Shown: piece after piece, positions 1 through 64,000 of the stretch | How positions within the stretch are numbered: position 1 is the stretch's first letter | Layout of the letters: every line of letters begins with the position of its first letter | Origin: Povalibacter uvarum | GTDB lineage: Bacteria > Pseudomonadota > Gammaproteobacteria > Steroidobacterales > Steroidobacteraceae | Assembly (NCBI RefSeq): GCF_014202975.1 | Contig: NZ_JACHHZ010000005.1 | Coordinates: forward strand, 558,001-622,000 | Length of the DNA stretch: 64,000 nucleotides | Direction: 5' to 3' | Position numbers and translations under genes: made by a program | Notes under the pieces: generated by a model | What the model was told of the DNA's origin: nothing | Seen by the model: the letters and a program-made list of their open reading frames with translations, nothing else | Databases searched by the model: none

Positions 1-4
1 GGAT

Positions 5-445
5 ATGACCGAAGAGATCAGCATCACTACCGACAAATCGCGCTTCGACGTCGACGCGATCCACGCCTTCCTGGCCAGTACTTACTGGTCGCCGGGACTT
101 CCTCGCGTCGTGCTGGAGAAGGCGATTGCGAACTCGCTGTGCTTCGGCCTGTTCAGCGGCTCGAAGCAGATCGGCTTTGCACGCGTCACCACGGACAAGG
201 CGACGTTCGCGTATCTCGCGGACGTCTACGTGCTGGATGAGTATCGCGGCCAGGGACTGTCGAAGCGCCTCATGACGACGATCCTGGCGCATCCCGATCT
301 GCAGGGCCTGCGACGCTTCATGCTCGCAACGCGCGATGCCCATGGTCTTTACCGCCAGTTCGGTTTCAAACCGCCCGCCAATCCGGACGCGCTGATGGAA
401 ATTCACCGGCCCGATGTCTATCGCAGCGCGGGGCAGGCGACATGA
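5..445 (+). CDS. GNAT family N-acetyltransferase
   Basis: A 146-residue single-domain acetyltransferase of the GNAT superfamily, which moves an acetyl group from acetyl-CoA to an amine; the substrate cannot be told. The acetyl-CoA pyrophosphate loop is visible as DEYRGQGLSKRLM (about residues 78-90), and the C-terminal LYRQFGF (115-121) is the usual GNAT strand-turn. The ATG lies at the very edge of the window with a short GGA in front, so an upstream start cannot be excluded. Its stop overlaps the ATG of the next gene by 4 bases (ATGA), so the two are probably translationally coupled. Confidence 0.85.
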   Translation: MTEEISITTDKSRFDVDAIHAFLASTYWSPGLPRVVLEKAIANSLCFGLFSGSKQIGFARVTTDKATFAYLADVYVLDEYRGQGLSKRLMTTILAHPDLQGLRRFMLATRDAHGLYRQFGFKPPANPDALMEIHRPDVYRSAGQAT

Positions 446-843
446 TCGCGGGCGGTTGCGCATGTGGACGCGTTCGCTACGAATCGACGGGCGAAGCGGA
501 GTTCAGCGTCATCTGTCACTGCCGGGATTGCCAGAGAGCGTCAGGTACAGCCGGCGTGCCGGTAATGGGCGTGCCGCGATCCGGGTTTCGGGTGACGGGC
601 GATCCCGCGAAGTACGTCAGCCGGGGCGGCAGCGGCCAGGATGCAATCCGTCATTTCTGTCCCCACTGCGGCAGCCTGCTTTTCGGGGCACCCCAGGTGA
701 TCCCTGACACCATCACGATTTACGTCGGCAGTCTCGACGACCCTTCCGTCTTCAAGCCTGACCTCGCGATGTTCACGCGGGACCGGCCGCAATGGGGTCG
801 GCTGTCGGGCGAGCTCGTGGAGGTCGAGACCGCCCCGGAATAG
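442..843 (+). CDS. GFA/CENP-V family zinc protein
   Basis: A 133-residue protein of the GFA (glutathione-dependent formaldehyde-activating enzyme-like) family. The family's zinc-binding cysteines are all present: CxC at C6/C8, a cluster C25/C27/C30 (ICHCRDCQ), and CxxC at C73/C76 (FCPHCGS). The fold is well supported. The formaldehyde-glutathione activity of the name is proven for few members and should not be assumed. It is coupled to the upstream acetyltransferase by an ATGA overlap and followed by a palindromic repeat. Confidence 0.88.
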   Translation: MIAGGCACGRVRYESTGEAEFSVICHCRDCQRASGTAGVPVMGVPRSGFRVTGDPAKYVSRGGSGQDAIRHFCPHCGSLLFGAPQVIPDTITIYVGSLDDPSVFKPDLAMFTRDRPQWGRLSGELVEVETAPE

Positions 844-849
844 CATCGG

Positions 850-908
850 TCATTCCCGCGCACGCGGGAACCCATTCCGGATGTATTCCCGCCTGCGCGG
901 GAATGACG
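850..908. repeat. Palindromic repeat, family A (dRS3/REP-like), two hairpins
   Basis: Two short palindromes of the form ATTCCCGCN..NGCGGGAAT lie side by side between the GFA gene and the phosphoribosyltransferase gene. Each can form a stem of 8-9 bp. The same element recurs in at least eight other intergenic sites of this window. Confidence 0.85.
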
Positions 909-953
909 ATGCCGGTTAGAATCCTCCACCCATTCCGCCCCCCGGACCCTCCC

Positions 954-1535
954 TTGAGCGCCGAACACATCGAAAAGACCTTCATTTCCGCGGAATCGCT
1001 GCTGCGGGACTCCATGGAGCTCGGGCTGCGGGTGGTGCGCAGCGGCTTCAATCCGTCGTTCCTCGTGGGGATCTGGCGTGGCGGTGCGCCGATCGGCATC
1101 AGCGTTCAGGAAGTGCTCGAGTACAACGGGATCGAGTGCGATCACATTTCGATCCGCACGTCCTCGTACACCGGCATCGACAAGCAGTCGAAAACCGTTC
1201 GCGTGCACGCCGTCGACTATCTCGTGTCGCAGCTGACGTTCGAAGATCGGCTGCTGCTGATCGATGACGTCTTCGACTCGGGCCGCAGTCTCGAGGCGAT
1301 CATCGCGGAACTCACCAAGCGCTGTCGTCGCAACCTGCCCGAACAGATCCGCATCGCGACGGTGTACTACAAGCCGTCACGCAACCGCAGCGCGCTCACC
1401 CCGGACTTCTACGTTCGCGCCACTGATCAGTGGCTCGTGTTCCCGCACGAAGTGCAGGGGCTGACACGTGAAGAGATCCTGAAGCACAAGCCCGTGGATG
1501 AGACGTTCTTTACGGCGAGGTCGGACGGGAAGTAG
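954..1535 (+). CDS. Phosphoribosyltransferase (hypoxanthine PRT-like)
   Basis: A type I phosphoribosyltransferase of 193 residues from the chosen start. The PRPP-binding loop is clear: LLLIDDVFDSG (about residues 101-111), two acidic residues followed by a small flexible loop. This class transfers phosphoribose from PRPP to a purine base; xanthine-guanine and hypoxanthine enzymes are the closest in layout, but the base is not determined. The TTG at 954 gives an N-terminus MSAEHIEKTFIS that starts just before the first helix. An ATG at 909 is in frame but touches the repeat at 850-908, so it is less likely. It could serve purine salvage, although it is not in the purine operon. Confidence 0.82.
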   Translation: MSAEHIEKTFISAESLLRDSMELGLRVVRSGFNPSFLVGIWRGGAPIGISVQEVLEYNGIECDHISIRTSSYTGIDKQSKTVRVHAVDYLVSQLTFEDRLLLIDDVFDSGRSLEAIIAELTKRCRRNLPEQIRIATVYYKPSRNRSALTPDFYVRATDQWLVFPHEVQGLTREEILKHKPVDETFFTARSDGK

Positions 1536-1591
1536 GTGGGAGAGCCGCTGGCCGTTAGCCAGCTAGCCGGTTAGCCAGAGGCGGTGTCTCT

Positions 1592-1658
1592 GTCATGCCC
1601 GCGAAAGCGGGCATCCATGCCCTATCTCGGATGGATTCCCGCTTTCGCGGGAATGACG
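1592..1658. repeat. Inverted repeat pair, family A, between convergent genes
   Basis: Two 27-base arms (GTCATGCCCGCGAAAGCGGG... and its near-perfect reverse complement) flank a 13-base centre. Each arm is itself a palindrome, so the unit can fold either as two small hairpins or one long one. It sits between the convergent phosphoribosyltransferase and S9 peptidase genes and may terminate both. Confidence 0.85.
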
Positions 1659-1677
1659 CGAACGGCTGGCAGGCTCC

Positions 1678-3789
1678 TCACTGTTGCAACCACTTCTCCA
1701 GCCACTGCGCCACTTCCTTGTAGAACTGCCGGCTGTTCTCCCCCGACAGAATCCAGTGATTCTCGTCCGGGAACACCACCAGCCTGCTTTCGATCTGCTG
1801 GCGCTGCAGCGCTGTCCAGTACTCGAGTGAGTTGTTCAGCGGGACGCGGAAGTCCCGTTCGCCGATCGTGACGAGCACCGGGGTGCGCCAGTTGGGCGCG
1901 TACCGGATCGGGTTGTGCTCGCTCCACACTTCGGGCTTCAGCCACGGCGGCGATCCCATGTTCGCTTCGCGCGAGTAGGCGACGTCGCTCGTTCCCCACT
2001 GGGCTTCGAGATTCACGAGGCCCGCGTGGCTGATGAGGCAGCGATAGCGGGTCGTCGTTCCCTGCAGCCAGTTGGCGAGGTGGCCGCCGTAGCTGGCGCC
2101 GGAGGCGCACTGACGCGAACCGTCGATGAAGCTGTAACGCGCGATCGCTTCGTCGGCGGCTTGATTGATCTCATCAGCGGGGCCTTTGAACGGATCGCCC
2201 TGGATGCCCTGCGCGAAGGCTTCGCCGAAGCCGGTCGAGCCCGTGTAGTTGGTCGTCAGGACGACATAGCCCGGGGATGCGAGCAGGTGATAGTTCCAGC
2301 GCAGGCTGAGGCTGTCGCGCGACATCGTGTGAGGTCCGCCGTGGATCACGACGAGCAGCGGGTACTTCTTCGACGGATCGAAATTCGCCGGACGCACGAT
2401 CATGTTGTGGATCTTCTTGCCCGGTGACGCCTTGCTGTCGAACCAGAAGTGTTCGACCGGTGAGAGGTCGAGCGCAGCGGCCTTGTCGATCGCGAAGCGC
2501 GACAGCAGGCGATGCGTACCTTTCTGGAGATCGATGCGCGCGATCTCCGGCGGAGTCACCGCGCTCTCGAAGTTCGCGAGCAGCACGGGCTGACCCGAGC
2601 GGTCGGCGCCGGAAAGATTGTTGTACATGCCGGCCGGCAGATCGAACGCGAGCTTCGCTTCGCCCCCCTGGTGCGAGCCGCGATAGAGCTTGATGAGCCC
2701 GGCATCTTCAGCGAGCAGGTAGACGTCGCGATTGTTCGGAGCGATCGTGAAACTGATCGCTTCGCGCACGCCGGTGGGAATGATCGGTGTACGCGGCTTC
2801 GCGGACGGCCAGTCGAGAACGCCGATGCGCGTCGAATTGTAGACGCGTGCAGTTCGCGGTTCGAAAAATGCGTAGAGCGTCTTGCCGTCCGGGCTGAAGC
2901 GCGGCTCGGCCCAGCTGTCGCCGCCCTCAGGAGAGTCCTTGCCGGTGAGGCGACGTGGTTCGCCACCCGTGGCGGCGACCTGCCAGAGCTCCGAGTTCGT
3001 GAAATCGAACGCGCTGCGGTTCGCGTTGCGGGTTGCCGAGAAGACGATCGACTGTCCATCCGGTGTCCATACGACGTCGAGCTCGCTGCCGCCCTGAGTC
3101 GTGCGCGCAGCGAAGCCAGGCTCGTGCACGAGCTTGGAATCGGCCAGCAGGTCGCGGGGATCGTTCTGCCCGATCGTCTGCACGATCACGCGTACGTCAC
3201 GTTCCGGCAGCCACTTGTCCCAGTTGCGGATCGGGAAGCTCGTATACGTGCGCACGTTGTACTTGCGCGATTTCTCTTCCTCGACGAGGCGCTTGCTGTC
3301 GGCGTCGTTCCTCGAGCCCGGAGGGACCTCGGTCGTGAACGCGATGCGTGTGCCATCCGGCGAGAATTTCGGCAGACGCGCGCCAGTGCTGATCGTGGTC
3401 GCGCGTTGCGCTTCACCGCCGCCCGCGATGTCGAGAATGTAGATCTGGTTGGCATCGTCGCCATCGCGCTTCGCCGCGAATGCGATGCGCTTGCCGTCCG
3501 CACTCCACGTTGCACCGGATTCCGCACTCCTGGAGTTCGTGAGGCGTCGTGGCGATGCACTGCCGTCGGTCGGGACGATCCAGAGATCCGCCGATTGATC
3601 ATCCGGCTTGTAAGCGGGCTCCGTGACGACGAACACCGCGAGCTTGCCGTCGGGACTGACGACGGGCGCGCCGACACGCGGCAGGAGCCACAGGTCTTCG
3701 TGCGTGATGGTCCGCTTCTGTTGGGCGAAGGCGGGAGAGGTGAAGGCAGTGACGCAGGCGAATGCGATGAAGCAGAGTCTGATTGTCAT
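1678..3789 (-). CDS. Exported S9 family peptidase (prolyl oligopeptidase/acylaminoacyl peptidase type)
   Basis: A 703-residue serine peptidase with an N-terminal signal peptide (cleavage expected near AFAQQ, residue 22-24), so it should act in the periplasm or outside. Residues about 40-400 hold beta-propeller (TolB/WD40-like) repeats of the type FSPDGTRIAF. Residues about 450-703 are the alpha/beta-hydrolase domain with the catalytic triad visible: Ser566 in GASYGG, Asp646 in GERDFRVP and His678 in DENHW. Length and order fit dipeptidyl/acylaminoacyl peptidases of family S9C. It lies 168 bp downstream of the purine operon, separated by a large inverted repeat, so it is probably a separate unit. 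Confidence 0.93.
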   Translation of the reverse strand: MTIRLCFIAFACVTAFTSPAFAQQKRTITHEDLWLLPRVGAPVVSPDGKLAVFVVTEPAYKPDDQSADLWIVPTDGSASPRRLTNSRSAESGATWSADGKRIAFAAKRDGDDANQIYILDIAGGGEAQRATTISTGARLPKFSPDGTRIAFTTEVPPGSRNDADSKRLVEEEKSRKYNVRTYTSFPIRNWDKWLPERDVRVIVQTIGQNDPRDLLADSKLVHEPGFAARTTQGGSELDVVWTPDGQSIVFSATRNANRSAFDFTNSELWQVAATGGEPRRLTGKDSPEGGDSWAEPRFSPDGKTLYAFFEPRTARVYNSTRIGVLDWPSAKPRTPIIPTGVREAISFTIAPNNRDVYLLAEDAGLIKLYRGSHQGGEAKLAFDLPAGMYNNLSGADRSGQPVLLANFESAVTPPEIARIDLQKGTHRLLSRFAIDKAAALDLSPVEHFWFDSKASPGKKIHNMIVRPANFDPSKKYPLLVVIHGGPHTMSRDSLSLRWNYHLLASPGYVVLTTNYTGSTGFGEAFAQGIQGDPFKGPADEINQAADEAIARYSFIDGSRQCASGASYGGHLANWLQGTTTRYRCLISHAGLVNLEAQWGTSDVAYSREANMGSPPWLKPEVWSEHNPIRYAPNWRTPVLVTIGERDFRVPLNNSLEYWTALQRQQIESRLVVFPDENHWILSGENSRQFYKEVAQWLEKWLQQ

Positions 3790-3818
3790 GGCGTACCCTG
3801 GAGATGGAACCCAAGAGG

Positions 3819-3928
3819 TTTCACACGGAGTTCACGGAGTGCATGACATCCGGCTGAAGCCGGACCCACAAACTAGAGGGGAGATCGCGCTTCTTGTTCT
3901 CCGTGATCTCCGTGAACTCCGTGTGAAA
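3819..3928. repeat. Family C inverted repeat with a nested REP half-element
   Basis: Outer arms TTTCACACGGAGTTCACGGA (from 3819) and CTCCGTGAACTCCGTGTGAA (ending 3927) face each other about 60-70 bases apart. Between them, 3845-3871 is half of the family B element (ATCCGGCTGAAGCCGGACCC). This is therefore one repeat inserted in, or fused with, another. The segment fills the gap between the S9 peptidase start and the end of the purine operon. Confidence 0.85.
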
Positions 3929-3957
3929 TTCCGGTCCTGAGTGTAGCCGAGCCGTCG

Positions 3958-5220
3958 TCAGCCGCGCAGCAGGTCGCAGAGACTCAGGGAAACCACGCAG
4001 GTTGCACGCTGCAGATCATTCAGGCGCAGGCACTCATCCGCCATGTGTCCGTTCGCTTCCTGCAGGGTGCGTGGGCCGGCGCCGTAAAGCACGGTGGGGA
4101 TGCCGGCCTGCGAGTAATGGCGTGCGTCCGTATACAAGGGCACGCCCGTACGTTCGATCGGCGTCTGGAAGATGCGGCTGCCGTGGCTGCGCAGCGACTC
4201 GATCACCTTCGCCGCGCCAGGCAGTTCGATCAGCGGCGCCGCGAGCAGGATGCGCTTGATGTCGACAGTGATCCCGGGTCGATTGGATACGGCCTTCTCG
4301 ATCAATGCGCGCAGTTCGGCCTCCGCGGTCGGCGGCGATTCTTCGGGAATGATCCGGCGATCGATGCGCAGCGTCACCCGGTCAGGCACGACGTTCGTGT
4401 TGATGCCGCCGGAGATCAGGCCGACGTTGATGGTCGCGCTGCCGATGCCGGGCACCGCCGACACGCGCGTCGCGAGTTCCTTCCGGTACGCATAGATCGC
4501 GTTCAGGACCTGGCTCGTCGCTTCGAGCGCATCGATGCCGGTGGAGGGAATCGCGGCATGGCCCGACTTCCCGTTGACGGTGACTTCGAGATGCAGGCAG
4601 CCGTTGTGCGCCGTCGTCACCGCGTAGGAAAAGCCGGCGCAGATGACGAGATCCGGACGGCTCAGCTTCTGTTCGAGCAGCCAGCGCGGGCCGATCTCGC
4701 CGCCGACTTCTTCGTCGTACGTGAGATGCAGTTCGACGGTGCCGTTCAGCTTGACGCCCTGCGCTTCAAGGTGGCGCAGCGCGAATATCGTCCACGTGTA
4801 GGTCGCGAAATCGGACTTGCTGACCGCAACGCCACGTCCCACCATGACCGGACCATGTTTCGGATCATCGACGATCTCGGCGCCGTAAGGATCGTGCGTC
4901 CAGCCGCGTCCGGGTGGAACGACATCGCCATGCGCGTTCAGCGCGATCGTCGGCCCGCCCTGGCCGAATTTTTCGCGCACGATCAGGCTGGTTGCCGAGA
5001 TCATGCCGTTCTCGCGCACGACGTCATCGGGGACGACGTGGCTCTCGACCTTGAATCCGAGGCCTTCGAGCAATACCTGCGCTCGGCGGGCGGCGGCGGC
5101 GCAATCGCCTGGCGGGTTGTCGCTCGGCACCTTGACGATCTCGGCGAGGAAGTCGCGTTCTTTCGCGAAGTCCTTCGCGACGAACTGGGTGACGAGAGTT
5201 TCGATGTCGGGCGTCGTCAT
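3958..5220 (-). CDS. M20 family metallohydrolase (ArgE/DapE-like), last gene of the purine operon
   Basis: A 420-residue member of the M20 family of binuclear zinc amidohydrolases. Visible motifs are H97 and D99 (NAHGDVVPPG) and the acid pair E170/E171 (YDEEVGGE). The family normally has an aspartate bridging both metals in a motif like GRGAADMKG; here the matching stretch is GRGVAVSKSD, with valine at that position. No signal peptide. Its ATG overlaps the stop of the allantoate amidohydrolase fusion by 4 bases. By position it is a candidate for a late ureide step such as ureidoglycolate or ureidoglycine hydrolysis, which other M20 enzymes perform; that is inference only. Confidence 0.85.
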   Translation of the reverse strand: MTTPDIETLVTQFVAKDFAKERDFLAEIVKVPSDNPPGDCAAAARRAQVLLEGLGFKVESHVVPDDVVRENGMISATSLIVREKFGQGGPTIALNAHGDVVPPGRGWTHDPYGAEIVDDPKHGPVMVGRGVAVSKSDFATYTWTIFALRHLEAQGVKLNGTVELHLTYDEEVGGEIGPRWLLEQKLSRPDLVICAGFSYAVTTAHNGCLHLEVTVNGKSGHAAIPSTGIDALEATSQVLNAIYAYRKELATRVSAVPGIGSATINVGLISGGINTNVVPDRVTLRIDRRIIPEESPPTAEAELRALIEKAVSNRPGITVDIKRILLAAPLIELPGAAKVIESLRSHGSRIFQTPIERTGVPLYTDARHYSQAGIPTVLYGAGPRTLQEANGHMADECLRLNDLQRATCVVSLSLCDLLRG

Positions 5221-6956
5221 GAGTCGCTTCCGAAGTGGAGCAGGAAATTCTCGAATGCCTTTGCGGCCAGCGCCGCATCGGCCGTCGTCATCGTCTCGTC
5301 AGGATGATGGCTGATGCCGTCGTTACCGCAGCGGACGAACAGCATGCCCATCGGTGTAATCTCGGCCATCTTCATCGCATCGTGACCGGCGCCGCTGGGC
5401 AAGTGGCGCGGCGAGGCATCGCCCATGACGCGCGAAATGCTTTGTGCCCACCGCTGCTGCATCGATGAATCGCACGGTGCCGCCGCGGCGCGCATCATGA
5501 GCTGCGTGTCGATCTCGACGTTGCGACGCTCCGCGATCTTTTCGATCTCCGCCAGCACGTCGGCCAGTGCGGTGTCGCGAGTTGCATCTTCGGGCGCGCG
5601 CAGGTCGAGCGTCAGATCGCAACGTCCGGGAATGACGTTGATCGCGCCGTTCGGCACATTCAGCCGACCGACGGTCCCGACGACCCCAGGCGTGGCCTTG
5701 CATCGCCGCTCGACAGCAAGAATGAGCTCGGCCGCCGCCGCGGCAGCGTCGCGACGCAAGTGCATCGGCACTGTGCCTGCGTGACCCGCAAGGCCTCTGA
5801 TGGTCACGCTGTACCTCACGCTGCCCGCGATACCTGTCACGACGCCGAGCGCTCGATCCTCGTCCAGGAGCACTGGGCCCTGTTCGATGTGAATCTCGAC
5901 GTAGCCGAGCAACTGCCGCGGATCGCGCTTGATCGCCGCAATGCCTGCCGGGTCGAGCCCCGCGCTGGTCATGGCTTCCCGCATCGTCGTGCCTGAACCG
6001 TCCTTGTTCTCGAGCCACGCCGGGTCGAACGAACCGGCGAGCGCACTGCTGCCGAGGAAGGTCGACTTGAAGCGCACGCCTTCTTCGTCGGCGAATCCCA
6101 CGATCTCGAGATCGAAAGGGAGCTGCTTGCCGCGCTGGCGCAGCTCGAGTGCGACCGCGATCGGCAGCACGACACCCAGGCGGCCATCGAACCGACCGCT
6201 GTTGATGACGGTGTCATAGTGGGAGCCGATGATCAGTGTCTTCGCGTTGCCCGCATTGGATCGCAGCCGCCCGACGACGTTACCGACGGCGTCGATATGA
6301 GTCTCGAGATTCGCGGCCAGCATCCAGTCCCGGATACGGTCCGCAGCGGCGATGTGCGGCGGTGTGAGATAGGAACAGGTCAGTGCGTCGGGATCTTCGG
6401 AGAGGTGCGCGAGTTCCTCGAGCATGCCCATGATCTCGGCGCCATACGGCGATGCGACGCGCTCCGCAAGCCGGAATCCGGCGATGCGGCCGATCTGCGC
6501 AAGCGCGGTCTCGCCTTCGACCGACGGATCGTTTCCGAGCCGCTGCTCCATGGCGCGGATGATCGACGCAGGGGTGTGACCGCGAACCGCGAGGATGAAG
6601 GGGAAAGCGAAGCGTTCGCGGTACTCGGCATTCAGTTCGTGCAGACGGGCGAACTCTTCTGGCGTGCAGGAGTCCAGGCCCGCGCCTCTCTGTTCGCGCG
6701 TCGACTCGACGGTGAGCTCTTTGCGGATCGCAGCCTTGCCAGCGAGTTCCGGGTGGGCGCGAATGAGCGCCAGTTGTTCATCGAGATCCGCTGTCGCAAC
6801 GACCGTACGCATCGCTTGCAACAAGTGCGCGCGTGAAAGGAACGGGCGCGCGACTTCGACGCGAGTCGCGACCCACGGCGAATGTTCGAAGATGCCGTCG
6901 AGCGCGGCAACGAACTCCGCGGGTGAGGCCTGGTTGAGCTGATCAAGTGTGATCAT
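5217..6956 (-). CDS. Fused OHCU decarboxylase (UraD) - allantoate amidohydrolase (AllC-like)
   Basis: A 579-residue two-domain protein. Residues 1-165 match OHCU decarboxylase, which makes S-allantoin from 2-oxo-4-hydroxy-4-carboxy-5-ureidoimidazoline: the HPELAGK motif (H68) and STREQRGAGLD (85-95) are intact. Residues about 170-579 are an M20 allantoate amidohydrolase/beta-ureidopropionase-type domain with metal ligands H246, D248 (SHYDT), D257 (RFDG) and E291/E292 (DEEGVRF). It starts at the ATG overlapping the allantoinase stop by 4 bases and ends overlapping the next gene by 4 bases. The domains catalyse the steps before and after allantoinase, which is encoded just upstream. Separate genes are the commoner arrangement. 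Confidence 0.93.
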   Translation of the reverse strand: MITLDQLNQASPAEFVAALDGIFEHSPWVATRVEVARPFLSRAHLLQAMRTVVATADLDEQLALIRAHPELAGKAAIRKELTVESTREQRGAGLDSCTPEEFARLHELNAEYRERFAFPFILAVRGHTPASIIRAMEQRLGNDPSVEGETALAQIGRIAGFRLAERVASPYGAEIMGMLEELAHLSEDPDALTCSYLTPPHIAAADRIRDWMLAANLETHIDAVGNVVGRLRSNAGNAKTLIIGSHYDTVINSGRFDGRLGVVLPIAVALELRQRGKQLPFDLEIVGFADEEGVRFKSTFLGSSALAGSFDPAWLENKDGSGTTMREAMTSAGLDPAGIAAIKRDPRQLLGYVEIHIEQGPVLLDEDRALGVVTGIAGSVRYSVTIRGLAGHAGTVPMHLRRDAAAAAAELILAVERRCKATPGVVGTVGRLNVPNGAINVIPGRCDLTLDLRAPEDATRDTALADVLAEIEKIAERRNVEIDTQLMMRAAAAPCDSSMQQRWAQSISRVMGDASPRHLPSGAGHDAMKMAEITPMGMLFVRCGNDGISHHPDETMTTADAALAAKAFENFLLHFGSDS

Positions 6957-7876
6957 GCGGGGTGGGTCGCTATCCAGTGTCGTGCGATATCGATGCGCCG
7001 ACAGATCCAGACCTTGTCGTGCGACTGAGCGTAGTCGAGGAAGCGTTCGAGCGACGCCAGCCGCGCCGGTCTGCCTATGATGCGGCTGTGCAGTCCGATC
7101 GACAGCATCTTGGGACGGTCGAGCCCTTGCGGGTCGCCCTCGAGATACAGCGTGTCGAAAGCGTCTTTCAGATAGTCGAAGAACTGCGTACCCGAGTTGA
7201 ACCCCTGGGCTGTCGCGAAGCGCATGTCGTTGGTGTCGAGCGTGTAGGGCACGACGAGATGCGCTCCAGTGCCGCGAGACGTTGCCACTCGCGTCCAGTA
7301 CGGCAGGTCGTCGGCATACGAATCCGCGTCGTAGACGAAGCCGCCGTGCTCGACGATCAGTCGACGAGTGTTCGGGCTGTCGCGACCGGTGTACCAGCCA
7401 AGCGGGGCGGTGCCGGTGACTTCGCGCAGGATCGAGACGGCTTCCTCGATGTGACTGCTCTCGGTCGCTGCGTCGATCTGCTGATAGCTGATCCAGCGCA
7501 GGCCGTGACACGCAATCTCGTGACCGAGTTCCGCGAACGCAGCCGCCGCTTCCCTGTGTCGCTGCAATGCCATGGCGACTGCGAAGATCGTCAACGGCAG
7601 CTTTCGCTTCTCGAATGCGCGCAACACGCGCCAGAGTCCGGCGCGCGAGCCGTATTCGTAGAGCGATTCCATGCTCAGGTGCCGCATGGGGAACGCCTGT
7701 GCGCCGATGATCTCGGACAGGAATGTTTCGGACGCCGCATCGCCGTGAAGCACGGAGTTCTCCGCGCCCTCTTCGTGATTGAGCACGAACTGCAATGCGA
7801 TGCGCGCGCCGCCCGGCCACCGTGCGTGTGGTGGCGAGCGGCCGTAGCCGATGAGATCTCGCGGATAGGGTTTCAT
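6953..7876 (-). CDS. puuE: Allantoinase PuuE (polysaccharide-deacetylase fold)
   Basis: A 307-residue allantoinase of the PuuE type, which opens the hydantoin ring of allantoin to allantoate and is unrelated to metal-dependent AllB. The N-terminus MKPYPRDLIGYG, the stretch QFVLNHEEGAENSVLHGD and the ACHGLRW motif are characteristic of PuuE. The family has the NodB/polysaccharide deacetylase fold. No signal peptide, so cytoplasmic. Start and stop overlap the guanine deaminase and the UraD fusion genes by 4 bases each, which places it firmly in the ureide operon. Confidence 0.95.
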   Translation of the reverse strand: MKPYPRDLIGYGRSPPHARWPGGARIALQFVLNHEEGAENSVLHGDAASETFLSEIIGAQAFPMRHLSMESLYEYGSRAGLWRVLRAFEKRKLPLTIFAVAMALQRHREAAAAFAELGHEIACHGLRWISYQQIDAATESSHIEEAVSILREVTGTAPLGWYTGRDSPNTRRLIVEHGGFVYDADSYADDLPYWTRVATSRGTGAHLVVPYTLDTNDMRFATAQGFNSGTQFFDYLKDAFDTLYLEGDPQGLDRPKMLSIGLHSRIIGRPARLASLERFLDYAQSHDKVWICRRIDIARHWIATHPA

Positions 7877-9210
7877 TGCGACCTTGCGCTTCGCTTGATG
7901 AGGGCGGGCTGACCCAGCACATACGTTGCGGCTACACAGCGATCGTCGCCCAATGTCATGAACAGCAGCAAGCGCTCGACGAGATTCTTCGATTGCGCCA
8001 TGCGGCGGGCCAGCAAGGGCGTTGCGTCCGGGTTCAACACGATGAAATCCGCCTCGGTCCCGGCGCCGAAGTGTCCGATACGATCTTCCAGGCGAAGGCA
8101 GCGGGCACCGCCCAGCGTCGCGAGATAGAACGCCCGGAGCGGCGACAGGTGCTGGCCCTGCATCTGCGCGACCTTGTAGGCCTCGCTCATCGTCCGAAGC
8201 ATGCTGAAGCTGCTGCCGCCCCCCACGTCCGTTGCCAGTGAGAAACGCAATCCGGCGGCATCAGTCGCGGCGATATCGAAGAGACCGCTGCCGAGATAGA
8301 GGTTCGAAGTGGGGCAGAAGGCCGCGGTCGCGCCGGTCGTGGCCATGTGCCGTCTATCCTGCGCGTCGAGATGCAGGCAGTGGGCGTATGTCGCCCGATC
8401 GCGCAGAAGCCCGAAACGATCGTACACATCGGTGTAGCTGCGGCTGTCGGGAAAGAGCTTGCGCACCCACTCGATCTCGTCGCGATTCTCGGCGAGATGG
8501 CTGTGGATGAAAACGGTCGGGTACTCCTCGGCGATGCGCCCGGCGCTTGCCAGCTGCGATTCCGACGACGTCGGTGCAAAGCGAGGCGTAATCGCGTAGT
8601 GCAGCCGGTCGCGATCGTGCCAGGTCTCGATGAGCTGTCGCGTGTCGGTGTCGCCGCTGGCGGCTGTGTCCTGGAGATACTCCGGCGCGTGGCGATCCAT
8701 CAGCACTTTGCCCGCGATCATTCTCAGGCCACGGCGCTGCGCGGCCTGGAAGAACTCGTCGATCGCGGCGCGATGCACCGTGCCCAGGACCTGCGCGGTC
8801 GTCGTACCGTTGGCGAGCAGTTCATCGAGGAAGAACTCGGCGACTTCCTGCGCGTGTACCGGATCGGCGAAGCGACCCTCGACGGGGAACGTGTAGTTCT
8901 CGAGCCAGTCGAGCAGGTTGCTGCCGCCCGAGCCGATCACGTCGGTCTGCGGGAAATGAATGTGCGTATCGATGAAGCCGGGAAGCAGCAGTCCCCGCCC
9001 GTGATCCATGATCGGCAGGTCTTTCGGTAACTGACTGAGCATCGCTGGCGCCGGCCCGACTGCTTCGACACGACCACCGGCGACGAGCAGCAGGCCGTCG
9101 TCCCAGTATTCATAGGCATCGGTGCCATGACGGCCCGGATCCTGCCGGAAATGCAGGACAGCGCCGCGATGCGCAAGACGGTTCACGTGGCTATCACTGG
9201 GGCGCGCCAT
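7873..9210 (-). CDS. guaD: Guanine deaminase
   Basis: Converts guanine to xanthine and ammonia, feeding xanthine dehydrogenase encoded in the same operon. The 445-residue amidohydrolase shows the metal-binding pattern HIHFPQTD, HSHLAEN, a following HCLHLD, and TDVGGGSSFSM near the active-site aspartate. The substrate-specific stretch after the first motif (IGSGGSNLLDWLENYTFPVE) is typical of GuaD. I chose the ATG at 9210 (MARPSDSHVNR), which has GGATC upstream and overlaps the puuD stop by 17 bases. A GTG at 9237 would lengthen it by 9 residues. Its stop overlaps puuE by 4 bases. Confidence 0.94.
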   Translation of the reverse strand: MARPSDSHVNRLAHRGAVLHFRQDPGRHGTDAYEYWDDGLLLVAGGRVEAVGPAPAMLSQLPKDLPIMDHGRGLLLPGFIDTHIHFPQTDVIGSGGSNLLDWLENYTFPVEGRFADPVHAQEVAEFFLDELLANGTTTAQVLGTVHRAAIDEFFQAAQRRGLRMIAGKVLMDRHAPEYLQDTAASGDTDTRQLIETWHDRDRLHYAITPRFAPTSSESQLASAGRIAEEYPTVFIHSHLAENRDEIEWVRKLFPDSRSYTDVYDRFGLLRDRATYAHCLHLDAQDRRHMATTGATAAFCPTSNLYLGSGLFDIAATDAAGLRFSLATDVGGGSSFSMLRTMSEAYKVAQMQGQHLSPLRAFYLATLGGARCLRLEDRIGHFGAGTEADFIVLNPDATPLLARRMAQSKNLVERLLLFMTLGDDRCVAATYVLGQPALIKRSARSQ

Positions 9211-10396
9211 GATCGATCCATGAAATGACGGTTGCACGCTCTTCCGCAGTCATGCCCGTGACGTTGCCGATGGGCATGATGTTCGTCGCAAGCTGCTGCC
9301 GCGTCTGTGGCAGCGAAGCGAGGATGTGTTCTCTCGTGTCGAGCAGCATTCCATTGGGGGCGACCGCGAAGCCCGGGAATGTTGGTGTCGCCGAGTGGCA
9401 TGGCTGGCAGCGTGCACGGAAGATCGCCTCGATCTGCGCCATCTGGCCCGGTGCCGCTCCCGTTGAATTGCCTTGTGCCGGTGCCAGCGCGACCGCAACG
9501 ACTGCGAGCGTCGCGATGCCGATCAGTGCAGGGATCGGCGATGTGCGGCCGCCGCGTTCGTGGGCCTTGTGTCGAGCAACGAACCAGGCGCGAATCGCCG
9601 CGCCCGCAATCGACAGCCCGATCAGGACCAGCCAGTTCCGAGTCGCGCCGTATGTCATCGCGTAGTGGTGGCTGATCATCGTGAACAGCACGGGCAGCGT
9701 GAAGTACGTGTTGTGAACGGAGCGCTGCTTGCCGCGCAGGCCGTGAATGGGATCGGGAGCGCGATTCCCGAGCTTCGCCTTCACGAGCTCGCGCTGGCCC
9801 GGAATGATCACGAAGAAGACGTTCGCCACCATGACGGTGCCGAGCGCGGCACCGAACTGGATGAATGCGCCACGGCCACTGAAAATATGGCACAGAGCCC
9901 AGGCTTCGAGCGCCAGCAGCACTGCGAGCACAGCGCCGAGAGCGCGATCGTTCCGTCCGAGCGGCGAGCGGCACAGCAGGTCGTAAATGACCCACGTGCC
10001 GGCAAGGAAGCCGAGACCGAGCGCGATCGCCATGGGCTTCGAGAGCTGGGCGACTGCCGGATCGATCAGATACAGTTCCGCGCGTCCGTAGTAGAGCAGG
10101 CACAACAGGAAGAAGCCGGACAGCCAGGTCGTGTAGGCCTCCCAGTAAAACCAATGCAGTGTTCCTGGAAGCTTCTCGGGAGCAACGCGATATTTCTGCG
10201 AGTGATAGAAGCCGCCGCCGTGCACGGCCCAGAGCTCGCCCGCGACGCCCGCATCCTGTGCTTCTTTGCGCTCCGGTGCGAGCAGGTGATTGTCGAGCCA
10301 GACGAAGTAGAACGATGCGCCGATCCAGGCGATGCCGGCGATCAGGTGCAGCCAGCGCCCCAGGAGACTCAGCCAGTCGAACAGGTACGCTTCCAT
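9194..10396 (-). CDS. puuD: Urate hydroxylase PuuD, membrane protein with C-terminal cytochrome c domain
   Basis: A 400-residue inner-membrane urate oxidase of the PuuD type, which converts urate to 5-hydroxyisourate and can pass electrons to the respiratory chain. About eight membrane segments span residues 10-310 (LLGRWLHLIAGIAWIGASFY at the start). The C-terminus is a cytochrome c domain: CQPCH (C330, C333, H334) with M374 in NIMPIGN as probable sixth ligand. No soluble uricase gene is seen, so this should be the urate-oxidising step. It lies 4 bp after an ABC permease gene and overlaps guaD. Confidence 0.95.
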   Translation of the reverse strand: MEAYLFDWLSLLGRWLHLIAGIAWIGASFYFVWLDNHLLAPERKEAQDAGVAGELWAVHGGGFYHSQKYRVAPEKLPGTLHWFYWEAYTTWLSGFFLLCLLYYGRAELYLIDPAVAQLSKPMAIALGLGFLAGTWVIYDLLCRSPLGRNDRALGAVLAVLLALEAWALCHIFSGRGAFIQFGAALGTVMVANVFFVIIPGQRELVKAKLGNRAPDPIHGLRGKQRSVHNTYFTLPVLFTMISHHYAMTYGATRNWLVLIGLSIAGAAIRAWFVARHKAHERGGRTSPIPALIGIATLAVVAVALAPAQGNSTGAAPGQMAQIEAIFRARCQPCHSATPTFPGFAVAPNGMLLDTREHILASLPQTRQQLATNIMPIGNVTGMTAEERATVISWIDHGAPQ

Positions 10397-10400
10397 GCGA

Positions 10401-11327
10401 TCAACCGTCGGGGTGGAAACTGCGGCCGAGCGATGCCGGCTGGTTCAGCAGGATCGTCTTGGGATTGCGGCAGATGAGCACGAGCACGACGATCGTTGCG
10501 AGATACGGCAGCATCGACAGGAATTCACTCGGTACGTCGACGCCCAGGCCCTGGGCATGCAACTGCAACACAGTCACGCCACCGAATAGATACGCGCCGA
10601 GCAGCACGCGCAACGGCCGCCATGTCGCAAAGACGACGAGGGCGAGCACGATCCAGCCGCGGCCGGCGCTCATGCCTTCGACCCACATGGGCGTCAGCGC
10701 GGTCGAGAGGTATGCGCCCGCCAGGCCGCTCGTCGCGCCGCCAAACATGACGGCGAGATAGCGGATGCGAACAACGGGATAGCCGAGCGAGTGCGCGACG
10801 CCCGGCGCTTCGCCGATCGCGCGCAGCCGCAAGCCGGCGGCGGAGCGATAGAGGAACCAGCTCACCGCTGCGTAGAGGGCAATCGACAGGTAGACGAGCA
10901 GGTCGTAGCGGAAGAGTGCGGGACCCAGTACGGGAATGTCCGCCAGCAGGGGGATCGGGACTGCCGGCACGCGTTCGATCGGCAGACCCACGAAGGGCTG
11001 TCCGACGAACGCGCTCAGTCCGACGCCGAACAGCGCGAGCGCGAGACCGGTAGCGACCTGGTTCGTCTGCAGCGTCAGCGTGAGCAGTCCGAAGAGCAGT
11101 GCCATCGCGGCGCCCGCCGACATCGCCGCGACGTAGCCGAGAAACAAGCTGCCGCTCGTGACACCGACGCCGAATGCGGTCACTGCACCAACGAGCATCA
11201 TGCCCTCGACTCCGAGGTTCAGGACACCGGCACGTTCGTTCACGAGCACGCCGAGCGCCGCAAGGATCAGCGGCGTTGCAGCGGCGACCGTGCTCGCAAA
11301 GATCAGGATGAGCGTGTCGATGTTCAT
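10401..11327 (-). CDS. ABC transporter permease, nucleoside/purine type (YufQ/NupQ-like)
   Basis: A 308-residue membrane protein of the BPD_transp_2 permease group found in BMP-type nucleoside uptake systems. Hydrophobic segments cover almost the whole length; NLGVEGMMLVGAVTAF near residues 37-52 is the conserved signature of this permease type. It overlaps the partner permease by 4 bases and belongs with the ATPase at 12451 and the binding protein at 19383. In this operon it should import purine bases or nucleosides released in the periplasm. Confidence 0.92.
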   Translation of the reverse strand: MNIDTLILIFASTVAAATPLILAALGVLVNERAGVLNLGVEGMMLVGAVTAFGVGVTSGSLFLGYVAAMSAGAAMALLFGLLTLTLQTNQVATGLALALFGVGLSAFVGQPFVGLPIERVPAVPIPLLADIPVLGPALFRYDLLVYLSIALYAAVSWFLYRSAAGLRLRAIGEAPGVAHSLGYPVVRIRYLAVMFGGATSGLAGAYLSTALTPMWVEGMSAGRGWIVLALVVFATWRPLRVLLGAYLFGGVTVLQLHAQGLGVDVPSEFLSMLPYLATIVVLVLICRNPKTILLNQPASLGRSFHPDG

Positions 11328-12445
11328 GTCTGCACGTTCACCGGGTTGTCGACCTTGATGGCTTCGGCGGCGACAACGTCCGGACGTGCGCGACGAATGC
11401 GATAAGTGATGAGCAGATCGGCTGCAAGCAGATAGAAGAGCAGCACGCCCTGGAACAGTCCGGTGACGGAGGCGGGCAATTGCAGATCGATCTGTGCCGC
11501 TTCGCCGCCGAGATAGAGCAGCGACATGAGCAGGGAAGCGAGTACGACACCGATCGGATGCAGGCGGCCGACGAATGCGACGATGATGGCCGCGAATCCG
11601 TAGCCCGGCGAAATATCGGGCGAGAGCAGGCCGATCGGTCCGGCGACCTCACTCACCCCCGCCAGGCCTGCCATGCCGCCCCCGATCAGCAGCGCGAGCC
11701 AGATGTTGCGCTTCTCCCCATAACCAGCGTAGGCCGCGGCTGCCGGCGCAAGTCCCGCGACACGCATGCGATAGCCGGCGAACGTACGGCTCACGAAGAA
11801 CCAGGCGACGCCCGCGAGTGCGAGAGCAATAAGGAACGCGATGTTCACGCGCACGGTTTCCGCGAGCAACGGCAAGAGCTCGTTCTCGTCGAACGATTGC
11901 GACTGCGGAAAATTGAAGCCGGCCGGATCGCGCCAGGGCCCATGTACGAAGTACGACAGCAGAAGCTGGGCGATGTAGACCAGCATCAGCGTCACGAGAA
12001 TCTCGCTCGTGTGGAAGCGCGTGCGCAGGAATGCTGCGATAGCAGCCCAGGCCATGCCGCCGAGGATGCCCGCGAGCAGCATGAGCGGGATGGCGAACCC
12101 ACCCAGCCCATCGACGAACAATGCAATCGCTCCGCCCGCCAGTGCACCGACGATGAGCTGGCCTTCGGCACCGATGTTCCAGACGTTCGCCCGGAATCCA
12201 ATCGAAAGTCCCAGCGCGCAGAGCATCAGGGGCGTTGATTTGAGCAGCAGCTCGCCGAAGCCGTAAGTCGATGCGACCGGCTCGATGAAGAACGTCCTGA
12301 ACGCGGAGAGCGGGCTCAGCCCCAATGCGCTGAACAGGATGAATCCCGTAACGAGCATCGCGACCGCGGCGATCAGCGGCGATGCGAACTTCATCGCGAT
12401 CGAGGGTTCGGCGCGCCGTTCGAGACGCCACGGCCAGTTGTTCAT
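11324..12445 (-). CDS. ABC transporter permease, nucleoside/purine type (YufP/NupP-like)
   Basis: A 373-residue partner permease, with an N-terminal cytoplasmic stretch (MNNWPWRLERRAEPS) and about nine to ten membrane segments. The stretch FRANVWNIGAEGQLIVGALA is the family signature. The ATG at 12445 lies 5 bp after the ATPase stop. An in-frame GTG at 12478 lies inside the ATPase gene and is unlikely. It forms the membrane part of the importer with the 10401 gene product. Confidence 0.92.
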   Translation of the reverse strand: MNNWPWRLERRAEPSIAMKFASPLIAAVAMLVTGFILFSALGLSPLSAFRTFFIEPVASTYGFGELLLKSTPLMLCALGLSIGFRANVWNIGAEGQLIVGALAGGAIALFVDGLGGFAIPLMLLAGILGGMAWAAIAAFLRTRFHTSEILVTLMLVYIAQLLLSYFVHGPWRDPAGFNFPQSQSFDENELLPLLAETVRVNIAFLIALALAGVAWFFVSRTFAGYRMRVAGLAPAAAAYAGYGEKRNIWLALLIGGGMAGLAGVSEVAGPIGLLSPDISPGYGFAAIIVAFVGRLHPIGVVLASLLMSLLYLGGEAAQIDLQLPASVTGLFQGVLLFYLLAADLLITYRIRRARPDVVAAEAIKVDNPVNVQT

Positions 12446-12450
12446 GGCAC

Positions 12451-13956
12451 TCACTGCGCGAATTCCCCCGCCATCCACGATCCAAGCTTCTCGACAGGCA
12501 TCTGGGATGTCGGGTGCACCGACGACAGCTTGCCGCGAAAGAGGACGGCGAGCCGGTCGCAGATCGCGTACAGCTCATCGAGCTCCTCGGAGATCACGAG
12601 TACCGCAGCGCCCGAATCGCGCAGATCTATCAGTGCCTGGCGAATGCGCAGAGCGGCTCCCACGTCGACGCCCCACGTCGGCTGCGACACGACCATCACC
12701 TTCGGCTTCAGCCGGACTTCGCGGCCGACGATGAATTTCTGCAGATTGCCGCCGGAGAGACTGTTCGCCGGTGACAGCTCACTGCCGGCTTTCACGTCGA
12801 ATGCGGTGATCGTCGAGCGAGCGAACTCGCGGGCAGCGTCAGACCGCACCAGTCCATTCCGTACAAGTCCTGCGCTGTGTGCGGTCAGAAGGGCGTTGTC
12901 GGCAAGGCTCATCTCCGGCACTGCGCCTCGGCCGAGTCGCTCCTCGGGAACAAAGCTCAGTCCGAGCCGACGGCGTTGGGCCGCGTCGAGCGTTCCCGAT
13001 GCCGACCCGCAGATGCTGACCGAGGCTGCATTCCCGACCCGGCGCTCGCCCGAGATCGCTGCAAGCAGTTCGCTCTGGCCGTTCCCGGAGACGCCGGCAA
13101 TGCCAACGATCTCGCCGGCGCGAACGTTGAGATCGATCGAGTGCAGGCTCGTGCCGAAGGGATCGGTGCTCGCGAGCGTGAGGCCTCGCAGTTCGAGACG
13201 GGTCTCGCCGGCTTCACGCGGCGTCAGATGACACTCCCGAAGATCGCCGCCGACCATCATGCGTGCCAGGCTCTCGTTGCTCTCTGCGCGAGGTGTCGCG
13301 GTTCCGCTCACGCGTCCGCCGCGCAGCACCGTTGCGGTGTCGCAGAGCTCGCGGACTTCGTCGAGCTTGTGGCTGATGTAGAGAATGCTGACGTTCTGCG
13401 AGGCGAGGCGACGCAGCGTATCGAACAACATTCGAACAGCTTGCGGCGTCAGGACGGATGTCGGCTCATCCATGATGAGCAGTTGCGGTGATTGCAGCAG
13501 GCAGCGAACGATTTCCACACGCTGGCGCTCACCCACCGACATGCTGTGCACGAGTCGCAGCGGATCGATCGGCAGGCCGTAGCTTTCGGAGACTTCGCGA
13601 ATGCGACTGGCGAGCTGCGCCGGCGGTTCGCGGGAATCGAGCGCGAGAGAAATGTTTTCCGCGACGGTCAGGGTCTCGAACAGCGAGAAGTGCTGGAACA
13701 CCATGCCGATTCCGAGCTGCCGCGCTTCGGCGGGACTGCGAATCGTCACGGGGCGGCCTTCCCATTCGATGCGACCGGCATCGGGCTGCGTTACGCCGTA
13801 TACGATCTTCATCAGTGTGCTTTTGCCCGCGCCGTTTTCACCGAGCAGCGCGTGAATCTCGCCAGCGCCGACGCGCAGATCGACGTGATCGTTCGCGAGC
13901 ACTGCCGGGTAGCGCTTGGTGATGCCGTGCAGGGCGAGTCGCGGATGCGGCTGCAT
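12451..13956 (-). CDS. ABC transporter ATP-binding protein with two ATPase domains (YufO/NupO-like)
   Basis: A 501-residue protein with two ABC domains in tandem. The first has a full Walker A (GENGAGKST), signature-like SVGERQRVEI and Walker B LLIMDEPTSVLTP. The second has the degenerate loop GVSGNGQSEL and the signature LSGGNLQKFI. This degenerate second site is normal for sugar/nucleoside importers of the RbsA/YufO type. The ATG at 13956 overlaps the xdhC stop by one base. It drives purine uptake together with the next two genes. Confidence 0.94.
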   Translation of the reverse strand: MQPHPRLALHGITKRYPAVLANDHVDLRVGAGEIHALLGENGAGKSTLMKIVYGVTQPDAGRIEWEGRPVTIRSPAEARQLGIGMVFQHFSLFETLTVAENISLALDSREPPAQLASRIREVSESYGLPIDPLRLVHSMSVGERQRVEIVRCLLQSPQLLIMDEPTSVLTPQAVRMLFDTLRRLASQNVSILYISHKLDEVRELCDTATVLRGGRVSGTATPRAESNESLARMMVGGDLRECHLTPREAGETRLELRGLTLASTDPFGTSLHSIDLNVRAGEIVGIAGVSGNGQSELLAAISGERRVGNAASVSICGSASGTLDAAQRRRLGLSFVPEERLGRGAVPEMSLADNALLTAHSAGLVRNGLVRSDAAREFARSTITAFDVKAGSELSPANSLSGGNLQKFIVGREVRLKPKVMVVSQPTWGVDVGAALRIRQALIDLRDSGAAVLVISEELDELYAICDRLAVLFRGKLSSVHPTSQMPVEKLGSWMAGEFAQ

Positions 13957-15077
13957 CAGCTCACCTTCCCCGTGCACGAGTTGCAGTCACCGTCGCAGTG
14001 ATCCGTGGCTGCAACGGCGACACCAGTCGCGGGTTCCGTGGCTCGATCGAATACCTGCAGAAGCTGCGCAGCCACGGAAACTGCGATCACACCAGGAATT
14101 TTGCTGTCGATGCGATCGACGCCGATCGGACTCGTGAGCGTCGCGATGCTTGCTTCCGTCAGGCCATCTCCCGCCAGTCGCGACCGGAATCGCGCGGCCT
14201 TGCTCTTCGAGCCAATGAGCCCGACCCACGCGGCGTCGCCGCGATCGAGAATCGCGCGGCAGAGGTCGTAGTCGAGCGAGTGGCTATGGGTCATCACTAT
14301 GAAATGCGTGCGCGCAGGTGCGGAAGCGACAGTTGCCGCAGGGTCCTCTGCGCAGACGACATCCAGTCTGTCGCCCGATGTGAGCGGCAGCAGCGATTTT
14401 CGAGAATCGATCCAGCACAGGTGCACCGGCAGTTCCGCGAAGACGCGCGTCAATGCCTGTCCGACATGGCCTGCGCCGAACAGCCATATGTGGGGCAGGC
14501 GCTGCCCGAGCCGTTCGCTCAGGCGGATGGTGCCGTCCGCGCAATGCTCGAGCAGTGTCTTCGCTGTCATCGAAGGATCGGTTTCCATTGAAGACTTCAG
14601 GGGACGGACGATCCGCCGCGACACACCAGTGTCGTGAATTTCCGAAACCAGAGCCGCTGTGGTCGACTTCGATGCCCGCGCGGTCTCCGCAAGCAGCGGC
14701 GAATCCGTGCGAGTGTATTTCTCGATCCACAGTTCCACCACCCCGCCGCAGCACTGGGCGAGATCGGTGGCCAGCACGAACCGCTGGACGGTCGCGGCGC
14801 GTGGATCATTGCGCTGAAGGAGGTTCCGCGCCGCTTCAATCGCCTTCCATTCCAGATGCCCGCCGCCGATGGTGCCGAACTGACGGTTCGGTTCGACGAG
14901 CATGCAGGTACCTGCTTCGCGTGGCGCGGAGCCCCGGACCGATGCAACGACGATCCGTGCGACCACGCCTGCCGATTGCAGCGATCGAAGGGCGGCTGTC
15001 GGCCAATCGTGCAGCGGGTCGAGCCAGTCACCGCCGGTGAATCCCGGTTCACCCAGCACTGATGCAGCATTGCTCAT
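13956..15077 (-). CDS. xdhC: XdhC, xanthine dehydrogenase maturation factor
   Basis: A 373-residue protein that binds molybdenum cofactor and hands the sulfurated form to xanthine dehydrogenase. The N-terminal XdhC/CoxI domain shows SVRGSAPREAGTCMLV, GTIGGGHLEW and CCGGVVELW. The C-terminal Rossmann-like domain starts at LFGAGHVGQAL. It ends in an unusual cysteine-rich tail, HCDGDCNSCTGK. The ATG overlaps the xdhB stop by 4 bases; the frame stays open further upstream inside xdhB, but that part has no resemblance to the family. Confidence 0.94.
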   Translation of the reverse strand: MSNAASVLGEPGFTGGDWLDPLHDWPTAALRSLQSAGVVARIVVASVRGSAPREAGTCMLVEPNRQFGTIGGGHLEWKAIEAARNLLQRNDPRAATVQRFVLATDLAQCCGGVVELWIEKYTRTDSPLLAETARASKSTTAALVSEIHDTGVSRRIVRPLKSSMETDPSMTAKTLLEHCADGTIRLSERLGQRLPHIWLFGAGHVGQALTRVFAELPVHLCWIDSRKSLLPLTSGDRLDVVCAEDPAATVASAPARTHFIVMTHSHSLDYDLCRAILDRGDAAWVGLIGSKSKAARFRSRLAGDGLTEASIATLTSPIGVDRIDSKIPGVIAVSVAAQLLQVFDRATEPATGVAVAATDHCDGDCNSCTGKVS

Positions 15078-17389
15078 GAGCTTTGCTCCTTGCGTGCCTT
15101 GTCGACAGCACGCAGCACGGCCTCTGCGGTTGCGGGTGCCGCAAGCGATATGTTCTGGCCCGAGCCGCAACTGGCGATCGCATCGCGGATTGCGTGCAGC
15201 ACAGAAATGCCGAGCATCAGCGGCGGTTCGCCGACCGCTTTCGAACGGTAGATCGTCTCTTCGCGGTTCTCGCCTGCGAACAGTGAGATGTGTGCTTCGG
15301 CCGGCCAGTCGCTGACGCTGGGAATCTTGTATGTCGACGGCGCGTGCGTTTTCAGTTCGCCGCGTGGGTCCCACCACAGTTCCTCGGTGGTCAGCCACCC
15401 CGTCCCCTGCAGAAAGCCGCCCTCGATCTGGCCGAGATCGACGGCGGGATTCAATGAGCGGCCCACGTCGTGGAGGATGTCGACGCGCAGCAGCCGCGTC
15501 TCGCCGGTGAAAGTGTCGATGCTGACTTCGCTCACGGCGGCGCCGTAGGCGAAATAGAAGAAGGGCCGGCCCTGGAACCGCGTGCGGTCCCAGTGAATCT
15601 TCGGCGTTCGATAGAAGCCGGTGGCCGAGAGCTGGATGCGCGCTGCATGCGCCTGGCGAACGAACTCGGCGAACGCGACGCTGCGCGTGCCGATGTGCAC
15701 CGTGCCGTTGTCGAATCGCACCGCGTCGGGAGTCACGTTGTCGGTCTGGCACGCCCACTGGACGAGTCGTTCGCGAATCGTCTGCGCGGCCGCCTGTGCC
15801 GCCTTGCCATTCAGGTCCGAGCCGGACGAGGCAGCTGTCGCCGATGTGTTCGGTACTTTCCAAGTGTCAGTACCGGTGATCCGGATCGCACTCAGCGGCA
15901 ACGACAGTTCCGTCGCGACGACCTGCGCGACCTTGGTGTGCAGGCCCTGGCCCATCTCCGTGCCGCCATGATTCAGGAGCACCGTGCCGTCCGTATATAT
16001 ATGTAGCAGCGCCCCGGCCTGGTTGTACAAGGTGGCGTTGAATGAGATGCCGAACTTCACCGGCGTCAGCGCGATGCCGCGCTTCGTGGACTCGTGCGAG
16101 CGATTCCACTCGGCGACTTCGCGACGGCGCTGCTCGTAGCTCGCCGATCCCGCAAGCTCATCGAAGAGTGCCGGCAGAATGTTGTCCTCGACGACCTGGC
16201 CGTAGGGCGTCGTGTTGCGCTCGGTTATTCCGTAGAGATTGCGGTGCCGCACCGCGAGCGGGTCCAGGCCGAGCTTGCGCGCAATGTCATCGAGAACCTG
16301 CTCGATGACGAGCATGCCCTGCGGGCCGCCGAATCCGCGGAAGGCGGTATTGGAGACGGTGTTCGTTTTGCAGCGATGCGAAACGATCTCGACGTGCTCG
16401 AGGAAGTACGCGTTGTCGACGTGGCAGACGGCACGATCGTTCACTGGGCCGGAGAGATCCGCCGAATAACCGCAGCGCGATGCCAGCATCACGGTCAGCG
16501 CCTCGATGCGGCCGGAGCCATCGAAGCCCACATCGTAGTCGGCAAGAAAATCGTGACGCTTGCCCGTCATGAGCATGTCGGCGTCACGATCGATGCGCAG
16601 CTTGATCGGTCTTCCTGTCTTGTGTGCCAGCACCGCGGCGGCCGCGGCAATCAACGCCGGCTGGCTCTCCTTGCCCCCGAAACCGCCGCCCATGCGCCGG
16701 CATTGCACGTTGATGTCGTGTGCGCGGCGACCGAGCGCGTGCGCAACGATGTGCTGGACTTCGGTGGGATGCTGCGTCGAGCAGTGAATCAGCATCGCAC
16801 CGTCTTCCTGCGCAAGCGCGATCGCAATCTGACCTTCGAGGTAGAAGTGATCCTGGCCGCCGACAACCATCGTTCCCTGCAGGCGATGCGACGCGCGTTC
16901 GAGCTTCTGTTGAGGTTCGCCGCGAACCAGGCGTTGCGTCGGCAGGACGAAGCTCTGGGCCGCCAGCGCGGAGCGGATGTCCAGGATCGGCGGCAGCTCC
17001 TCACAATCGATTTTCGCTCGCGCGGCAGCTTTACGCGCTGCCTGGTATGAAATCGCTGCCACTGCAAAGAGAGGTTGCCCGGCGTACTCGATGAGTGCAT
17101 CGGCGAAGATCGGATCGTCGTTGATGACTGCGCCGTAGTTGTTCTCCCCGGGGATATCGGAAGCAACGGCGACGCCGATCACCCCGGGCGAGGCGTACAC
17201 GTCCGTCAGATCGAGCTTCCGGATGCGACCGTGCGCGATGCGGCTCAATCCGAATGCGGCGTGAAGCGTGTTCGCAGGCAGCGGAATGTCATCGCAGTAC
17301 AGCGCGCGGCCGCTGACATGAAGATGGGCGCTTTCATGCGGCAGCGGTTGGCCAGCACGCGACTCGTCGGCCGACGCGGGCTTTCTCAT
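15074..17389 (-). CDS. xdhB: Xanthine dehydrogenase molybdopterin-binding large subunit
   Basis: The 771-residue catalytic subunit of bacterial xanthine dehydrogenase, which oxidises hypoxanthine to xanthine and urate. The cofactor motif GGGFGGKESQ and the RGFGGPQG loop are present, and the base-catalyst glutamate is visible in AVGEPPLMLG near the C-terminus. The ATG at 17389 (MRKPASADES) overlaps the xdhA stop by 4 bases. No leader peptide, so cytoplasmic. It pairs with XdhA and depends on XdhC encoded next. Confidence 0.95.
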   Translation of the reverse strand: MRKPASADESRAGQPLPHESAHLHVSGRALYCDDIPLPANTLHAAFGLSRIAHGRIRKLDLTDVYASPGVIGVAVASDIPGENNYGAVINDDPIFADALIEYAGQPLFAVAAISYQAARKAAARAKIDCEELPPILDIRSALAAQSFVLPTQRLVRGEPQQKLERASHRLQGTMVVGGQDHFYLEGQIAIALAQEDGAMLIHCSTQHPTEVQHIVAHALGRRAHDINVQCRRMGGGFGGKESQPALIAAAAAVLAHKTGRPIKLRIDRDADMLMTGKRHDFLADYDVGFDGSGRIEALTVMLASRCGYSADLSGPVNDRAVCHVDNAYFLEHVEIVSHRCKTNTVSNTAFRGFGGPQGMLVIEQVLDDIARKLGLDPLAVRHRNLYGITERNTTPYGQVVEDNILPALFDELAGSASYEQRRREVAEWNRSHESTKRGIALTPVKFGISFNATLYNQAGALLHIYTDGTVLLNHGGTEMGQGLHTKVAQVVATELSLPLSAIRITGTDTWKVPNTSATAASSGSDLNGKAAQAAAQTIRERLVQWACQTDNVTPDAVRFDNGTVHIGTRSVAFAEFVRQAHAARIQLSATGFYRTPKIHWDRTRFQGRPFFYFAYGAAVSEVSIDTFTGETRLLRVDILHDVGRSLNPAVDLGQIEGGFLQGTGWLTTEELWWDPRGELKTHAPSTYKIPSVSDWPAEAHISLFAGENREETIYRSKAVGEPPLMLGISVLHAIRDAIASCGSGQNISLAAPATAEAVLRAVDKARKEQSS

Positions 17390-18819
17390 GAAGCACCGCC
17401 TGCACATTCCGCGAAGAATCGGCGCAGGAGATTGCCTGCGACAGTCGTTCGATACTCGCCGCTGGCGCGCATGTCCGTGAGCGGCTGGAAATCGCGGGCC
17501 AGTGCGAGCACACCATCGTCGATGGTTGTGTCGCCGACAGGTTTGCCGATCAGGGCTTGCTCCGTGTGCTTCGCTCTCGCGGGAATCGCAGCCATGCCGC
17601 CGAATGCAATGCGGGCGCTCCGGACGACTCCGCCGTCGATCTCCATCGCGAAGGCGGCGCAGACGCCGCTGATGTCCTGGTCGAAACGCTTCGATACCTT
17701 ATAGCTGGCGACCTTGAGTGCCGGAGCTGCCGCCGGGATCGTCACGCTGACGATGAACTCGCCCGCATGCAGATCCTTCTTCTGGTAACCCAGATAGAAC
17801 TGATCGAGGGGCAGGGTGCGCATGCGATCGCCACTGCGCAGTTGGATCGTCGCGCCGAGGGCAATGAGTACGGGCATCGAATCGCCGATCGGCGAGCCGT
17901 TCGCAATGTTGCCGCACAAAGTTCCTGAGTTGCATACCGGCGGCGAGGCGAAGCGCCGCGCAACATCCGCCAGTGTCGGATGAATTTCGACGATGGCGCT
18001 CAAGGCCTCGGTCAGGCGGACGGCGGCTCCGATGCGCAAGGCGCCCGCGGCACGGTCGATCCGCTTCAGTTCATCGATCGCACCGATGTAGAGGATCGGC
18101 GGCAGATCGCGCAACTGCTTGGTAGTCCACAGGCCGATGTCGGTTCCGCCCGCAAGAATGAGAGAACGCGGTGCCGCTGAGTACGCCGCCGCCAGTTCAT
18201 CGACTGTGCGAGGTGCCATGAATCCATCGCGAGCGAGCGGCTGCGTACGGCGCAACGCCCGCAGCCGCTCGAGCCTCTCGTGCGACTGGCTGTCTGTGCG
18301 ATTCCACTTCGGGGTGGCTGCATAGTCGTTCATGTGACAACCGGCATCGATAATTGGCCGATACCCGGTGCAGCGACACAGGTTGCCCGCCAGCGCATTC
18401 ACGACATCCGCACGCTCCGGCGCGGAATCGTTGAGATACAGCGCGAACAGCGACATCACGAATCCTGGCGTACAAAATCCGCATTGCGACCCGTGCCGAT
18501 CCACCATCGACTGCTGCACCGGATGCAGTATTTCGCCGGCCTGCAGACTTTCGACGGTGACGAGCTCGTGCCCATCGAGGGTGGGCAGGTAGCGGATGCA
18601 GGAGTTTATTGCCCGGTACTCGATGGAGCCCGACGCATCCAGTTCACCGATGACAACCGTGCAGGCCCCACAGTCGCCCTCTGCGCAACCTTCCTTGGTT
18701 CCGGTTCTGCCGAGCGTCTCCCGCAGATACTCAAGAACAGTCGTCGTGGCCGGCACGTCGCCAATCTGCACGATCTGTCCGTCGAGGATGAAGCGGATAG
18801 TGTCAGTCTCAGGAACCAC
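17386..18819 (-). CDS. xdhA: Xanthine dehydrogenase small subunit (2Fe-2S and FAD domains)
   Basis: A 477-residue electron-transfer subunit. The first 2Fe-2S cluster is held by C45, C50, C53 and C74 (GCAEGDCGACT...NSC), the second by C113, C116, C148 and C150 (QCGFC...CRC). The FAD domain follows, with LILAGGTDIGL and GNIANGSPIGDS. It begins with GTG and overlaps the end of the HIU hydrolase gene by 11 bases, consistent with coupled translation. XdhA passes electrons from the molybdenum site of XdhB to NAD+ in this enzyme type. Confidence 0.95.
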   Translation of the reverse strand: MVPETDTIRFILDGQIVQIGDVPATTTVLEYLRETLGRTGTKEGCAEGDCGACTVVIGELDASGSIEYRAINSCIRYLPTLDGHELVTVESLQAGEILHPVQQSMVDRHGSQCGFCTPGFVMSLFALYLNDSAPERADVVNALAGNLCRCTGYRPIIDAGCHMNDYAATPKWNRTDSQSHERLERLRALRRTQPLARDGFMAPRTVDELAAAYSAAPRSLILAGGTDIGLWTTKQLRDLPPILYIGAIDELKRIDRAAGALRIGAAVRLTEALSAIVEIHPTLADVARRFASPPVCNSGTLCGNIANGSPIGDSMPVLIALGATIQLRSGDRMRTLPLDQFYLGYQKKDLHAGEFIVSVTIPAAAPALKVASYKVSKRFDQDISGVCAAFAMEIDGGVVRSARIAFGGMAAIPARAKHTEQALIGKPVGDTTIDDGVLALARDFQPLTDMRASGEYRTTVAGNLLRRFFAECAGGAS

Positions 18820-19162
18820 GGTACACCGAGTAGCTCCACGGCGTGACGATCAGCGGCACGTGGTAGTTCTCATCAGGCGTCGCTATGCCGAACGGGACGA
18901 CGACGTTCTCGAGGAACGCCGGGTCGGGCAGCGACACGCCGCGCGCGCGGAAATACTCGCCGACATGGAAAGTCAGCGAATAGCGGCCTTTGCGGAAACG
19001 AACGCCCTCGATGAGCGGGCCCGTGCACCGGCCGTCGTCGCCGGTCGTGCGTTCGACGATGGGTACCGGCCCTGCATCCGACACTTCGTGCAGCTCGACG
19101 CGGATTCCCGCGGCGGGCCGGCCTGTATACGTATCGAGAACGTGTGTTGTCAGTTTGCCCAT
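18809..19162 (-). CDS. uraH: 5-hydroxyisourate hydrolase (HIUase)
   Basis: The transthyretin-like enzyme that hydrolyses 5-hydroxyisourate, the product of PuuD, to OHCU. The 117-residue protein shows the family start GKLTTHVLDTYTG and ends with the hallmark YRGS tetrapeptide. The ATG at 19162 gives the standard length; an ATG at 19213 would add 17 residues (MAADVRSHHHD...) without family likeness. It is the first gene of the leftward purine operon, directly behind the divergent control region. Confidence 0.93.
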   Translation of the reverse strand: MGKLTTHVLDTYTGRPAAGIRVELHEVSDAGPVPIVERTTGDDGRCTGPLIEGVRFRKGRYSLTFHVGEYFRARGVSLPDPAFLENVVVPFGIATPDENYHVPLIVTPWSYSVYRGS

Positions 19163-19216
19163 GAAAGTGTGCGCAGAAGGGTCATGGTGGTGCGATCGCA
19201 CATCGGCAGCCATTGG

Positions 19217-19270
19217 TTTTGGTGCAGCCCACTCTCCTGAGGATAGCGGCGTCCCGCGGGCGCACCAAAA
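19217..19270. promoter_or_regulatory. Long inverted repeat in the divergent purine control region
   Basis: TTTTGGTGCAGCCC at 19217-19230 and GGGCGCACCAAAA at 19258-19270 form arms of 13 bp with one bulged base, 27 bases apart. The element lies between uraH and the gene for the transporter binding protein, so it is placed to control one or both. It could be an operator or fold in the uraH leader RNA. I cannot distinguish these by eye. Confidence 0.5.
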
Positions 19271-19282
19271 TTTTTGACTGGG
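19267..19282 (+). promoter_or_regulatory. AAAATTTTTGAC box upstream of the binding-protein gene
   Basis: The 12-base word AAAATTTTTGAC (19267-19278) is followed by TGG; the same word, followed by CGG, occurs at 22904-22915 in front of the TonB receptor gene. TTGACT could be a -35 box; no convincing -10 at 17 bp is visible. TTGACC is also the half-site of the RutR operator known from E. coli, and a RutR-like regulator is encoded nearby. Confidence 0.45.
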
Positions 19283-19382
19283 AGATCATGTTTCCTGTGT
19301 ACGATGCAAAAATCGTGTCGTAGGCTGTGTCCGAGTTCATGTCCGCGTCGCGAACATCCAATCTGTAACCGAACCTGTCACG

Positions 19383-20471
19383 ATGAAATTCAACCTGAGA
19401 TCCGCGCTGCTCGCGCTCACCCTGGGCTGCATGACCCTGGTCGCCGGCGCGAGCGAAGCCCCATCCGATCCGCTCAAGGTGGCCTTCGTTTATGTCGGCC
19501 CCGTGGGCGACGGGGGCTGGAGCTACCAGCACGATCTCGGCCGCCTGGCGCTGGAAAAAGCGCTGGGTTCGAAGGTCAAGACCACGTACGTCGAGAGCGT
19601 CGCTGAAGGTGCCGATGCCGAGCGTGTCATCCGTCGCCTCGCGGCCGGCGGCAACAAGCTGATTTTCACGACTTCTTTCGGGTTCATGGAGCCGACCCTC
19701 AAGGTGGCGCGCCAGTTTCCGAAGGTGAGTTTCGAACATGCCACGGGCTACAAGACTGCGCCCAACATGTCGGCTTATGAAGTGCGTTTTTACGAGGGGG
19801 CGTACCTGCTCGGCGTGCTCGCGGGGAAGATGACCAAGACCAATACGCTCGGCTTCATCGGCTCGCATCCGATCCCGGAAGTTATCCGCAATATCAATGC
19901 GTTCACACTCGGCGCCCGCAGCGTGAATCCGAAGATCCAGACGAAGGTGATCTGGGTCAACACCTGGTACGACCCGGGCAAGGAACGTCAGGCGGCGGAG
20001 ACGCTGTTTGCCCAGGGTGCGGATGTGCTGAGCCAGAACACCGATTCCCCCGCGGCCGTTCAGGTCGCGGAAGAGAAGGGCAAGTACGCGTTCGGCTGGG
20101 ATTCCGACATGTCCCGCTACGGGCCGAAGGCGCATCTCACGGCGAACACGCAGGACTGGTCGATCTACTACATCGACATGGCGAAGCAGGTCCTGGCTGG
20201 CACGTGGAAGGGCGGGCGCATCACGCGTACGGGCCTGAAGGAAAAGGCCATCGTCCTGACCAAGCTCAATCCCGCGATTCCCGCTGACGTGGCCAAGCTC
20301 TTCGAAGAAAGGAAGCAGGCGATCGCGACCGACAAGCTCGTCCCTTTCGCGGGTCCGCTGAAGGACAATACCGGCGTGCTGAAAGTGCCGGCGGGCAAGC
20401 AGATGAGCATGGATGAGCTCGTCGCGTTCAACTGGTATGTCGAGGGCGTCGCGAGCACCGTGCCGAAGTGA
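19383..20471 (+). CDS. BMP family ABC transporter substrate-binding protein (purine/nucleoside)
   Basis: A 362-residue exported binding protein of the Bmp/PnrA-like family. The signal peptide MKFNLRSALLALTLGCMTLV ends near AGASEA; no good lipobox is present, so it is probably soluble in the periplasm. The mature part begins LKVAFVYVGPVGDGGWSYQHD, the typical strand and ligand loop of this family. It is divergent from the operon holding the ATPase and two permeases, which have no binding protein of their own, so the four products should make one importer. Confidence 0.93.
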   Translation: MKFNLRSALLALTLGCMTLVAGASEAPSDPLKVAFVYVGPVGDGGWSYQHDLGRLALEKALGSKVKTTYVESVAEGADAERVIRRLAAGGNKLIFTTSFGFMEPTLKVARQFPKVSFEHATGYKTAPNMSAYEVRFYEGAYLLGVLAGKMTKTNTLGFIGSHPIPEVIRNINAFTLGARSVNPKIQTKVIWVNTWYDPGKERQAAETLFAQGADVLSQNTDSPAAVQVAEEKGKYAFGWDSDMSRYGPKAHLTANTQDWSIYYIDMAKQVLAGTWKGGRITRTGLKEKAIVLTKLNPAIPADVAKLFEERKQAIATDKLVPFAGPLKDNTGVLKVPAGKQMSMDELVAFNWYVEGVASTVPK

Positions 20472-20499
20472 CGGCGCGTTTCTTGAATACAACTGGCCC

Positions 20500-21195
20500 A
20501 TGTTGTTCAAGATTGCCGCCCATCGCGGACGCAAGAGTCCGAGCCGCATCCGCCGCAAGAATGAACAGCTGATCCTCTCGGCTGCCGAAGAGGAGTTCGC
20601 CCGTCACGGGTACAAGGGCGCGAGCATGAACAGCATCGCGGTTCGTGCGGGACTGCCCAAGGCGAACATTCACTATTACTTCAACAGCAAGCTCGAGCTG
20701 TACGCGGCGGTTCTGAGCCGCATCATCGAATTGTGGGACGGCACGCTCAACAAGCTGAAGGCAGACGACGATCCGGCCGTGGCGCTGCCCGAGTACATCG
20801 CAGCGAAGATGCGCTTCTCTCGCGAGCAGCCCCTGGCATCCCGCATCTTCGCCATCGAGATCCTGAACGGCGCGCCGAACCTGGTCGGCTACTTCGACGA
20901 AGAGTACCGGCGCTGGTTCCGCAGCCGCACCGAAGTGTTCCGCGCCTGGGCACAGCAAGGCCGCATTGCACCGATCGATCCCGCGCACCTGATTTTCCTG
21001 CTCTGGAGCGCGACCCAGCACTACGCGGACTTCGCGTGCCAGATCCGCGCGTCGATCGGCAAGGAGGAGCTCACCGACGATGATTACGACAGCGCGACGC
21101 GGACGCTGACGCAGGTAGTTCTTCGCGGCTGCGGTGTTCTTGAGTCTGAGAAAAGATTCTCCACGGGGTGCACGGGGACCACGGGGGGAGGATGA
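20500..21195 (+). CDS. RutR-like TetR family transcriptional regulator
   Basis: A 231-residue TetR regulator. The helix-turn-helix spans about residues 20-65 (SMNSIAVRAGLPKANIHYYFNSKLELY). The ligand domain resembles E. coli RutR in several places: EILNGAPNL, APIDPAHLIFLLWSATQHYADFA. RutR binds uracil and controls pyrimidine and purine genes; here a purine-derived ligand is plausible but unproven. The gene follows the binding-protein gene by 28 bp. Its last 18 or so residues (ESEKRFSTGCTGTTGGG) come from a family C repeat, so the ancestral stop was probably earlier. Confidence 0.9.
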   Translation: MLFKIAAHRGRKSPSRIRRKNEQLILSAAEEEFARHGYKGASMNSIAVRAGLPKANIHYYFNSKLELYAAVLSRIIELWDGTLNKLKADDDPAVALPEYIAAKMRFSREQPLASRIFAIEILNGAPNLVGYFDEEYRRWFRSRTEVFRAWAQQGRIAPIDPAHLIFLLWSATQHYADFACQIRASIGKEELTDDDYDSATRTLTQVVLRGCGVLESEKRFSTGCTGTTGGG

Positions 21196-21313
21196 GCAAT
21201 GCGTTTCTCGGCGGTTGCGCAGACGCGCGGGATTTACGGCCAATCGCACCTGTTATTGATCTTCCCCGTGGTACCCCGTGTACCCCGTGTACCCCGTGGA
21301 AATTCTGTTCTCC
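21151..21313. repeat. Family C inverted repeat (ACGGGG periodic)
   Basis: Left arm 21151-21195 (AGATTCTCCACGGGGTGCAC and on) and right arm 21261-21313 (TTCCCCGTGGTACCCCGTGT and on) are imperfect reverse complements built from a 9-10 base unit ACGGGGTAC. The spacer is about 65 bases. The left arm overlaps the end of the TetR gene; the right arm ends 17 bases before the adenosine deaminase start. Confidence 0.85.
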
Positions 21314-21329
21314 GATCTTCGAGGTAAGC

Positions 21330-22754
21330 ATGAAAGTTCGTCACTGGTGCATTCTCGCAGTGCTCGCGATGGGGCTGGCACGCACAGCCACGGCCGCCGA
21401 GCCTTGGTTCGAGGAGCTGAAAAAGAACGCTACGCCGCAGCAGCTCTACACATTCCTGTATGCGCTGCCCAAGGGCGGCGATCTGCACAACCATCTTCCG
21501 GGCGCGTACCTGTCCGAATGGATGTGGGACGAGGCGCTGGCGCAGAAGGCGCGCGGCTACACCTACTACACGAAGGTGAAGATCAACAACTGCGTCGACT
21601 TCGGAGCAAACGAGTTCTCGCCCGATCGATACCTGCTGCTGTTCCGGACGATCGGCGGCTCGAGCTACGCGAAGCTCGACGATTGCCAGAAGGGCGAATA
21701 CAAGGCGCTCGGGGCGCTCGATGACCGCGAGCGCAACGCGTGGCTCAACAGTCAGCGGCTCGACAAGCCCCATGAAGGTCGTCACGAGTTCTTCGAAGCG
21801 CACTGGTTCCGGATCGACGAGATGATCCGCAATCCATACTTCGTTGCGGAGCTGCTCTACAAGAACATGGAAGCGTTCGGCAAGGAGGGGGTTGTCTACC
21901 TCGAGCTTCAGAACGGCCTCGATGGTTATCTGAAGGCCGATGGTTCGTCGTTCACCCGCGATGAAGTCGCCAATATCGTGCGTGCCCGGCTCAAGGCGAA
22001 AGATGCGGTCGCCACCGGTGTGACCGTGCGATTCCAGAACTCGCTGCTGCGCTTCACGCCGGATGCGGAAGAGCGACTGAAGGAGCTGTACGCGATCAAT
22101 GATGCGTACCGCGACCTGTATGTCGGCGTGAACATGGTGGGCCGCGAGGACGACGACAAAGGCTATCCGCTGCGTTTCCTGCCGACGCTTCGCGAGCTGC
22201 GCCACAAGTATCCGGACATCAAGCTGTCGATTCATGCGGGCGAAGTCGACGAGCCGAATTCCCATATCCGCGACACGCTGCTGCTCGGCGCCGACCGGAT
22301 TGGTCATGGCGTCAATCTGATCAGCGACCCGGAGACGATGCTCCGCATGCGTCACGGCCCGTATATGGTCGAGATCAACCTGGTGAGCAACCTTCTGCTC
22401 GAATACGTACAGAAGTACTCGCAGCATCCATTCCCCGAGTACCTGCGCGTGAACATCCCGGTGGCGCTGTCGACGGACGATCGCGGCATGTGGGATTCGA
22501 ACATGACGGACGAGTACTTCGTCGCGGTGAGCGAGTTCAATCTTTCGTGGGAGGAGCTGACGCAGCTCGGCCGCAACTCGCTGAAGTATTCGTTCGTCGA
22601 TGAACCGACGAAGCAGCGCCTGCTTGCCGACTACGAGAAGCGCGTGCAGGCGTTTGCGCAGCAATTCCAGAAGCAGGGATGGACAGCGCTCAAGGACGTG
22701 AAGCCCGTGAGCTATTCATTCCTGTGCAAGCAGTACAAAGTCTGCCTCCAATAA
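21330..22754 (+). CDS. Exported adenosine deaminase (ADGF/ADA2-like)
   Basis: A 474-residue adenosine deaminase family protein with a signal peptide (MKVRHWCILAVLAMGLARTA, cleavage near ATAAEP). The zinc and catalytic motifs are complete: LHNHLPGAY, SIHAGE with the catalytic glutamate, IGHGVNL and ALSTDDRG. Its length and signal peptide resemble secreted ADGF/ADA2-type enzymes more than the cytosolic enzymes of about 335 residues. It should convert adenosine to inosine in the periplasm. The start is set by a strong GAGGTAAGC ribosome site. Neighbours are the purine regulator and the TonB receptor. Confidence 0.9.
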   Translation: MKVRHWCILAVLAMGLARTATAAEPWFEELKKNATPQQLYTFLYALPKGGDLHNHLPGAYLSEWMWDEALAQKARGYTYYTKVKINNCVDFGANEFSPDRYLLLFRTIGGSSYAKLDDCQKGEYKALGALDDRERNAWLNSQRLDKPHEGRHEFFEAHWFRIDEMIRNPYFVAELLYKNMEAFGKEGVVYLELQNGLDGYLKADGSSFTRDEVANIVRARLKAKDAVATGVTVRFQNSLLRFTPDAEERLKELYAINDAYRDLYVGVNMVGREDDDKGYPLRFLPTLRELRHKYPDIKLSIHAGEVDEPNSHIRDTLLLGADRIGHGVNLISDPETMLRMRHGPYMVEINLVSNLLLEYVQKYSQHPFPEYLRVNIPVALSTDDRGMWDSNMTDEYFVAVSEFNLSWEELTQLGRNSLKYSFVDEPTKQRLLADYEKRVQAFAQQFQKQGWTALKDVKPVSYSFLCKQYKVCLQ

Positions 22755-22764
22755 GCGCAGGCGC

Positions 22765-22793
22765 GGTGCGGGACACGGACGTCCTGCCGCACC
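22765..22793. terminator. Stem-loop after the adenosine deaminase gene
   Basis: GGTGCGG (22765-22771) and CCGCACC (22787-22793) form a 7-bp GC-rich stem 10 bases after the stop codon. There is no T-run, so intrinsic termination is uncertain. Confidence 0.35.
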
Positions 22794-22860
22794 ATCGGCG
22801 CGCTTCGCGCCATTTCTTCTTCGGACGCTGTCGCGCGAGACCGTCGACTCAACGTTCAAT

Positions 22861-22936
22861 CCCCTGATTTTCCCCTGATTTTTACGGCTGCCGCCCGCGC
22901 CGGAAAATTTTTGACCGGCCAGACAGCATTCTGGCC
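22861..22936. promoter_or_regulatory. Control region of the TonB receptor gene: tandem 11-mer, TTGAC box and perfect inverted repeat
   Basis: CCCCTGATTTT is repeated twice in tandem (22861-22871 and 22872-22882). AAAATTTTTGAC (22904-22915) repeats the word found in front of the binding-protein gene. It runs into a perfect inverted repeat, GGCCAGA (22917-22923), six bases, TCTGGCC (22930-22936), flanked by TTGA and TCAA. This looks like a regulator site; RutR of E. coli recognises a TTGACCA-type half-site. Confidence 0.5.
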
Positions 22937-23003
22937 TCAAACGTGCTTGGGGGAAGGCGATCGGTACTGGCCGTACCTTCAAGCCACTAGGGGACTCATT
23001 TCA

Positions 23004-25397
23004 ATGAAAAGCTCTTTGCTCGCTCGCGAGATTCGCGCGATCTGCCTGTTGTCGCTGGGTGTCGCGTCGATCGCTCACGCCGAACCCGATTCAGCCGTGC
23101 TGGACGAGGTGATCGTCGAAGGCGATCGCATCAACGTAATTCCAACCGAGAAGCTCGAGTCGGTGTTCGGCTTCGGCAAGACCGCAGTGGAAACGCCGCG
23201 ATCGATCACGACCATCAGCAAGGAGATGCTCGACAAGGTGCTGATCACGGAGATCGATGACCTGGTCGCCCTGACGCCCGGTTCGTTCACCCAATCGTTC
23301 TTCGGCGTCGCGGGTTCACTCGACGTGCGCGGCACGCCCGGCGAAAACTACTTCCGCGGCGTGAAGCGCATCGACAACCCGGGCAACTATCCGACGCCCA
23401 TCGGTGCGAGCGATCGTATCGACGTGGTGCGCGGCCCGGCATCGCCGATCTACGGGCCGTCGAAGATCGGCGGCTACCTGAACTTCGTACCGAAGTCGGC
23501 GCGCGCATCGACGGGGCAGCTGATGAACCAGGCGACCGGCGAGATCGGTGTGACGATGGGCAGCTGGGACAAGAAGGTGATCAGCGCTGAAGTTGGCGGC
23601 CCCGGAGAACTGTTCAACAAGCCGCTCGGCTACTACCTCTACACCGAGTTCGAGAACTCGGACAGCTACTACGACAACACCACGACCGATCAAAGCCTGT
23701 ATCAGGCCTCGTTCGACCTGGCGCTCACCGACACGTCGCGCCTGGAGTTCGGCGGCATGTACCAGGACTACAAGGGAAATCAGGTGGCGGGCTGGAACCG
23801 CCTGACACAGGAACTGATCGACGACGGCACATACATCACGGGCAGTCCTCCGTCGCTCGATACCGATGGCGACGGCTTGCTGTCGGCAGACGAGTCCAAC
23901 GCGGGCGCTGGCCTGGCGGCCTTCCTGTTCGGTCCGCAGACACCGCAGAGCATCCTGGCGGCGCTGCAGGCCAATCCGAATCTCAATCTCGAGAATCCGG
24001 GCACCGCGCACATCGACGGCAACACCGTGCTGGTACAGGAAGACGATACGCTGGAAAGCGAAGTGCTGACGCTGTACTTCGACTACATCTACGAGTCCGG
24101 GAACGGTCTCATGGTGACGAACAAGACGTTCTTCGAGTCGCTCGACAACGTGAACGAGAATGCCTACGGGTTCTCGCAGATGGCGGACACGTGGGTGGTC
24201 GAGGATCAGCTGGTCATCGGCTACGAGTTCTCGCCCACGGATGTGGTCGAGGCAAGCGTCCAGGTCTCCCCGTCGATCCGCCATCAGGACTTCGAGCACG
24301 GCGACAACTTCGACAACGAGTACTTCGATCGCCGTGACATCACGTTGCCGGGCTCGCCGATCGACCGACGCACGATGGCGACGCGCGGCCAGGAAAACTA
24401 CTCGCAGCACACCGTCGGCGACTTCACCAACTACGCGCTTGCAGCGATGGCGGATGTCACGTTCTTCGGGAAGCTGAACCTCCTTGCCGGCGCCCGCTAC
24501 GACTATCTGGACATGAAGTCGGAAATCCTCGCCGACTCCAACGACAGTCCCGGAACGCAGGCGGACGACACGGACAGTGCGACGTCCTGGTCGGCCAGCC
24601 TTTCGTATCAGCTGCCGTGGGGCTTGCGCCCCTACGTGACCCGGGCGGAGCAGTCGACGCTGATCCTCGGCCAGGGCGGCCAGATTCCCGCGCTCGCGCT
24701 GGCAGACGGCAACGCCGTCGCAGATTCGGAGCTCACGGAGTACGGCATCAAGGCTGCGATGCTGGAGAACAAGCTGTATCTCGCGCTCGACTACTTCGAG
24801 CAGGAACGTCTCGACTACAACGCGCAGGACACGGTGACGAACAACACCACGCGTGCCGAAGGCTATGAGTTCGAAGCCCGCTGGGTCGTGACGAACAACG
24901 TCACGCTCACGGGCGCCTACACGAACCTGAAGGTCTACAACATGGGCGCGCTCGACGCAGGCTCCCAGTTCAGCTTCGTGGGCGCAGCCGACCTGCAGGG
25001 CGTCGATCCGTCGCTGCTCTACGGAGGGGTGGGTCTTCATGTCGTGGGAGTCGACGGCAAGGAGGATGCGCGCAAGGCCGGCATCCCGGAGACCATGTTC
25101 AGCGTCTATGCCATGTTCAGCTTCGACGGCATGCTTTCGGGGCTGACCGGATCCATCGGCGGCTCGCACGTCGACTCGGTCTATTCCGGCTTCGCAAAGA
25201 ACATCAAGCTGCCCAGTTACACGCTGCTCAACGCGAGCGTGTATTACGAAACCAGCAGCTGGAAAGTCGGCCTGCAAGGCAAGAACCTGACGGACGAACG
25301 CTACTTCCGCTCGAACTTCCCGGACCTGTTCGGGAATTCGGTGGTGTTGCCGGAGTTGCCGCGCAGCTACCTGGTGTCGGCGGCGTACAAGTTCTGA
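23004..25397 (+). CDS. TonB-dependent outer-membrane receptor (probable purine/nucleoside uptake)
   Basis: A 797-residue receptor with signal peptide (MKSSLLAREIRAICLLSLGV, cleavage near AHAEP), a TonB-box-like stretch LDEVIVEG at the mature N-terminus, a plug domain about residues 45-170 (TPRSITTISKEML, RIDVVRGPASPIYGPSKIGG) and a beta-barrel ending in the aromatic YKF. Nothing in it proves the substrate. Its place between the exported adenosine deaminase and exported nucleosidases suggests nucleosides or related purine compounds. The ATG at 23004 is chosen because the signal peptide begins there. Confidence 0.9.
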   Translation: MKSSLLAREIRAICLLSLGVASIAHAEPDSAVLDEVIVEGDRINVIPTEKLESVFGFGKTAVETPRSITTISKEMLDKVLITEIDDLVALTPGSFTQSFFGVAGSLDVRGTPGENYFRGVKRIDNPGNYPTPIGASDRIDVVRGPASPIYGPSKIGGYLNFVPKSARASTGQLMNQATGEIGVTMGSWDKKVISAEVGGPGELFNKPLGYYLYTEFENSDSYYDNTTTDQSLYQASFDLALTDTSRLEFGGMYQDYKGNQVAGWNRLTQELIDDGTYITGSPPSLDTDGDGLLSADESNAGAGLAAFLFGPQTPQSILAALQANPNLNLENPGTAHIDGNTVLVQEDDTLESEVLTLYFDYIYESGNGLMVTNKTFFESLDNVNENAYGFSQMADTWVVEDQLVIGYEFSPTDVVEASVQVSPSIRHQDFEHGDNFDNEYFDRRDITLPGSPIDRRTMATRGQENYSQHTVGDFTNYALAAMADVTFFGKLNLLAGARYDYLDMKSEILADSNDSPGTQADDTDSATSWSASLSYQLPWGLRPYVTRAEQSTLILGQGGQIPALALADGNAVADSELTEYGIKAAMLENKLYLALDYFEQERLDYNAQDTVTNNTTRAEGYEFEARWVVTNNVTLTGAYTNLKVYNMGALDAGSQFSFVGAADLQGVDPSLLYGGVGLHVVGVDGKEDARKAGIPETMFSVYAMFSFDGMLSGLTGSIGGSHVDSVYSGFAKNIKLPSYTLLNASVYYETSSWKVGLQGKNLTDERYFRSNFPDLFGNSVVLPELPRSYLVSAAYKF

Positions 25398-25451
25398 TGA
25401 GCGGGTGATGGGGTGATGTCACTTCATCACCTCGCCCGTCTCCATGTCTGA

Positions 25452-25559
25452 CTGTGGGTCCGGCTTTAGCCGGACGTCAGCCGAAGGCTCTGCTGTCCGA
25501 CGCAGTCGGACAAGGGAGTCGCTGGCGCGATGACGTCCGGCTGAAGCCGGACCCACAGG
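25452..25559. repeat. REPIN-like repeat, family B, copy 1
   Basis: A 108-base element with outer inverted arms CTGTGGGTCCGGCTTTAGCC and its complement, and an inner hairpin (GTCCGACGCAGTCGGAC). A second copy with only a few differences lies at 31206-31312. The arrangement of two inverted REP sequences is that of REPINs. Confidence 0.88.
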
Positions 25560-25596
25560 AAGACGTCATCACCCATCACAACATCAAGATTCATCC

Positions 25597-26514
25597 ATGC
25601 TTCGACTCGTCACCCGCATCGTCACAGCAGCCCTCGCTCTCTGCGGTGCCCCCGCGTTCGCCGCCTCCGTCAACGATTTCCCCAAAGCCAGAATCGCGAT
25701 CGTCGGCGGCACGTTCATGAACGACGCGCTGCTGAAGCGCAAAGACCTCATCAAGGGGTCGTTCAAGATCAAGACCAAGGTGGGTGAGTCGCCGACGATC
25801 TATGCCTGCGAATCAGGCGGCGTCCCGTTCTACTACGTTCACGGCCACGGAGAAGGAAAGTGGGTGGAGACGTGGGCGGCGCTCTACGATCTCGGGGTTC
25901 GTGATGCGATCGGCGGCGCAACGGCCGGCGGGATCAACAAGTCGATGAAGCTGTACGACTATGTCGTGCCCGATGACTTCATCGATATGAACGTCGACCG
26001 GCCGCTCGCGATGCCGCTGGTCGTCTATCGCGATCCGAATGCGATTCCACTGCCGCGCTACACACCGGCGATGGATCCGTTGCTGCGCCAGATCCTGATC
26101 GAGGAAACGCGTGAAGCACTGCGCGCTTCGCACGACTACGACGACATCCAGATTCACGAGCAGGGCGTGGTCATCCAGGCCCGGGGCGGTCGCTTCGAGA
26201 CGGCCGCCGAGATCCGCATGTTCGCAACCTGGGGCGCCGACCTCGTGACCATGAACGTGGGCACCGAAATGGCGTATGCCCGCATGATGGGCATCAACTA
26301 TGCCTCGTTGGTCGCCATCTCCAATCCCGCGGAAGGGGTGGGCGAGTGGGAATGGGACACGCTCAAGAATGTATACCCGAGGCTGAATCCTCTGAGCCTG
26401 CGGATCGTGCTTGCCACGCTTCCGCGCATTGCCGCGATCGGGGATGATGTGCCCCGCGTCGGCGACGGTCTTCGGATGCATCCGGAAATGACCAGCGAAC
26501 CGACGGCACATTAG
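25597..26514 (+). CDS. Exported nucleoside phosphorylase family protein (MTAP/PNP-like)
   Basis: A 305-residue protein of the PNP/MTAP phosphorylase fold with a signal peptide (MLRLVTRIVTAALALCGAPA, cleavage near AFAAS). The stretch GGRFETAAEIRMFATWGADL followed by MNVGTEMAYAR matches the methylthioadenosine/purine nucleoside phosphorylase active-site region. Such enzymes cleave the glycosidic bond of purine nucleosides with phosphate, and usually work in the cytoplasm. The leader makes this one periplasmic. It lies after a REPIN-like repeat and before two other exported members of the same superfamily. Confidence 0.82.
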   Translation: MLRLVTRIVTAALALCGAPAFAASVNDFPKARIAIVGGTFMNDALLKRKDLIKGSFKIKTKVGESPTIYACESGGVPFYYVHGHGEGKWVETWAALYDLGVRDAIGGATAGGINKSMKLYDYVVPDDFIDMNVDRPLAMPLVVYRDPNAIPLPRYTPAMDPLLRQILIEETREALRASHDYDDIQIHEQGVVIQARGGRFETAAEIRMFATWGADLVTMNVGTEMAYARMMGINYASLVAISNPAEGVGEWEWDTLKNVYPRLNPLSLRIVLATLPRIAAIGDDVPRVGDGLRMHPEMTSEPTAH

Positions 26515-26522
26515 TGGCCTCC

Positions 26523-26591
26523 GTCATGCTCGCGCAAGCGGGCATCCATCCGGACCGAGAAGAATGGATTCCCGCTTGCGCGGGAATGACG
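26523..26591. repeat. Inverted repeat pair, family A
   Basis: GTCATGCTCGCGCAAGCGGG and the near reverse complement CCCGCTTGCGCGGGAATGAC flank a short centre, filling the gap between the exported phosphorylase and the first NUP gene. Confidence 0.85.
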
Positions 26592-26626
26592 AAGTAGTAC
26601 CGATAAGTCCCGGGGGACGTATTCCA

Positions 26627-27688
26627 ATGACATCGAAATTGCCGCGACATCTGCTATCCACATTGCTGCTGCTATTTTCGGCAGTGATGGCTCACGCCGC
26701 CGAACCGCCGATCGAGATCAAGGTCGTCGTCGTGACGATGTTCGAGATCGGCAAGGACACCGGCGATACGGCCGGAGAGTTCCAGCTCTGGCACGATCGC
26801 CAGAAGCTCGATGAGAAGCTGAAGTTCGCGCATCACCACGATCTGTATCTGAACCGCAAGACCGGCGTGCTCGGCATGGTGACCGGCATGGGCACAGCGA
26901 ACTCCGCAACCGCCGTGATGGCGCTGGCGCTCGATCCGCGCTTCGACCTGTCGAAGGCGTACTGGCTGGTCGCGGGCATCGCCGGGGTCGATCCGGAGGA
27001 CGCGCCGATCGGCTCCGCGGCCTGGGCGGAGTATCTCGTCGACGGCGATCTGGCGCACGAGATCGATGCACGCGAGATTCCCAAGGACTGGAAGACAGGC
27101 TACTGGCCGCTGTTCTCCGCGGGGCCGTACGACCCGAAGCGTCCGGGCGGCAACGGCGAAGTGTTTCGCCTGAATCCCGATCTCACCGAGTGGGCGTACC
27201 AGCTCACGCGTAACGTGAAGCTGAAGGACAACGAGGGATTGCAGAAGACCCGCGCGAAGTTCAAGGATCACGCGAACGCACAGAAGCCTCCCTTCGTGCT
27301 CAAAGGCGACAACCTGGCCGGCATGACGTTCTGGCACGGCAAGCTGCTGAACGAGTGGGCGAACGACTGGACGAAATTCTGGACCGGGGGCAAGGGCAAC
27401 TTCGTCACCTCGGCGATGGAAGACACGGGCAGCTATCTCTCGCTGTCGTACGTGCATCCGACCGGCAAGGTCGACAAGGAACGCATGATGGTGCTGCGCA
27501 CGGCGAGCAACTACACGATGCCGCCGCCGGGCGTCACCGCCGCGCAGCACATGAAGGCCGAGAACGAAGGGTATTCGGGTCTGAACGATTCCGTCGAAGC
27601 TGCCTACGCCGTGGGCAGCGTGGTCGTCGACGAAATCGTCAGGAACTGGGCGAAGTACCGCGACCACACACCACCGCTGAAGAAATAG
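26627..27688 (+). CDS. Exported NUP family protein (purine nucleoside 'permease'), paralogue 1
   Basis: A 353-residue protein of the family named for the Candida purine nucleoside permease NUP. After the signal peptide (cleavage near AHAAEP, about residue 25) there are no membrane segments, so it cannot be a channel. The family belongs to the nucleoside phosphorylase superfamily, and GLVAGIAG-like (WLVAGIAGVDPED) and LRTASNYTMPPPG stretches fit such a fold. The likely role is binding or cleaving purine nucleosides in the periplasm. It is followed after 7 bp by a paralogue with the same order of motifs. Confidence 0.85.
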   Translation: MTSKLPRHLLSTLLLLFSAVMAHAAEPPIEIKVVVVTMFEIGKDTGDTAGEFQLWHDRQKLDEKLKFAHHHDLYLNRKTGVLGMVTGMGTANSATAVMALALDPRFDLSKAYWLVAGIAGVDPEDAPIGSAAWAEYLVDGDLAHEIDAREIPKDWKTGYWPLFSAGPYDPKRPGGNGEVFRLNPDLTEWAYQLTRNVKLKDNEGLQKTRAKFKDHANAQKPPFVLKGDNLAGMTFWHGKLLNEWANDWTKFWTGGKGNFVTSAMEDTGSYLSLSYVHPTGKVDKERMMVLRTASNYTMPPPGVTAAQHMKAENEGYSGLNDSVEAAYAVGSVVVDEIVRNWAKYRDHTPPLKK

Positions 27689-27695
27689 GAACGCA

Positions 27696-28754
27696 ATGAA
27701 CTGCCGATCGCTGCCGATCCTGCTGCCGCTCCTCGGTCTCGCTGCTTGTGCAAAGGAGCCGTTGCCGCGGGCGGCTGCGCCGATTCCTGTGAAAGTTGTC
27801 GTCGTTGCCATGTTCGAACATGGCAAGGTCACGGGCGATGAAGCGGGCGAGTTCCAGCTGTGGGTGGAGCGCGGCAAGCTCGACAAGAGTTTCGAGTTCC
27901 CGATGGGCGAGTACGAACTACGGATGAACGACGCGGGTGTTCTGGCGATCTGCACCGGTGGCGGCATCACGAATGCGACGGCATCGATCATGGCGCTCGG
28001 AACGGATCAGCGTTTCGATCTCAGCAAGGCTTACTGGCTCGTGGCGGGGATCGCAGGCGGAGATCCGCTGGATGTGTCACTGGGGACAGCGGCGTGGTCG
28101 CGCACAGTTGTCGATGGCGATTTGCTGTACGAGATCGATGCGCGTGAGATTCCTGCGGAATGGCCATATGGCCTTCTGCCGCTGGGCGCGAAGAAGCCGA
28201 ACGACAAGGCCGACGGCTGGACGGTCGACACGATCAACTTTCCGCTCAACGGTGGACTGGCTCAGTGGGCTTACGAGCTCACGAAGGATCATCCCGTCGC
28301 GGACAGTGCGGGCATCGCTGAGTTTCGCGCGCAATTCAAAGGCTACGACAACGCGACGAAGCCGCCGTTCGTGACGATCGGAGAGAGCCTCGCCTCCAGC
28401 ACCTACTGGCATGGCGAGAAGATGAACACGTGGGCAAACGACTGGGTGAAGCTCCAGTCCGGCGCCGACTACAATTTCATGATGACCAACATGGAAGACA
28501 CCGGCACGCTGACGGCGCTGCGACGCCTGTCGCGTACACATCGTGCCGACCTGCAGCGCGTAATGGTCCTGCGCACCGCAAGCAACTACACGATGCCGCC
28601 GCCCGGAGAGACGGCGGCATGGAGCACGACGGCGCCATATCCGGAGAAAGGATTGCCCGCAATCGAGGCGGCTTACCAGGTCGGCAATCTCGTCGTGCAG
28701 GAACTGATCGGCAACTGGGCGAAGTACGAGCAGGCGGTGCCGGGCGGGACATGA
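27696..28754 (+). CDS. NUP family lipoprotein, paralogue 2
   Basis: A 352-residue paralogue of the preceding gene (shared motifs VKVVVVxMFE, GDxAGEFQLW, YWLVAGIAGxDP, YTMPPPG). Unlike its neighbour it has a lipoprotein signal with lipobox LAAC (C18), so it should be anchored to a membrane facing the periplasm. The adjacent arrangement points to tandem duplication followed by divergence in location. It has a clear AGGA ribosome site 7 bases ahead. Substrate preference between the two copies cannot be told from sequence. Confidence 0.87.
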   Translation: MNCRSLPILLPLLGLAACAKEPLPRAAAPIPVKVVVVAMFEHGKVTGDEAGEFQLWVERGKLDKSFEFPMGEYELRMNDAGVLAICTGGGITNATASIMALGTDQRFDLSKAYWLVAGIAGGDPLDVSLGTAAWSRTVVDGDLLYEIDAREIPAEWPYGLLPLGAKKPNDKADGWTVDTINFPLNGGLAQWAYELTKDHPVADSAGIAEFRAQFKGYDNATKPPFVTIGESLASSTYWHGEKMNTWANDWVKLQSGADYNFMMTNMEDTGTLTALRRLSRTHRADLQRVMVLRTASNYTMPPPGETAAWSTTAPYPEKGLPAIEAAYQVGNLVVQELIGNWAKYEQAVPGGT

Positions 28755-28783
28755 GCCACCCGGCCGCGTGCAGGTGAACGTCG

Positions 28784-30145
28784 ATGAGCACGCTGCTGGT
28801 CAGGAATATCCATACGCTGGTGACGATGAACGCGCAGCGCGAAGAGCTGCGCAACGCGGCGATCTTCGTGCGCGACCGCGTCATCGAGAAAGTAGGGCCG
28901 ACGAGTGAACTGCCCGCCGTCGCCGATGAAGTCCTCGATCTGCATGATCGTCACGTCGTGCTGCCGGGTCTCGTCAACACACACCACCACTTCTATCAGA
29001 CGCTGACTCGCGCAGTGCCGGCAGCGCAGAACTGTTCCTTGTTCGAATGGCTGAAGACGCTGTATCCGATCTGGTCTCGTCTCACCGCGGAAGGCGTGTA
29101 TGTCAGCACGCAGATGTGCGCGGCGGAGTTGATGCTGTCGGGCTGCACGACATCGAGCGATCATCTCTACCTCTTTCCGAATGATGTGACGCTGGACGAG
29201 GAGATTCGCGCGGCGCGGGATATCGGGATCCGGTTCCATGCGTGCCGCGGCAGCATGAGTGTCGGCGAGAGCCTCGGAGGACTGCCGCCGGATCGACTGG
29301 TGGAGAACGAAGAGCACATCCTTCGCGACAGTCGCCGCGTCATCGAGCAGTTTCACGACTCAGCGCCGTACGCCATGGCGCGAGTAGCGCTTGCGCCGTG
29401 TTCGCCGTTCTCGGTGTCGCCGGCGCTCATGCGCGAATCGGCAGCGCTGGCGCGCAGTTATGGAGTCCGGCTGCACACGCACCTGGCCGAGAATCAGTCC
29501 GACGTCGAGTACAGCCTGGCGCAGTTCGGTCTCGAGCCGGGCGCTTACGCGGAAGCCGCAGGATGGGTGGGGCCTGATGTGTGGCATGCCCATTGTGTTC
29601 GTCTGAGCGATTCCGCGATCTCACTCTTCGGACAGACTGGAACGGGCGTTGCCCACTGTCCCTGCAGCAACCTGCGTCTCGCGAGCGGATTGGCCCCAGT
29701 ACGAAAGATGCGCGCCGCCGGTGTGCCCGTGGGTCTGGGTGCCGACGGTGCTGCATCAAACGATGCTACACACCTGTTGGGCGAAGCCCGGCAAGCAATG
29801 CTGATTGCCCGCGTCCTGGACAGCGACGCTGCTGCTATGACTGCTCGCGAGGCACTGGAGATCGCGACGCTTGGCGGTGCCCGCGTACTCGGACGCGACG
29901 ATATCGGTCGCATCGAGCCGGGTGCCGCCGCTGATTTCATCACCGTCGACATCGATCGACCGTCGTTCGCGGGCGCGCAGCACGATCCGGTCGCCGCGCT
30001 ATTGCTGTGCCACGTGGACTGGGTCGACTACAGCTTCATCAACGGACGCCGGATTGTGGACCAGGGACGATTGACGACGGTGGAATTGCCTGCGCTCGTT
30101 CGAAGGGTGAATCGGCTATCCGCGGCCATGGTCAACGGCATGTGA
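28784..30145 (+). CDS. 8-oxoguanine deaminase
   Basis: A 453-residue amidohydrolase with NTHHHFYQTLTRAVPAAQN, HTHLAEN, HAHCVRLS and GLGADGAASND motifs, the pattern of bacterial 8-oxoguanine deaminase, which makes urate from 8-oxoguanine. The family also includes related aminohydrolases, but the QTLTRAVPAAQN stretch is characteristic. No signal peptide, so cytoplasmic. It would feed oxidised guanine directly into urate, bypassing xanthine dehydrogenase, and fits the PuuD pathway on the other strand. Start ATG has an AGGTGA site. Confidence 0.88.
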   Translation: MSTLLVRNIHTLVTMNAQREELRNAAIFVRDRVIEKVGPTSELPAVADEVLDLHDRHVVLPGLVNTHHHFYQTLTRAVPAAQNCSLFEWLKTLYPIWSRLTAEGVYVSTQMCAAELMLSGCTTSSDHLYLFPNDVTLDEEIRAARDIGIRFHACRGSMSVGESLGGLPPDRLVENEEHILRDSRRVIEQFHDSAPYAMARVALAPCSPFSVSPALMRESAALARSYGVRLHTHLAENQSDVEYSLAQFGLEPGAYAEAAGWVGPDVWHAHCVRLSDSAISLFGQTGTGVAHCPCSNLRLASGLAPVRKMRAAGVPVGLGADGAASNDATHLLGEARQAMLIARVLDSDAAAMTAREALEIATLGGARVLGRDDIGRIEPGAAADFITVDIDRPSFAGAQHDPVAALLLCHVDWVDYSFINGRRIVDQGRLTTVELPALVRRVNRLSAAMVNGM

Positions 30146-30176
30146 GGCCTTTAGCTGCCTTCTTTCCGCGATCCGG

Positions 30177-31013
30177 TCACAAGTATTCCAGCAGGTGCAG
30201 CGAAAACCTCGCCGCCTCCCTCGCCGCAATCGGTCCCAGTCTCAGGTAGTCATCATTCGGCGCTTCCTGCGCGACATTGCTGCCGGCGCGCACGATCAGA
30301 TAAGGCACCCCAAGGGTTTCGCACACGTGCCCGAGCGGTGCGGACTCCATCTCCATGATGTCCGTCTTGAAACGCGTCCGCAGAGTCTCGATGCGCTGCG
30401 CAGTGACGCCGAACAGATCGGAGGACGCGACGACGCCTCGACGGGCAGCGACGGTGTAGGTGGCGTCATTCGCGGTGACCTGCGGACCTTTGTATTCCGC
30501 CAGCGCCTTGTCGGCGATTCTCAGCAACGCTGCGGGCGGCGAGAACGCATTCTCCACCTCGTTGCCATCGTTCGGGCCGTTCATCGGCCGATAGACCATG
30601 TCGTTGCGGGTGAGGCTGCCGTAGTCGTGCTCATACGTGACTGTGGCGACGATCACATCGCCCGTTCGCAGCTCGCGATTGATCCGCGCACCTGTGCCGC
30701 TCATGAGAACGAGCCGCGGCTTGAATTCCGCGATGAACAGCGTCGTCGTCATTCCCGTGAAGGTCTTGCCGATCCCGGTGATCGCAACGACGACCGGCTT
30801 GCCCGCGATCGTGCCGCGATAGTACGGAATGCCCCAGGTCTCGCTCTTAGGCGGATTGCCCATCGCTTCCCGGAACAATGTGATTTCCTGCGGAACGGCG
30901 CCGAGGATGACGATCGTGTCGGAGGGCTTGTAGTGGGCAGGCGTCGCGGGCGCCTCACCAGCGAGCGCGATGGTGGCAGTGAGCAGGCAAAGAGCGGTCA
31001 ATAGGAATCGCAT
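30177..31013 (-). CDS. Exported MTA/SAH nucleosidase-like protein
   Basis: A 278-residue protein with a signal peptide (MRFLLTALCLLTATIALAGE) and the PNP/UDP phosphorylase fold. TIVILGAVPQEITLF, ITGIGKT, MSGTGARIN and the MEMESAPLGHVCE stretch match the nucleosidase family (5'-methylthioadenosine/S-adenosylhomocysteine nucleosidase type); the active-site acid usually in the ME(M)ES motif is present. It is convergent with the 8-oxoguanine deaminase gene. This is the fourth exported member of the superfamily in the locus. The frame is open further upstream into a repeat, but the signal peptide fixes the ATG at 31013. Confidence 0.85.
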   Translation of the reverse strand: MRFLLTALCLLTATIALAGEAPATPAHYKPSDTIVILGAVPQEITLFREAMGNPPKSETWGIPYYRGTIAGKPVVVAITGIGKTFTGMTTTLFIAEFKPRLVLMSGTGARINRELRTGDVIVATVTYEHDYGSLTRNDMVYRPMNGPNDGNEVENAFSPPAALLRIADKALAEYKGPQVTANDATYTVAARRGVVASSDLFGVTAQRIETLRTRFKTDIMEMESAPLGHVCETLGVPYLIVRAGSNVAQEAPNDDYLRLGPIAAREAARFSLHLLEYL

Positions 31014-31340
31014 GGGGCCTCCGCGGATGAGTGGGAGGGAAGTGCAAGTTTCCGACCAGCGGCGAGCGATGAGCTGTGAGCCGCGAGCCAGGCGGAGAAT
31101 GTGTGTTTTTCCTTCTGCCGTTCGCTCGGTAGTCGCGGTGGTCTGCTCTGCGTTGAGGCGATGCGATGAGTGGTTGGGCCGAATGGGGGCGCGGCAACGC
31201 TCCCGCTGTGGGTCCGGCTTTAGCCGGACGTTAGCCGAAGGCTCTGCCGTCCGACGCAGTCGGACAAAGGCATCGCTGGCGCGATGACGTCCGGCTAAAG
31301 CCGGACCCACAGCAAGAGGTGCGTGCCCTGCGTCGTCCCC
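31014..31340. other. Gene-free stretch between nucleosidase and pilin genes
   Basis: No credible coding sequence. The left part, 31055-31095, is a low-complexity GCGAGCGATGAGCTGTGAGC stretch that resembles 57009-57050. The right part holds the second family B repeat. A promoter for the nucleosidase gene must lie here, but I see no convincing boxes. Confidence 0.6.
31206..31312. repeat. REPIN-like repeat, family B, copy 2
   Basis: Nearly identical to 25452-25559: outer arms CTGTGGGTCCGGCTTTAGCC and complement, inner palindromes GCCGAAGGC and GTCCGACGCAGTCGGAC, and a GCTGGCGCGATG segment. It lies 28 bases downstream of the pilin gene stop. Confidence 0.88.
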
Positions 31341-31820
31341 TCACGTCCCCCTGCACGCCGCCGGCACGTACTTGTTGTCCACCGTCGTGCGGTTCTCGCC
31401 CAGTGCTTCCATGCCTTCCGGGATCTCGCGCTTGCCGCAGCGCCAGGACATCGGGCTGGTCGGGCTGCCTTTGACGACGAGCGGCTGCAGTGTGATGACT
31501 GAACCTTTCAGGTTGCTGTTGGCGAGCTGGCCGAACGCGATATGCACCGCGCCGTCGACCACGTCGATGCGTGAGACGTAGTTGCCGATCAGGAGCTGTG
31601 CTTCCGGGACACCTGCGTCAGCATTGGTCGCCGGGAACCGGCCGTGCTCCTTGCGATAGTCCTGGATCGAAGGCTTGAGCTCGCTGGCCAGAGAAAACGC
31701 TTCGACCACCTGCGAGCGGATGGTGTAGTCCTGATACGCCGGAATGGCGATGCCGGCGAGGATGCCGATGATCGCGACGACGATCATCAGCTCGATCAGC
31801 GTGAAGCCCCGGGATTTCAT
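31341..31820 (-). CDS. Type IV pilin (PilA-like)
   Basis: A 159-residue type IVa pilin. The prepilin cleavage site is complete: [19 protein letters not shown] with Gly5 before the cut, Phe at +1 and Glu at +5 (E10), followed by the hydrophobic assembly helix. Two late cysteines (C at about residues 128 and 156) can form the usual C-terminal disulfide loop. It has a good GGAGAGA ribosome site and lies 12 bp after the PilC-like gene, as last gene of a three-gene cluster. Confidence 0.95.
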
Positions 31821-31832
31821 CTTCTCTCTCCT

Positions 31833-32825
31833 TCAGATGATGCTGCCGAGCTTGAAGATCGGCAGGTACATGGCGATGACGAGCGTCGCGACCAGGAAGT
31901 ACAGGAGACCGCGCATGAGTATCGCGGTCCGCAGCTGCAGGCCTTCGATCGATTTCGCAATGGCGTCTGCTTGCAACCCACGCTGCGTTGCCAGCTCTTC
32001 GCGCAGATGGCCGAGACGGTCGGCACTCATGAGTTGGGTCGGCAGCGTTGCCATCATTGCGGAAGCTTCCGCGCTTTCGAAATCCAGATCGGTGTAGATC
32101 CCGGCTTCCCGGGCCGCGGCGGCCAACGACTTGCGCGGATGAATTCCCGCGGCGACGAGCGTCGCTGCATAGCAGACGAAGAGAAACCGGCGGTAGTCGT
32201 TCGCCACCGCGCGGCAGAACACGGCGCGTTTCGAGAACAGGTCGAGGCGCCATGCTCGTCGATGGCGGCCGATGCCCCAGCCGGGTTGGAGCGGAAAGGC
32301 GAGGATGGATGCGGCCATCATCAGCAGCACCAGAATCAGCACAATCCAGCCGCCGCCACCGAGCACTGCGGCAGTCAGCGAAGGCAGCTCGGCACCCATG
32401 GCTGCGTACGTCGACGCGAACTGCGGCAGAACGAAGATCCCGTAGATGAAAGCGATCACGAGCGCGATGGCCGCGGTCGCCGACGACGCGACCAACGTAT
32501 TCAGCAGGCCTCGTACGAGACTGGAGGAGAGCTCGAATCCAGCGAGCTGACGCCGGTCCAGCTCGGCCCATAGCTCGCTCGTGAACTGGCCGTCATGCTC
32601 CTGAACGAGCTGGACGCTGCGAATGGCGACGCGCAAGCCGTCCCGTTCGAAATCGCCGGTGGGCTTCGCGGTGCTCTCAAACTCGCTCTGCAGTCGCGCG
32701 CACGCGGCCAGCAGATCGCCAGTCAATACGTCGCGCAATCGCGAGAACGCTGCCGACAGGTCCGCACCTTCGTCCCGCAGTACGCGAATGACTTCGCGAC
32801 CGGCAAATGCACTCAGCTCGTCCAT
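31833..32825 (-). CDS. PilC/GspF-like inner-membrane platform protein (divergent)
   Basis: A 330-residue membrane protein, shorter than the roughly 400 residues typical of PilC. Three hydrophobic segments lie near residues 110-135 and 150-172 and at the C-terminus. The ending MYLPIFKLGSII is the hallmark of PilC/GspF, and the stretch LFVCYAATLVAAGIHPRKSLAAAA resembles the second T2SF domain. The N-terminal T2SF half is poorly conserved. In type IV pilus machines this protein links the motor ATPase to pilin assembly; no ATPase gene is adjacent. Confidence 0.8.
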   Translation of the reverse strand: MDELSAFAGREVIRVLRDEGADLSAAFSRLRDVLTGDLLAACARLQSEFESTAKPTGDFERDGLRVAIRSVQLVQEHDGQFTSELWAELDRRQLAGFELSSSLVRGLLNTLVASSATAAIALVIAFIYGIFVLPQFASTYAAMGAELPSLTAAVLGGGGWIVLILVLLMMAASILAFPLQPGWGIGRHRRAWRLDLFSKRAVFCRAVANDYRRFLFVCYAATLVAAGIHPRKSLAAAAREAGIYTDLDFESAEASAMMATLPTQLMSADRLGHLREELATQRGLQADAIAKSIEGLQLRTAILMRGLLYFLVATLVIAMYLPIFKLGSII

Positions 32826-32840
32826 CGCCGAATCCTTCCT

Positions 32841-33359
32841 TCAGTATTTTGTCGTGGGCGCGAGTCCTTGCCGGCAAGGCGAGGGCAGCAGGGCATCGGC
32901 GAAAGTCGTTTCATTCGTGCCGGGAGCAACGAATCCCTCGCGCACCGGAGCGAAGCCGCAGGTCCAGATGATGGAAGACGAAGCATTCCCTGGCACGACG
33001 GCTGCACGGTAGGAGAGCACTCCGGCGTCGCTCGTCGTCATCAGTGCCATCGTGAAATGCAGAGCCGCTTCGCCGCCTACCCTGACGTTGTTTGTGCCGC
33101 GCTCATCCTCGATGCTTCTGCTCGAGGAGTGAGAGGAGACGCCGTCGCGATCCGGCCAGGCCCCGTGAGTCGCCCGATACTCGTGAAGATCGACGCGAAT
33201 GCCGGAAACCAGGAAAGGCACCTCGATCAGCTCGACATGAGTCAGCGCGCGCCGGTAGTCCCCCAGCGCAATTGTGACCACGACACCGATGATGCCGATG
33301 GCGACCAGTACATCGGTCAGCTCGATGTAGCTTTGCACGATGGAGCGCGTGACCCGCAT
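32841..33359 (-). CDS. Degenerate pilin-like protein without a canonical cleavage site
   Basis: A 172-residue protein whose N-terminus (VQSYIELTDVLVAIGIIGVV) aligns with a type IV pilin helix. The pre-cleavage glycine is replaced by Val8, while Glu13 at the +5 position is kept. The C-terminal part has two cysteines (TCGF...PSPC) spaced like the pilin disulfide loop. It is the first gene of the cluster, 15 bp ahead of the PilC-like gene. It may be an uncleaved accessory pilin or a decaying gene. The frame remains open upstream, but the ATG at 33359 starts right before the helix. Confidence 0.7.
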   Translation of the reverse strand: MRVTRSIVQSYIELTDVLVAIGIIGVVVTIALGDYRRALTHVELIEVPFLVSGIRVDLHEYRATHGAWPDRDGVSSHSSSRSIEDERGTNNVRVGGEAALHFTMALMTTSDAGVLSYRAAVVPGNASSSIIWTCGFAPVREGFVAPGTNETTFADALLPSPCRQGLAPTTKY

Positions 33360-33480
33360 GCCGTTCCCCGATGCTGCGTGCGTGTTGTTGGGGGAGCCTT
33401 GCGACCGATTCTGCCACAACACGTTCCGCCGTCGCTGCAGAGGCCGCATACTGGATCGAAGACTTGCCATCCGGTGCGCC

Positions 33481-34485
33481 ATGACCTCCATCTCCGCTCG
33501 ATCCGTCCTTTTGCTACTGCTGGTATCCGGTGTCGCCGTTGCCCGGCCTTCAGACACGGCGACGAAGCTGATCGAACGACTGCAAATGCAGAAGATCCCT
33601 GAGGAGGGCGCATGGTTCGCGGCGACCTACCGCAGCGACGACGTGCTCCCTGCTGGTGCAATCTCGCGTTACAAGGCCGGCCCTCGTGTCGCGGGCAGTG
33701 CCATCTACGCGCTGATCACGCGGGAGGACTTCTCGGCGTTGCACCGATTGCAGACCGACGAGACATGGCACTACTACAAGGGTGATCCGCTGGAGCTGCT
33801 GCTCCTTCACCCGGACGGTCGTACGGAAGTCGTGGTGCTCGGCCCGGATGTTCTGAACGGCCAGCAGCCGCAGTACACGGTGAAACGCAGCGTATGGCAG
33901 GGCGCTCGGCCGCTCGGATCCGGCCGCGATTCATATACGTTGTTCGGGTGCACGCTGGCGCCGGGCTTCGAATACGGCGATTTCGAGATCGGCTATCGTG
34001 ACGAGCTTCAACGCCTGTATCCGCGGGCTGCTGCGCAGATCGAAGCTCTGACGCGCAGCGAGTTCGCAAAGCGTCCTGGAACTGCAATGAGTGTCGTCAC
34101 CGAGGTGCCGCTGGCCCCGTCGAAAGTCTTCAGTCCGTCGGACGTGAAGAAGATCGATGTCGCACCGGGCACGGAGCTGCGCGAGCTCATCGGCCGGCAG
34201 GCAGTCATCAAGACTGATCTCTATAGTGTCGCGCTGTTCACGCTGGCGGCCGGCCGATCGATGCCGGTCAGTCACAACAAGACGTCAGAGGAAGTCTTCC
34301 TGATCGCTTCCGGTGATGGAGAAGTTACGCTCGGCAGCGAGGTCGCGCGCGTGGAAGCAGGCAGCACCGTCGTCATCAAGCCAACGGTCGCGCATTCAAT
34401 CAAGGCTTCGCCGAAGGGGCCGCTGAGCTTCTACGCGATCTCGGTGCCCGCGTTCAGTCCCGAAGACTATGTGATCACGCAGTAG
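33481..34485 (+). CDS. Exported two-domain cupin protein (DUF985-type plus cupin_2)
   Basis: A 334-residue protein with a signal peptide (MTSISARSVLLLLLVSGVAV, cleavage near ARPSD). Residues about 25-190 match the DUF985/Cupin_5 family (LIERLQMQKIPEEGAWFAAT, DETWHYYKGDPLELL). Residues about 245-325 form a second small cupin (TLAAGRSMPVSHNKTSEEVF, GDGEVTL, VVIKPTVAHSIK). Function is unknown; cupins often isomerise or bind small sugars. Its stop overlaps the convergent MBL gene by 11 bp. Confidence 0.8.
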   Translation: MTSISARSVLLLLLVSGVAVARPSDTATKLIERLQMQKIPEEGAWFAATYRSDDVLPAGAISRYKAGPRVAGSAIYALITREDFSALHRLQTDETWHYYKGDPLELLLLHPDGRTEVVVLGPDVLNGQQPQYTVKRSVWQGARPLGSGRDSYTLFGCTLAPGFEYGDFEIGYRDELQRLYPRAAAQIEALTRSEFAKRPGTAMSVVTEVPLAPSKVFSPSDVKKIDVAPGTELRELIGRQAVIKTDLYSVALFTLAAGRSMPVSHNKTSEEVFLIASGDGEVTLGSEVARVEAGSTVVIKPTVAHSIKASPKGPLSFYAISVPAFSPEDYVITQ

Positions 34486-35440
34486 CGGCCTGCTTCTTTT
34501 TCTTGTCCAGCCAGACGCCGGCGCCCTGCGCATTGAGCTCGACGTCGGTCGCGAGCAGCGCGTCCAGGGTTGCATCATCCAGCGTCGAACCGCAGCGGCG
34601 CAGTTCGTTGACGTAGATGTCGCGGAACGCAGCCTTGAGCCGGGCATGCCGATCCGGCGTCCCATCGAGCGCCAGAGCTGCTTCGACCATTGCGTCGATC
34701 TGCGACAGGAGCTGCTTTGCGATTCGCTCGGGTTCGCGAACCGCACCATAGTGCGTGAGGTACAGTACCTGCGGATTCGCTGCCAGTAGACGCGCAATCG
34801 ATGCGTGCAGTGCCTGCGGATCGAATTGAACGGGTGCCGTTGCAGGGATCACGTGCGGCCCGCGCGAAGTTGCGAGTGCGGGATAGCAGAGTCCCAGAGT
34901 GTCTCCCGTAAACCAGCCCCGGCTCGCTTCGTCCCAGATGCAGTGATGATGCAACGCGTGGCCTGGCGTCTCGGCAAACTTCAGCGGACGTCCCGCAAGG
35001 TCGATCGTCATCCCATCGGCCGTCGTGATGACTCGCGACTCTGCAATGGGCGCGAGCTCGCCGTAATCGCGATCCGCGATCTCTCGTCCGTACACCGCAC
35101 GAACGGCATCCATGAGTGCGGAGGGATCGATCATGTGTCGCGCACCGCGCGGATGAATGACCAGCTTTGCGTTCGGCAGGTGTCGCATGAGCAATCCCGC
35201 GCCACCTGCATGATCGAGATGCACGTGCGTGACGATCACGTAATCGATGTTGTCGCGGGCGATGCCCAATTCGTCGAGCGCCGCGAGCAGATGCGGAACG
35301 GAGTTGTTGGTGCCGGTATCGACAAACGCACCGCGCCCGTTCGACATGATCAGGTGGCTGGCATCGAACAGCTCGCGCACGAAACCCGTGTCAATGACGT
35401 GGATATCGTGGGCGAGGGATTGGGTGGGGGCGAGGGGCAC
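34475..35440 (-). CDS. MBL-fold metallo-hydrolase
   Basis: A 321-residue metallo-beta-lactamase fold hydrolase. The zinc motif HxHxDH is complete (THVHLDHAGG, H72, H74, D76, H77), with further ligands in HALHHHCIWD and around LYLTHYGAV. No signal peptide. The GTG start has GGAG ahead. Lactonases, glyoxalase II and other hydrolases share this fold, so the substrate is open. It is convergent with, and overlaps the end of, the cupin gene. Confidence 0.85.
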   Translation of the reverse strand: MPLAPTQSLAHDIHVIDTGFVRELFDASHLIMSNGRGAFVDTGTNNSVPHLLAALDELGIARDNIDYVIVTHVHLDHAGGAGLLMRHLPNAKLVIHPRGARHMIDPSALMDAVRAVYGREIADRDYGELAPIAESRVITTADGMTIDLAGRPLKFAETPGHALHHHCIWDEASRGWFTGDTLGLCYPALATSRGPHVIPATAPVQFDPQALHASIARLLAANPQVLYLTHYGAVREPERIAKQLLSQIDAMVEAALALDGTPDRHARLKAAFRDIYVNELRRCGSTLDDATLDALLATDVELNAQGAGVWLDKKKKQAATA

Positions 35441-35487
35441 GGGAGGCTCCGGGGAGGTGAGGCCGGAGAGCGTAGCACCATCGAGAC

Positions 35488-35516
35488 ATGGACTCCCGCG
35501 TTCGCGGGAGTGACGG
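35488..35516. repeat. Single family A palindrome
   Basis: ATGGACTCCCGCGTTCGCGG with its completing arm: one half of the usual pair. It lies between the cytochrome-like gene end and the MBL gene start. Confidence 0.8.
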
Positions 35517-35531
35517 CATAGGCGTGCGGAA

Positions 35532-36137
35532 TCAGCGTGCGCTGTCGGTTTCCGGTGCCTGTCCCGGAAACGCTGGAATCTTCTGTCCCGGATACCAGAA
35601 TTTCAGGTGGCAGCCTTCGCAGACCTGATCCATCGTGTCGCCGGCATCGACGATCGCCTGCGGATTGCGATCGTCAGAGGCCTTCAGCATCGATGCGCCC
35701 ACATCGTGCAGCGCGCGGGCGAAGGCAACGAACGAAGCGCGGTCATTGCGGATCGCTTCCTCCGACTCAGTCGCTGTCAGGTTGCCTGGCGTGCCGTGGT
35801 CTTCGAGCGATTGGCCTTCCCGGGCAACGTGACGGTTCTCGACCAGCAGCAGGTTCGCGGATTCGGTGAGGATGATCGCGTGCTTGCGCACTTCGCTCCA
35901 TTCTTCGTCCGTGCGCGGCTGCTTTTCGTCGACACCTTTCTCGGTAACGGAGGTGCTCACCGATTCCCAGAGAAAGTCGGCGGCGGGATCGATCATGAAC
36001 TTCATGATGTCCTGCACGCCGGCTGTCGGTTGGATGGGCGAGACAATGGCCGGGGCAGGTGCCGCTGGTGGAGTTTGCTGGCTGCATGCAGCGAGCAGCG
36101 CAACGACTGCGAGTAAGGGAATGGGTTTGCCAGTCAT
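35532..36137 (-). CDS. c-type cytochrome lipoprotein (cytochrome c'-like)
   Basis: A 201-residue lipoprotein with lipobox LAAC (C18). A single heme-binding motif CEGCH (C173, C176, H177) lies near the C-terminus after a mostly helical region, the layout of cytochromes c' and c556. The start IMKFMIDPAADFLWESV may form the first helix. It should be membrane-anchored in the periplasm. The upstream alpha/beta hydrolase gene ends 8 bp before its ATG, so the two are likely co-transcribed. Confidence 0.8.
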   Translation of the reverse strand: MTGKPIPLLAVVALLAACSQQTPPAAPAPAIVSPIQPTAGVQDIMKFMIDPAADFLWESVSTSVTEKGVDEKQPRTDEEWSEVRKHAIILTESANLLLVENRHVAREGQSLEDHGTPGNLTATESEEAIRNDRASFVAFARALHDVGASMLKASDDRNPQAIVDAGDTMDQVCEGCHLKFWYPGQKIPAFPGQAPETDSAR

Positions 36138-36145
36138 AGTCTGCT

Positions 36146-37120
36146 TCAGCTCTTCAGATACTTGTCGAACCATTCCCGCGCGAGTGTATGCGCCTGCTGC
36201 CAGGCTTCCATGTAGATTCCGTAATGCTTGATCTTCGGCACGACGACGAGCTGCTTCGGTCCCTTGTAGCGCTCGTACGCAAGGATGCCGTGCTGCCGGT
36301 TGTCGAAGAGCTCTTCGTTTTCAGCGACCACGATCATCATCGGAATCTGTCCGGCGTCGTTGATGTGATCCACTGGTGCATAGTTCGCGAACCGCGAATA
36401 GATCGGCGCACCGCGCAGATTGCCGAGCACACGGATGCCCGGTTCCGGATAGCCGATTTCTCCGCGCGCCCGCTTCGTCGCATCGACGTACGCTTCCGGC
36501 GTCGTGCCGAGGCCGTGGCCACTGAATGCGCCGACCTGACTGTAGACCACTTTGATCCGATGATCCCGCGTTGCCATCTCCGCGACATAGCCGCCTGACT
36601 GACTGCTGCCCCAGATGCCGATGCGGGCGGTGTCGACTCGTGGTTCGCCCTGCAGCCAGTGCAGTGCGTTCTGCCAGTCCGTGAGCATGTCGACCGGATC
36701 GACGACTTCACGCACTTCCCGCACTTCCGCGGTGAAGCGTCCTTTGTTCTTGGCTGCTGCATCTGGCGCAGGCTGCGTGAGAATGACGCGCGAATCGCTC
36801 TTGCCCCAGCCGCGATAGTCGAATGACACGACGAGATAACCGGCCTGTGCGAAGCCGACAGCGTCACGAGTAAGTGCGGCTGCAGTGCCGCCCCAACCGT
36901 GCGCCATCAGGATCGTCGGCAGCTTGCCGCTGCCCGCATCATTGCGGGTGAAAACAGTCGCGGACATGCGGGTTCCTTCGCTCCAGATGTCGACTGCTCG
37001 CGTCGCGACGTCGGGCGGGATGGGGAAGTTTCGCGGGCCATCCTGTTGTGCGAACGCGCATGCGGACCAGACGAAGGCCAGCGACAGGAACAGAGCCGAT
37101 CGCAGCGTCGATGAGAACAT
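36146..37120 (-). CDS. Exported alpha/beta hydrolase
   Basis: A 324-residue hydrolase with a signal peptide (cleavage near CAFAQQ, residue 24). The oxyanion/strand stretch LMAHGWGGTAAAL and the nucleophile elbow GSSQSGG are visible; VVAENEELFD and the late HYGIYMEAW supply candidate acid and histidine. Its closest general types are acetyl-xylan esterase/X-Pro dipeptidyl-peptidase-like hydrolases. Substrate unknown. It precedes the cytochrome-like lipoprotein by 8 bp. Confidence 0.82.
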   Translation of the reverse strand: MFSSTLRSALFLSLAFVWSACAFAQQDGPRNFPIPPDVATRAVDIWSEGTRMSATVFTRNDAGSGKLPTILMAHGWGGTAAALTRDAVGFAQAGYLVVSFDYRGWGKSDSRVILTQPAPDAAAKNKGRFTAEVREVREVVDPVDMLTDWQNALHWLQGEPRVDTARIGIWGSSQSGGYVAEMATRDHRIKVVYSQVGAFSGHGLGTTPEAYVDATKRARGEIGYPEPGIRVLGNLRGAPIYSRFANYAPVDHINDAGQIPMMIVVAENEELFDNRQHGILAYERYKGPKQLVVVPKIKHYGIYMEAWQQAHTLAREWFDKYLKS

Positions 37121-37296
37121 CGTGGAGATCCCCTGATTGAGCGGTGCCGGCGAAGACTAGCGGGCGCGGCCGGGGTGCAAGCGATTTTCCGACGATTCTT
37201 TGCAGATTCGGCGACCCGCGGCGCTGATTGAACATTCAACCCGTCAGGCGCGTTGTGTGCGACATCGAGGGATGTTCGTTCCTTCGCGAAGAGGGC

Positions 37297-37455
37297 ATGA
37301 CGTTGAGTACCATCCTGCTGATCATTCTGATTTTGCTGCTGGTCGGTGCGTTGCCAACGTGGCCGCACAGCCGCAACTGGGGCTATGCACCGAGCGGCCT
37401 GCTCGGCACGGTCCTGATCGTGATCGTCATCCTGTTGTTGCTCGGGATGATATGA
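37297..37455 (+). CDS. Small membrane protein, DUF3309 family
   Basis: A 52-residue protein almost wholly hydrophobic, with two membrane helices around the motif LPTWPHSRNWGYAPSG, which defines DUF3309. Function unknown. The ATG at 37297 follows GAAGAGG; an earlier in-frame start would add an unrelated segment. Confidence 0.85.
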   Translation: MTLSTILLIILILLLVGALPTWPHSRNWGYAPSGLLGTVLIVIVILLLLGMI

Positions 37456-37477
37456 ATGAGCCGCGAGCGGCGACGGA

Positions 37478-38368
37478 TCAGCCGTTGCCGTTCGCGGCTT
37501 TCGCCCGCCAACGTGCTGTTTCCAATCCGGCGATGCACAGCGTCGTCCATGCTGCCGCTGACGCATAGCCCGCGAGTACATCGCTCAGGTAGTGAACCTG
37601 CAGCAACACCCGGCTGAAGCCGACGAAGACGATCAGTGCCACGCTCACGATGGCCACGGGCAGATGCCACTTCGCCGGAGTGTGCCGGACGACTATGTAG
37701 GCCAGCAGCCCATACACCAGCATCGCACCGGATGCGTGACCGCTCGGAAAACTCCAGCCTTCCACGAAGACGACTCCGTGTTCATGAACGGGCCGTGCCC
37801 GTTCGAAGAGCACCTTGAGCAGACTGTTCAGCAGTGCACCGCAGCTCGTTGCGATGACCCAGGCAGCCGCCAGGAGTTTGTCGCGCCTGACGAGCAGAGC
37901 AATCATCACGACGATGACGATGGCGGTGAGGAAGTTTCTGTCACCCAGGTGCGTGATCATCGCGATGATCTGAAGGAACTCACGCGAGAGGTGCGTTGCC
38001 AGCGCCTGGGCAAGCAGCGAATCGAAACGCGCAAAGTCTTCGTCGATGCCGATCTCGTCGGCGAGCGCGAAGAACAGTGCGACGAGGGTCAGCGATGCGG
38101 CGAACGCAATCAACGCGTAGACGCCGAGATAGCGAGCCGCGGTCATCGTATGCGTGATCATGTGCCCGAGCCCGGGTATGCCGCGCAGGGAGCCGATCAC
38201 CCTGCTGGATCGCAGCGCGTTCCATAGCCCGACCACGAGACGCCCGAGCGAGGCCCCATGGCGTTCGATCGAACGCCACAGCACGTGGGTCATGCCGAGC
38301 ATCAGAGTCGCCATTCCGAGCAGCACAGCGAGTGCGTGTCGGGCGATCGTGTCGGCGAGCGACTCCAT
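37478..38368 (-). CDS. PAP2 family membrane phosphatase
   Basis: A 296-residue inner-membrane phosphatase of the PAP2 superfamily, acting on lipid phosphates such as undecaprenyl or phosphatidyl phosphates. All three motifs are present: KVLFERARP, FPSGH and SRVLLQVHYLSD. About six to seven membrane segments. ATG at 38368 is preferred over the TTG one codon earlier. It is 19 bp from the PepSY gene stop and may share its transcript. Confidence 0.88.
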   Translation of the reverse strand: MESLADTIARHALAVLLGMATLMLGMTHVLWRSIERHGASLGRLVVGLWNALRSSRVIGSLRGIPGLGHMITHTMTAARYLGVYALIAFAASLTLVALFFALADEIGIDEDFARFDSLLAQALATHLSREFLQIIAMITHLGDRNFLTAIVIVVMIALLVRRDKLLAAAWVIATSCGALLNSLLKVLFERARPVHEHGVVFVEGWSFPSGHASGAMLVYGLLAYIVVRHTPAKWHLPVAIVSVALIVFVGFSRVLLQVHYLSDVLAGYASAAAWTTLCIAGLETARWRAKAANGNG

Positions 38369-38387
38369 CAATCCAGGGCGGGCACGA

Positions 38388-39854
38388 TCAGGTGCGGCCT
38401 TCGCTGAGATCGGCGGGCGTGGATCGGGATGCGCTGATCAGTCTTCCGCGGCGTGTTGCTGCGTATGCGAACGTGATTGCAATCGCAGCGAGCGTTGCGT
38501 TGACGGTGAGTGCGAGCGACGAGAAGGCAGCAGCACCGAACTTGACCGTGTAGGCCACGATCAGCACGACGATCGATCCGGTCGCGGCGAACTCGAATCT
38601 CTGCTTCGCCAGCCGCTCATCGTTCCACCATTGAGCGAGCGCCGTCGCGGCGGCGATGCCGATCCAGAGGACGGCAGTGGCGGCTGTTCCAAAGATCACC
38701 TGTGCAATACCTGAGAGCGCCAGTGCGGGGACTGTTCCCCAGACGAATCCCGCCCACAGATTGTTCCAGTGATCGCGATGCTTGCGCCGCGCAAGCCAGA
38801 TGTTGAATCCGGTGACGCACACGATCGTCATCGCGAGACCGAGCACGCCGTAGAGCACCTTCACGCTGAAACTCGCGAAGTGTCCGAAGTGGAGCCGGTA
38901 GACGGAGAAGATCGCCTGCTGTCCGGTTTCGCCATCCGAGAAGCCGACGTTGTCGAGATAGTTGCCGGCGCTGTCGAAGCGATACTGCTCCGCATAGATC
39001 AGTCGACCCGGATGTTCGGCGCCTACGATCATGAAGCGTTTCTCCGGGACGTCCGCTTCCTCGACCGTGATGTAGAAAGGCGTCGCTCCGGGCGCGATGG
39101 TCTTCATTGCTGCCAGCGCTTTGCCGATGGCGAGCGGCTGTGCGGCCTGCTCGAGCTTCGGCTCGGCACCGTACACCCTGGCCATCAGCGCCTCGGTGTC
39201 GCCGTCGGTGTAGACATACGACAGCAGCAAAACCATCAATTGCGCGAGACCGAAGAAAGCGCCGGTGATGGCGATCATGAGCTGGAACGGCAGGCTCCAG
39301 ACGCTCAGGCGATTGTGGATGTCGGCCTGTTCGAGCAGGCGTGAGCCGCCGAGCCGCAACGCGAACGCGTCCTTGAAGATGCGTGGATGGGCCAGGATGC
39401 CCGAAACGATCAGGCCGCAAAGCAACGCTCCGAGCACGCCGACGAGGATGAGACCGAACGTTTCCGGCAGGTGCAGGTAGAGATGCAGGTTGATGATCAG
39501 GTGCGTCCACTCATGCTTCACCTCCTGCCCCAGCGATCCGTCGGTATTGACGAACCAGCCGGTCTTCTCCGTGGAGATGCTCGTGCGCGGGATCTCTTCC
39601 GTCGGCAGCGAGATGAACATGTGATGCGTGATGTCGCTGGCGGGAACCTGAGCGTAAGCGCGTTCCAGTGTTGCTGCGTCGTAGCCGAGCGATTCGGCGA
39701 TCTGCGGCTGCTCCCACCGCTCGAGCTCCTGATAGAAGACAGCGATCGTGCCGCTGAGGCAGATCAGATACATGAGCGCGCCCGTGAGCACACCCAGCCA
39801 CGAATGGCCGGCGAGCGACTGGCGAACGAGACCGGCGGGAAGGGAGAGCTTCAT
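38388..39854 (-). CDS. PepSY-associated membrane protein
   Basis: A 488-residue membrane protein. The first helix region (HSWLGVLTGALMYLICLSGT) followed by a conserved FYQELERW is typical of PepSY_TM proteins, with a large periplasmic part and further helices near residues 135-155, 195-220, 340-365 and at the C-terminus. Relatives are often coded beside siderophore receptors and thought to reduce or release iron. No such receptor is adjacent here. The next upstream gene is 6 bp away. Confidence 0.85.
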   Translation of the reverse strand: MKLSLPAGLVRQSLAGHSWLGVLTGALMYLICLSGTIAVFYQELERWEQPQIAESLGYDAATLERAYAQVPASDITHHMFISLPTEEIPRTSISTEKTGWFVNTDGSLGQEVKHEWTHLIINLHLYLHLPETFGLILVGVLGALLCGLIVSGILAHPRIFKDAFALRLGGSRLLEQADIHNRLSVWSLPFQLMIAITGAFFGLAQLMVLLLSYVYTDGDTEALMARVYGAEPKLEQAAQPLAIGKALAAMKTIAPGATPFYITVEEADVPEKRFMIVGAEHPGRLIYAEQYRFDSAGNYLDNVGFSDGETGQQAIFSVYRLHFGHFASFSVKVLYGVLGLAMTIVCVTGFNIWLARRKHRDHWNNLWAGFVWGTVPALALSGIAQVIFGTAATAVLWIGIAAATALAQWWNDERLAKQRFEFAATGSIVVLIVAYTVKFGAAAFSSLALTVNATLAAIAITFAYAATRRGRLISASRSTPADLSEGRT

Positions 39855-39860
39855 GGCGGA

Positions 39861-40418
39861 TCAGAGAAAGAGCAGGGCCGCACCGATCGCGCCGGCGGCA
39901 ATGACGGTCACGGTCGGACGTGACAGCTTCGGGTCCGCAACGATCCAGTACGCGGCGCACCCCCAGAGGAGCGGCATAAGGAAGATCGCGAGGACCATCT
40001 CATTCGTATCGCTCCACGGCAGCGATTGGCAGAGGGCGACGCTGACGACCGCAGAGGCTGCACCCGACAATGGCACCGTCGATACGAAGAACCAGAAATG
40101 ACGCAGCCACGAACGTGCGTCGGTGATCTTCGCGGCGGGCTCGACCTTGGCCAGCGGCTTGCGCGTTCGCACACGCTGTTCGCGCAACTCGGCGCTTCGC
40201 AGCGCGAAGATCCAGGCAATGATCCCAGGCACGCCGAGCGCGAGCGTCGTACCGAATTCGGCGCCGCTGGCGATGCTCCAGGCGATGACGGAGACCGTGA
40301 GCAGCATCCAGCCGAGGCCATTGATCCAGGCCTTGCGCGTCGTGGCCCCGTTCCAGGACCCGAACAGGCACGCGACGCCTGCGACTGAAAGTGCGGTCCC
40401 CGCCAGAAGCGGCAGCAT
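39861..40418 (-). CDS. Membrane protein of unknown function
   Basis: A 185-residue protein with four to five predicted membrane segments and a charged loop around residues 80-105. I do not recognise the family. In many bacteria PepSY_TM proteins are coded next to small DUF-type membrane proteins, and this may be one. The ATG at 40418 is chosen because the first helix starts there; an ATG at 40460 would add 14 residues. Confidence 0.7.
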   Translation of the reverse strand: MLPLLAGTALSVAGVACLFGSWNGATTRKAWINGLGWMLLTVSVIAWSIASGAEFGTTLALGVPGIIAWIFALRSAELREQRVRTRKPLAKVEPAAKITDARSWLRHFWFFVSTVPLSGAASAVVSVALCQSLPWSDTNEMVLAIFLMPLLWGCAAYWIVADPKLSRPTVTVIAAGAIGAALLFL

Positions 40419-40471
40419 CAGTGTCTCCAGGGAATCAGCCCAATGGGGCGATGCGGGCATCGTATCGGACT

Positions 40472-41476
40472 TCAGTCACTCCCGCGAACGCGGGAGTCCA
40501 TCTGCACCAAGGTATGGACTCCCGCGTTCGCGGGAGTGACGGGGACGGGGCGGAAGGCAAACGCGGCGATCTGCGACCCGATGCAGCTGGCGACGAACAC
40601 GAGCTTGCGGTTGGCGGCGAGCGTACCGACCCAATCGAACGAGCCCCCGTCGATCAACGGGATACCGTCGCCGTGAATACTGCCCGCATTGATCAGGAAC
40701 CTCAGTCCGCCGTTGTAGTACGTCTGCGTCAGGGGTTCGTGCACGACGCGTACTCCGGGAACAGCCGCGGCAATGCGCCGGGCGATCTGTTCCCGCTCCG
40801 GTGTCGAACGCAGCGTCACGAAGCGATCCGGAAATCGATAGCCGCACCGCTCGAGGCGATCGAGCCCTGCCAGGTGCGTGCGGATGTGATGACTCATCGA
40901 ATCGACGACGAGCGCCTGATCCGCGGTTTCATGGCCGGCGGTCGCGAGACAGAACAACCGGAAGTGCGCCGCGAAGCCCGGCAGATCCGGATACGGCTGC
41001 GCACGCACGCATCGATGGCTCGTTGCGAGCCTGATCCGCCGCGAAGGATCTTCTCGAAGCCGCCGGGCGCATTCGAGAGCAAGCACGTTAGTGGGATCCG
41101 AAACGACTTCCGTGCCGCGAACAGTAGTCACCGTGCGGTTCTGCGTCGTCAGGGCAACGGCCGAGCAACTGGCCAGCGGAGCGAGCGGCGACAGCTCGAT
41201 CCCTTCGAAATCGTGGGCAGTCGCGAACAACTCGGTGTCCAGTGCGAGCAGAATGCGCTGATCGATGACACAGGGCTTCACGAAGCGATCGGTCACCCAT
41301 TGATGCTGCACGGCTGAAGCAGCACGTCGCGCCGTCCGTTGTTCCATCACCCATAGGAGTAGCGACCAGAGCTGCGAGGGCGGCAACTTCTCGGTCAGCG
41401 CGGAGAGCGCCTCAGCATCGAGACCGCGAGTGACCCAGCGCTCGCGGTGACTGCGATCGGTTTCGTTGGGGGGCAT
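40472..41476 (-). CDS. Conserved protein of unknown function, C-terminus extended by a repeat
   Basis: A 334-residue soluble protein I cannot assign. The stretch SPLAPLASCSAVALTTQNRT then RGTEVVSDPTNVLALECARR looks like a conserved core. The last 22 or so residues (VTPANAGVHTLVQMDSRVRG...) are the translation of a family A repeat at 40475-40541, so the natural end was near FRPVP. It lies between the small membrane protein gene and the tpsA gene. Confidence 0.72.
   Translation of the reverse strand: MPPNETDRSHRERWVTRGLDAEALSALTEKLPPSQLWSLLLWVMEQRTARRAASAVQHQWVTDRFVKPCVIDQRILLALDTELFATAHDFEGIELSPLAPLASCSAVALTTQNRTVTTVRGTEVVSDPTNVLALECARRLREDPSRRIRLATSHRCVRAQPYPDLPGFAAHFRLFCLATAGHETADQALVVDSMSHHIRTHLAGLDRLERCGYRFPDRFVTLRSTPEREQIARRIAAAVPGVRVVHEPLTQTYYNGGLRFLINAGSIHGDGIPLIDGGSFDWVGTLAANRKLVFVASCIGSQIAAFAFRPVPVTPANAGVHTLVQMDSRVRGSD
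40475..40541. repeat. Inverted repeat pair, family A, inside a coding end
   Basis: GTCACTCCCGCGAACGCGGG and its reverse complement flank a 15-base centre. It forms the last codons of the unknown gene at 40472-41476. Confidence 0.88.
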
Positions 41477-41530
41477 GAGGGAAGACTAGGAACCGGGGTT
41501 CGTCCTGTCCAGTTTCCCCGTCTCGCGCTC

Positions 41531-41558
41531 GTCATTCCCGCGAACGCGGGAATGACGG
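41531..41558. terminator. Compact family A palindrome downstream of tpsA
   Basis: GTCATTCCCGCGAACGCGGG with completing arm AATGACGG is a near-perfect 26-base palindrome 10 bases after the tpsA stop. It is well placed as a terminator, but no T-run follows. Confidence 0.55.
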
Positions 41559-41567
41559 TCACCTCTC

Positions 41568-44500
41568 TTACGTTGCTGGCTTCAGCCGCCAGCCGTCGCG
41601 CGACACCAGCAGTACCGTGCCTTCGGGAATCAGTGTCGCGGCTGGTGCAGCTTCGTCGACCTGGTCGGCTGGCAGGCGCAGCGACGGGTCGAGTGTGCCG
41701 AACAGGGATACGTTGGGGTCGAAGGCGGCCCAGTCGACGTTGACGCGGGCGATCACGCCTGACGACAACGCCTGCTTGGCGGCTGCGAGACTGTCGCTGT
41801 TGACGGCGACGCGGCCATTACGCAACGGCACGATCGTTTCGTCGCCGCTCAGGATCGTCTCCGGCGAGAACGTGCTCGACATGTCGAAGAGCAGTACGCC
41901 GGCCGAGCCGGTGTAGCCCTTCAGCAGCAACGAGCCGCTCGGGCCCGAGTACGTGATGCTCGGTGTCGTGGTCTGGATGCCGTTCAGTGCCGGCACGATC
42001 AGGAAGACACTTTGCGGACCGCCGCCGCCCGCGGCTGCTATCGCGATCGGCGCATCGAGTGTGCCGATCTCACCGGTGGCGCCATTCAGACCGCCTGCCC
42101 GGATCTCGATCCCGGACGCCGTGAGGTTGTTGACGCCGGAGTTCGCTGACAGAGTGCTGTAAACGTTGCCCGAGCCCATCACGAGGGCGCGACCGTTCGA
42201 CGCATCGATCGCCGAGAGTCGCACGTCGCCGTTGTTGGCGACGTATGCGATGTTGCCTCCGCCTGAAACGGTCGTCGAGCCGGCCTGCATGTTGATGCTG
42301 CTGCCGATGAGCGTGATGTCGCTGCCATTGCTCGTGACGCCAGCGGTCTGAGTCAATGCGCCCGTCGTCACGAGGCTGATTTCGCCGGCGGCGCTCAGTG
42401 TGCCGAGTGTCAGGCTGCCGCCGTCATTGATGTAGATGCCGCCGCCGGTTGCCGTCGCCGTGAGGTTGTCGACTTCGATGTTGAGCGCCTGGTCCGGGCC
42501 GCCGATCGAACGCGCCGACATCGTTGCCTGTCCAGCGGTGAGACTGGTGTCCGTGCCGTCGGTAATGGCGCCGTTGTTGGCAGTGACCGTGACGGTGCCG
42601 CCGGCGGCGTTGATCGTGCCGAGCGAGACGTTGCCCGTGTCGCTCGTGATCGAAACCGAGCTGGCCGTGATGGTGCCGACATTCAGGTCGTTGACGGTGC
42701 GCAACACGACTGCGCCGCTGCCTGTGTCCAGGCCGGGGAGTGCAAGTGCGTTGCCCGAGGTCAGGTTCACCACGCCATTGTTGGATTCGATCGCGCCCGT
42801 CACCGTCAGCGAGCCGGTGCCGCCAGCGGCGAGATTCACTGCACCGCCCTGCGTGACGAGCGTCTGCACGCTCATGCTGCCGTTGCCGCCGGTGCGCCCG
42901 TCGACGGTGTTGCCCGTGCCGGAAGAGCGGGCTTCGGCGAGCGCAACGTCATCCTGCTCGGCGAAGTAAATGCCGCCGTTCGATGCAACGAGCGTCAGCG
43001 ACCCAGCCGCCGTATCAACGCGATTGTCCCCTGCACCGATGCGTGTACCACTGAGGCGCACGTTACTTGCGGTAACGCGCGTCGAGTCATTGCTGTCGTC
43101 CGTCAGCGCGCCCGCTGCATTGATGGAAACGTCAGTACCGGAAATGGCGTTGAGCTGCAGGTCGTCCGCTTCGTTGACGTAGACACCGCCTGTGCTCGTA
43201 GCGGTCAGCGATGCTACCTGCGTACCCAGTTCAGCGCCGGCCGCGCCGATCGAGCTGCCCGAGAGCGACAGCTGGTTGCCAGCGATGCGGGTCGCGCCGT
43301 CACCGGTGATGGCACCCGAAGCTGTGATCGCGATGTCGTTGCCGGCGCCGGCCGCAGTGATCGTTCCGAGCTGCACGTCGCCCTGTTCGCTGACGAAGAT
43401 GCCACCTGCCGTCGTGCTGGCGGAGAGCACAGCAACAGCAGTGTCTACTTCGTTGCCTGCCGCACCGATGCTTCCGCCGGAAAGCGTCAGCGTCTGCGCC
43501 GACACGCGGGTGCTGTTGTCGGAGTCGTCAGTCAGCGCACCATTCGCGCCGATCACGACAGTCTGGCCTGCGATGCTGCGCAATTGCAGCGCGTTGGCAG
43601 CCTGCAGATGGATCGCATCGGCGGTCGCGTTGACCGAACCGCCGCCGATGCTGAGTCGATTCGCCTGCTCACCGATGGCCGCCGCCGACAGCGACAGTGT
43701 CTGTGCGGTGAGATGCGTCGATGCGTCGTCGGTGTCCGTGATCGTGCCGCCGCCGAGCGCCGAGAGGGTCGCAGTGCTTCCGCTGCTTGCCGCGCCTGCG
43801 AGCACGATGTTGCCCGCTTGCGTCGCGGAGCCGGCAGTCAGCGTCAACGGTCCACCGGCCTGCAGGGTCGACGCGACGGTGATGTTGCCGCTGGCCGCTT
43901 CGACGTCGATGCCACCCGCGGTCGCTGCGCCGCTCACCTCGACGTCGCCGGCGTGCGAGAGGAAGACGGAGCCGGTGCCGGCCTGGACCGCGACGGCGGT
44001 GCCGTTCGTGTCGATGCGATTCGTTGCGCTGCCGATGCTGCCGGTGGCAGTCAGCGATACGTTGCCCGCGTTCACGCGTGTCACGCCGTTGGTGTCGCCG
44101 TCATCGGCAATGTTCGCGGCGGAGATCAGGACGTTGCCGCCTGCGCTGATCGTGCCGAGCGTCAGGTCGTTCGCATCGGCGATCGTGAGGTTGCCGATGC
44201 CGCCCAGATTCGCGTCGAGAAGGCCCGCGTCGGTGTTGAGCGTGACCGATCCGCCCTGGCCGCCCGACTCGAACACGAGCGTATCGGCGCTCAATGCGAA
44301 TGTACGGTCCACGCGAGTGATGTCGTTGCCGCCCCGCAGGTACAGCGTCGCGAGCGGGCCTGCGATCAGGTCGGCTTGCGCGCCGGGCATGCTGAGGGTG
44401 CCGTCGGAGCTGAAACCGACTTCCGAGAAGCCGGCGATGGCGGCATCGAACGCATCGAGCGACAGGTCGCCGCCGGACTGAATGAGCAGGCGGCCGTTGC

Positions 44501-47500
44501 CGCCCGAAGTGATCGAGGCTGGCGCCGCCGAGGGATTGCTGCCACTGGCGAGTGCGAGATTGATCTGGCCAGTCGTGCTGGTGACGTTGGCACTCAGCGT
44601 ACCGGTGCCGGGATTCACAGCGATAGCGGTGCCCTGTCGCGTACGCAGGTCGGTCACGGTACCGATCGTGTCTCGCGCCCGCAGCTCGATACCCGTATTG
44701 CTCGAGATCAGCGCCGCGGAGGCATCGCTGACGTCGTCGACGATCGAGCCGTTCGTCGCTTCGAGCCGGACGCTGCCGTTCGAAGAGACCTGCCGCAGGT
44801 TCATGGTGCCAGCGCCCTGGGTGATCGCGAGAGGACCCTGGCTCGAGGCATTGATGGAGCCGAACTCGTTCGCACCGCTGAGTGTGATGCCGCCGCTGGC
44901 AGCAAGATTCGCGGTGCCGCCGACGTAGAGATTGCCGGACTGGCTGACGGAGCCGCCCGAGCTCACGTTCAATGCGTTCGAAACGGCGAGCCCGCCGAAG
45001 TCGATGTTGCCCGCCGAGGCGACCGTGACGCTGCTCAGCGTGCCGTCCGCGCCGAAGCTGACGCTGTTGCCGAACGAATTGGCGCTGTCGGCGAGCGTCA
45101 CCGACTCGCCACCGGACGCAGTGAAGGCCGATGTGCCGCCGACGTTCAGGGCGCCGGATTGTCCGATGCCGCCGCCGAGCGATCGGACTGCGAGATTTCC
45201 TGTCACGTTGCTTGCCAGCAGATTCACAGGGCCGGAATCCGTGACGCTCACAGTCGCACCGCTGAGGGCGATGCCGGCGCGGAAATCATTCGACAGGTTA
45301 TTCAGTGTCAGGTCCTGGCCCGTGGCGCTGATCGTCGCATCGTCGGTGACCGTGAGGGCGCCTGTCTGGGTGACAGCGCCGCCAGCGGTGACATTGAGTG
45401 TCCCGGTATTGATCGTGTTCAGAGCGATCGCCGAGCCCGAGTTCAGCGTCGTCGCGCCCGTCGTAGTCAGCGTTCCGCTCTGAGTGATGCCGTTGACCGC
45501 AGTAACGTTGAGCGTCGTCGTATCGATCGTGTTCAGAGCGACCGAAGCACCGCTCAGCGTGATCGTGTCGCTGACGTCGAGCGCGCCGGATTGCGTGATC
45601 GCGCTGCCTGAGCTGACCGACAGGCTGTCGCTCAGCGTGCTCGCGAGCAGGTCGGTGGCGACTGAGTTCGTGATCGATGCGTTGGCTGCGGTGACTGCGA
45701 TGCCGCCCGACAGCGCATTGTTCGATCCGAGAGTCACGTCCTGCCCGGCTGCGGTGATCGTGGTCGTTCCCGCGACCGTGAGTGCATTGGTCTGCGTTAC
45801 CGCGCCGCCGGCGCTCACGGTCAGCGCTCCAGCGTTGCTCGTGTTCAGCGCGACGCCGGCACCCGAGTTCAGGGCCATCGTTCCGCCGGTCGTCACTGCA
45901 CCTGACTGAGTGATTGCTCCAGTGGAGTTCACAGTCAAGCTGTTGCCGACCGTCGCGCCTGCGAGCGTTGTGGCGAGAGTATTCGTCAGCGATGCATTCG
46001 CGGCGGTGACAGTGACGTTGCCGGTCAGTGCATTTGCGGACGAAAGAGTGACCGTCTGGCCTGCTGCATTGATCGCAGTGCTGCCCGTGACGGTGAGCAC
46101 GCCTGTCTGGGTAACGGTGCCGCCCGCATCGACACTCAATGAACCGGTGTTGATGGTGTTGAGCGCTACGCCAGCGTCGGAACCGAGAATCGTACTGCCC
46201 CCAACGACGTTGACGGTGCCGCTCTGTGTCAGCGCGCCGGTCGAATCGACCGACAGGCTCGTCGTGAGCGTGCTCGTGCCGAGGTTGGTTGCGCCGGTGT
46301 TCGCCAGCGATGCGGTCGCGGCAGTGAATCGGACTGGGCCGGAAAGCGCGTTGGCGGAATCGGTCAGCGTGACGTTTCGTCCCGACGCGATGAAAGTCGA
46401 CGTTCCGCCTGCGCTCAGCGAGTCAGACTGCGTGATGTCGCCGCCCGTGGAAGTTACTGTGAGGTCGCCAGTGACATCGATCTGCTGGAGCTGGATCGCC
46501 GTGGTGTCCGTGACTGCGACGCTTTGCAGCGTGCCGCTGCCTGCCGAGAAGTCGACGGTGCCGCCGAAGGTGTTGTTTCGGTTGACCGAGATCGAGCGTG
46601 CATTGCCCGCAGTGAAATCCGCGGCGCCCGTGGCATTGATTGCGCCGCCGGTCTGATCGATGTTGGTGCTCGCGGTGACTGTCAGTGCGCCGGTCGACAG
46701 ATTGTTTCCGAGCGTGACGCTGTTGCCGGACGAAGTCAGTGTGGTGCTGCCAGCAGAGACGATGCCGGTCTGGGAGAGCGCTCCGGAGGAAGTGACGTTC
46801 AGCGCGTTCGTCACATTGCTCGCGCGCAGTTCCGTGGCGCCCGAGTTGGTTATCTGGGCGTCCGAGGCGGTCACGCCGATACCGCCGCTGAACGAGTTGG
46901 CTTCCGTCAGAATGATGTTCTGAGTGCCGGCGCCGGCGCTCAGCGTCGTTGCACCGGAAGCTGAGATTGCATCGGACTGTGTGATCGCCCCGTTCGCATT
47001 CACATTGAATGTGCCCGTGACCGTGGTGGCGCGCAGCTCGACTGGGCCGCTCGTGGTGAGCTGGACCGCGCCGCTGTCGAAGCCGACACCACCGCTCAAC
47101 GCGTTGTTCTGGCCCAGCGTGACCGTCTGTCCGGTCGCATTGAACTGCGTGACGCCGGTGACGTTCAGCGCGCCGGTTTGCGTCACAGCACCGCCGGCAT
47201 TCGCCGTCAGTGAGCTTGCAGTAAGCGCGCCGAGTTCGAGAGTGCCGGCTGACGTCAGCGTCGTTGCTGCGGCGGTCACTACTCCGGCCTGCTCGATGGT
47301 TGCGGCCTGCACGTTGAGGCTGCCCGTCACGTCCAGTGCCTGCAGCTCGAATGCCGTCGAATCGCGAACCGCAACGTTCTGGAGCTGACCCGAGCTCGCG
47401 GCGAACGTCACCGTGTCGCCGAAATCGTTCCCGGACTGATTGACGCTGATGGAGCGCGCGTTGCCGGCCGTGAAACTGGCGGCTCCGGAAGCGTCGATGG

Positions 47501-49847
47501 CGGTTCCGACGTTCTGGTTGATATCCGTCGCGGCCGTGACCGTCAGTGCGCCCGTCGTGACGTCTTCGCCGAAGATGACTTGAGCGCCGGAGGTCAGCGT
47601 GAGGGACCCTGTGTCGACGACGCCCGTCTGGACCAGCGTTCCCGAGCTGTTGACGCTCAGCCCGTTCGTGACGGTGCTCGCGCGCAGCACCGTCGTTCCG
47701 GTGTTCGCGATCGATGCGCTGGCAGCGTCGACCCCGATCCCGCCGCTCATCGCGTTGGACCCCGTGAGCGTGACGTTCTGGCCGCTGGCGTTGACTTGTG
47801 TGAGGCCCGTGACCGTCAATCCGCCCGACTGCGTGACCGCGCCGGCGGAGTTCACCGTCAACGTCGCGGCATTCAGCGTATTGAGCGCGGTGGCGCCGCT
47901 CGTCGATGTCAGTGTCACGTCGCCTGTTGTGGCATTGACCGTGCCCGATTGCGTTATGGCGCTTGCAGTGATGTCGAGATCGCCAGTGACGGTAAGTGCC
48001 TGCAGCGTGAGCGCGCTCGCATCGCGCAATGCGACGTTGAGCAGCGTGCCGCCGCCGCTTGCCGCCAGATCGACGGTGTTGCCGAAATTGTTGCCGACCC
48101 GGGCGACCTCGATCGAGCCTCCATTGGCTGCGGTGAAGGTGGTGGCGCCCGTGGCGGAAACCGTGCCGCCCGTCTGTGTGATGTTGCCGCCCGAAGTGAC
48201 GGAGAGCGTGCCCGTCGAGCTCAGCGTGTTGTTGAGAACGACGTTGTTGTTCGAGCTGAGTGTGACTGAGCCCGCGGACACTGCTCCGGACTGGGTGAGC
48301 TGACCCCCGGTTGAGTTGACCGTCAGGCCGGCGCTCAGGTTCGTTGTGCCGAGCGTCGTCGTGGCCGCATTCGTCAGCGATGCGCTCACGCCGGAGAAGC
48401 CGACACTCCCGGTGAGAGTGTTGTTCAAATTCAGGGTGGTCGACGCGCCGGTGAACGTGATATTGCCCGCCGCCGTGATTGCATTCGATTGGGTGATCAC
48501 GCCCGCTGAGTTGACCGACACGGTCTGTCCAGCCGCCGTTCGAAGATTGCCGCTGAGCGTGGTGTCGTTGCCCTCACGGATCGTGATCCCCGCGTCTGTA
48601 TTCGCGGTGTCGCTGGTATTGCGGACCGACGCGCCGATCGAGGCGAAGCTGTTGGTGTTCGTGCCGAGCGTGATGGACGCGCCGCCGTCGTTGAGCGTCG
48701 TAAAGCTGGCCGCGCCAGCCGTGATGCCGCTGCTGTTCTGAGAGATCGTTCCGCCCGCGGTGGCGTTCAGCGTTCCCGCCGTCGTTGCGCCGAAAACGAT
48801 CGTGCCCGCTGCGTTGAGCGTCGTCGTGCCGTCGGCCGCGAGCGTGCCCGCCGCGTTGATACCCTGGGCGGAGTCGACCTGCAGAGTGCCGGTGGTCGCG
48901 CCGGCGACATCGACGACCGTTGCTGCTCCCAGGTTGACGGAGCGCCCGTCGATAACAACGCTGCCGGCTGCATTGCCGCCGCTGCCCGAGACGTTCAGCG
49001 TGCCGGTGTTGGCGACCGCGCCTCCATTGCCGACCAGCCGGATCGTGCCGCCGTCGGTGCTGATGCCCGTCGCGATGATCGTGCCGCCGTTGTTCACGGC
49101 ATTGGCAACGATGCTGGTGGCCTGGCGCGACGTGAGCAGAACCTGCCCGCCTTCGGCCTGGAGCGTGCCTGTGTTGTTCACGAGCGCACTTGCGCCGCTC
49201 GTGTCGGTTGCGAGCGCGGTATCGACCTGGAAGTTGATCAGGCCGCCGGCGTCGAACGAAACCGTTGCCGCACGACCGGCACCGAGCGAGATCGAGCCGA
49301 GGTTGGCCAGGATCATTCCGTTGTTCAGTACCGACCCGCCGAACAGGGCTACCGAACCCGCGGTGATATTGCCCGCGTTGGAAATCTCCCCCCGCTGATT
49401 CGCCGCATCGAACGTGTAGATGCCGCTGACCGCATCGGCGGTATCGAGATCGAGCGAGGTGGCAACCAGGGAGCCGACGTTCACGGTCGCGGTCGAGCCG
49501 AAGATGATCCCGTTCGCGTTCATGAGGAAGATGCGGCCGTTCGCCGTGATGCTGCCCATGATCGAGCTCGGATCCGCGTCCAGGATCCGGTTCAGTGCCA
49601 CAGCCGTCGAGGAGGGCTGCACGAACACGACGCTGTCGTTGCCGTCGAGATCGAACGAATCCCAGCTGATGCTGACGCTGTTCGACGTCTGGGTGACGGT
49701 CGTGTCGTTCGCGTTGGGCTGGTTGATCGTGGCGGACCCGGCCGTTACGTTGCCGTTCTGGGGCGAAGCCTGGGCCGAGGCCGCTGCGAACGACAACACT
49801 GCCGAAATGGCGGCGGCGAGATAACGTGAGCGCTTGTTCGTGTTCAT
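41568..49847 (-). CDS. Two-partner secretion exoprotein (TpsA), filamentous haemagglutinin N-terminal domain
   Basis: A 2759-residue secreted protein. The signal peptide (MNTNKRSRYLAAAISAVLSF, cleavage near AQASP) is followed by the TPS secretion domain, about residues 30-150: GNVTAGSATI, VFVQPSSTAVALNRI and the motif LMNANGIIFG, where NANGI replaces the usual NPNGI. The rest is a long beta-helix-like array of glycine-, threonine- and asparagine-rich repeats. It lies 17 bp after its transporter gene. The function on the cell surface (adhesion, biofilm or toxin) is open; no distinct toxin domain is seen at the C-terminus (RVNVDWAAFDPNVSLFG..). Confidence 0.93.
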   Translation of the reverse strand: MNTNKRSRYLAAAISAVLSFAAASAQASPQNGNVTAGSATINQPNANDTTVTQTSNSVSISWDSFDLDGNDSVVFVQPSSTAVALNRILDADPSSIMGSITANGRIFLMNANGIIFGSTATVNVGSLVATSLDLDTADAVSGIYTFDAANQRGEISNAGNITAGSVALFGGSVLNNGMILANLGSISLGAGRAATVSFDAGGLINFQVDTALATDTSGASALVNNTGTLQAEGGQVLLTSRQATSIVANAVNNGGTIIATGISTDGGTIRLVGNGGAVANTGTLNVSGSGGNAAGSVVIDGRSVNLGAATVVDVAGATTGTLQVDSAQGINAAGTLAADGTTTLNAAGTIVFGATTAGTLNATAGGTISQNSSGITAGAASFTTLNDGGASITLGTNTNSFASIGASVRNTSDTANTDAGITIREGNDTTLSGNLRTAAGQTVSVNSAGVITQSNAITAAGNITFTGASTTLNLNNTLTGSVGFSGVSASLTNAATTTLGTTNLSAGLTVNSTGGQLTQSGAVSAGSVTLSSNNNVVLNNTLSSTGTLSVTSGGNITQTGGTVSATGATTFTAANGGSIEVARVGNNFGNTVDLAASGGGTLLNVALRDASALTLQALTVTGDLDITASAITQSGTVNATTGDVTLTSTSGATALNTLNAATLTVNSAGAVTQSGGLTVTGLTQVNASGQNVTLTGSNAMSGGIGVDAASASIANTGTTVLRASTVTNGLSVNSSGTLVQTGVVDTGSLTLTSGAQVIFGEDVTTGALTVTAATDINQNVGTAIDASGAASFTAGNARSISVNQSGNDFGDTVTFAASSGQLQNVAVRDSTAFELQALDVTGSLNVQAATIEQAGVVTAAATTLTSAGTLELGALTASSLTANAGGAVTQTGALNVTGVTQFNATGQTVTLGQNNALSGGVGFDSGAVQLTTSGPVELRATTVTGTFNVNANGAITQSDAISASGATTLSAGAGTQNIILTEANSFSGGIGVTASDAQITNSGATELRASNVTNALNVTSSGALSQTGIVSAGSTTLTSSGNSVTLGNNLSTGALTVTASTNIDQTGGAINATGAADFTAGNARSISVNRNNTFGGTVDFSAGSGTLQSVAVTDTTAIQLQQIDVTGDLTVTSTGGDITQSDSLSAGGTSTFIASGRNVTLTDSANALSGPVRFTAATASLANTGATNLGTSTLTTSLSVDSTGALTQSGTVNVVGGSTILGSDAGVALNTINTGSLSVDAGGTVTQTGVLTVTGSTAINAAGQTVTLSSANALTGNVTVTAANASLTNTLATTLAGATVGNSLTVNSTGAITQSGAVTTGGTMALNSGAGVALNTSNAGALTVSAGGAVTQTNALTVAGTTTITAAGQDVTLGSNNALSGGIAVTAANASITNSVATDLLASTLSDSLSVSSGSAITQSGALDVSDTITLSGASVALNTIDTTTLNVTAVNGITQSGTLTTTGATTLNSGSAIALNTINTGTLNVTAGGAVTQTGALTVTDDATISATGQDLTLNNLSNDFRAGIALSGATVSVTDSGPVNLLASNVTGNLAVRSLGGGIGQSGALNVGGTSAFTASGGESVTLADSANSFGNSVSFGADGTLSSVTVASAGNIDFGGLAVSNALNVSSGGSVSQSGNLYVGGTANLAASGGITLSGANEFGSINASSQGPLAITQGAGTMNLRQVSSNGSVRLEATNGSIVDDVSDASAALISSNTGIELRARDTIGTVTDLRTRQGTAIAVNPGTGTLSANVTSTTGQINLALASGSNPSAAPASITSGGNGRLLIQSGGDLSLDAFDAAIAGFSEVGFSSDGTLSMPGAQADLIAGPLATLYLRGGNDITRVDRTFALSADTLVFESGGQGGSVTLNTDAGLLDANLGGIGNLTIADANDLTLGTISAGGNVLISAANIADDGDTNGVTRVNAGNVSLTATGSIGSATNRIDTNGTAVAVQAGTGSVFLSHAGDVEVSGAATAGGIDVEAASGNITVASTLQAGGPLTLTAGSATQAGNIVLAGAASSGSTATLSALGGGTITDTDDASTHLTAQTLSLSAAAIGEQANRLSIGGGSVNATADAIHLQAANALQLRSIAGQTVVIGANGALTDDSDNSTRVSAQTLTLSGGSIGAAGNEVDTAVAVLSASTTAGGIFVSEQGDVQLGTITAAGAGNDIAITASGAITGDGATRIAGNQLSLSGSSIGAAGAELGTQVASLTATSTGGVYVNEADDLQLNAISGTDVSINAAGALTDDSNDSTRVTASNVRLSGTRIGAGDNRVDTAAGSLTLVASNGGIYFAEQDDVALAEARSSGTGNTVDGRTGGNGSMSVQTLVTQGGAVNLAAGGTGSLTVTGAIESNNGVVNLTSGNALALPGLDTGSGAVVLRTVNDLNVGTITASSVSITSDTGNVSLGTINAAGGTVTVTANNGAITDGTDTSLTAGQATMSARSIGGPDQALNIEVDNLTATATGGGIYINDGGSLTLGTLSAAGEISLVTTGALTQTAGVTSNGSDITLIGSSINMQAGSTTVSGGGNIAYVANNGDVRLSAIDASNGRALVMGSGNVYSTLSANSGVNNLTASGIEIRAGGLNGATGEIGTLDAPIAIAAAGGGGPQSVFLIVPALNGIQTTTPSITYSGPSGSLLLKGYTGSAGVLLFDMSSTFSPETILSGDETIVPLRNGRVAVNSDSLAAAKQALSSGVIARVNVDWAAFDPNVSLFGTLDPSLRLPADQVDEAAPAATLIPEGTVLLVSRDGWRLKPAT
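43800..48600. repeat. Degenerate tandem modules inside tpsA
   Basis: The coding sequence repeats a unit of roughly 70-130 codons built on the pattern 'AxTQSGxLxVxGxTxxNAxGQxVTL..NALSGGIxVxAAxAxITN'. The NALSGG-like core recurs at least seven times (for example SNAMSGGIGV, NNALSGGVGF, ANSFSGGIGV, NNALSGGIAV). The boundaries given are approximate. Confidence 0.75.
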
Positions 49848-49864
49848 GCGTTGTCCCTGCGTCC

Positions 49865-51637
49865 TTACAGCGTGAATCCGAAGCGGAAGAAGTACTGCGG
49901 ATCGCGTTCGTTGCTCGGCTCCTGCTCGCTGAGCGGCGTAGCGACGTCGATGCGCGCGAAATAGCGGTTCGGCAGGTTGAGCTGCAGTGATCCGCCCCAT
50001 CCATAGAGATCGAAATCGTCGTCCTCGCCCGGCAGCGCGAGATTCAGCCGGCCCGTGGCGTAATCAGCGAAGAGGGAGACCTGCAGGATCTGGCCCCACG
50101 TCTTGCCGCCGAATGCCGGCCGCGAAGCGAAGCCGGGCGCGTTGATGATCCATTCGAGCGACGCGAAGCCCGCGGTGTCGGCGAGGAACTCCGCGGTCGG
50201 ATAGGCGCGCACGGTGTCCGGGCCGCCGATGGAGAATTGCTCGAGCGAGACGAGGATGTCGTCGGAGTACTGGCCGGAGAGCCGGACGAGCAGGGCGTTG
50301 TTCTGCGTGATGCGCTGGTAACGCTGAACCTGTCCCGTGATCTTGTCGAAAGCGCCGCTGGCGTCGAGCCGGCTGGCCTTCACGCCGGGTTGTTCATCGT
50401 AGTCGGCAAGCGAGCCGAGCAGGTCGCTGAAGCCGTGGCTGTAGTTGAACGAAAGCTGCGTGATGCCGCGCGAGCGCAGGCCGATCTGGCTGAACCGGAA
50501 ACCGAGTCCGCCGACGGAGAGCACATCGTTCGCAGTGATGGCGCCCTGCTGTTCGAACTCCGCGTCCTTGTGCGCGAAGGATGCGAGCGCCGCGGCGTCG
50601 GTAAGACGCGTCTTCACGAGATTGCGTGTGTACGATACCTGCGCGATGTCGGTCGTGCCTTTGATGCCGAGCTGGCGCAGGAGCTTTCCGACTTCGAACA
50701 GATTGTGCGAGTAGCTCGCCTGCAGCTCGTTTCTCGGGCCGAAGAGCGGCGTGACGTAGTCGATGCCGCCGTACATGCCCTTCGAGTCGCTGTCGTCCGG
50801 ATCGAAGGCGTAGAGCCCGTACACGTTGAGCTTGTCCGCCTGGCCGAGCGGATCGTTGATCGTGAGGCCGAGATTCGCGCGGTATTCGCCGCTGTATTGC
50901 GATCCCTGGTTGTCGATCGTCGTGTCGAGCGTGAAGCGTTCTTCGCGCTGCGTCTTGATGAGCAGGTCCGTCGTTCCGATGCGATCGCCCGCCTGGAACA
51001 TGCCGAACGCGGAGAGACCGGGATAGTCGGCGAGATAGAGCAGGGCGCTTTCGATGTCATCCTTGCGCACGGGCCGCTGCAGCAGGTTCTTGAACGGCCG
51101 CGCGAGCGTATTCGGCGAGTACATCGACTGGCCTTCGAAGTGCACGTCGTTCAGCGATCCTTCGAGCAGCAGGACGTTCACGACGCCGCCGTGGATCTCC
51201 TGAGCCGGGATCACCGCCTGCGCGAGGATCAGGCCGTGTGCGCGATAACGCTCGGCGACCTTGCCTGCAATCTCATGAAGCTGATTGACCGTGTAGCCTT
51301 CAGCGGGCTGTTCGGCGATTGCCGTCGTGAGAACGGAATCGACCTCGTGCCGGGGTACATCGGGCTGCGTTGCCGCACCGACGAGCTCGAAGCGGGAAAC
51401 GCGCACGCGCGGGCCTTCGTCGATACCCAGCGGCCGATCCGGAACGCGCGGCACCATGAAAGGCGTGAACGCGGCGTCATTCGGAAGCTCCTGGGGCGGC
51501 CGGGGCTGCAGTCCGCCGGGTGTTGCCGCTGGCGGAAGGGGCTGCTGCTGAGCCCAACAGGTCGAAACGGTCAGAAAGACGAACAGCAGGGTTCTGCACA
51601 CGGCTGTCACAGCCGAGTGGGCGGTTGCGGCGCTCAC
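49865..51637 (-). CDS. Two-partner secretion outer-membrane transporter (TpsB, ShlB/FhaC family)
   Basis: A 590-residue outer-membrane protein of the Omp85/TpsB type. Signal peptide cleavage is expected near CWAQQQ. Residues about 75-230 hold two POTRA domains (RVSRFELVGAA, HGGVVNVLLLEGSLNDVHFE). The beta-barrel follows and contains the motif 6 loop GPDTVRAYPTAEF (VRGY variant VRAY). It ends on FRFGFTL. It exports the adjacent tpsA product. The GTG start has GGGAG ahead. The barrel sequence after VRAY (GLF-like elements) is complete. Confidence 0.93.
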   Translation of the reverse strand: MSAATAHSAVTAVCRTLLFVFLTVSTCWAQQQPLPPAATPGGLQPRPPQELPNDAAFTPFMVPRVPDRPLGIDEGPRVRVSRFELVGAATQPDVPRHEVDSVLTTAIAEQPAEGYTVNQLHEIAGKVAERYRAHGLILAQAVIPAQEIHGGVVNVLLLEGSLNDVHFEGQSMYSPNTLARPFKNLLQRPVRKDDIESALLYLADYPGLSAFGMFQAGDRIGTTDLLIKTQREERFTLDTTIDNQGSQYSGEYRANLGLTINDPLGQADKLNVYGLYAFDPDDSDSKGMYGGIDYVTPLFGPRNELQASYSHNLFEVGKLLRQLGIKGTTDIAQVSYTRNLVKTRLTDAAALASFAHKDAEFEQQGAITANDVLSVGGLGFRFSQIGLRSRGITQLSFNYSHGFSDLLGSLADYDEQPGVKASRLDASGAFDKITGQVQRYQRITQNNALLVRLSGQYSDDILVSLEQFSIGGPDTVRAYPTAEFLADTAGFASLEWIINAPGFASRPAFGGKTWGQILQVSLFADYATGRLNLALPGEDDDFDLYGWGGSLQLNLPNRYFARIDVATPLSEQEPSNERDPQYFFRFGFTL

Positions 51638-51966
51638 CAGTGTTGCTCCCTCATGCCCCTGATCTGCGAGGCTCTGTGCTGAGACAGGAATGGTTGTTTT
51701 CCGCGAGGCTACGGCCCGATTTCACGGAATGCAATCGAACGTCTTTGAGCTTCGCACTGATGCCCCGCTCGTGCGGCGACGTATCTCACAAGACGGGGTT
51801 TCGCCCGATTGGCGGGTAGGTCGATGGGCGTAGGACCTGGGTCCAGGACCGGAGAAGATTTTCCACGGGGTACACGGGGAACCACGGGGTCGGAATCTTC
51901 ATGAGAAATTATTCTTCCCCGTGGCTCCCCTGCTCCCCGCGGAAAATCCTTCTCTGAAATCTTCTC
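51638..51966. other. Gene-free stretch between tpsB and the kinase gene
   Basis: 51638-51840 shows no gene or recognisable promoter to me. 51853-51958 is a family C inverted repeat. Open frames across it are short and lack protein-like composition. Confidence 0.6.
51853..51958. repeat. Family C inverted repeat
   Basis: Left arm GAGAAGATTTTCCACGGGGT (from 51852) continuing ACACGGGGAACCACGGGG, right arm TTCCCCGTGGCTCCCCTGCT continuing to GGAAAATCCTTCTC. Same layout as 21151-21313, shorter spacer. It ends 8 bases before the kinase stop codon. Confidence 0.85.
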
Positions 51967-54900
51967 TCAACGCAGGTCGCGCACGACCCGGAATCCGGTC
52001 GCCGCATCCGCTGCGCCGCCGACCGCTCTGGTCAACGCCGGGCTGCATTGCGAGATCGGATCGCTGAACGCCCCGCCGCGGGCATTCCAGCCATCACCGT
52101 TTTTCGCCCATTCCTGCGCATTGCCTGCCAGGTTGTAGAGGCCCCAGCTGTTCGGCCGGCCGGCGCGGACGCTGCCGAGGCCGAAGCCGCGGATCTTCTG
52201 GCCGTTGATCTCGACGACGCAGTTGAAGTCGCGTTCCGTGCTGCCGCCCGGGGCACTGGCGGCGTATGACCATTCGGCATCGGTGGGCAGGCGATAGGTT
52301 GCGCCGGTCGTCATGCTCAGCCAGTCGACGTAATTCTGTGCGTCGCTGGCCGCGATCGACGTCATCGGCAGATCGGCCTGTGCGGCGGTGTTGCCGCACT
52401 TCCCCGATGCTTTGCAGAACGCGGCGAATTCGCCGGCGGATACTTCGAACCGGCTGATCGCGAAAGGCTTCGCGGCACCGGCGCCTGCGGGGACGACGAC
52501 CAGTTCGGGGCCACGACCGCCGGTCGGCAGGGAATCGAAGCAGACACCACGGCTGCGTGTCCCGTAACCAGCCAATGCGGGCGTGCATGCGGTCGTCGGC
52601 GCCTGCGATGCCGCGGGCGTCGTGGCGGCAGCTGTTTGTGCGGGTGCCTGAGCCGCAGGCTGCGAGGCTGTCTGCGAAGGCGGGTCTGTTTTCGCCGGGG
52701 CAGGCGCTGTCGAGGAGGGCGTTGCAGCCGCTGTCGGGGCCTGCGCTGGCGGCGTCTGCTTCGACGAGGCCGCGAGTTGCTGCGAATACTCTTCGCGAGC
52801 AGCAACGATCTGCGGATTGGTGCGATCGAGCTCGAGTGCCCGATCGATCTGCGACATCGCTGTGTCGAATCGTCCGTTGCGAGCCGCCGTTGCGGCCAGT
52901 CGCACGTACGCACCAGCGATCGCTTTCGGCGCCGTGCTGAGGAAAGGATCGTTCGCAGGCAGGCCGGCGCGCAGGTCACGCAACGTTGCCGTTGCGCCCG
53001 CGACATCGTTCGCCGTCGCCTGGTCGGAGAGCTTCTGTCTCAATGCCGCGAGTTCGGCGAGGCGTTTCTGTTCGCGATCCTTCGCGTCCTGCTCCGCGCG
53101 CATCTGGGCGAGCAACTGCTGCTCCTGCGCGATCGCCGACAAGCCGGGCGCGAAGGCTTTCGCCTGCTGCAGCGTGCGTTCTGCTTCGCTCAACCGGCCC
53201 TGCGAACGCAGCGTCGTCGCGGCGGTTACGTGCACCTCAGCCGCCCGCTGCCTTGCGGAGACGATGACTGAATCCTGCGGTGAAAGGTACGCCGACAGCT
53301 TCGCGAGCTGCGAATGGACCTTGATGTCCCAGGCATCGTCGGCCGCGGGTGTCTGCAGCAATGCGTCGAGTGCGCGATTGATTTCAGCGCCGCCGTTCGA
53401 GCTCGGTTGCCCTCGGGCCGCATCGATCGCTGAGCGTCTCGCGTCCACGAACTGCGGCTGGACGATGTCCGCGTATCTCGCTAGCAACGCTTGCGCATCG
53501 TCGTACGACTGGCGCGAAGACAGAGTCTGGATTTCGTTGCCGAGCAACTCTTCGACGCGGCGCCTCGCCACCGTCAAGGCAGCGTCGTCGTCCGCTGCGG
53601 ACTGGAGCAGCAGCAGATCTTCGTGCACCGGATCGAACGCGCTCAGCGATGTCGCGGCGGACAGCTCGCCCGCCAGTTTGCGGCGCAGATCCGCCATGCG
53701 TGTTGCCTGGCGTTGCGCTTCGAGCTCGCGTGCAACTGTGTCGTTCAGGTCTTTCAGCGTGCGGTCGGACGGCGCCACGATCAATCCGGCCTGCGTGAGC
53801 GACTGTGCGAGCGCGACGTCCTCCTTGCGAAGCGCGATCTGCGCCTGTTCTGCGTAGGCCGACGGCAAGCGGGGATCGATGAGCAAAGGATGCTTCGGAT
53901 CGATCTGCGCGACGATACGCAGCACGCCCGCGACGCTGTCTGCGTTCTGGGTGTCCACCAGCCAGCCCTTGGACAGATATTCGTCGAGACGGTCGCTCTG
54001 CCGCTTGATCTCATCGTTCTTGCGCGTCGTGAGCGCTTCGCCGATCTGCGAAACCGCCTGCGAATCCGGGAACAGTTTGCGCAGTTCGACGAGCTGCGCT
54101 TCCGCTTGCGGATAGTCGTAACGCTGCTTGCTCGCATCCGTCGCCGAGTCGATCTTCGAGTTGAAATGACCGATCAGGGCACTACGCAGATTGTCGTCGA
54201 GCAGCAGCGTCACGCGCGCATCTGCCGGCAGTGCTTCGATGCCGGGCAGCGCCTGCTGGATCGATTCTTCCGTGCCTGTGCGGATCAGGCCGGCCAGCGC
54301 TTCCTCGCGACGGCGCTGGAGATAGTCGGGAACGAGCAGTGCCGCGACCGCGCCAAGGACGAGCACGCCAGCTGCAATGCCGCCCCACAAAGCGGGCGAA
54401 CGCTTTTCCGGCGAAATCTCTTCGAGGAACTTTGCGATGCTCGGTGTGCGGGCATCCCGGTCGAACGCGAGCGATCGCCGCAGCGCGCGCCATTGCCGGC
54501 TCGTGAGTCCACGAATCGGCTTCGGCTTCATCTTCGCATCGCGGGCCTGGACGGCCGTCTTGCGTTCGAACGGATGCGTGCAGGTGAGCAGCTCGTACAC
54601 GACGCAGCCAAGCGCATAGATGTCGTCGCGAGGATCGGGTTCGAGCCCTTCGATCATTTCGCAGCTCGCGTACGCTGGTGTCAGCGCGCCGAGCGTGCCT
54701 GGATCGAACAGCGTCATCGCGCTGGTATCGTCGGCATTGGCGTCAGGCCGCTTCGCGGCGCGCGCGATTCCGAAATCGAATACTTTGATCGTGCCGTGCT
54801 TCGTGATGAAGGCATTCGCGGGCTTGAAGTCGGAGTGCACGACCTGGTGTTCGTGCGCGTAGCCGAGTGCACCGCACAGACCGCGAACGATCGGCAGCGC

Positions 54901-55698
54901 CTTCACCATCGTGAGACCGACGCCTTCGAGTCCCTTGATGTAGCGATCGAGCGGCTGGCCTTCGAGCAGCTCCATGACGATGTAGACATTCGCGCCGTCG
55001 CGATCGAAGTCATACACCGTGACGATGTTCGGATGGGCGAGCGTCTGCGCCTTGCGGGCTTCGCGCTGCAGCGCCTTCAGCGATTCGGGATGGCGCTTGA
55101 AATCCTCACCGAGGACTTTCAGCGCGGCGTAGGGATTGCGGTCTTGCGCTTCTTCCTTGCGCAAGTCGCGCACGCGGAAGACGACGCCCATGCCACCCTT
55201 GCCGATGATGTCTTCGAGGATGAAACGCTCTTTGACTGTGTCGCCGGGACGCCAGGGGCGCGCCTGGCTCGACGCGGCCTGCAACGAATCCCAGTTCGGG
55301 CCGGTCGAGTTGCCGCTCGTGCGGGGACGCTCTTCGGGAGGGGCGAGAGCAGTCGCCTGGTCATCGGCGAGAATCTTCTCGCCAGGGCGATACTTGGTTT
55401 CTTCTTCGTCGCTGACGGAAACCGCGGACGGGCGGTACCTGGTTTCCTCGTCTTCGGGTGCCTTGGCCGGAGGCGCTGGCGGAATGACAGGGGGCGTCGT
55501 CGAACGAACGACTTCCATCAGGTCGAGATAAGCCGGTCCGTTGATGCGTCCCTGGCGATACGTGTTCTCGATGAGGGCGCCGAGCACAGGCGCCAGGGAA
55601 GGCTCCCGCGACAGATCGGCCCGCAATTCACCCTGCAGCGCGGGCAGGTCGGTCTGGCCTTCGACGAAGGATTCCAGCGCCGGTCGGAACTGACTCAT
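51967..55698 (-). CDS. Membrane Ser/Thr protein kinase with C-terminal formylglycine-generating-enzyme-like domain
   Basis: A 1243-residue protein. Residues 158-430 are a Hanks-type kinase: glycine loop GKGGMG (166-171), lysine K194, HSD at 288-290 in place of HRD, with FKPAN, then DFG (308-310). One membrane helix lies at 437-457. Residues about 460-1000 are charged, helical and repeat-like (TPR/coiled type). A proline/alanine-rich linker follows, and residues about 1060-1243 resemble the SUMF1/FGE domain (RLPTDAEWSYAASAPGG, WGLYNLAGNAQEW, GFRVVRDL). The N-terminal EETRYRP and EETKYRP repeats could be phosphothreonine sites. Partners are not apparent nearby. Confidence 0.92.
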   Translation of the reverse strand: MSQFRPALESFVEGQTDLPALQGELRADLSREPSLAPVLGALIENTYRQGRINGPAYLDLMEVVRSTTPPVIPPAPPAKAPEDEETRYRPSAVSVSDEEETKYRPGEKILADDQATALAPPEERPRTSGNSTGPNWDSLQAASSQARPWRPGDTVKERFILEDIIGKGGMGVVFRVRDLRKEEAQDRNPYAALKVLGEDFKRHPESLKALQREARKAQTLAHPNIVTVYDFDRDGANVYIVMELLEGQPLDRYIKGLEGVGLTMVKALPIVRGLCGALGYAHEHQVVHSDFKPANAFITKHGTIKVFDFGIARAAKRPDANADDTSAMTLFDPGTLGALTPAYASCEMIEGLEPDPRDDIYALGCVVYELLTCTHPFERKTAVQARDAKMKPKPIRGLTSRQWRALRRSLAFDRDARTPSIAKFLEEISPEKRSPALWGGIAAGVLVLGAVAALLVPDYLQRRREEALAGLIRTGTEESIQQALPGIEALPADARVTLLLDDNLRSALIGHFNSKIDSATDASKQRYDYPQAEAQLVELRKLFPDSQAVSQIGEALTTRKNDEIKRQSDRLDEYLSKGWLVDTQNADSVAGVLRIVAQIDPKHPLLIDPRLPSAYAEQAQIALRKEDVALAQSLTQAGLIVAPSDRTLKDLNDTVARELEAQRQATRMADLRRKLAGELSAATSLSAFDPVHEDLLLLQSAADDDAALTVARRRVEELLGNEIQTLSSRQSYDDAQALLARYADIVQPQFVDARRSAIDAARGQPSSNGGAEINRALDALLQTPAADDAWDIKVHSQLAKLSAYLSPQDSVIVSARQRAAEVHVTAATTLRSQGRLSEAERTLQQAKAFAPGLSAIAQEQQLLAQMRAEQDAKDREQKRLAELAALRQKLSDQATANDVAGATATLRDLRAGLPANDPFLSTAPKAIAGAYVRLAATAARNGRFDTAMSQIDRALELDRTNPQIVAAREEYSQQLAASSKQTPPAQAPTAAATPSSTAPAPAKTDPPSQTASQPAAQAPAQTAAATTPAASQAPTTACTPALAGYGTRSRGVCFDSLPTGGRGPELVVVPAGAGAAKPFAISRFEVSAGEFAAFCKASGKCGNTAAQADLPMTSIAASDAQNYVDWLSMTTGATYRLPTDAEWSYAASAPGGSTERDFNCVVEINGQKIRGFGLGSVRAGRPNSWGLYNLAGNAQEWAKNGDGWNARGGAFSDPISQCSPALTRAVGGAADAATGFRVVRDLR

Positions 55699-55995
55699 CC
55701 GTGATCACCCGCGACCTGCGAGTCCCCGAAGGCCCTGGGATCGACGCTCATATTTATGTCCAAGAGGCTCAACTTCGGCCCGCGACCCGCGTCGCGCTGC
55801 CCACCCGCTGCTTATTTGCGGCGAATCATAAGCCTGCGCATCGATTCGCACTATCGACCAGGTCTCGGGGGAGGGGGCGCGGCCGGTTTTGCCGGGACTT
55901 CGGGGTCGACAGCCGCGCGTTCGAAGCTTCTTGTTGGGATCGCGGCGACGGGTGCGGCGTCAGCGAGGCGGCCTGGCCTCGCTGACGCCCGCAAA
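55699..55995. other. Intergenic region upstream of the kinase gene
   Basis: Contains a terminator-like stem (55957-55988) for the dienelactone hydrolase-like gene, and an inverted repeat GCTTAT (55810-55815), 12 bases, ATAAGC (55828-55833) that may be an operator. An AT-rich patch CATATTTATG (55750s) could hold the kinase promoter on the minus strand; the boxes are not convincing. Confidence 0.4.
55957..55988 (-). terminator. Strong stem-loop downstream of the dienelactone hydrolase-like gene
   Basis: GCGTCAGCGAGGC (55957-55969) and GCCTCGCTGACGC (55976-55988) form a perfect 13-bp stem with a 6-base loop, 7 bases after the stop. No T-run follows, but the stem is the strongest in the window. 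Confidence 0.65.
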
Positions 55996-56871
55996 TCAAG
56001 CGAGCGCTTCCTTGAACAGCGCCAGCAGGCGTCCCCACGCCTTTTCAGCCTGCTCTTCGTTGTAGACCTGCGAATCCGGAGGGCACCAGCCGTGCATTGC
56101 CGGGTAGACCTCGATCTCCGCGGGCAGCTTTGCTTTCGCGAACGCTTCGCGCAGTGCGTCCTTGGCTTCCGGCTGACGCTTGTCGTCGTTGTCGGCGATC
56201 GCGAAGAGATAGTGCGCCTTCATCTGCCCCACGAGCAGATGCGGACTGTCGGGCTTGTCAGTGACGAGACCGCCGCCGTGGAACGAAGCGCCCGCGCCGA
56301 TCCGCTCGGGAAACGCAGCCGCCGTGCGCATCGTGAACGGTCCGCCCATGCAGTAGCCGGTGGTTCCGATCTTGCGCTTCGTGTCGACGGAGGATTGCTT
56401 GTCGAGATACTCGATGAAGGATTTCGCATCGGTGAGCACGGTCTGCGGACTCAGCGTTCCTGCGAGCGCCATGAGTGCCGAGCGCGTTTCGGGATCCTGG
56501 AAGTTTGCTTTCTCGGGCGCTGTAGGCGCTTTCTTCGTGCGGTAGAACGGATTCACGACGAGGACCGAGTAGCCGGATTCAGCGAGGCGCTTGCCCATCT
56601 GCCGGAACGTGGGGCGCAGGCCGAAGATGTCCGGCCAGATGAGCACGCCGGGATGCTTGCCCTTCGCGGGATGAACGAAGTACGCATCGCACACGCCGTC
56701 AGCCGTCTTGATCTCGATCTCCGATTCCTTCGTCTCGGCGGCGTTCGCGATGCCGGGCATCATGGCTGTCAGCCCCGTTCCAACCGCCAGCGCACCGAAC
56801 GTTCGTCGCGAGAGCTCCTTGGATCGCAGCTGATACTCGATCATGTCGTCCATCGAGTCGTTGTCGCACAT
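55996..56871 (-). CDS. Tat-exported dienelactone hydrolase family protein
   Basis: A 291-residue alpha/beta hydrolase. The N-terminus carries a twin-arginine motif (SRRTFGAL, R22-R23) and a hydrophobic stretch ending near ANAAE, so it is exported folded. The dienelactone-hydrolase triad is visible: Cys174 in GYCMGG, an aspartate in ADNDD (227-230) and His260 in MHGWC. The ATG at 56871 has a GGGGG site ahead. Its natural substrate is unknown; few such exported forms are tied to dienelactone breakdown. Confidence 0.87.
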   Translation of the reverse strand: MCDNDSMDDMIEYQLRSKELSRRTFGALAVGTGLTAMMPGIANAAETKESEIEIKTADGVCDAYFVHPAKGKHPGVLIWPDIFGLRPTFRQMGKRLAESGYSVLVVNPFYRTKKAPTAPEKANFQDPETRSALMALAGTLSPQTVLTDAKSFIEYLDKQSSVDTKRKIGTTGYCMGGPFTMRTAAAFPERIGAGASFHGGGLVTDKPDSPHLLVGQMKAHYLFAIADNDDKRQPEAKDALREAFAKAKLPAEIEVYPAMHGWCPPDSQVYNEEQAEKAWGRLLALFKEALA

Positions 56872-57211
56872 GTCGTATCCCCCTTTGAATTCGCATGAAG
56901 GTTGGACGGTGAAGCCGCCGGTGCGGATGGTACAACCGGTGGGCCCGGCCATCCGTGTGTAAACGTCAATCCGGCAGGGCGTGGGACATTCTGCCTGCGG
57001 CGGGCAAGCGACGAGCGACGAGTTGCGAGCTGTGAGCGGTGAGCCGGAAAGTCTCTTCCGGCGCTGGCTCGTGCTCGTCGCGCGCAGCCCGCTGAAGAGA
57101 ACGACCACCGCGACACTACGTTCGTCCTACGCAAACACACTGGGCACCATCGTACGCGCGGAACGTTAGGAACTCGCCAATCTGGCAATTTCCGGTACGA
57201 GGGTGATGCAC
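56872..57211. other. Gene-free stretch between divergent genes
   Basis: Divergent promoters for the hydrolase and the small charged protein should lie here. 57009-57050 is a low-complexity GACGAGCGACGAGTTGCGAG stretch like that at 31055-31095. I see no RNA gene. An open frame across it on the minus strand has no protein-like character. Confidence 0.55.
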
Positions 57212-57571
57212 ATGGCGAATCCACAGGGGCCCGGCACGGGAGGCCAGCGGCCGTCGAAGCAGAAGCAGGGAACGTTCCGTCCAGAGCAGCAAGGCTCGGA
57301 TGAAGATCAGACCCAGGTGGCGACTCCACAGCCCCAACGAGCAGACAAGCAAGCAGGCAAGCGAGCAGACGGGGCCGATCGCGGCGGCGAGTCTGATCGC
57401 AAAGCCGCCGATCGTGTCGAGATCGGCGATCCGGTGCCTGAAGGCGATCGGACGATCAAGGCGGATCGGGGCTCGGCTCGCGCCACCGGCCGTCAGGGCG
57501 AAACCGGCGAGGATGAGGATCTGCCGGATGCCGATAGAGGCGTTGAAGGGACGAGAGGTGGGAAGCACTGA
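57212..57571 (+). CDS. Small hydrophilic protein of unknown function
   Basis: A 119-residue protein rich in Gly, Asp, Glu, Lys, Arg and Gln, with no hydrophobic core, so probably disordered (MANPQGPGTGGQRPSKQKQG start; PEQQGSDEDQ; PDADRGVEGTRGGKH end). I do not recognise a family. The ATG follows CGAGGGTGATGCAC. The opposite strand is also open but its product looks like an antisense translation. It ends just before a 22-base tandem duplication. Confidence 0.55.
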   Translation: MANPQGPGTGGQRPSKQKQGTFRPEQQGSDEDQTQVATPQPQRADKQAGKRADGADRGGESDRKAADRVEIGDPVPEGDRTIKADRGSARATGRQGETGEDEDLPDADRGVEGTRGGKH

Positions 57572-57612
57572 CGTCTGGTGCTGCCGTCATTGACGTCTGG
57601 TGCTGCCGTCAT
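57569..57612. repeat. Perfect 22-bp tandem duplication
   Basis: TGACGTCTGGTGCTGCCGTC plus AT occurs twice back to back (57569-57590 and 57591-57612). The second copy ends within the first bases of a family A repeat. Confidence 0.95.
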
Positions 57613-57733
57613 TCCCGCGAAAGCGGGAATCCATCCGCCTTAGGCGTCTGCGCTAAAGATGGACTCCCGCTTTCGCGGGAGTGACGGAGAGGCCCGCGCA
57701 GAGGTGACGGAGAGGCCTGCGCGGGAGTGACGG
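57608..57733. repeat. Family A repeat cluster between convergent genes
   Basis: A full inverted pair (GTCATTCCCGCGAAAGCGGG ... CCCGCTTTCGCGGGAGTGAC) is followed by two damaged partial copies ending GTGACGG. The cluster separates the small charged protein from the DUF899 gene. Confidence 0.85.
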
Positions 57734-57740
57734 AAGCTCC

Positions 57741-58469
57741 TCACCCGTAGGTCGGCTTCTGAGGCCATCCCTCCGGCGAATCCTCGAAGCTCTCCTGCCG
57801 GCCATACGGCGTGCGATCGAGCAGCGCGTATGAATCAGTGATCGACTCGGTGCCACGCGCGTAGGTTGAGTACGTGTGAAACACCTCGTTGCCCACTCGG
57901 AAGAACACACTGAGGCCATGCTCTTCGCCCTGCGTACCGCTTGGGGCGCCGAGGCTTTCGATTTCAGCCTTGCTGCGATAGTTGTATTCGACCGGCCGGA
58001 CTTTCTCATCCAGCGTCACGTGAAAGTCGTAGTTGAAGTCGCTGCCCTGTGACGAATACCAGGTGCGATTCCATCCCTTCTGGGTCTTGAAGCGCTGCAG
58101 CTTCTCCAGCGGCGCACGCGACACCAGCGCAAACGTCGTATTGCGCGCATTGAGCAGCGACAGATCGCCCATCTCATCGACGAGACCCGTGCAGCCGACG
58201 CAGCCCTTCTCCCAGCCCGGATCGAACATGAAGTGATAGATCACGAGCTGGCGGCGCCCCTCGAACATGTCGAGCAGGCTGACCTTGCCGTTCGGGCCGT
58301 CGAAGCGATAATCCTTCGTGACTCTCGTCATCGGCAATCGGCGCCGCGCGGCGTTGACGCGATCGAAGTGCTGCGTCAGTTCCTTCTCTTCCTCGAGCAG
58401 GGCTTTGCGTCGTTGCAGCCATTCGTCCGGCGAAACGATTGGTGGCATGGGGACGGTTTCGGTGCTCAC
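57741..58469 (-). CDS. DUF899 family protein (thioredoxin-like fold)
   Basis: A 242-residue DUF899 protein, a family with a thioredoxin-like fold and no settled function. The family features are clear: [20 protein letters not shown] at the start, [20 protein letters not shown], and [20 protein letters not shown], whose CVGC resembles a redox CxxC. The GTG start has GAGAGG ahead; an ATG at 58448 is the alternative. No signal peptide. Confidence 0.9.
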
Positions 58470-58611
58470 GGCGAATACCTCTCAATGAGTGTGGAAGCCC
58501 GAGGACGCGTGGCCCCCAGTCCTTCCGACAAATCCGGCCGCAGAGGGCGGATCCTTGACGATGATCCTCGCAACGCCTGAGATCGATCCGGGTTCGTTTA
58601 CATTGGCAAGC

Positions 58612-59142
58612 ATGATGAGTTCAGCCACCTTGAGCATCGCTGCCGCCTCGCTCGCCGACGTCGCGGTGCTCAGCGAAATCGGTCGGGAGACTTACAGCGA
58701 CCATTTCAGCGCGATCTGGACACCGGGGAACCTGTCGCGGTTTCTCGAGCGTGATTTTTCGGAGAGTGCCTTGCGAACGACGCTCGCTGCGCCCGATCGT
58801 CATTCCTGGTGGATCGCGACCGAATCGCCGGATCGGGTCGCGGGGTTCGCGAAGGTCAACTGGAATGCGATTGAACCCGTCACCGGCATGCGCGGCGCGG
58901 AGTTGCAGAAGATCTATTTCCGTCGCGGCATCACCGGCAAAGGCCATGGCGCCCGGCTGGTGAACGTCATCATCGAAGAGGCCGTTGCTCGCGGCAGCGG
59001 ACTCATCTGGCTGGACGTGCTCAAGACGAACGCTGGTGCCCAGCGCCTTTATGCGCGGCTCGGATTCCGCATCTGCGGCGAGCAGCCTTTCGCGGCCGAT
59101 ACGGGAGAAATCGGGATGTTCATCATGCGCCGCGACATCTGA
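58612..59142 (+). CDS. GNAT family N-acetyltransferase
   Basis: A 176-residue acetyltransferase with the acetyl-CoA loop YFRRGITGKGHGARLVNVII (about residues 100-119) and the closing LDVLKTNAGAQRLYARLGFR. Substrate unknown. The paired ATGs at 58612 and 58615 precede the first strand; the frame stays open upstream (from an ATG at 58561), so the start is not certain. Confidence 0.85.
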   Translation: MMSSATLSIAAASLADVAVLSEIGRETYSDHFSAIWTPGNLSRFLERDFSESALRTTLAAPDRHSWWIATESPDRVAGFAKVNWNAIEPVTGMRGAELQKIYFRRGITGKGHGARLVNVIIEEAVARGSGLIWLDVLKTNAGAQRLYARLGFRICGEQPFAADTGEIGMFIMRRDI

Positions 59143-59236
59143 GGCCGGCTTGCATTCCGGGTGGCAGCAGCCATAAATAAGTGAGGCCGCCTCGCTGATT
59201 GAAGGGGGCTGTAGTGATTCGCAGGCGGAGAGGGTG

Positions 59237-59503
59237 ATGGCGACAGGTTGGGCAGGCGATGGCGCGGTGCAGGATCAGATCGATGCCACCGTGAAGGACG
59301 GCATCAGCCGGGCCAAGGCGCGCCTGCCTTCCGGGCCGAGCCTCACTCATTGCGAAGAATGCGGAGCGACTATTCCCGAAGCCCGTCAGCAGGCTGTTCC
59401 GGGCGTGCGCCTGTGCGTCGTTTGCCAGGAGGCGGAGGACAAGGAGGAGGCGCAGTTCGCGGGATATAACAGGCGGGGGAGCAAAGATAGTCAGCTACGC
59501 TGA
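59237..59503 (+). CDS. DksA/TraR-type C4 zinc finger protein (small)
   Basis: An 88-residue protein with a zinc finger CEECGATIPEARQQAVPGVR followed by LCVVCQ: two CxxC pairs spaced as in DksA/TraR-like proteins such as YbiI. It lacks the long coiled coil of DksA. Such small forms may bind RNA polymerase's secondary channel, but the role of this size class is mostly unknown. A GGAGAGGG ribosome site sets the ATG at 59237. Confidence 0.87.
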   Translation: MATGWAGDGAVQDQIDATVKDGISRAKARLPSGPSLTHCEECGATIPEARQQAVPGVRLCVVCQEAEDKEEAQFAGYNRRGSKDSQLR

Positions 59504-59552
59504 CGTGCGCCGGATAGCCCGCGGGCCGCTGGTCAGACTGTGTGCCCCCGCC

Positions 59553-59690
59553 GTCATTCCCGCGCAAGCGGGAACCATGCCTTGAATGAGATGGACTCCC
59601 GCTTTCGCGGGAGTGACGGAAAAAGATGGACTCCCGCCTGCGTGGGAGTGATGGAGTAAAGATGGATTCCCGCTTGCGCGGGAATGACGG
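59553..59690. repeat. Family A repeat cluster, four palindromes
   Basis: Four copies of the CTCCCGC/ATTCCCGC palindrome stand in a row between the convergent zinc-finger and deaminase genes, alternating in the flanking GATGGA and GTGACGG. It appears to have grown by local duplication. Confidence 0.88.
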
Positions 59691-59697
59691 GACCTGC

Positions 59698-60705
59698 CTA
59701 CGCCGCCCGTCGCAGGTAGTTCTCAACCTGCTGCAGATACGCCGCGCGCTTTTCCTCCGGCAGCCACGCGACGACAAAACTGTTCTTCACGAGTTGCACG
59801 ATCTCCGCGAGGCTCAGGCCGCCTTCATCATGGAGCGCCGTCAGGTTTTCGTTCAGGTACGCGCGGAAGTATGCCGGATCATCCGAGTTGATCGTCGCGC
59901 GCATTCCCAGCTGCAGCATTCGCTGAATCTCGGGGGCGGTCAGGTTCTGAACGACGAAGCGATTCGAGATGGGGCAAACCGTCAGGCCGAGGCCGCGTTC
60001 GCGGATCGTCTTGCAGAGCAACGGATCCTCGAGTGAGTTGACGCCGTGATCGATGCGGTCGACGCCGATGACATCGAGACATTGGTCGATGTGCGTGAGC
60101 GTGTTCTGCTGGTTCACGTCGCAATGCATCGTGAGTCTCAATCCCTCTCGCCGCGCGCGTGCGAAGACTTCCGCGAACTTGACCGGCGGATTGTTCTTCT
60201 CGTCCGAGTCGAGCCCCACGCCAACGATCCATTTCTTGTACGGCAGCGCCTGTTCGAGCGTCTGCATTGCCGATTCCGCGCTCATGTCGCGCAGGAAGCA
60301 GAGGATGAGCTGAGTGTCGATTCCAAGTTCCGCTCGCGCACGTTCCTGCGCGCGACGGATGCCTCGGATCACCGTATCGAAGGCGACTCCGCGGCTCGTG
60401 TGAGCCTGCGGATCGAAAAACATCTCCGCGTAGATGACGTGTTGCTCGCGTGCTTTCGCGAGGTACTGCCAGGTCAGTTCGAAGAAATCGTCTTCGTGTT
60501 GAAGAACGTTCATCGCCTTGTAGTAGATCGAGAGGAACGAGGGCAGATCGTGGAAGTTGTAGGCGGCCAGCAGCGCTTCGGGAGTGTCGTAGTCGAGTGC
60601 CACCCCGTTCTTCCTCGCGAGTGCGAAGCTGAGCTCGGGCTCGAGCGTGCCCTCGAGATGCACGTGAAGCTCGGCCTTGGGCAGGTGGGCGATGAATGCG
60701 TTCAT
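59698..60705 (-). CDS. Adenine/adenosine deaminase family protein with altered active-site motif
   Basis: A 335-residue cytosolic member of the adenosine deaminase family. Overall it is closest to bacterial adenine deaminases (LPKAELHVHLEGTLEPELSF, FFDPQAHTSRG, GVGLDSDEKNNPP, SDDPAYF). Zinc ligands H14, H16, H194, H220 and D275 are kept. The usual HAGE motif, which carries the catalytic glutamate, reads HCDV (194-197), so Val stands where Glu is expected. Similar HCDV(D/N)Q variants occur in a subgroup of the family as I recall it. The substrate may therefore differ from adenosine or adenine. It is distant from the purine operon. Confidence 0.85.
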   Translation of the reverse strand: MNAFIAHLPKAELHVHLEGTLEPELSFALARKNGVALDYDTPEALLAAYNFHDLPSFLSIYYKAMNVLQHEDDFFELTWQYLAKAREQHVIYAEMFFDPQAHTSRGVAFDTVIRGIRRAQERARAELGIDTQLILCFLRDMSAESAMQTLEQALPYKKWIVGVGLDSDEKNNPPVKFAEVFARARREGLRLTMHCDVNQQNTLTHIDQCLDVIGVDRIDHGVNSLEDPLLCKTIRERGLGLTVCPISNRFVVQNLTAPEIQRMLQLGMRATINSDDPAYFRAYLNENLTALHDEGGLSLAEIVQLVKNSFVVAWLPEEKRAAYLQQVENYLRRAA

Positions 60706-60921
60706 GAAGAATCCCCGGTGTTTTTTCTCTCCGGCAGCATCGCTGCAAGTCCGGGGCCACGACGATTCGGCGGCCGAATCGGGCTATCCTGTCCGACGAC
60801 AGTGCGGCGTCATCGAATTGACGCTCCAAGTCTGGGCGACGCGTGTTACGCGGGACAGGTCTCGAATCTGTGACCTGTGCATGGAACGCACCGCGGGCAG
60901 TGCGTTGCAATCGGTCCGATA

Positions 60922-60944
60922 CCGGCCCTTCGTCGAAGGCCGGC
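60922..60944. repeat. REP-like hairpin upstream of the PI-PLC gene
   Basis: CCGGCCCTTCG, a T, then CGAAGGCCGG form a stem with one bulge, followed by GGCCGCTCCCACAAG. Read on the other strand it starts TGTGGGAGCGGCCGGCC, the form of REP elements in several gammaproteobacteria. It lies 30 bases before the gene start. Confidence 0.6.
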
Positions 60945-60974
60945 CGCTCCCACAAGAAACGAGGATCGCCCGCG

Positions 60975-61928
60975 ATGACCAACGCCAATTGGATGAGCCG
61001 GATACAGGACAACCCGCAGTTGATCGAAATGGTCCTGCCTGCGAGCCACGATGCCGGTGTCTACGGCGACAGCCTCACCCGGGTCGCGTGCCCCAAGCGA
61101 TACGCCCGTTGCCAGGGTTCCAACATCTACAACCAGGCGTACTCCGGATCGCGCGTCTTCGACGTTCGCGTCTTCCTGAAGCGCGTCAAGGACGAGAAGG
61201 GCAAGAGCATCGTGCAGCCCACGATGGGTCACTTCGCGGCCGAGAAGTTCAAGTGGCCGAAGATCGGCAAGAGCACCGGCGCGTTCGGCGGCTACGGCGG
61301 TTCCTTCATGACCGCGGTCAAGGATGCCGTGGCGTTCGTGAAAACCTATGAGAGCGAGTTCGTCATCCTGCGCGTCTCGCACACGTACTGCCCTCAGGAA
61401 GTCGGCAATGCGCTCAACGAGTTCATGGCGACGGGCGACAACGCCAAATACGTCTACAACAAGGATGGCAACGTGGCGCTGTGCACTCTCGACGACCTGC
61501 GCGGCAAGGTCGTGATGGTCTTCGCTTCCGAATTCCACAAGGGGTTCAGTGCCAAGGACGGATACCTGCCCATGTTCAAGTATTCCGAAGGGACGTCGAA
61601 CACCTCCGGCCTCTGCTTCTGCGGTACCTACAAGGGCAAGAAGGAAATGAAGGACGTGCTCAAAACCGCGCAGGGCGCCGCCGACGAGCATCACGGTCAC
61701 CGCCAGGACCATCTGCACTGGGTCTATTGGCAGCAGACCGGCGGCAACGTTTCATCGAACACGAAGGGCGGTGACGGCGCTCACGCGAAGCTCGGCAGTT
61801 TCCTCACGGAGATCAAAGCCAAGATGAGCATGAGCCGGTGGTCGTTGCCCAACGTCATCGGTCACGACTTCGTGAACGAGCAGACCTGCAAGCAGATCTT
61901 CGAGCTCAATCCTTCGTACGGCAAGTAA
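60975..61928 (+). CDS. PI-PLC X-domain-like phosphodiesterase
   Basis: A 317-residue protein with the features of bacterial phosphatidylinositol-specific phospholipase C: MVLPASHDAG (H25), RVFDVRVF (D63, R65) and the second catalytic histidine in QPTMGHF (H86). Bacterial PI-PLCs cleave phosphatidylinositol or GPI anchors without calcium and are usually secreted; here no signal peptide is seen, so export or substrate is unclear. The ATG at 60975 follows GAGGATCGCCCGCG. It ends close to the convergent lipase-like gene with a palindrome between. Confidence 0.83.
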   Translation: MTNANWMSRIQDNPQLIEMVLPASHDAGVYGDSLTRVACPKRYARCQGSNIYNQAYSGSRVFDVRVFLKRVKDEKGKSIVQPTMGHFAAEKFKWPKIGKSTGAFGGYGGSFMTAVKDAVAFVKTYESEFVILRVSHTYCPQEVGNALNEFMATGDNAKYVYNKDGNVALCTLDDLRGKVVMVFASEFHKGFSAKDGYLPMFKYSEGTSNTSGLCFCGTYKGKKEMKDVLKTAQGAADEHHGHRQDHLHWVYWQQTGGNVSSNTKGGDGAHAKLGSFLTEIKAKMSMSRWSLPNVIGHDFVNEQTCKQIFELNPSYGK

Positions 61929-61937
61929 ACACGTTCG

Positions 61938-61964
61938 TCATTCCCGCGCACGCGGGAATGACGA
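61938..61964. terminator. Compact family A palindrome between convergent genes
   Basis: GTCATTCCCGCGCACGCGGG with completing AATGACG forms a near-perfect palindrome in the 40-base gap between the PI-PLC-like and lipase-like genes, suitable as a two-way terminator. Confidence 0.6.
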
Positions 61965-61968
61965 GCGC

Positions 61969-63513
61969 TTACCTGTCATCGAAGTACTCGGTCACCGCCG
62001 CCAGGCAGAACGGTGACACGAGCGACGTGTGATACGCCTCGAGCACGGCCGTCGTGCCGCCGCTCAGTTCGAGCGCTTCCTTCGCCGCTGCAAATCCCGC
62101 CTTCAATTCCAGATACGGGTCGTCGAGCGACGGCTCGTCGTCGACATCGAGCACCGTTACGCTCGTGGCGCCGTTGTCTGCCCAGTACTGCTGCATCAGC
62201 GATGTGTTCAGGTACAGCACGACGGGATCTTCATTGCCGGCACACAGCAACGTCGGCGCAGCCGGCACCCAGGTTCGCAGATCGTTGGCCTTGAAGGCCT
62301 GACGCAATCCATTCGCTGGCGCCGCCGCCGGCCTGCCGTCGGTTCGCGTCGGGAAGCCGCCATCCGGATTGGTTTGGGCGTCCTGCAGGTAATTCAGCCG
62401 GTAGCTGTTCAGGATCAGCGCGTCCGGGCCGAAGCCAAGTGCAAAGACTGGTGCCAGATCCGCTGGTGATGTTGCTGGTGTGTACGCGGCGAAGGCCGGG
62501 TCGGGCGGCGTACTGCTGAACAACTGCTCGCGTGGCAACCGGCCCTGATCGTAAATTGCTGAGCGGCTTGCGGCCGTCGGCAGCAGCGACTCGATCGTGG
62601 GCGCATAGCGGGCATCGAACATGTCCGCTGGCGCTGCGTAGATGTTGCCGTAGGCGCGTTGATACGACGTGGCCAGCCAGCTGACGAATAGCGGCGCACT
62701 GCCAACCACCTGCCCCTGAAAGACGGCGTCGCCGAATGCGCCGAGCGCGTAGGGCCCGGACATCGGCGCGGATGCCGTGACAGGTGTGCCGTTCTGTTGC
62801 AGAAGCCGATGAGTCGCCATTGCCACGAACCCACCCTGCGAATAACCGGTGATGAACAGCTTGCCGCTGTCGCTCACCGCAGGCGCTGTGCTTGTTGGCA
62901 ATGCACTGCGAGCCGCTGAGAGTGCATCGGCGGTGTCATCCGCCTGCTGCTGCGCGTGCAGGTATGGATGCCAGGTCAGTGAAGAGGTGTCGTAGCCCGC
63001 ATAGTTCGGCGCCACGACGATGTAGCCACGCGCTGCAAACGCCAGTGCCATCAGCAATCCTTCGCCGCTGCTCGAGTCCGTGATGTTCGCGATGTTGAAT
63101 GAGCGTTCGGCGTTCGTCCCGTGCGCGTACACGACGATCGGTCGCGGGCCCTGGCATGCGGCGTCGGTGCCGGTGGGAATCATCAGAGCGCCTGATGCCG
63201 TTATCGCATTGCCCGCGGGATCGAGTGTGTTGTAACGCAGCTGGTGAACGTCGACCGCGCAGACCGGATCGACGATGAGCTCCAGCAATTCCTCGGCCGC
63301 CGAGCCGGCGTCGACCAGCGCCAGCAGTTGCGACGGATCGTATGTGGCCAGACGTTCGGGTGGACTCACGACCAGTGTGCCGCGTCCCGTTACCGGCGGC
63401 GGCGGAGGTGGCGGCGTTTCGCCTGATGAGTCGTCGTTGTTGTCGCCGTTGCTGCAGGCGGCGAGAAGAACGGTCAGAAGGAGGGCCGTGAGCGGCTTGC
63501 GTGCGTCGGTCAT
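61969..63513 (-). CDS. Lipase-like alpha/beta hydrolase lipoprotein
   Basis: A 514-residue lipoprotein (lipobox LAAC, C20) with an acidic/serine and polyproline linker (residues about 22-40). The hydrolase domain has VVYAHGTNAERS as oxyanion region and the nucleophile elbow GYSQGG, and the general layout (AITASGALMIPTG, VVAPNYAGYDT) of secretory lipases (LIP family). Acid and histidine residues near LLCAGNEDPV and EAYHTSLV complete the expected triad. Should be anchored facing the periplasm or outside. Confidence 0.87.
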   Translation of the reverse strand: MTDARKPLTALLLTVLLAACSNGDNNDDSSGETPPPPPPPVTGRGTLVVSPPERLATYDPSQLLALVDAGSAAEELLELIVDPVCAVDVHQLRYNTLDPAGNAITASGALMIPTGTDAACQGPRPIVVYAHGTNAERSFNIANITDSSSGEGLLMALAFAARGYIVVAPNYAGYDTSSLTWHPYLHAQQQADDTADALSAARSALPTSTAPAVSDSGKLFITGYSQGGFVAMATHRLLQQNGTPVTASAPMSGPYALGAFGDAVFQGQVVGSAPLFVSWLATSYQRAYGNIYAAPADMFDARYAPTIESLLPTAASRSAIYDQGRLPREQLFSSTPPDPAFAAYTPATSPADLAPVFALGFGPDALILNSYRLNYLQDAQTNPDGGFPTRTDGRPAAAPANGLRQAFKANDLRTWVPAAPTLLCAGNEDPVVLYLNTSLMQQYWADNGATSVTVLDVDDEPSLDDPYLELKAGFAAAKEALELSGGTTAVLEAYHTSLVSPFCLAAVTEYFDDR

Positions 63514-63715
63514 CGCCTTTCAGAATCCTGTGCAGTACCTGACGGCTGTAACGCACGAGATCGCCGGAAGGGTGGGCCCGCGGAGCATCTTTTTCGGCTC
63601 TGACGTCGAACGGTGACGCAATGGCGGAACCGCTGGGAAGTTATGTCGGTTTTCGTATCGCCGACCCGTCCTAGTTCCAGCAGTGCGGATCAACCAACAC
63701 AAGATGGAGACAACG
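63514..63715. other. Divergent intergenic region
   Basis: 202 bases between the lipase-like lipoprotein gene and the VOC gene; it must hold both promoters. I see no clear boxes, only a GGAGA site 8 bases ahead of the VOC start. Confidence 0.4.
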
Positions 63716-64000
63716 ATGGCCAGGAACGTGATTTGTCTTTGGTATGACGCAGCGGCAGAAGAGGCGGCCAGGTTCTACGCCCGGACGTTTCCCAACAGCG
63801 CAGTGACGGCAGTCAACCGTGCTCCCGGCGACTTCCCGGGCGGCAAGGAAGGGCAGGTGCTCACGGTGGAGTTCACTGTCGCCGGCGTGCCCTGCCTGGG
63901 TCTGAACGGCGGCCCGGCCTTCAAGCACAGCGAGGCGTTTTCGTTTCAGATCCTCACCGAGGACCAGGCGGAGACGGATCGTTACTGGAACGCCATCGTC
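63716..64000 (+). CDS. VOC superfamily protein, PhnB/3-dmu-9_3-mt type (partial, runs off the window)
   Basis: The first 95 residues of a glyoxalase/VOC-fold protein. ICLWYDAAAEEAARFYARTF, the VNRAPGDFPGGKEGQVLTVE stretch, FTVAGVPCLGLNGGPAFKHS and FSFQILTEDQAETDRYW match the PhnB-like subfamily (3-demethylubiquinone methyltransferase-like in database names, though no methyl transfer is implied). GGAGA precedes the ATG at 63716. The end lies beyond the window. Confidence 0.9.
   Translation, partial: MARNVICLWYDAAAEEAARFYARTFPNSAVTAVNRAPGDFPGGKEGQVLTVEFTVAGVPCLGLNGGPAFKHSEAFSFQILTEDQAETDRYWNAIV

Follow-up and report, generated by a model that had tools for sequence, protein, structure and literature searches.

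What would an outer-membrane receptor and a series of exported enzymes contribute to a bacterium's genes for purine degradation? The question is raised by a locus of Povalibacter uvarum that lies within the window, the whole 64,000-nt stretch of DNA analysed here. A preliminary description had counted 20 purine-linked genes in this locus and proposed that nucleosides are actively taken up, broken down outside the inner membrane and imported as bases. Gene calls across the window, combined with Pfam and NCBIfam searches, recovered every gene type named there at the position given for it, and our recount came to 21 genes (13 on the − strand and 8 on the + strand); Rfam and tRNA scans gave no match. 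The earlier interpretation as a whole is supported, mainly by the co-occurrence of such clusters in other genomes. Gene content, co-occurrence, export signals, predicted fold and operator statistics come from sequence, and from these we infer the substrates of the individual steps and the order of flow: the locus is probably a system for using purine nucleosides, operating from the outside inwards.

Cytoplasmic purine and ureide catabolism

The enzyme set leading from xanthine to allantoate is complete. On the − strand lie the small subunit XdhA of xanthine dehydrogenase (17386–18819; TIGR02963, 628.2 bits, cut-off 467), its molybdopterin subunit XdhB (15074–17407; TIGR02965, 1211.6 bits, cut-off 849.5) and the maturation factor XdhC (13956–15077; TIGR02964, 278.8 bits, cut-off 161.6), together with hydroxyisourate hydrolase (HIUase; 18809–19213; TIGR02962, 123.1 bits, cut-off 87.45) and the allantoinase PuuE (6953–7876; TIGR03212, 511 bits, cut-off 424.6). 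OHCU decarboxylase and allantoate amidohydrolase, previously described as two genes, are one fused gene (5217–6956, − strand; TIGR03164, 190.9 bits, cut-off 96.25; NF006775, 514 bits, cut-off 479); the N-terminal third of the 901-residue open reading frame at this site is out-of-frame sequence over PuuE, and the gene start was reset accordingly. Two amidohydrolases that had been left without names are guanine deaminase (7873–9210, − strand; TIGR02967, 570.7 bits, cut-off 375.4) and 8-oxoguanine deaminase (28784–30145, + strand; NF006055, 679.1 bits, cut-off 532), the latter with no signal peptide seen. All of these proteins pass curated NCBIfam cut-offs. The membrane urate oxidase PuuD (9194–10396, − strand) matched no NCBIfam model and is assigned through Pfam Urate_ox_N (PF06181, E = 6.6e-129), above the Pfam cut-off; a CQPCH sequence near its C terminus suggests a cytochrome c domain.

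The claim of full ureide catabolism is borne out only in part. The last step possibly belongs to an M20-family amidohydrolase (3958–5220, − strand; PF01546/PF07687), whose homologues, at 63–64% identity, come after the UraD–AllC gene in the Solimonas loci L021, L027 and L028. Because this protein is ArgE/DapE-like and falls under the cut-off for all of the best 25 of 49 matching NCBIfam models, the end of ureide breakdown is insecure. Imported bases would be degraded for nitrogen by the guanine and 8-oxoguanine deaminases, xanthine dehydrogenase, PuuD, HIUase, OHCU decarboxylase, PuuE and allantoate amidohydrolase.

Exported enzymes and the form of import

Signal peptides are evident by eye in four proteins of the nucleoside-phosphorylase fold (two NUPs, PNPa and PNPb), in a deaminase and in a binding protein. 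A crude, purpose-written script called export signals in 75 of 83 NUPs, 38 of 42 exported deaminases, 5 of 5 PNPa, 5 of 6 PNPb and 6 of 6 binding proteins, compared with 3 of 159 proteins from nine control families assumed to be cytoplasmic.

The exported deaminase (21330–22754, + strand) is an ADGF-like member of the adenosine deaminase family (PF00962, 137.1 bits, cut-off 27) and carries HNH, HAGE, GHG and DD, which we take to be motifs of that family. Judged by family, it would convert adenosine to inosine in the periplasm. It scores 125.8 bits against TIGR01430 (cut-off 216.55) and 119.1 bits against TIGR01431 (cut-off 315). Its nearest PDB chains, 9nti and 9nte, are ADGF and AMP deaminase, and with an AMP deaminase among them nucleotides could be its substrate.

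Cleavage would follow, with inosine, guanosine and possibly 8-oxoguanosine split into base and ribose by exported enzymes of the MTAN/PNP fold, a nucleosidase activity that we infer from fold and active-site residues. The candidates are the MTAP/PNP-type PNPa (25597–26514, + strand; PF01048); NUP 1, a predicted purine nucleosidase (26627–27688, + strand); NUP 2, which has a lipoprotein-type signal (LAAC; 27696–28754, + strand); and PNPb, a predicted MTAN-type nucleosidase whose catalytic Asp is exchanged for Asn (30177–31013, − strand; PF01048, MEMES and VRAGSN motifs). The two NUPs score 389 and 350 bits against PF06516 (cut-off 27). Beyond the locus, PNP_UDP_1 has no further match in the window genome; PfkB-family matches in that genome number four.

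Were these enzymes phosphorylases, they would yield base and ribose-1-phosphate. PNPa is closest to MTAP/PNP phosphorylases, and it keeps the FET and SN residues, which we take to form the base site, but not the Arg that is presumably part of the phosphate motif. The other enzymes lie nearest to nucleosidases: the best PDB chains for PNPb are MTANs, and the predicted structure of NUP 1 (pLDDT 91.7) has the MTAN fold, with MTAN or futalosine hydrolase in 49 of the 50 structural matches listed. We therefore regard phosphorolysis as unlikely and retain nucleosidase action as the preferred reading.

NUPs gave no significant sequence match to PDB chains. Profile comparison with the MTAN-like PNPb was likewise not significant, so the mapping of the NUP active site rests on fold, topology and spacing. 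In MTAN, we take Glu174 and Arg193 to be catalytic. The titles of PDB entries name Glu12 and Asp197 as catalytic residues of MTAN. Glu51, Glu265 and Arg291 of the NUPs are invariant in sets of 43 and 39 sequences and were mapped to MTAN by topology and spacing rather than by superposed coordinates; the alignment started from 67 clustered NUPs, reduced to 56 by a length filter and to 41 by an 80% identity filter, to which the window's two were added. The position of the catalytic Asp of MTAN is Asn in the window NUPs, and NUPs of these loci differ in this from the MTAN and futalosine hydrolase nucleosidases, including, going by its PDB entry, the periplasmic Aeromonas MTAN (5b7q). Asn occupies the N7 position in every receptor-linked NUP of two sets (43 of 43 and 9 of 9), compared with 14 Asn, 13 Asp and 3 Ser among 30 other NUPs.

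We think that the two NUP proteins of the locus, whose family is called 'purine nucleoside permease', are misnamed and are nucleosidases instead. That they are transporters or binding proteins, with nucleosides entering intact, would agree with the name in the literature and with yeast complementation by a Candida NUP, which is reported in an excerpt from PMC9431476 to help yeast use adenosine; we consider this very improbable. As the yeast was helped on adenosine, the Candida report fits an adenine-type enzyme better than one specific for 6-oxopurines.

If nucleosides are cleaved by such enzymes before the inner membrane, free bases would then cross it through a BMP-type ABC importer; in many relatives this task would fall to an NCS2 permease. 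The importer comprises an exported AtzT-like binding protein, a predicted purine-base binder (19383–20471, + strand; PF02608), permease 1 (11324–12445, − strand; PF02653), permease 2 (10401–11327, − strand; PF02653) and a double-domain ATPase (12451–13977, − strand; PF00005 in two stretches). AtzT is described, in the part of PMC6834077 available to us, as a purine-binding protein with a solved ligand site and relatives in PDB 6pi5, 6pi6, 6pii and 3s99. The locus protein is 64% identical to it and shares most of its purine-base site: six of the nine residues quoted are the same (S98, F99, E166, N170, W195 and N219), and the changes are Tyr45 to W46, which is conservative, N220 to D221 and T139 to A140. 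The two differ in setting, AtzT belonging to an atrazine context and the importer here to a nucleoside locus.

Bases as the import form of the locus are supported by this AtzT-type protein, by the NCS2 base permeases of related loci and, more weakly, by a non-exported deaminase of related loci, whose nearest solved relative is the 3ou8/3pao group, which we take to be adenine deaminase. NCBIfam, however, names the same protein adenosine deaminase, which would fit nucleosides reaching the cytoplasm; this name, and the AMP deaminase near the exported enzyme, lower our confidence in the outside-in reading. The proposal that only bases are imported can be made for the locus but not for the genome, which elsewhere encodes one CNT-type permease, two Nuc_H_symport matches and two IU_nuc_hydro proteins. 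NCS2 has no match in the 6.32-Mb window genome.

The receptor, its regulation and its recurrence

The TonB-dependent receptor (23004–25397, + strand; PF00593, 69.7 bits, cut-off 27; PF07715, 43.4 bits, cut-off 23.9) would bring purine nucleosides across the outer membrane. The preliminary description had made its reading depend on co-occurrence of the clusters in other genomes, and this was found: relatives of the receptor are present in 79 loci, many from Alteromonas, Paraglaciecola and relatives, with a NUP in 65 of the 79, directly downstream of the receptor in 50, and an exported-type deaminase (at least 40% identity) in 40. Of the 55 receptor loci flanked by 6 kb or more of sequence on each side, 37 have an NCS2 permease. 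As background, a NUP is encoded in 6 of the 370 genomes surveyed for the class and in 30 of the 397 surveyed for the phylum. NUP is absent from 14 of the 79 loci, within the stretch covered at each, and among the 55 with such flanks 6 lack every purine family on our list. The counts are not independent, since loci share contigs or genomes, some are near-identical and many come from Alteromonas or Paraglaciecola (L017 and L007 are the contig of G004, L034 and L096 lie on one contig, and L128 is apparently, from its equal length, the contig of L046; L049 and L071 belong to one genome; L079 and L091 are near-identical).

Starting from NUP, with 26 new regions added and G516 and G483 left out, 20 of 31 NUP loci in this wider sample had no purine neighbour by our queries. 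Across the 370 genomes, NUP occurs in 6 and the receptor in 3; the two occur together in 2 genomes, including that of the window. With both so rare, this correlation is weak by itself. The third receptor genome (G359) has the receptor among purine genes without a NUP. Plasmid records with a NUP match numbered 45, and six regions were examined. A plasmid of the alphaproteobacterium Sphingobium carries UraD, HIUase, XdhABC, GuaD, two NUPs, two deaminase-family proteins, a receptor at 47% identity and an NCS2 permease, and in Granulicella an NCS2 permease adjoins the NUP. In the Qingshengfaniella, Roseateles and Mycetohabitans regions the annotation shows no gene of purine catabolism, and the Microvirga stretch, which is unannotated, gave NUP matches only, so NUP alone is no marker of the system.

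Could an ordinary purine-catabolic cluster simply lie beside unrelated exported proteins by chance? The cytoplasmic half is indeed ordinary and NUP by itself often has no purine neighbour, but co-occurrence, gene order and operator statistics across many genera, and the receptor–NUP–NCS2 set in an alphaproteobacterium, point the other way; the comparisons already made speak against chance, which we find scarcely credible.

The gene set would be controlled by a TetR-family regulator (20500–21195, + strand; PF08362/PF00440), which is RutR-like, as had been proposed, but scores under the RutR cut-offs (TIGR03613, 190.7 bits versus a cut-off of 368; NF011584, a second RutR model, 164.5 bits, cut-off 230). 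We take the RutR binding sequence to be TTGACCAnnTGGTCAA; the E. coli box has one match in the window, at chance level. In relatives, a de novo search gave a RutR-type box, TGACCANNTGGTCA, that is over-represented upstream of purine genes by comparison with shuffles that preserved base composition only. It lies in promoters of the receptor, exported deaminase, base permease and xanthine dehydrogenase, occurs in 29 of 79 loci, mostly from related Alteromonadales, and has no close match in the window promoters. The window has a 15-base element, a pattern derived from its own two copies, whose only exact occurrences in the 6.32-Mb genome are both at the locus: AAAATTTTTGACTGG in the divergent HIUase/BMP promoter (19267–19281, + strand) and AAAATTTTTGACCGG upstream of the receptor (22904–22918, + strand).

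The cargo of the receptor might instead be a metal chelate, nucleotides, or a free base or some other derivative of purine, with only regulation and neighbourhood shared between receptor and purine genes. The model and the solved structures nearest to the receptor are those of siderophore receptors, although under cut-off or weakly scored, some receptor relatives lie in loci without a visible purine gene, and xanthine dehydrogenase requires Mo and Fe. Yet exported nucleoside-cleaving enzymes are linked to the receptor in those 65 of 79 loci, the RutR-type box of purine genes also precedes receptors without purine neighbours (L036 and L071), and no iron or molybdenum gene was among the ten recurring unlabelled gene clusters that were named. 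A different cargo is, on balance, rather unlikely, and purine nucleosides remain our preferred one. In five loci, TonB–ExbB–ExbD genes separate the receptor from the NUP (L030, identified by Pfam; L031, L034, L040 and L123, by tblastn).

For the broadest claim we lean only narrowly in favour: that this is a widespread and previously undescribed form of nucleoside nutrition, with an active outer-membrane receptor (in some cases accompanied by a TonB motor encoded in its operon), periplasmic cleavage and entry of bases into the cell, and that the whole NUP family, up to the Candida protein, would be secreted purine nucleosidases and not transporters, whose preference for 6-oxopurine or adenine would depend on whether one residue is Asn or Asp.

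Relation to known systems

If this reading is true, both the misnamed NUP family and a receptor class that recurs across genomes would gain a function. An excerpt from PMC11698098 describes purine cross-feeding among ocean microbes; given this and the many loci in Alteromonas, Paraglaciecola and relatives, forecasts of which organisms use nucleosides and which use bases would change. Nucleoside analogues may also be stripped before entering such bacteria. A search of open-licence PMC papers found no description of such a nucleoside-feeding system.

Other known arrangements resemble the locus in part. Described purine and ureide clusters (puuD, xdh, hpx) share its cytoplasmic xanthine-to-allantoate pathway; to our knowledge none of them includes a TonB receptor, an exported deaminase or exported nucleosidases. 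Conventional nucleoside uptake serves identical nutrients, through the passive Tsx pore, CNT or NupG permeases that import the whole nucleoside, and cleavage in the cytoplasm, whereas we propose a TonB receptor here, with cleavage ahead of the inner membrane. TonB-dependent carbohydrate loci, with their receptor, exported hydrolases and inner importer, show the same logic, in which uptake leads to trimming in the periplasm and then to import, for another class of substrate and with unrelated enzyme families; if our reading is correct, this logic, established for polysaccharides, extends to nucleosides.

Gene content of the locus and its co-occurrence in relatives

We read the region at 3958–31013 of the window as a TonB-linked locus for the use of purine nucleosides, with release of the bases in the periplasm, the receptor substrate and the activity of the NUPs (exported PF06516 proteins named 'purine nucleoside permease') being predicted. 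The preliminary description was right to observe a purine locus here, and we find 21 genes in it. The minus-strand block (3958–19213) encodes an M20 hydrolase, an OHCU decarboxylase–allantoate amidohydrolase fusion, PuuE, guanine deaminase, PuuD, two ABC permeases, an ABC ATPase, XdhC, XdhB, XdhA and HIUase. On the plus strand (19383–30145) lie genes for a BMP-type binding protein, a RutR-like regulator, an exported protein of the adenosine deaminase family, a TonB-dependent receptor, the exported PNP_UDP_1 protein PNPa, two exported NUPs and 8-oxoguanine deaminase; PNPb, a second exported PNP_UDP_1 protein, follows on the minus strand (30177–31013). Pathway enzymes pass curated cut-offs, except the M20 gene at 3958; PuuD was assigned by Pfam alone, and the fusion (5217–6956, minus strand) scores 721 against its nearest fusion model, NF010373, with a cut-off of 1087.

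A single scan of genome contigs with a three-sequence receptor alignment confirmed 348 stretches, of which the best 80, forming 79 loci, were kept; among the genera in their titles are Solimonas, Hydrocarboniphaga, Nevskia, Neiella, Cellvibrio, Thalassolituus, Alteromonas, Pseudocolwellia, Colwellia, Paraglaciecola, Glaciecola and Marisediminitalea. The proposal of active nucleoside uptake with cleavage outside the inner membrane survives the comparison set for it in the preliminary description, the co-occurrence of such clusters in other genomes: among these best 80 of 348, 65 of 79 receptor loci carry a NUP. In the same set, an exported-type deaminase (at least 40% identity) is found in 40/79, NCS2 base permeases of two kinds in 37/79 and 34/79, PuuE in 26/79, RutR-like regulators and 8-oxoguanine deaminase in 15/79 each, and the BMP binding protein in 4/79. 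In 50 of these 79 loci the NUP match follows the receptor on the same strand, starting within 700 bp of it; in 9 it lies farther along that strand and in 4 elsewhere in the locus; 11 have no NUP, and in 5 the downstream sequence is too short to judge. In the 55 of these best-scoring loci whose flanks reach 6 kb or more on each side, a NUP is present in 45, an exported-type deaminase in 30 and an NCS2 permease in 37; 6 have none of the listed purine families. The background frequency of NUPs, with the window genome included in every count, is 4/40 in close relatives, 6/370 in genomes of its class, 30/397 in the phylum and 18/232 by genus. At a threshold of E 1e-120, the receptor is found in 3/370 genomes of the class, and together with a NUP in 2/370, one being the window genome.

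Signal sequences are visible by eye on the exported candidates of the window. Across the window, L012 and L017–L101 (fetched loci), a crude, home-made and uncalibrated script called signals in 75/83 NUPs, 38/42 exported-type deaminases, 5/5 PNPa, 5/6 PNPb, 6/6 binding proteins and 79/85 receptors, compared with 3/159 presumed-cytoplasmic controls from nine families, a count that takes in sequences truncated at contig ends; the weight lies in this contrast.

NUP apart from the receptor, and the TonB module

The reverse test is weaker. Among 31 NUP loci drawn from the class-level and phylum-level samples (L096, L098–L101, L111–L136), the receptor occurs in 7, a NUP between xanthine-dehydrogenase-like genes in 2 (genomes G284 and G369), an NCS2 permease in 1 and a purine cluster with NCS2 in another. 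The remaining 20/31 have no query gene beyond weak ABC or M20 matches; NUP is therefore a general exported protein recruited by this system. In L100 and L101, which come from distant members of the class, the NUP is flanked by genes for xanthine-dehydrogenase-like subunits (33–47% identity); L100 also has, near these, genes for a BMP importer and a protein of the adenosine deaminase family. In a same-genus MAG (L017:6834–7151), the PNPa gene covers just 105 aa of the C-terminal part and immediately precedes NUP1, suggesting that a locus can lose PNPa and keep NUP.

The alphaproteobacterium Sphingobium sp. V4 carries, on plasmid NZ_CP081002.1, UraD, an FAD oxidoreductase, HIUase, XdhA, XdhB, XdhC, guanine deaminase, two NUPs, a deaminase resembling the non-exported ones, a second, more distant deaminase (30% identity) and a receptor 47% identical to that of the window. 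The NCS2 permease immediately after the NUP reaches 390 bits with the xanthine permease model, whose cut-off is 414, and 302 bits with the NCS2 model, whose cut-off is 292. The 37 kb covered showed no BMP importer, PuuE or PuuD.

Some operons include a TonB module. In loci of Neiella (L030, L031), Thiogranum sp. (L034) and Thalassolituus (L040) and in L123, receptor and NUP are separated by 5 kb that encode DUF3450, two MotA/ExbB proteins, ExbD, TonB and a TPR protein; these are 4/79 receptor loci (best 80 of 348) plus L123.

Bases or nucleosides across the inner membrane

The window binding protein is 64% identical to AtzT. Guanine stays with AtzT through purification and is bound at 0.11 uM, adenine at 2.5 uM, and the model of the AtzT relative 3s99 contains adenine (PMC6834077). 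Six of the nine AtzT residues quoted there are identical in the window protein, with Tyr45 replaced by Trp, Asn220 by Asp and Thr139 by Ala. The window genome has no NCS2 match and many relatives have one or two NCS2 permeases within the locus, so BMP-type and NCS2 importers may substitute for each other.

The earlier proposal that only bases are imported is supported, for this locus, by the AtzT-like protein and by the NCS2 permeases of relatives. The only two PNP_UDP_1 matches in the window genome are the two exported proteins. Other parts of that genome hold one CNT permease, two Nuc_H_symport matches and two IU_nuc_hydro proteins, which speaks against a strict form of the proposal. One IU_nuc_hydro gene lies ~17 kb from the CNT gene, the intervening stretch holding one amidase match and no other query gene.

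The non-exported deaminase of the receptor loci, with L081 as the tested example, is closest to the 3ou8/3pao group of adenine deaminases; the NCBIfam name for its family is adenosine deaminase. Besides its exported deaminase, the window encodes, 29 kb away, a second adenosine-deaminase-family protein that is apparently non-exported (59698–60705, minus strand); it has HCDV at the position of HAGEE in the 3ou8 chain and may thus be a divergent or altered deaminase.

Regulation and neighbouring genes

A de novo dyad search upstream of 14 RutR-like genes (two stretches short) gave GACCA-N2-TGGTC, the E. coli RutR core, as the top pattern, in 5/14 versus 0/70 control stretches. With one mismatch allowed, TGACCANNTGGTCA-type boxes number 73 in 29 of the 79 loci (1.52 Mb; best 80 of 348), compared with 2 to 6 in five composition shuffles; 69/73 are found in the 400 bp ahead of labelled genes, and the 716 kb of labelled coding sequence contain none. 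Counted per gene copy, boxes precede the receptor in 24/78, the exported-type deaminase in 12/38, NCS2 in 7/36, xdhA in 6/11 and rutR-like genes in 6/12; NCS2b (15/33) and the non-exported deaminase (15/35) largely share one divergent promoter. None of the other 22 families has a box (among them NUP 0/73, PuuE 0/20, 8-oxoguanine deaminase 0/15, PuuD 0/10 and BMP 0/4); zero is what one expects of downstream genes in an operon, but less of genes that have a promoter of their own. The receptors in L036 and L071, which have no purine neighbours, also have a box. The window contains no close match to the TGACCANNTGGTCA-type box; AAAATTTTTGACYGG, a pattern derived from the window's HIUase/BMP and receptor promoters, is common to these two and has no further copy in the 6.32 Mb genome.

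A paired inverted-repeat element with GTCCGGCTTTAGCCGGAC ends, which looks like a REP/MITE-type repeat, occurs inside the exported-enzyme block (25458–25552) and just outside it (31212–31306), with a related half site at 3848. The window also encodes, on the minus strand, a two-partner secretion pair (41568–51637; a 2810-aa TPS-domain protein with 18 DUF5649 stretches and a ShlB-type transporter) and a 1243-aa protein combining protein kinase, TPR and FGE-sulfatase domains (51967–55698). In Alteromonas loci such as L049, genes for a gamma-glutamyltranspeptidase-like protein, a TauE-type permease, an amidase, a class-V aminotransferase and a cupin adjoin the system; these genes recur in 14 to 19 of 79 loci (best 80 of 348) and resemble the oxamate branch of hpx.
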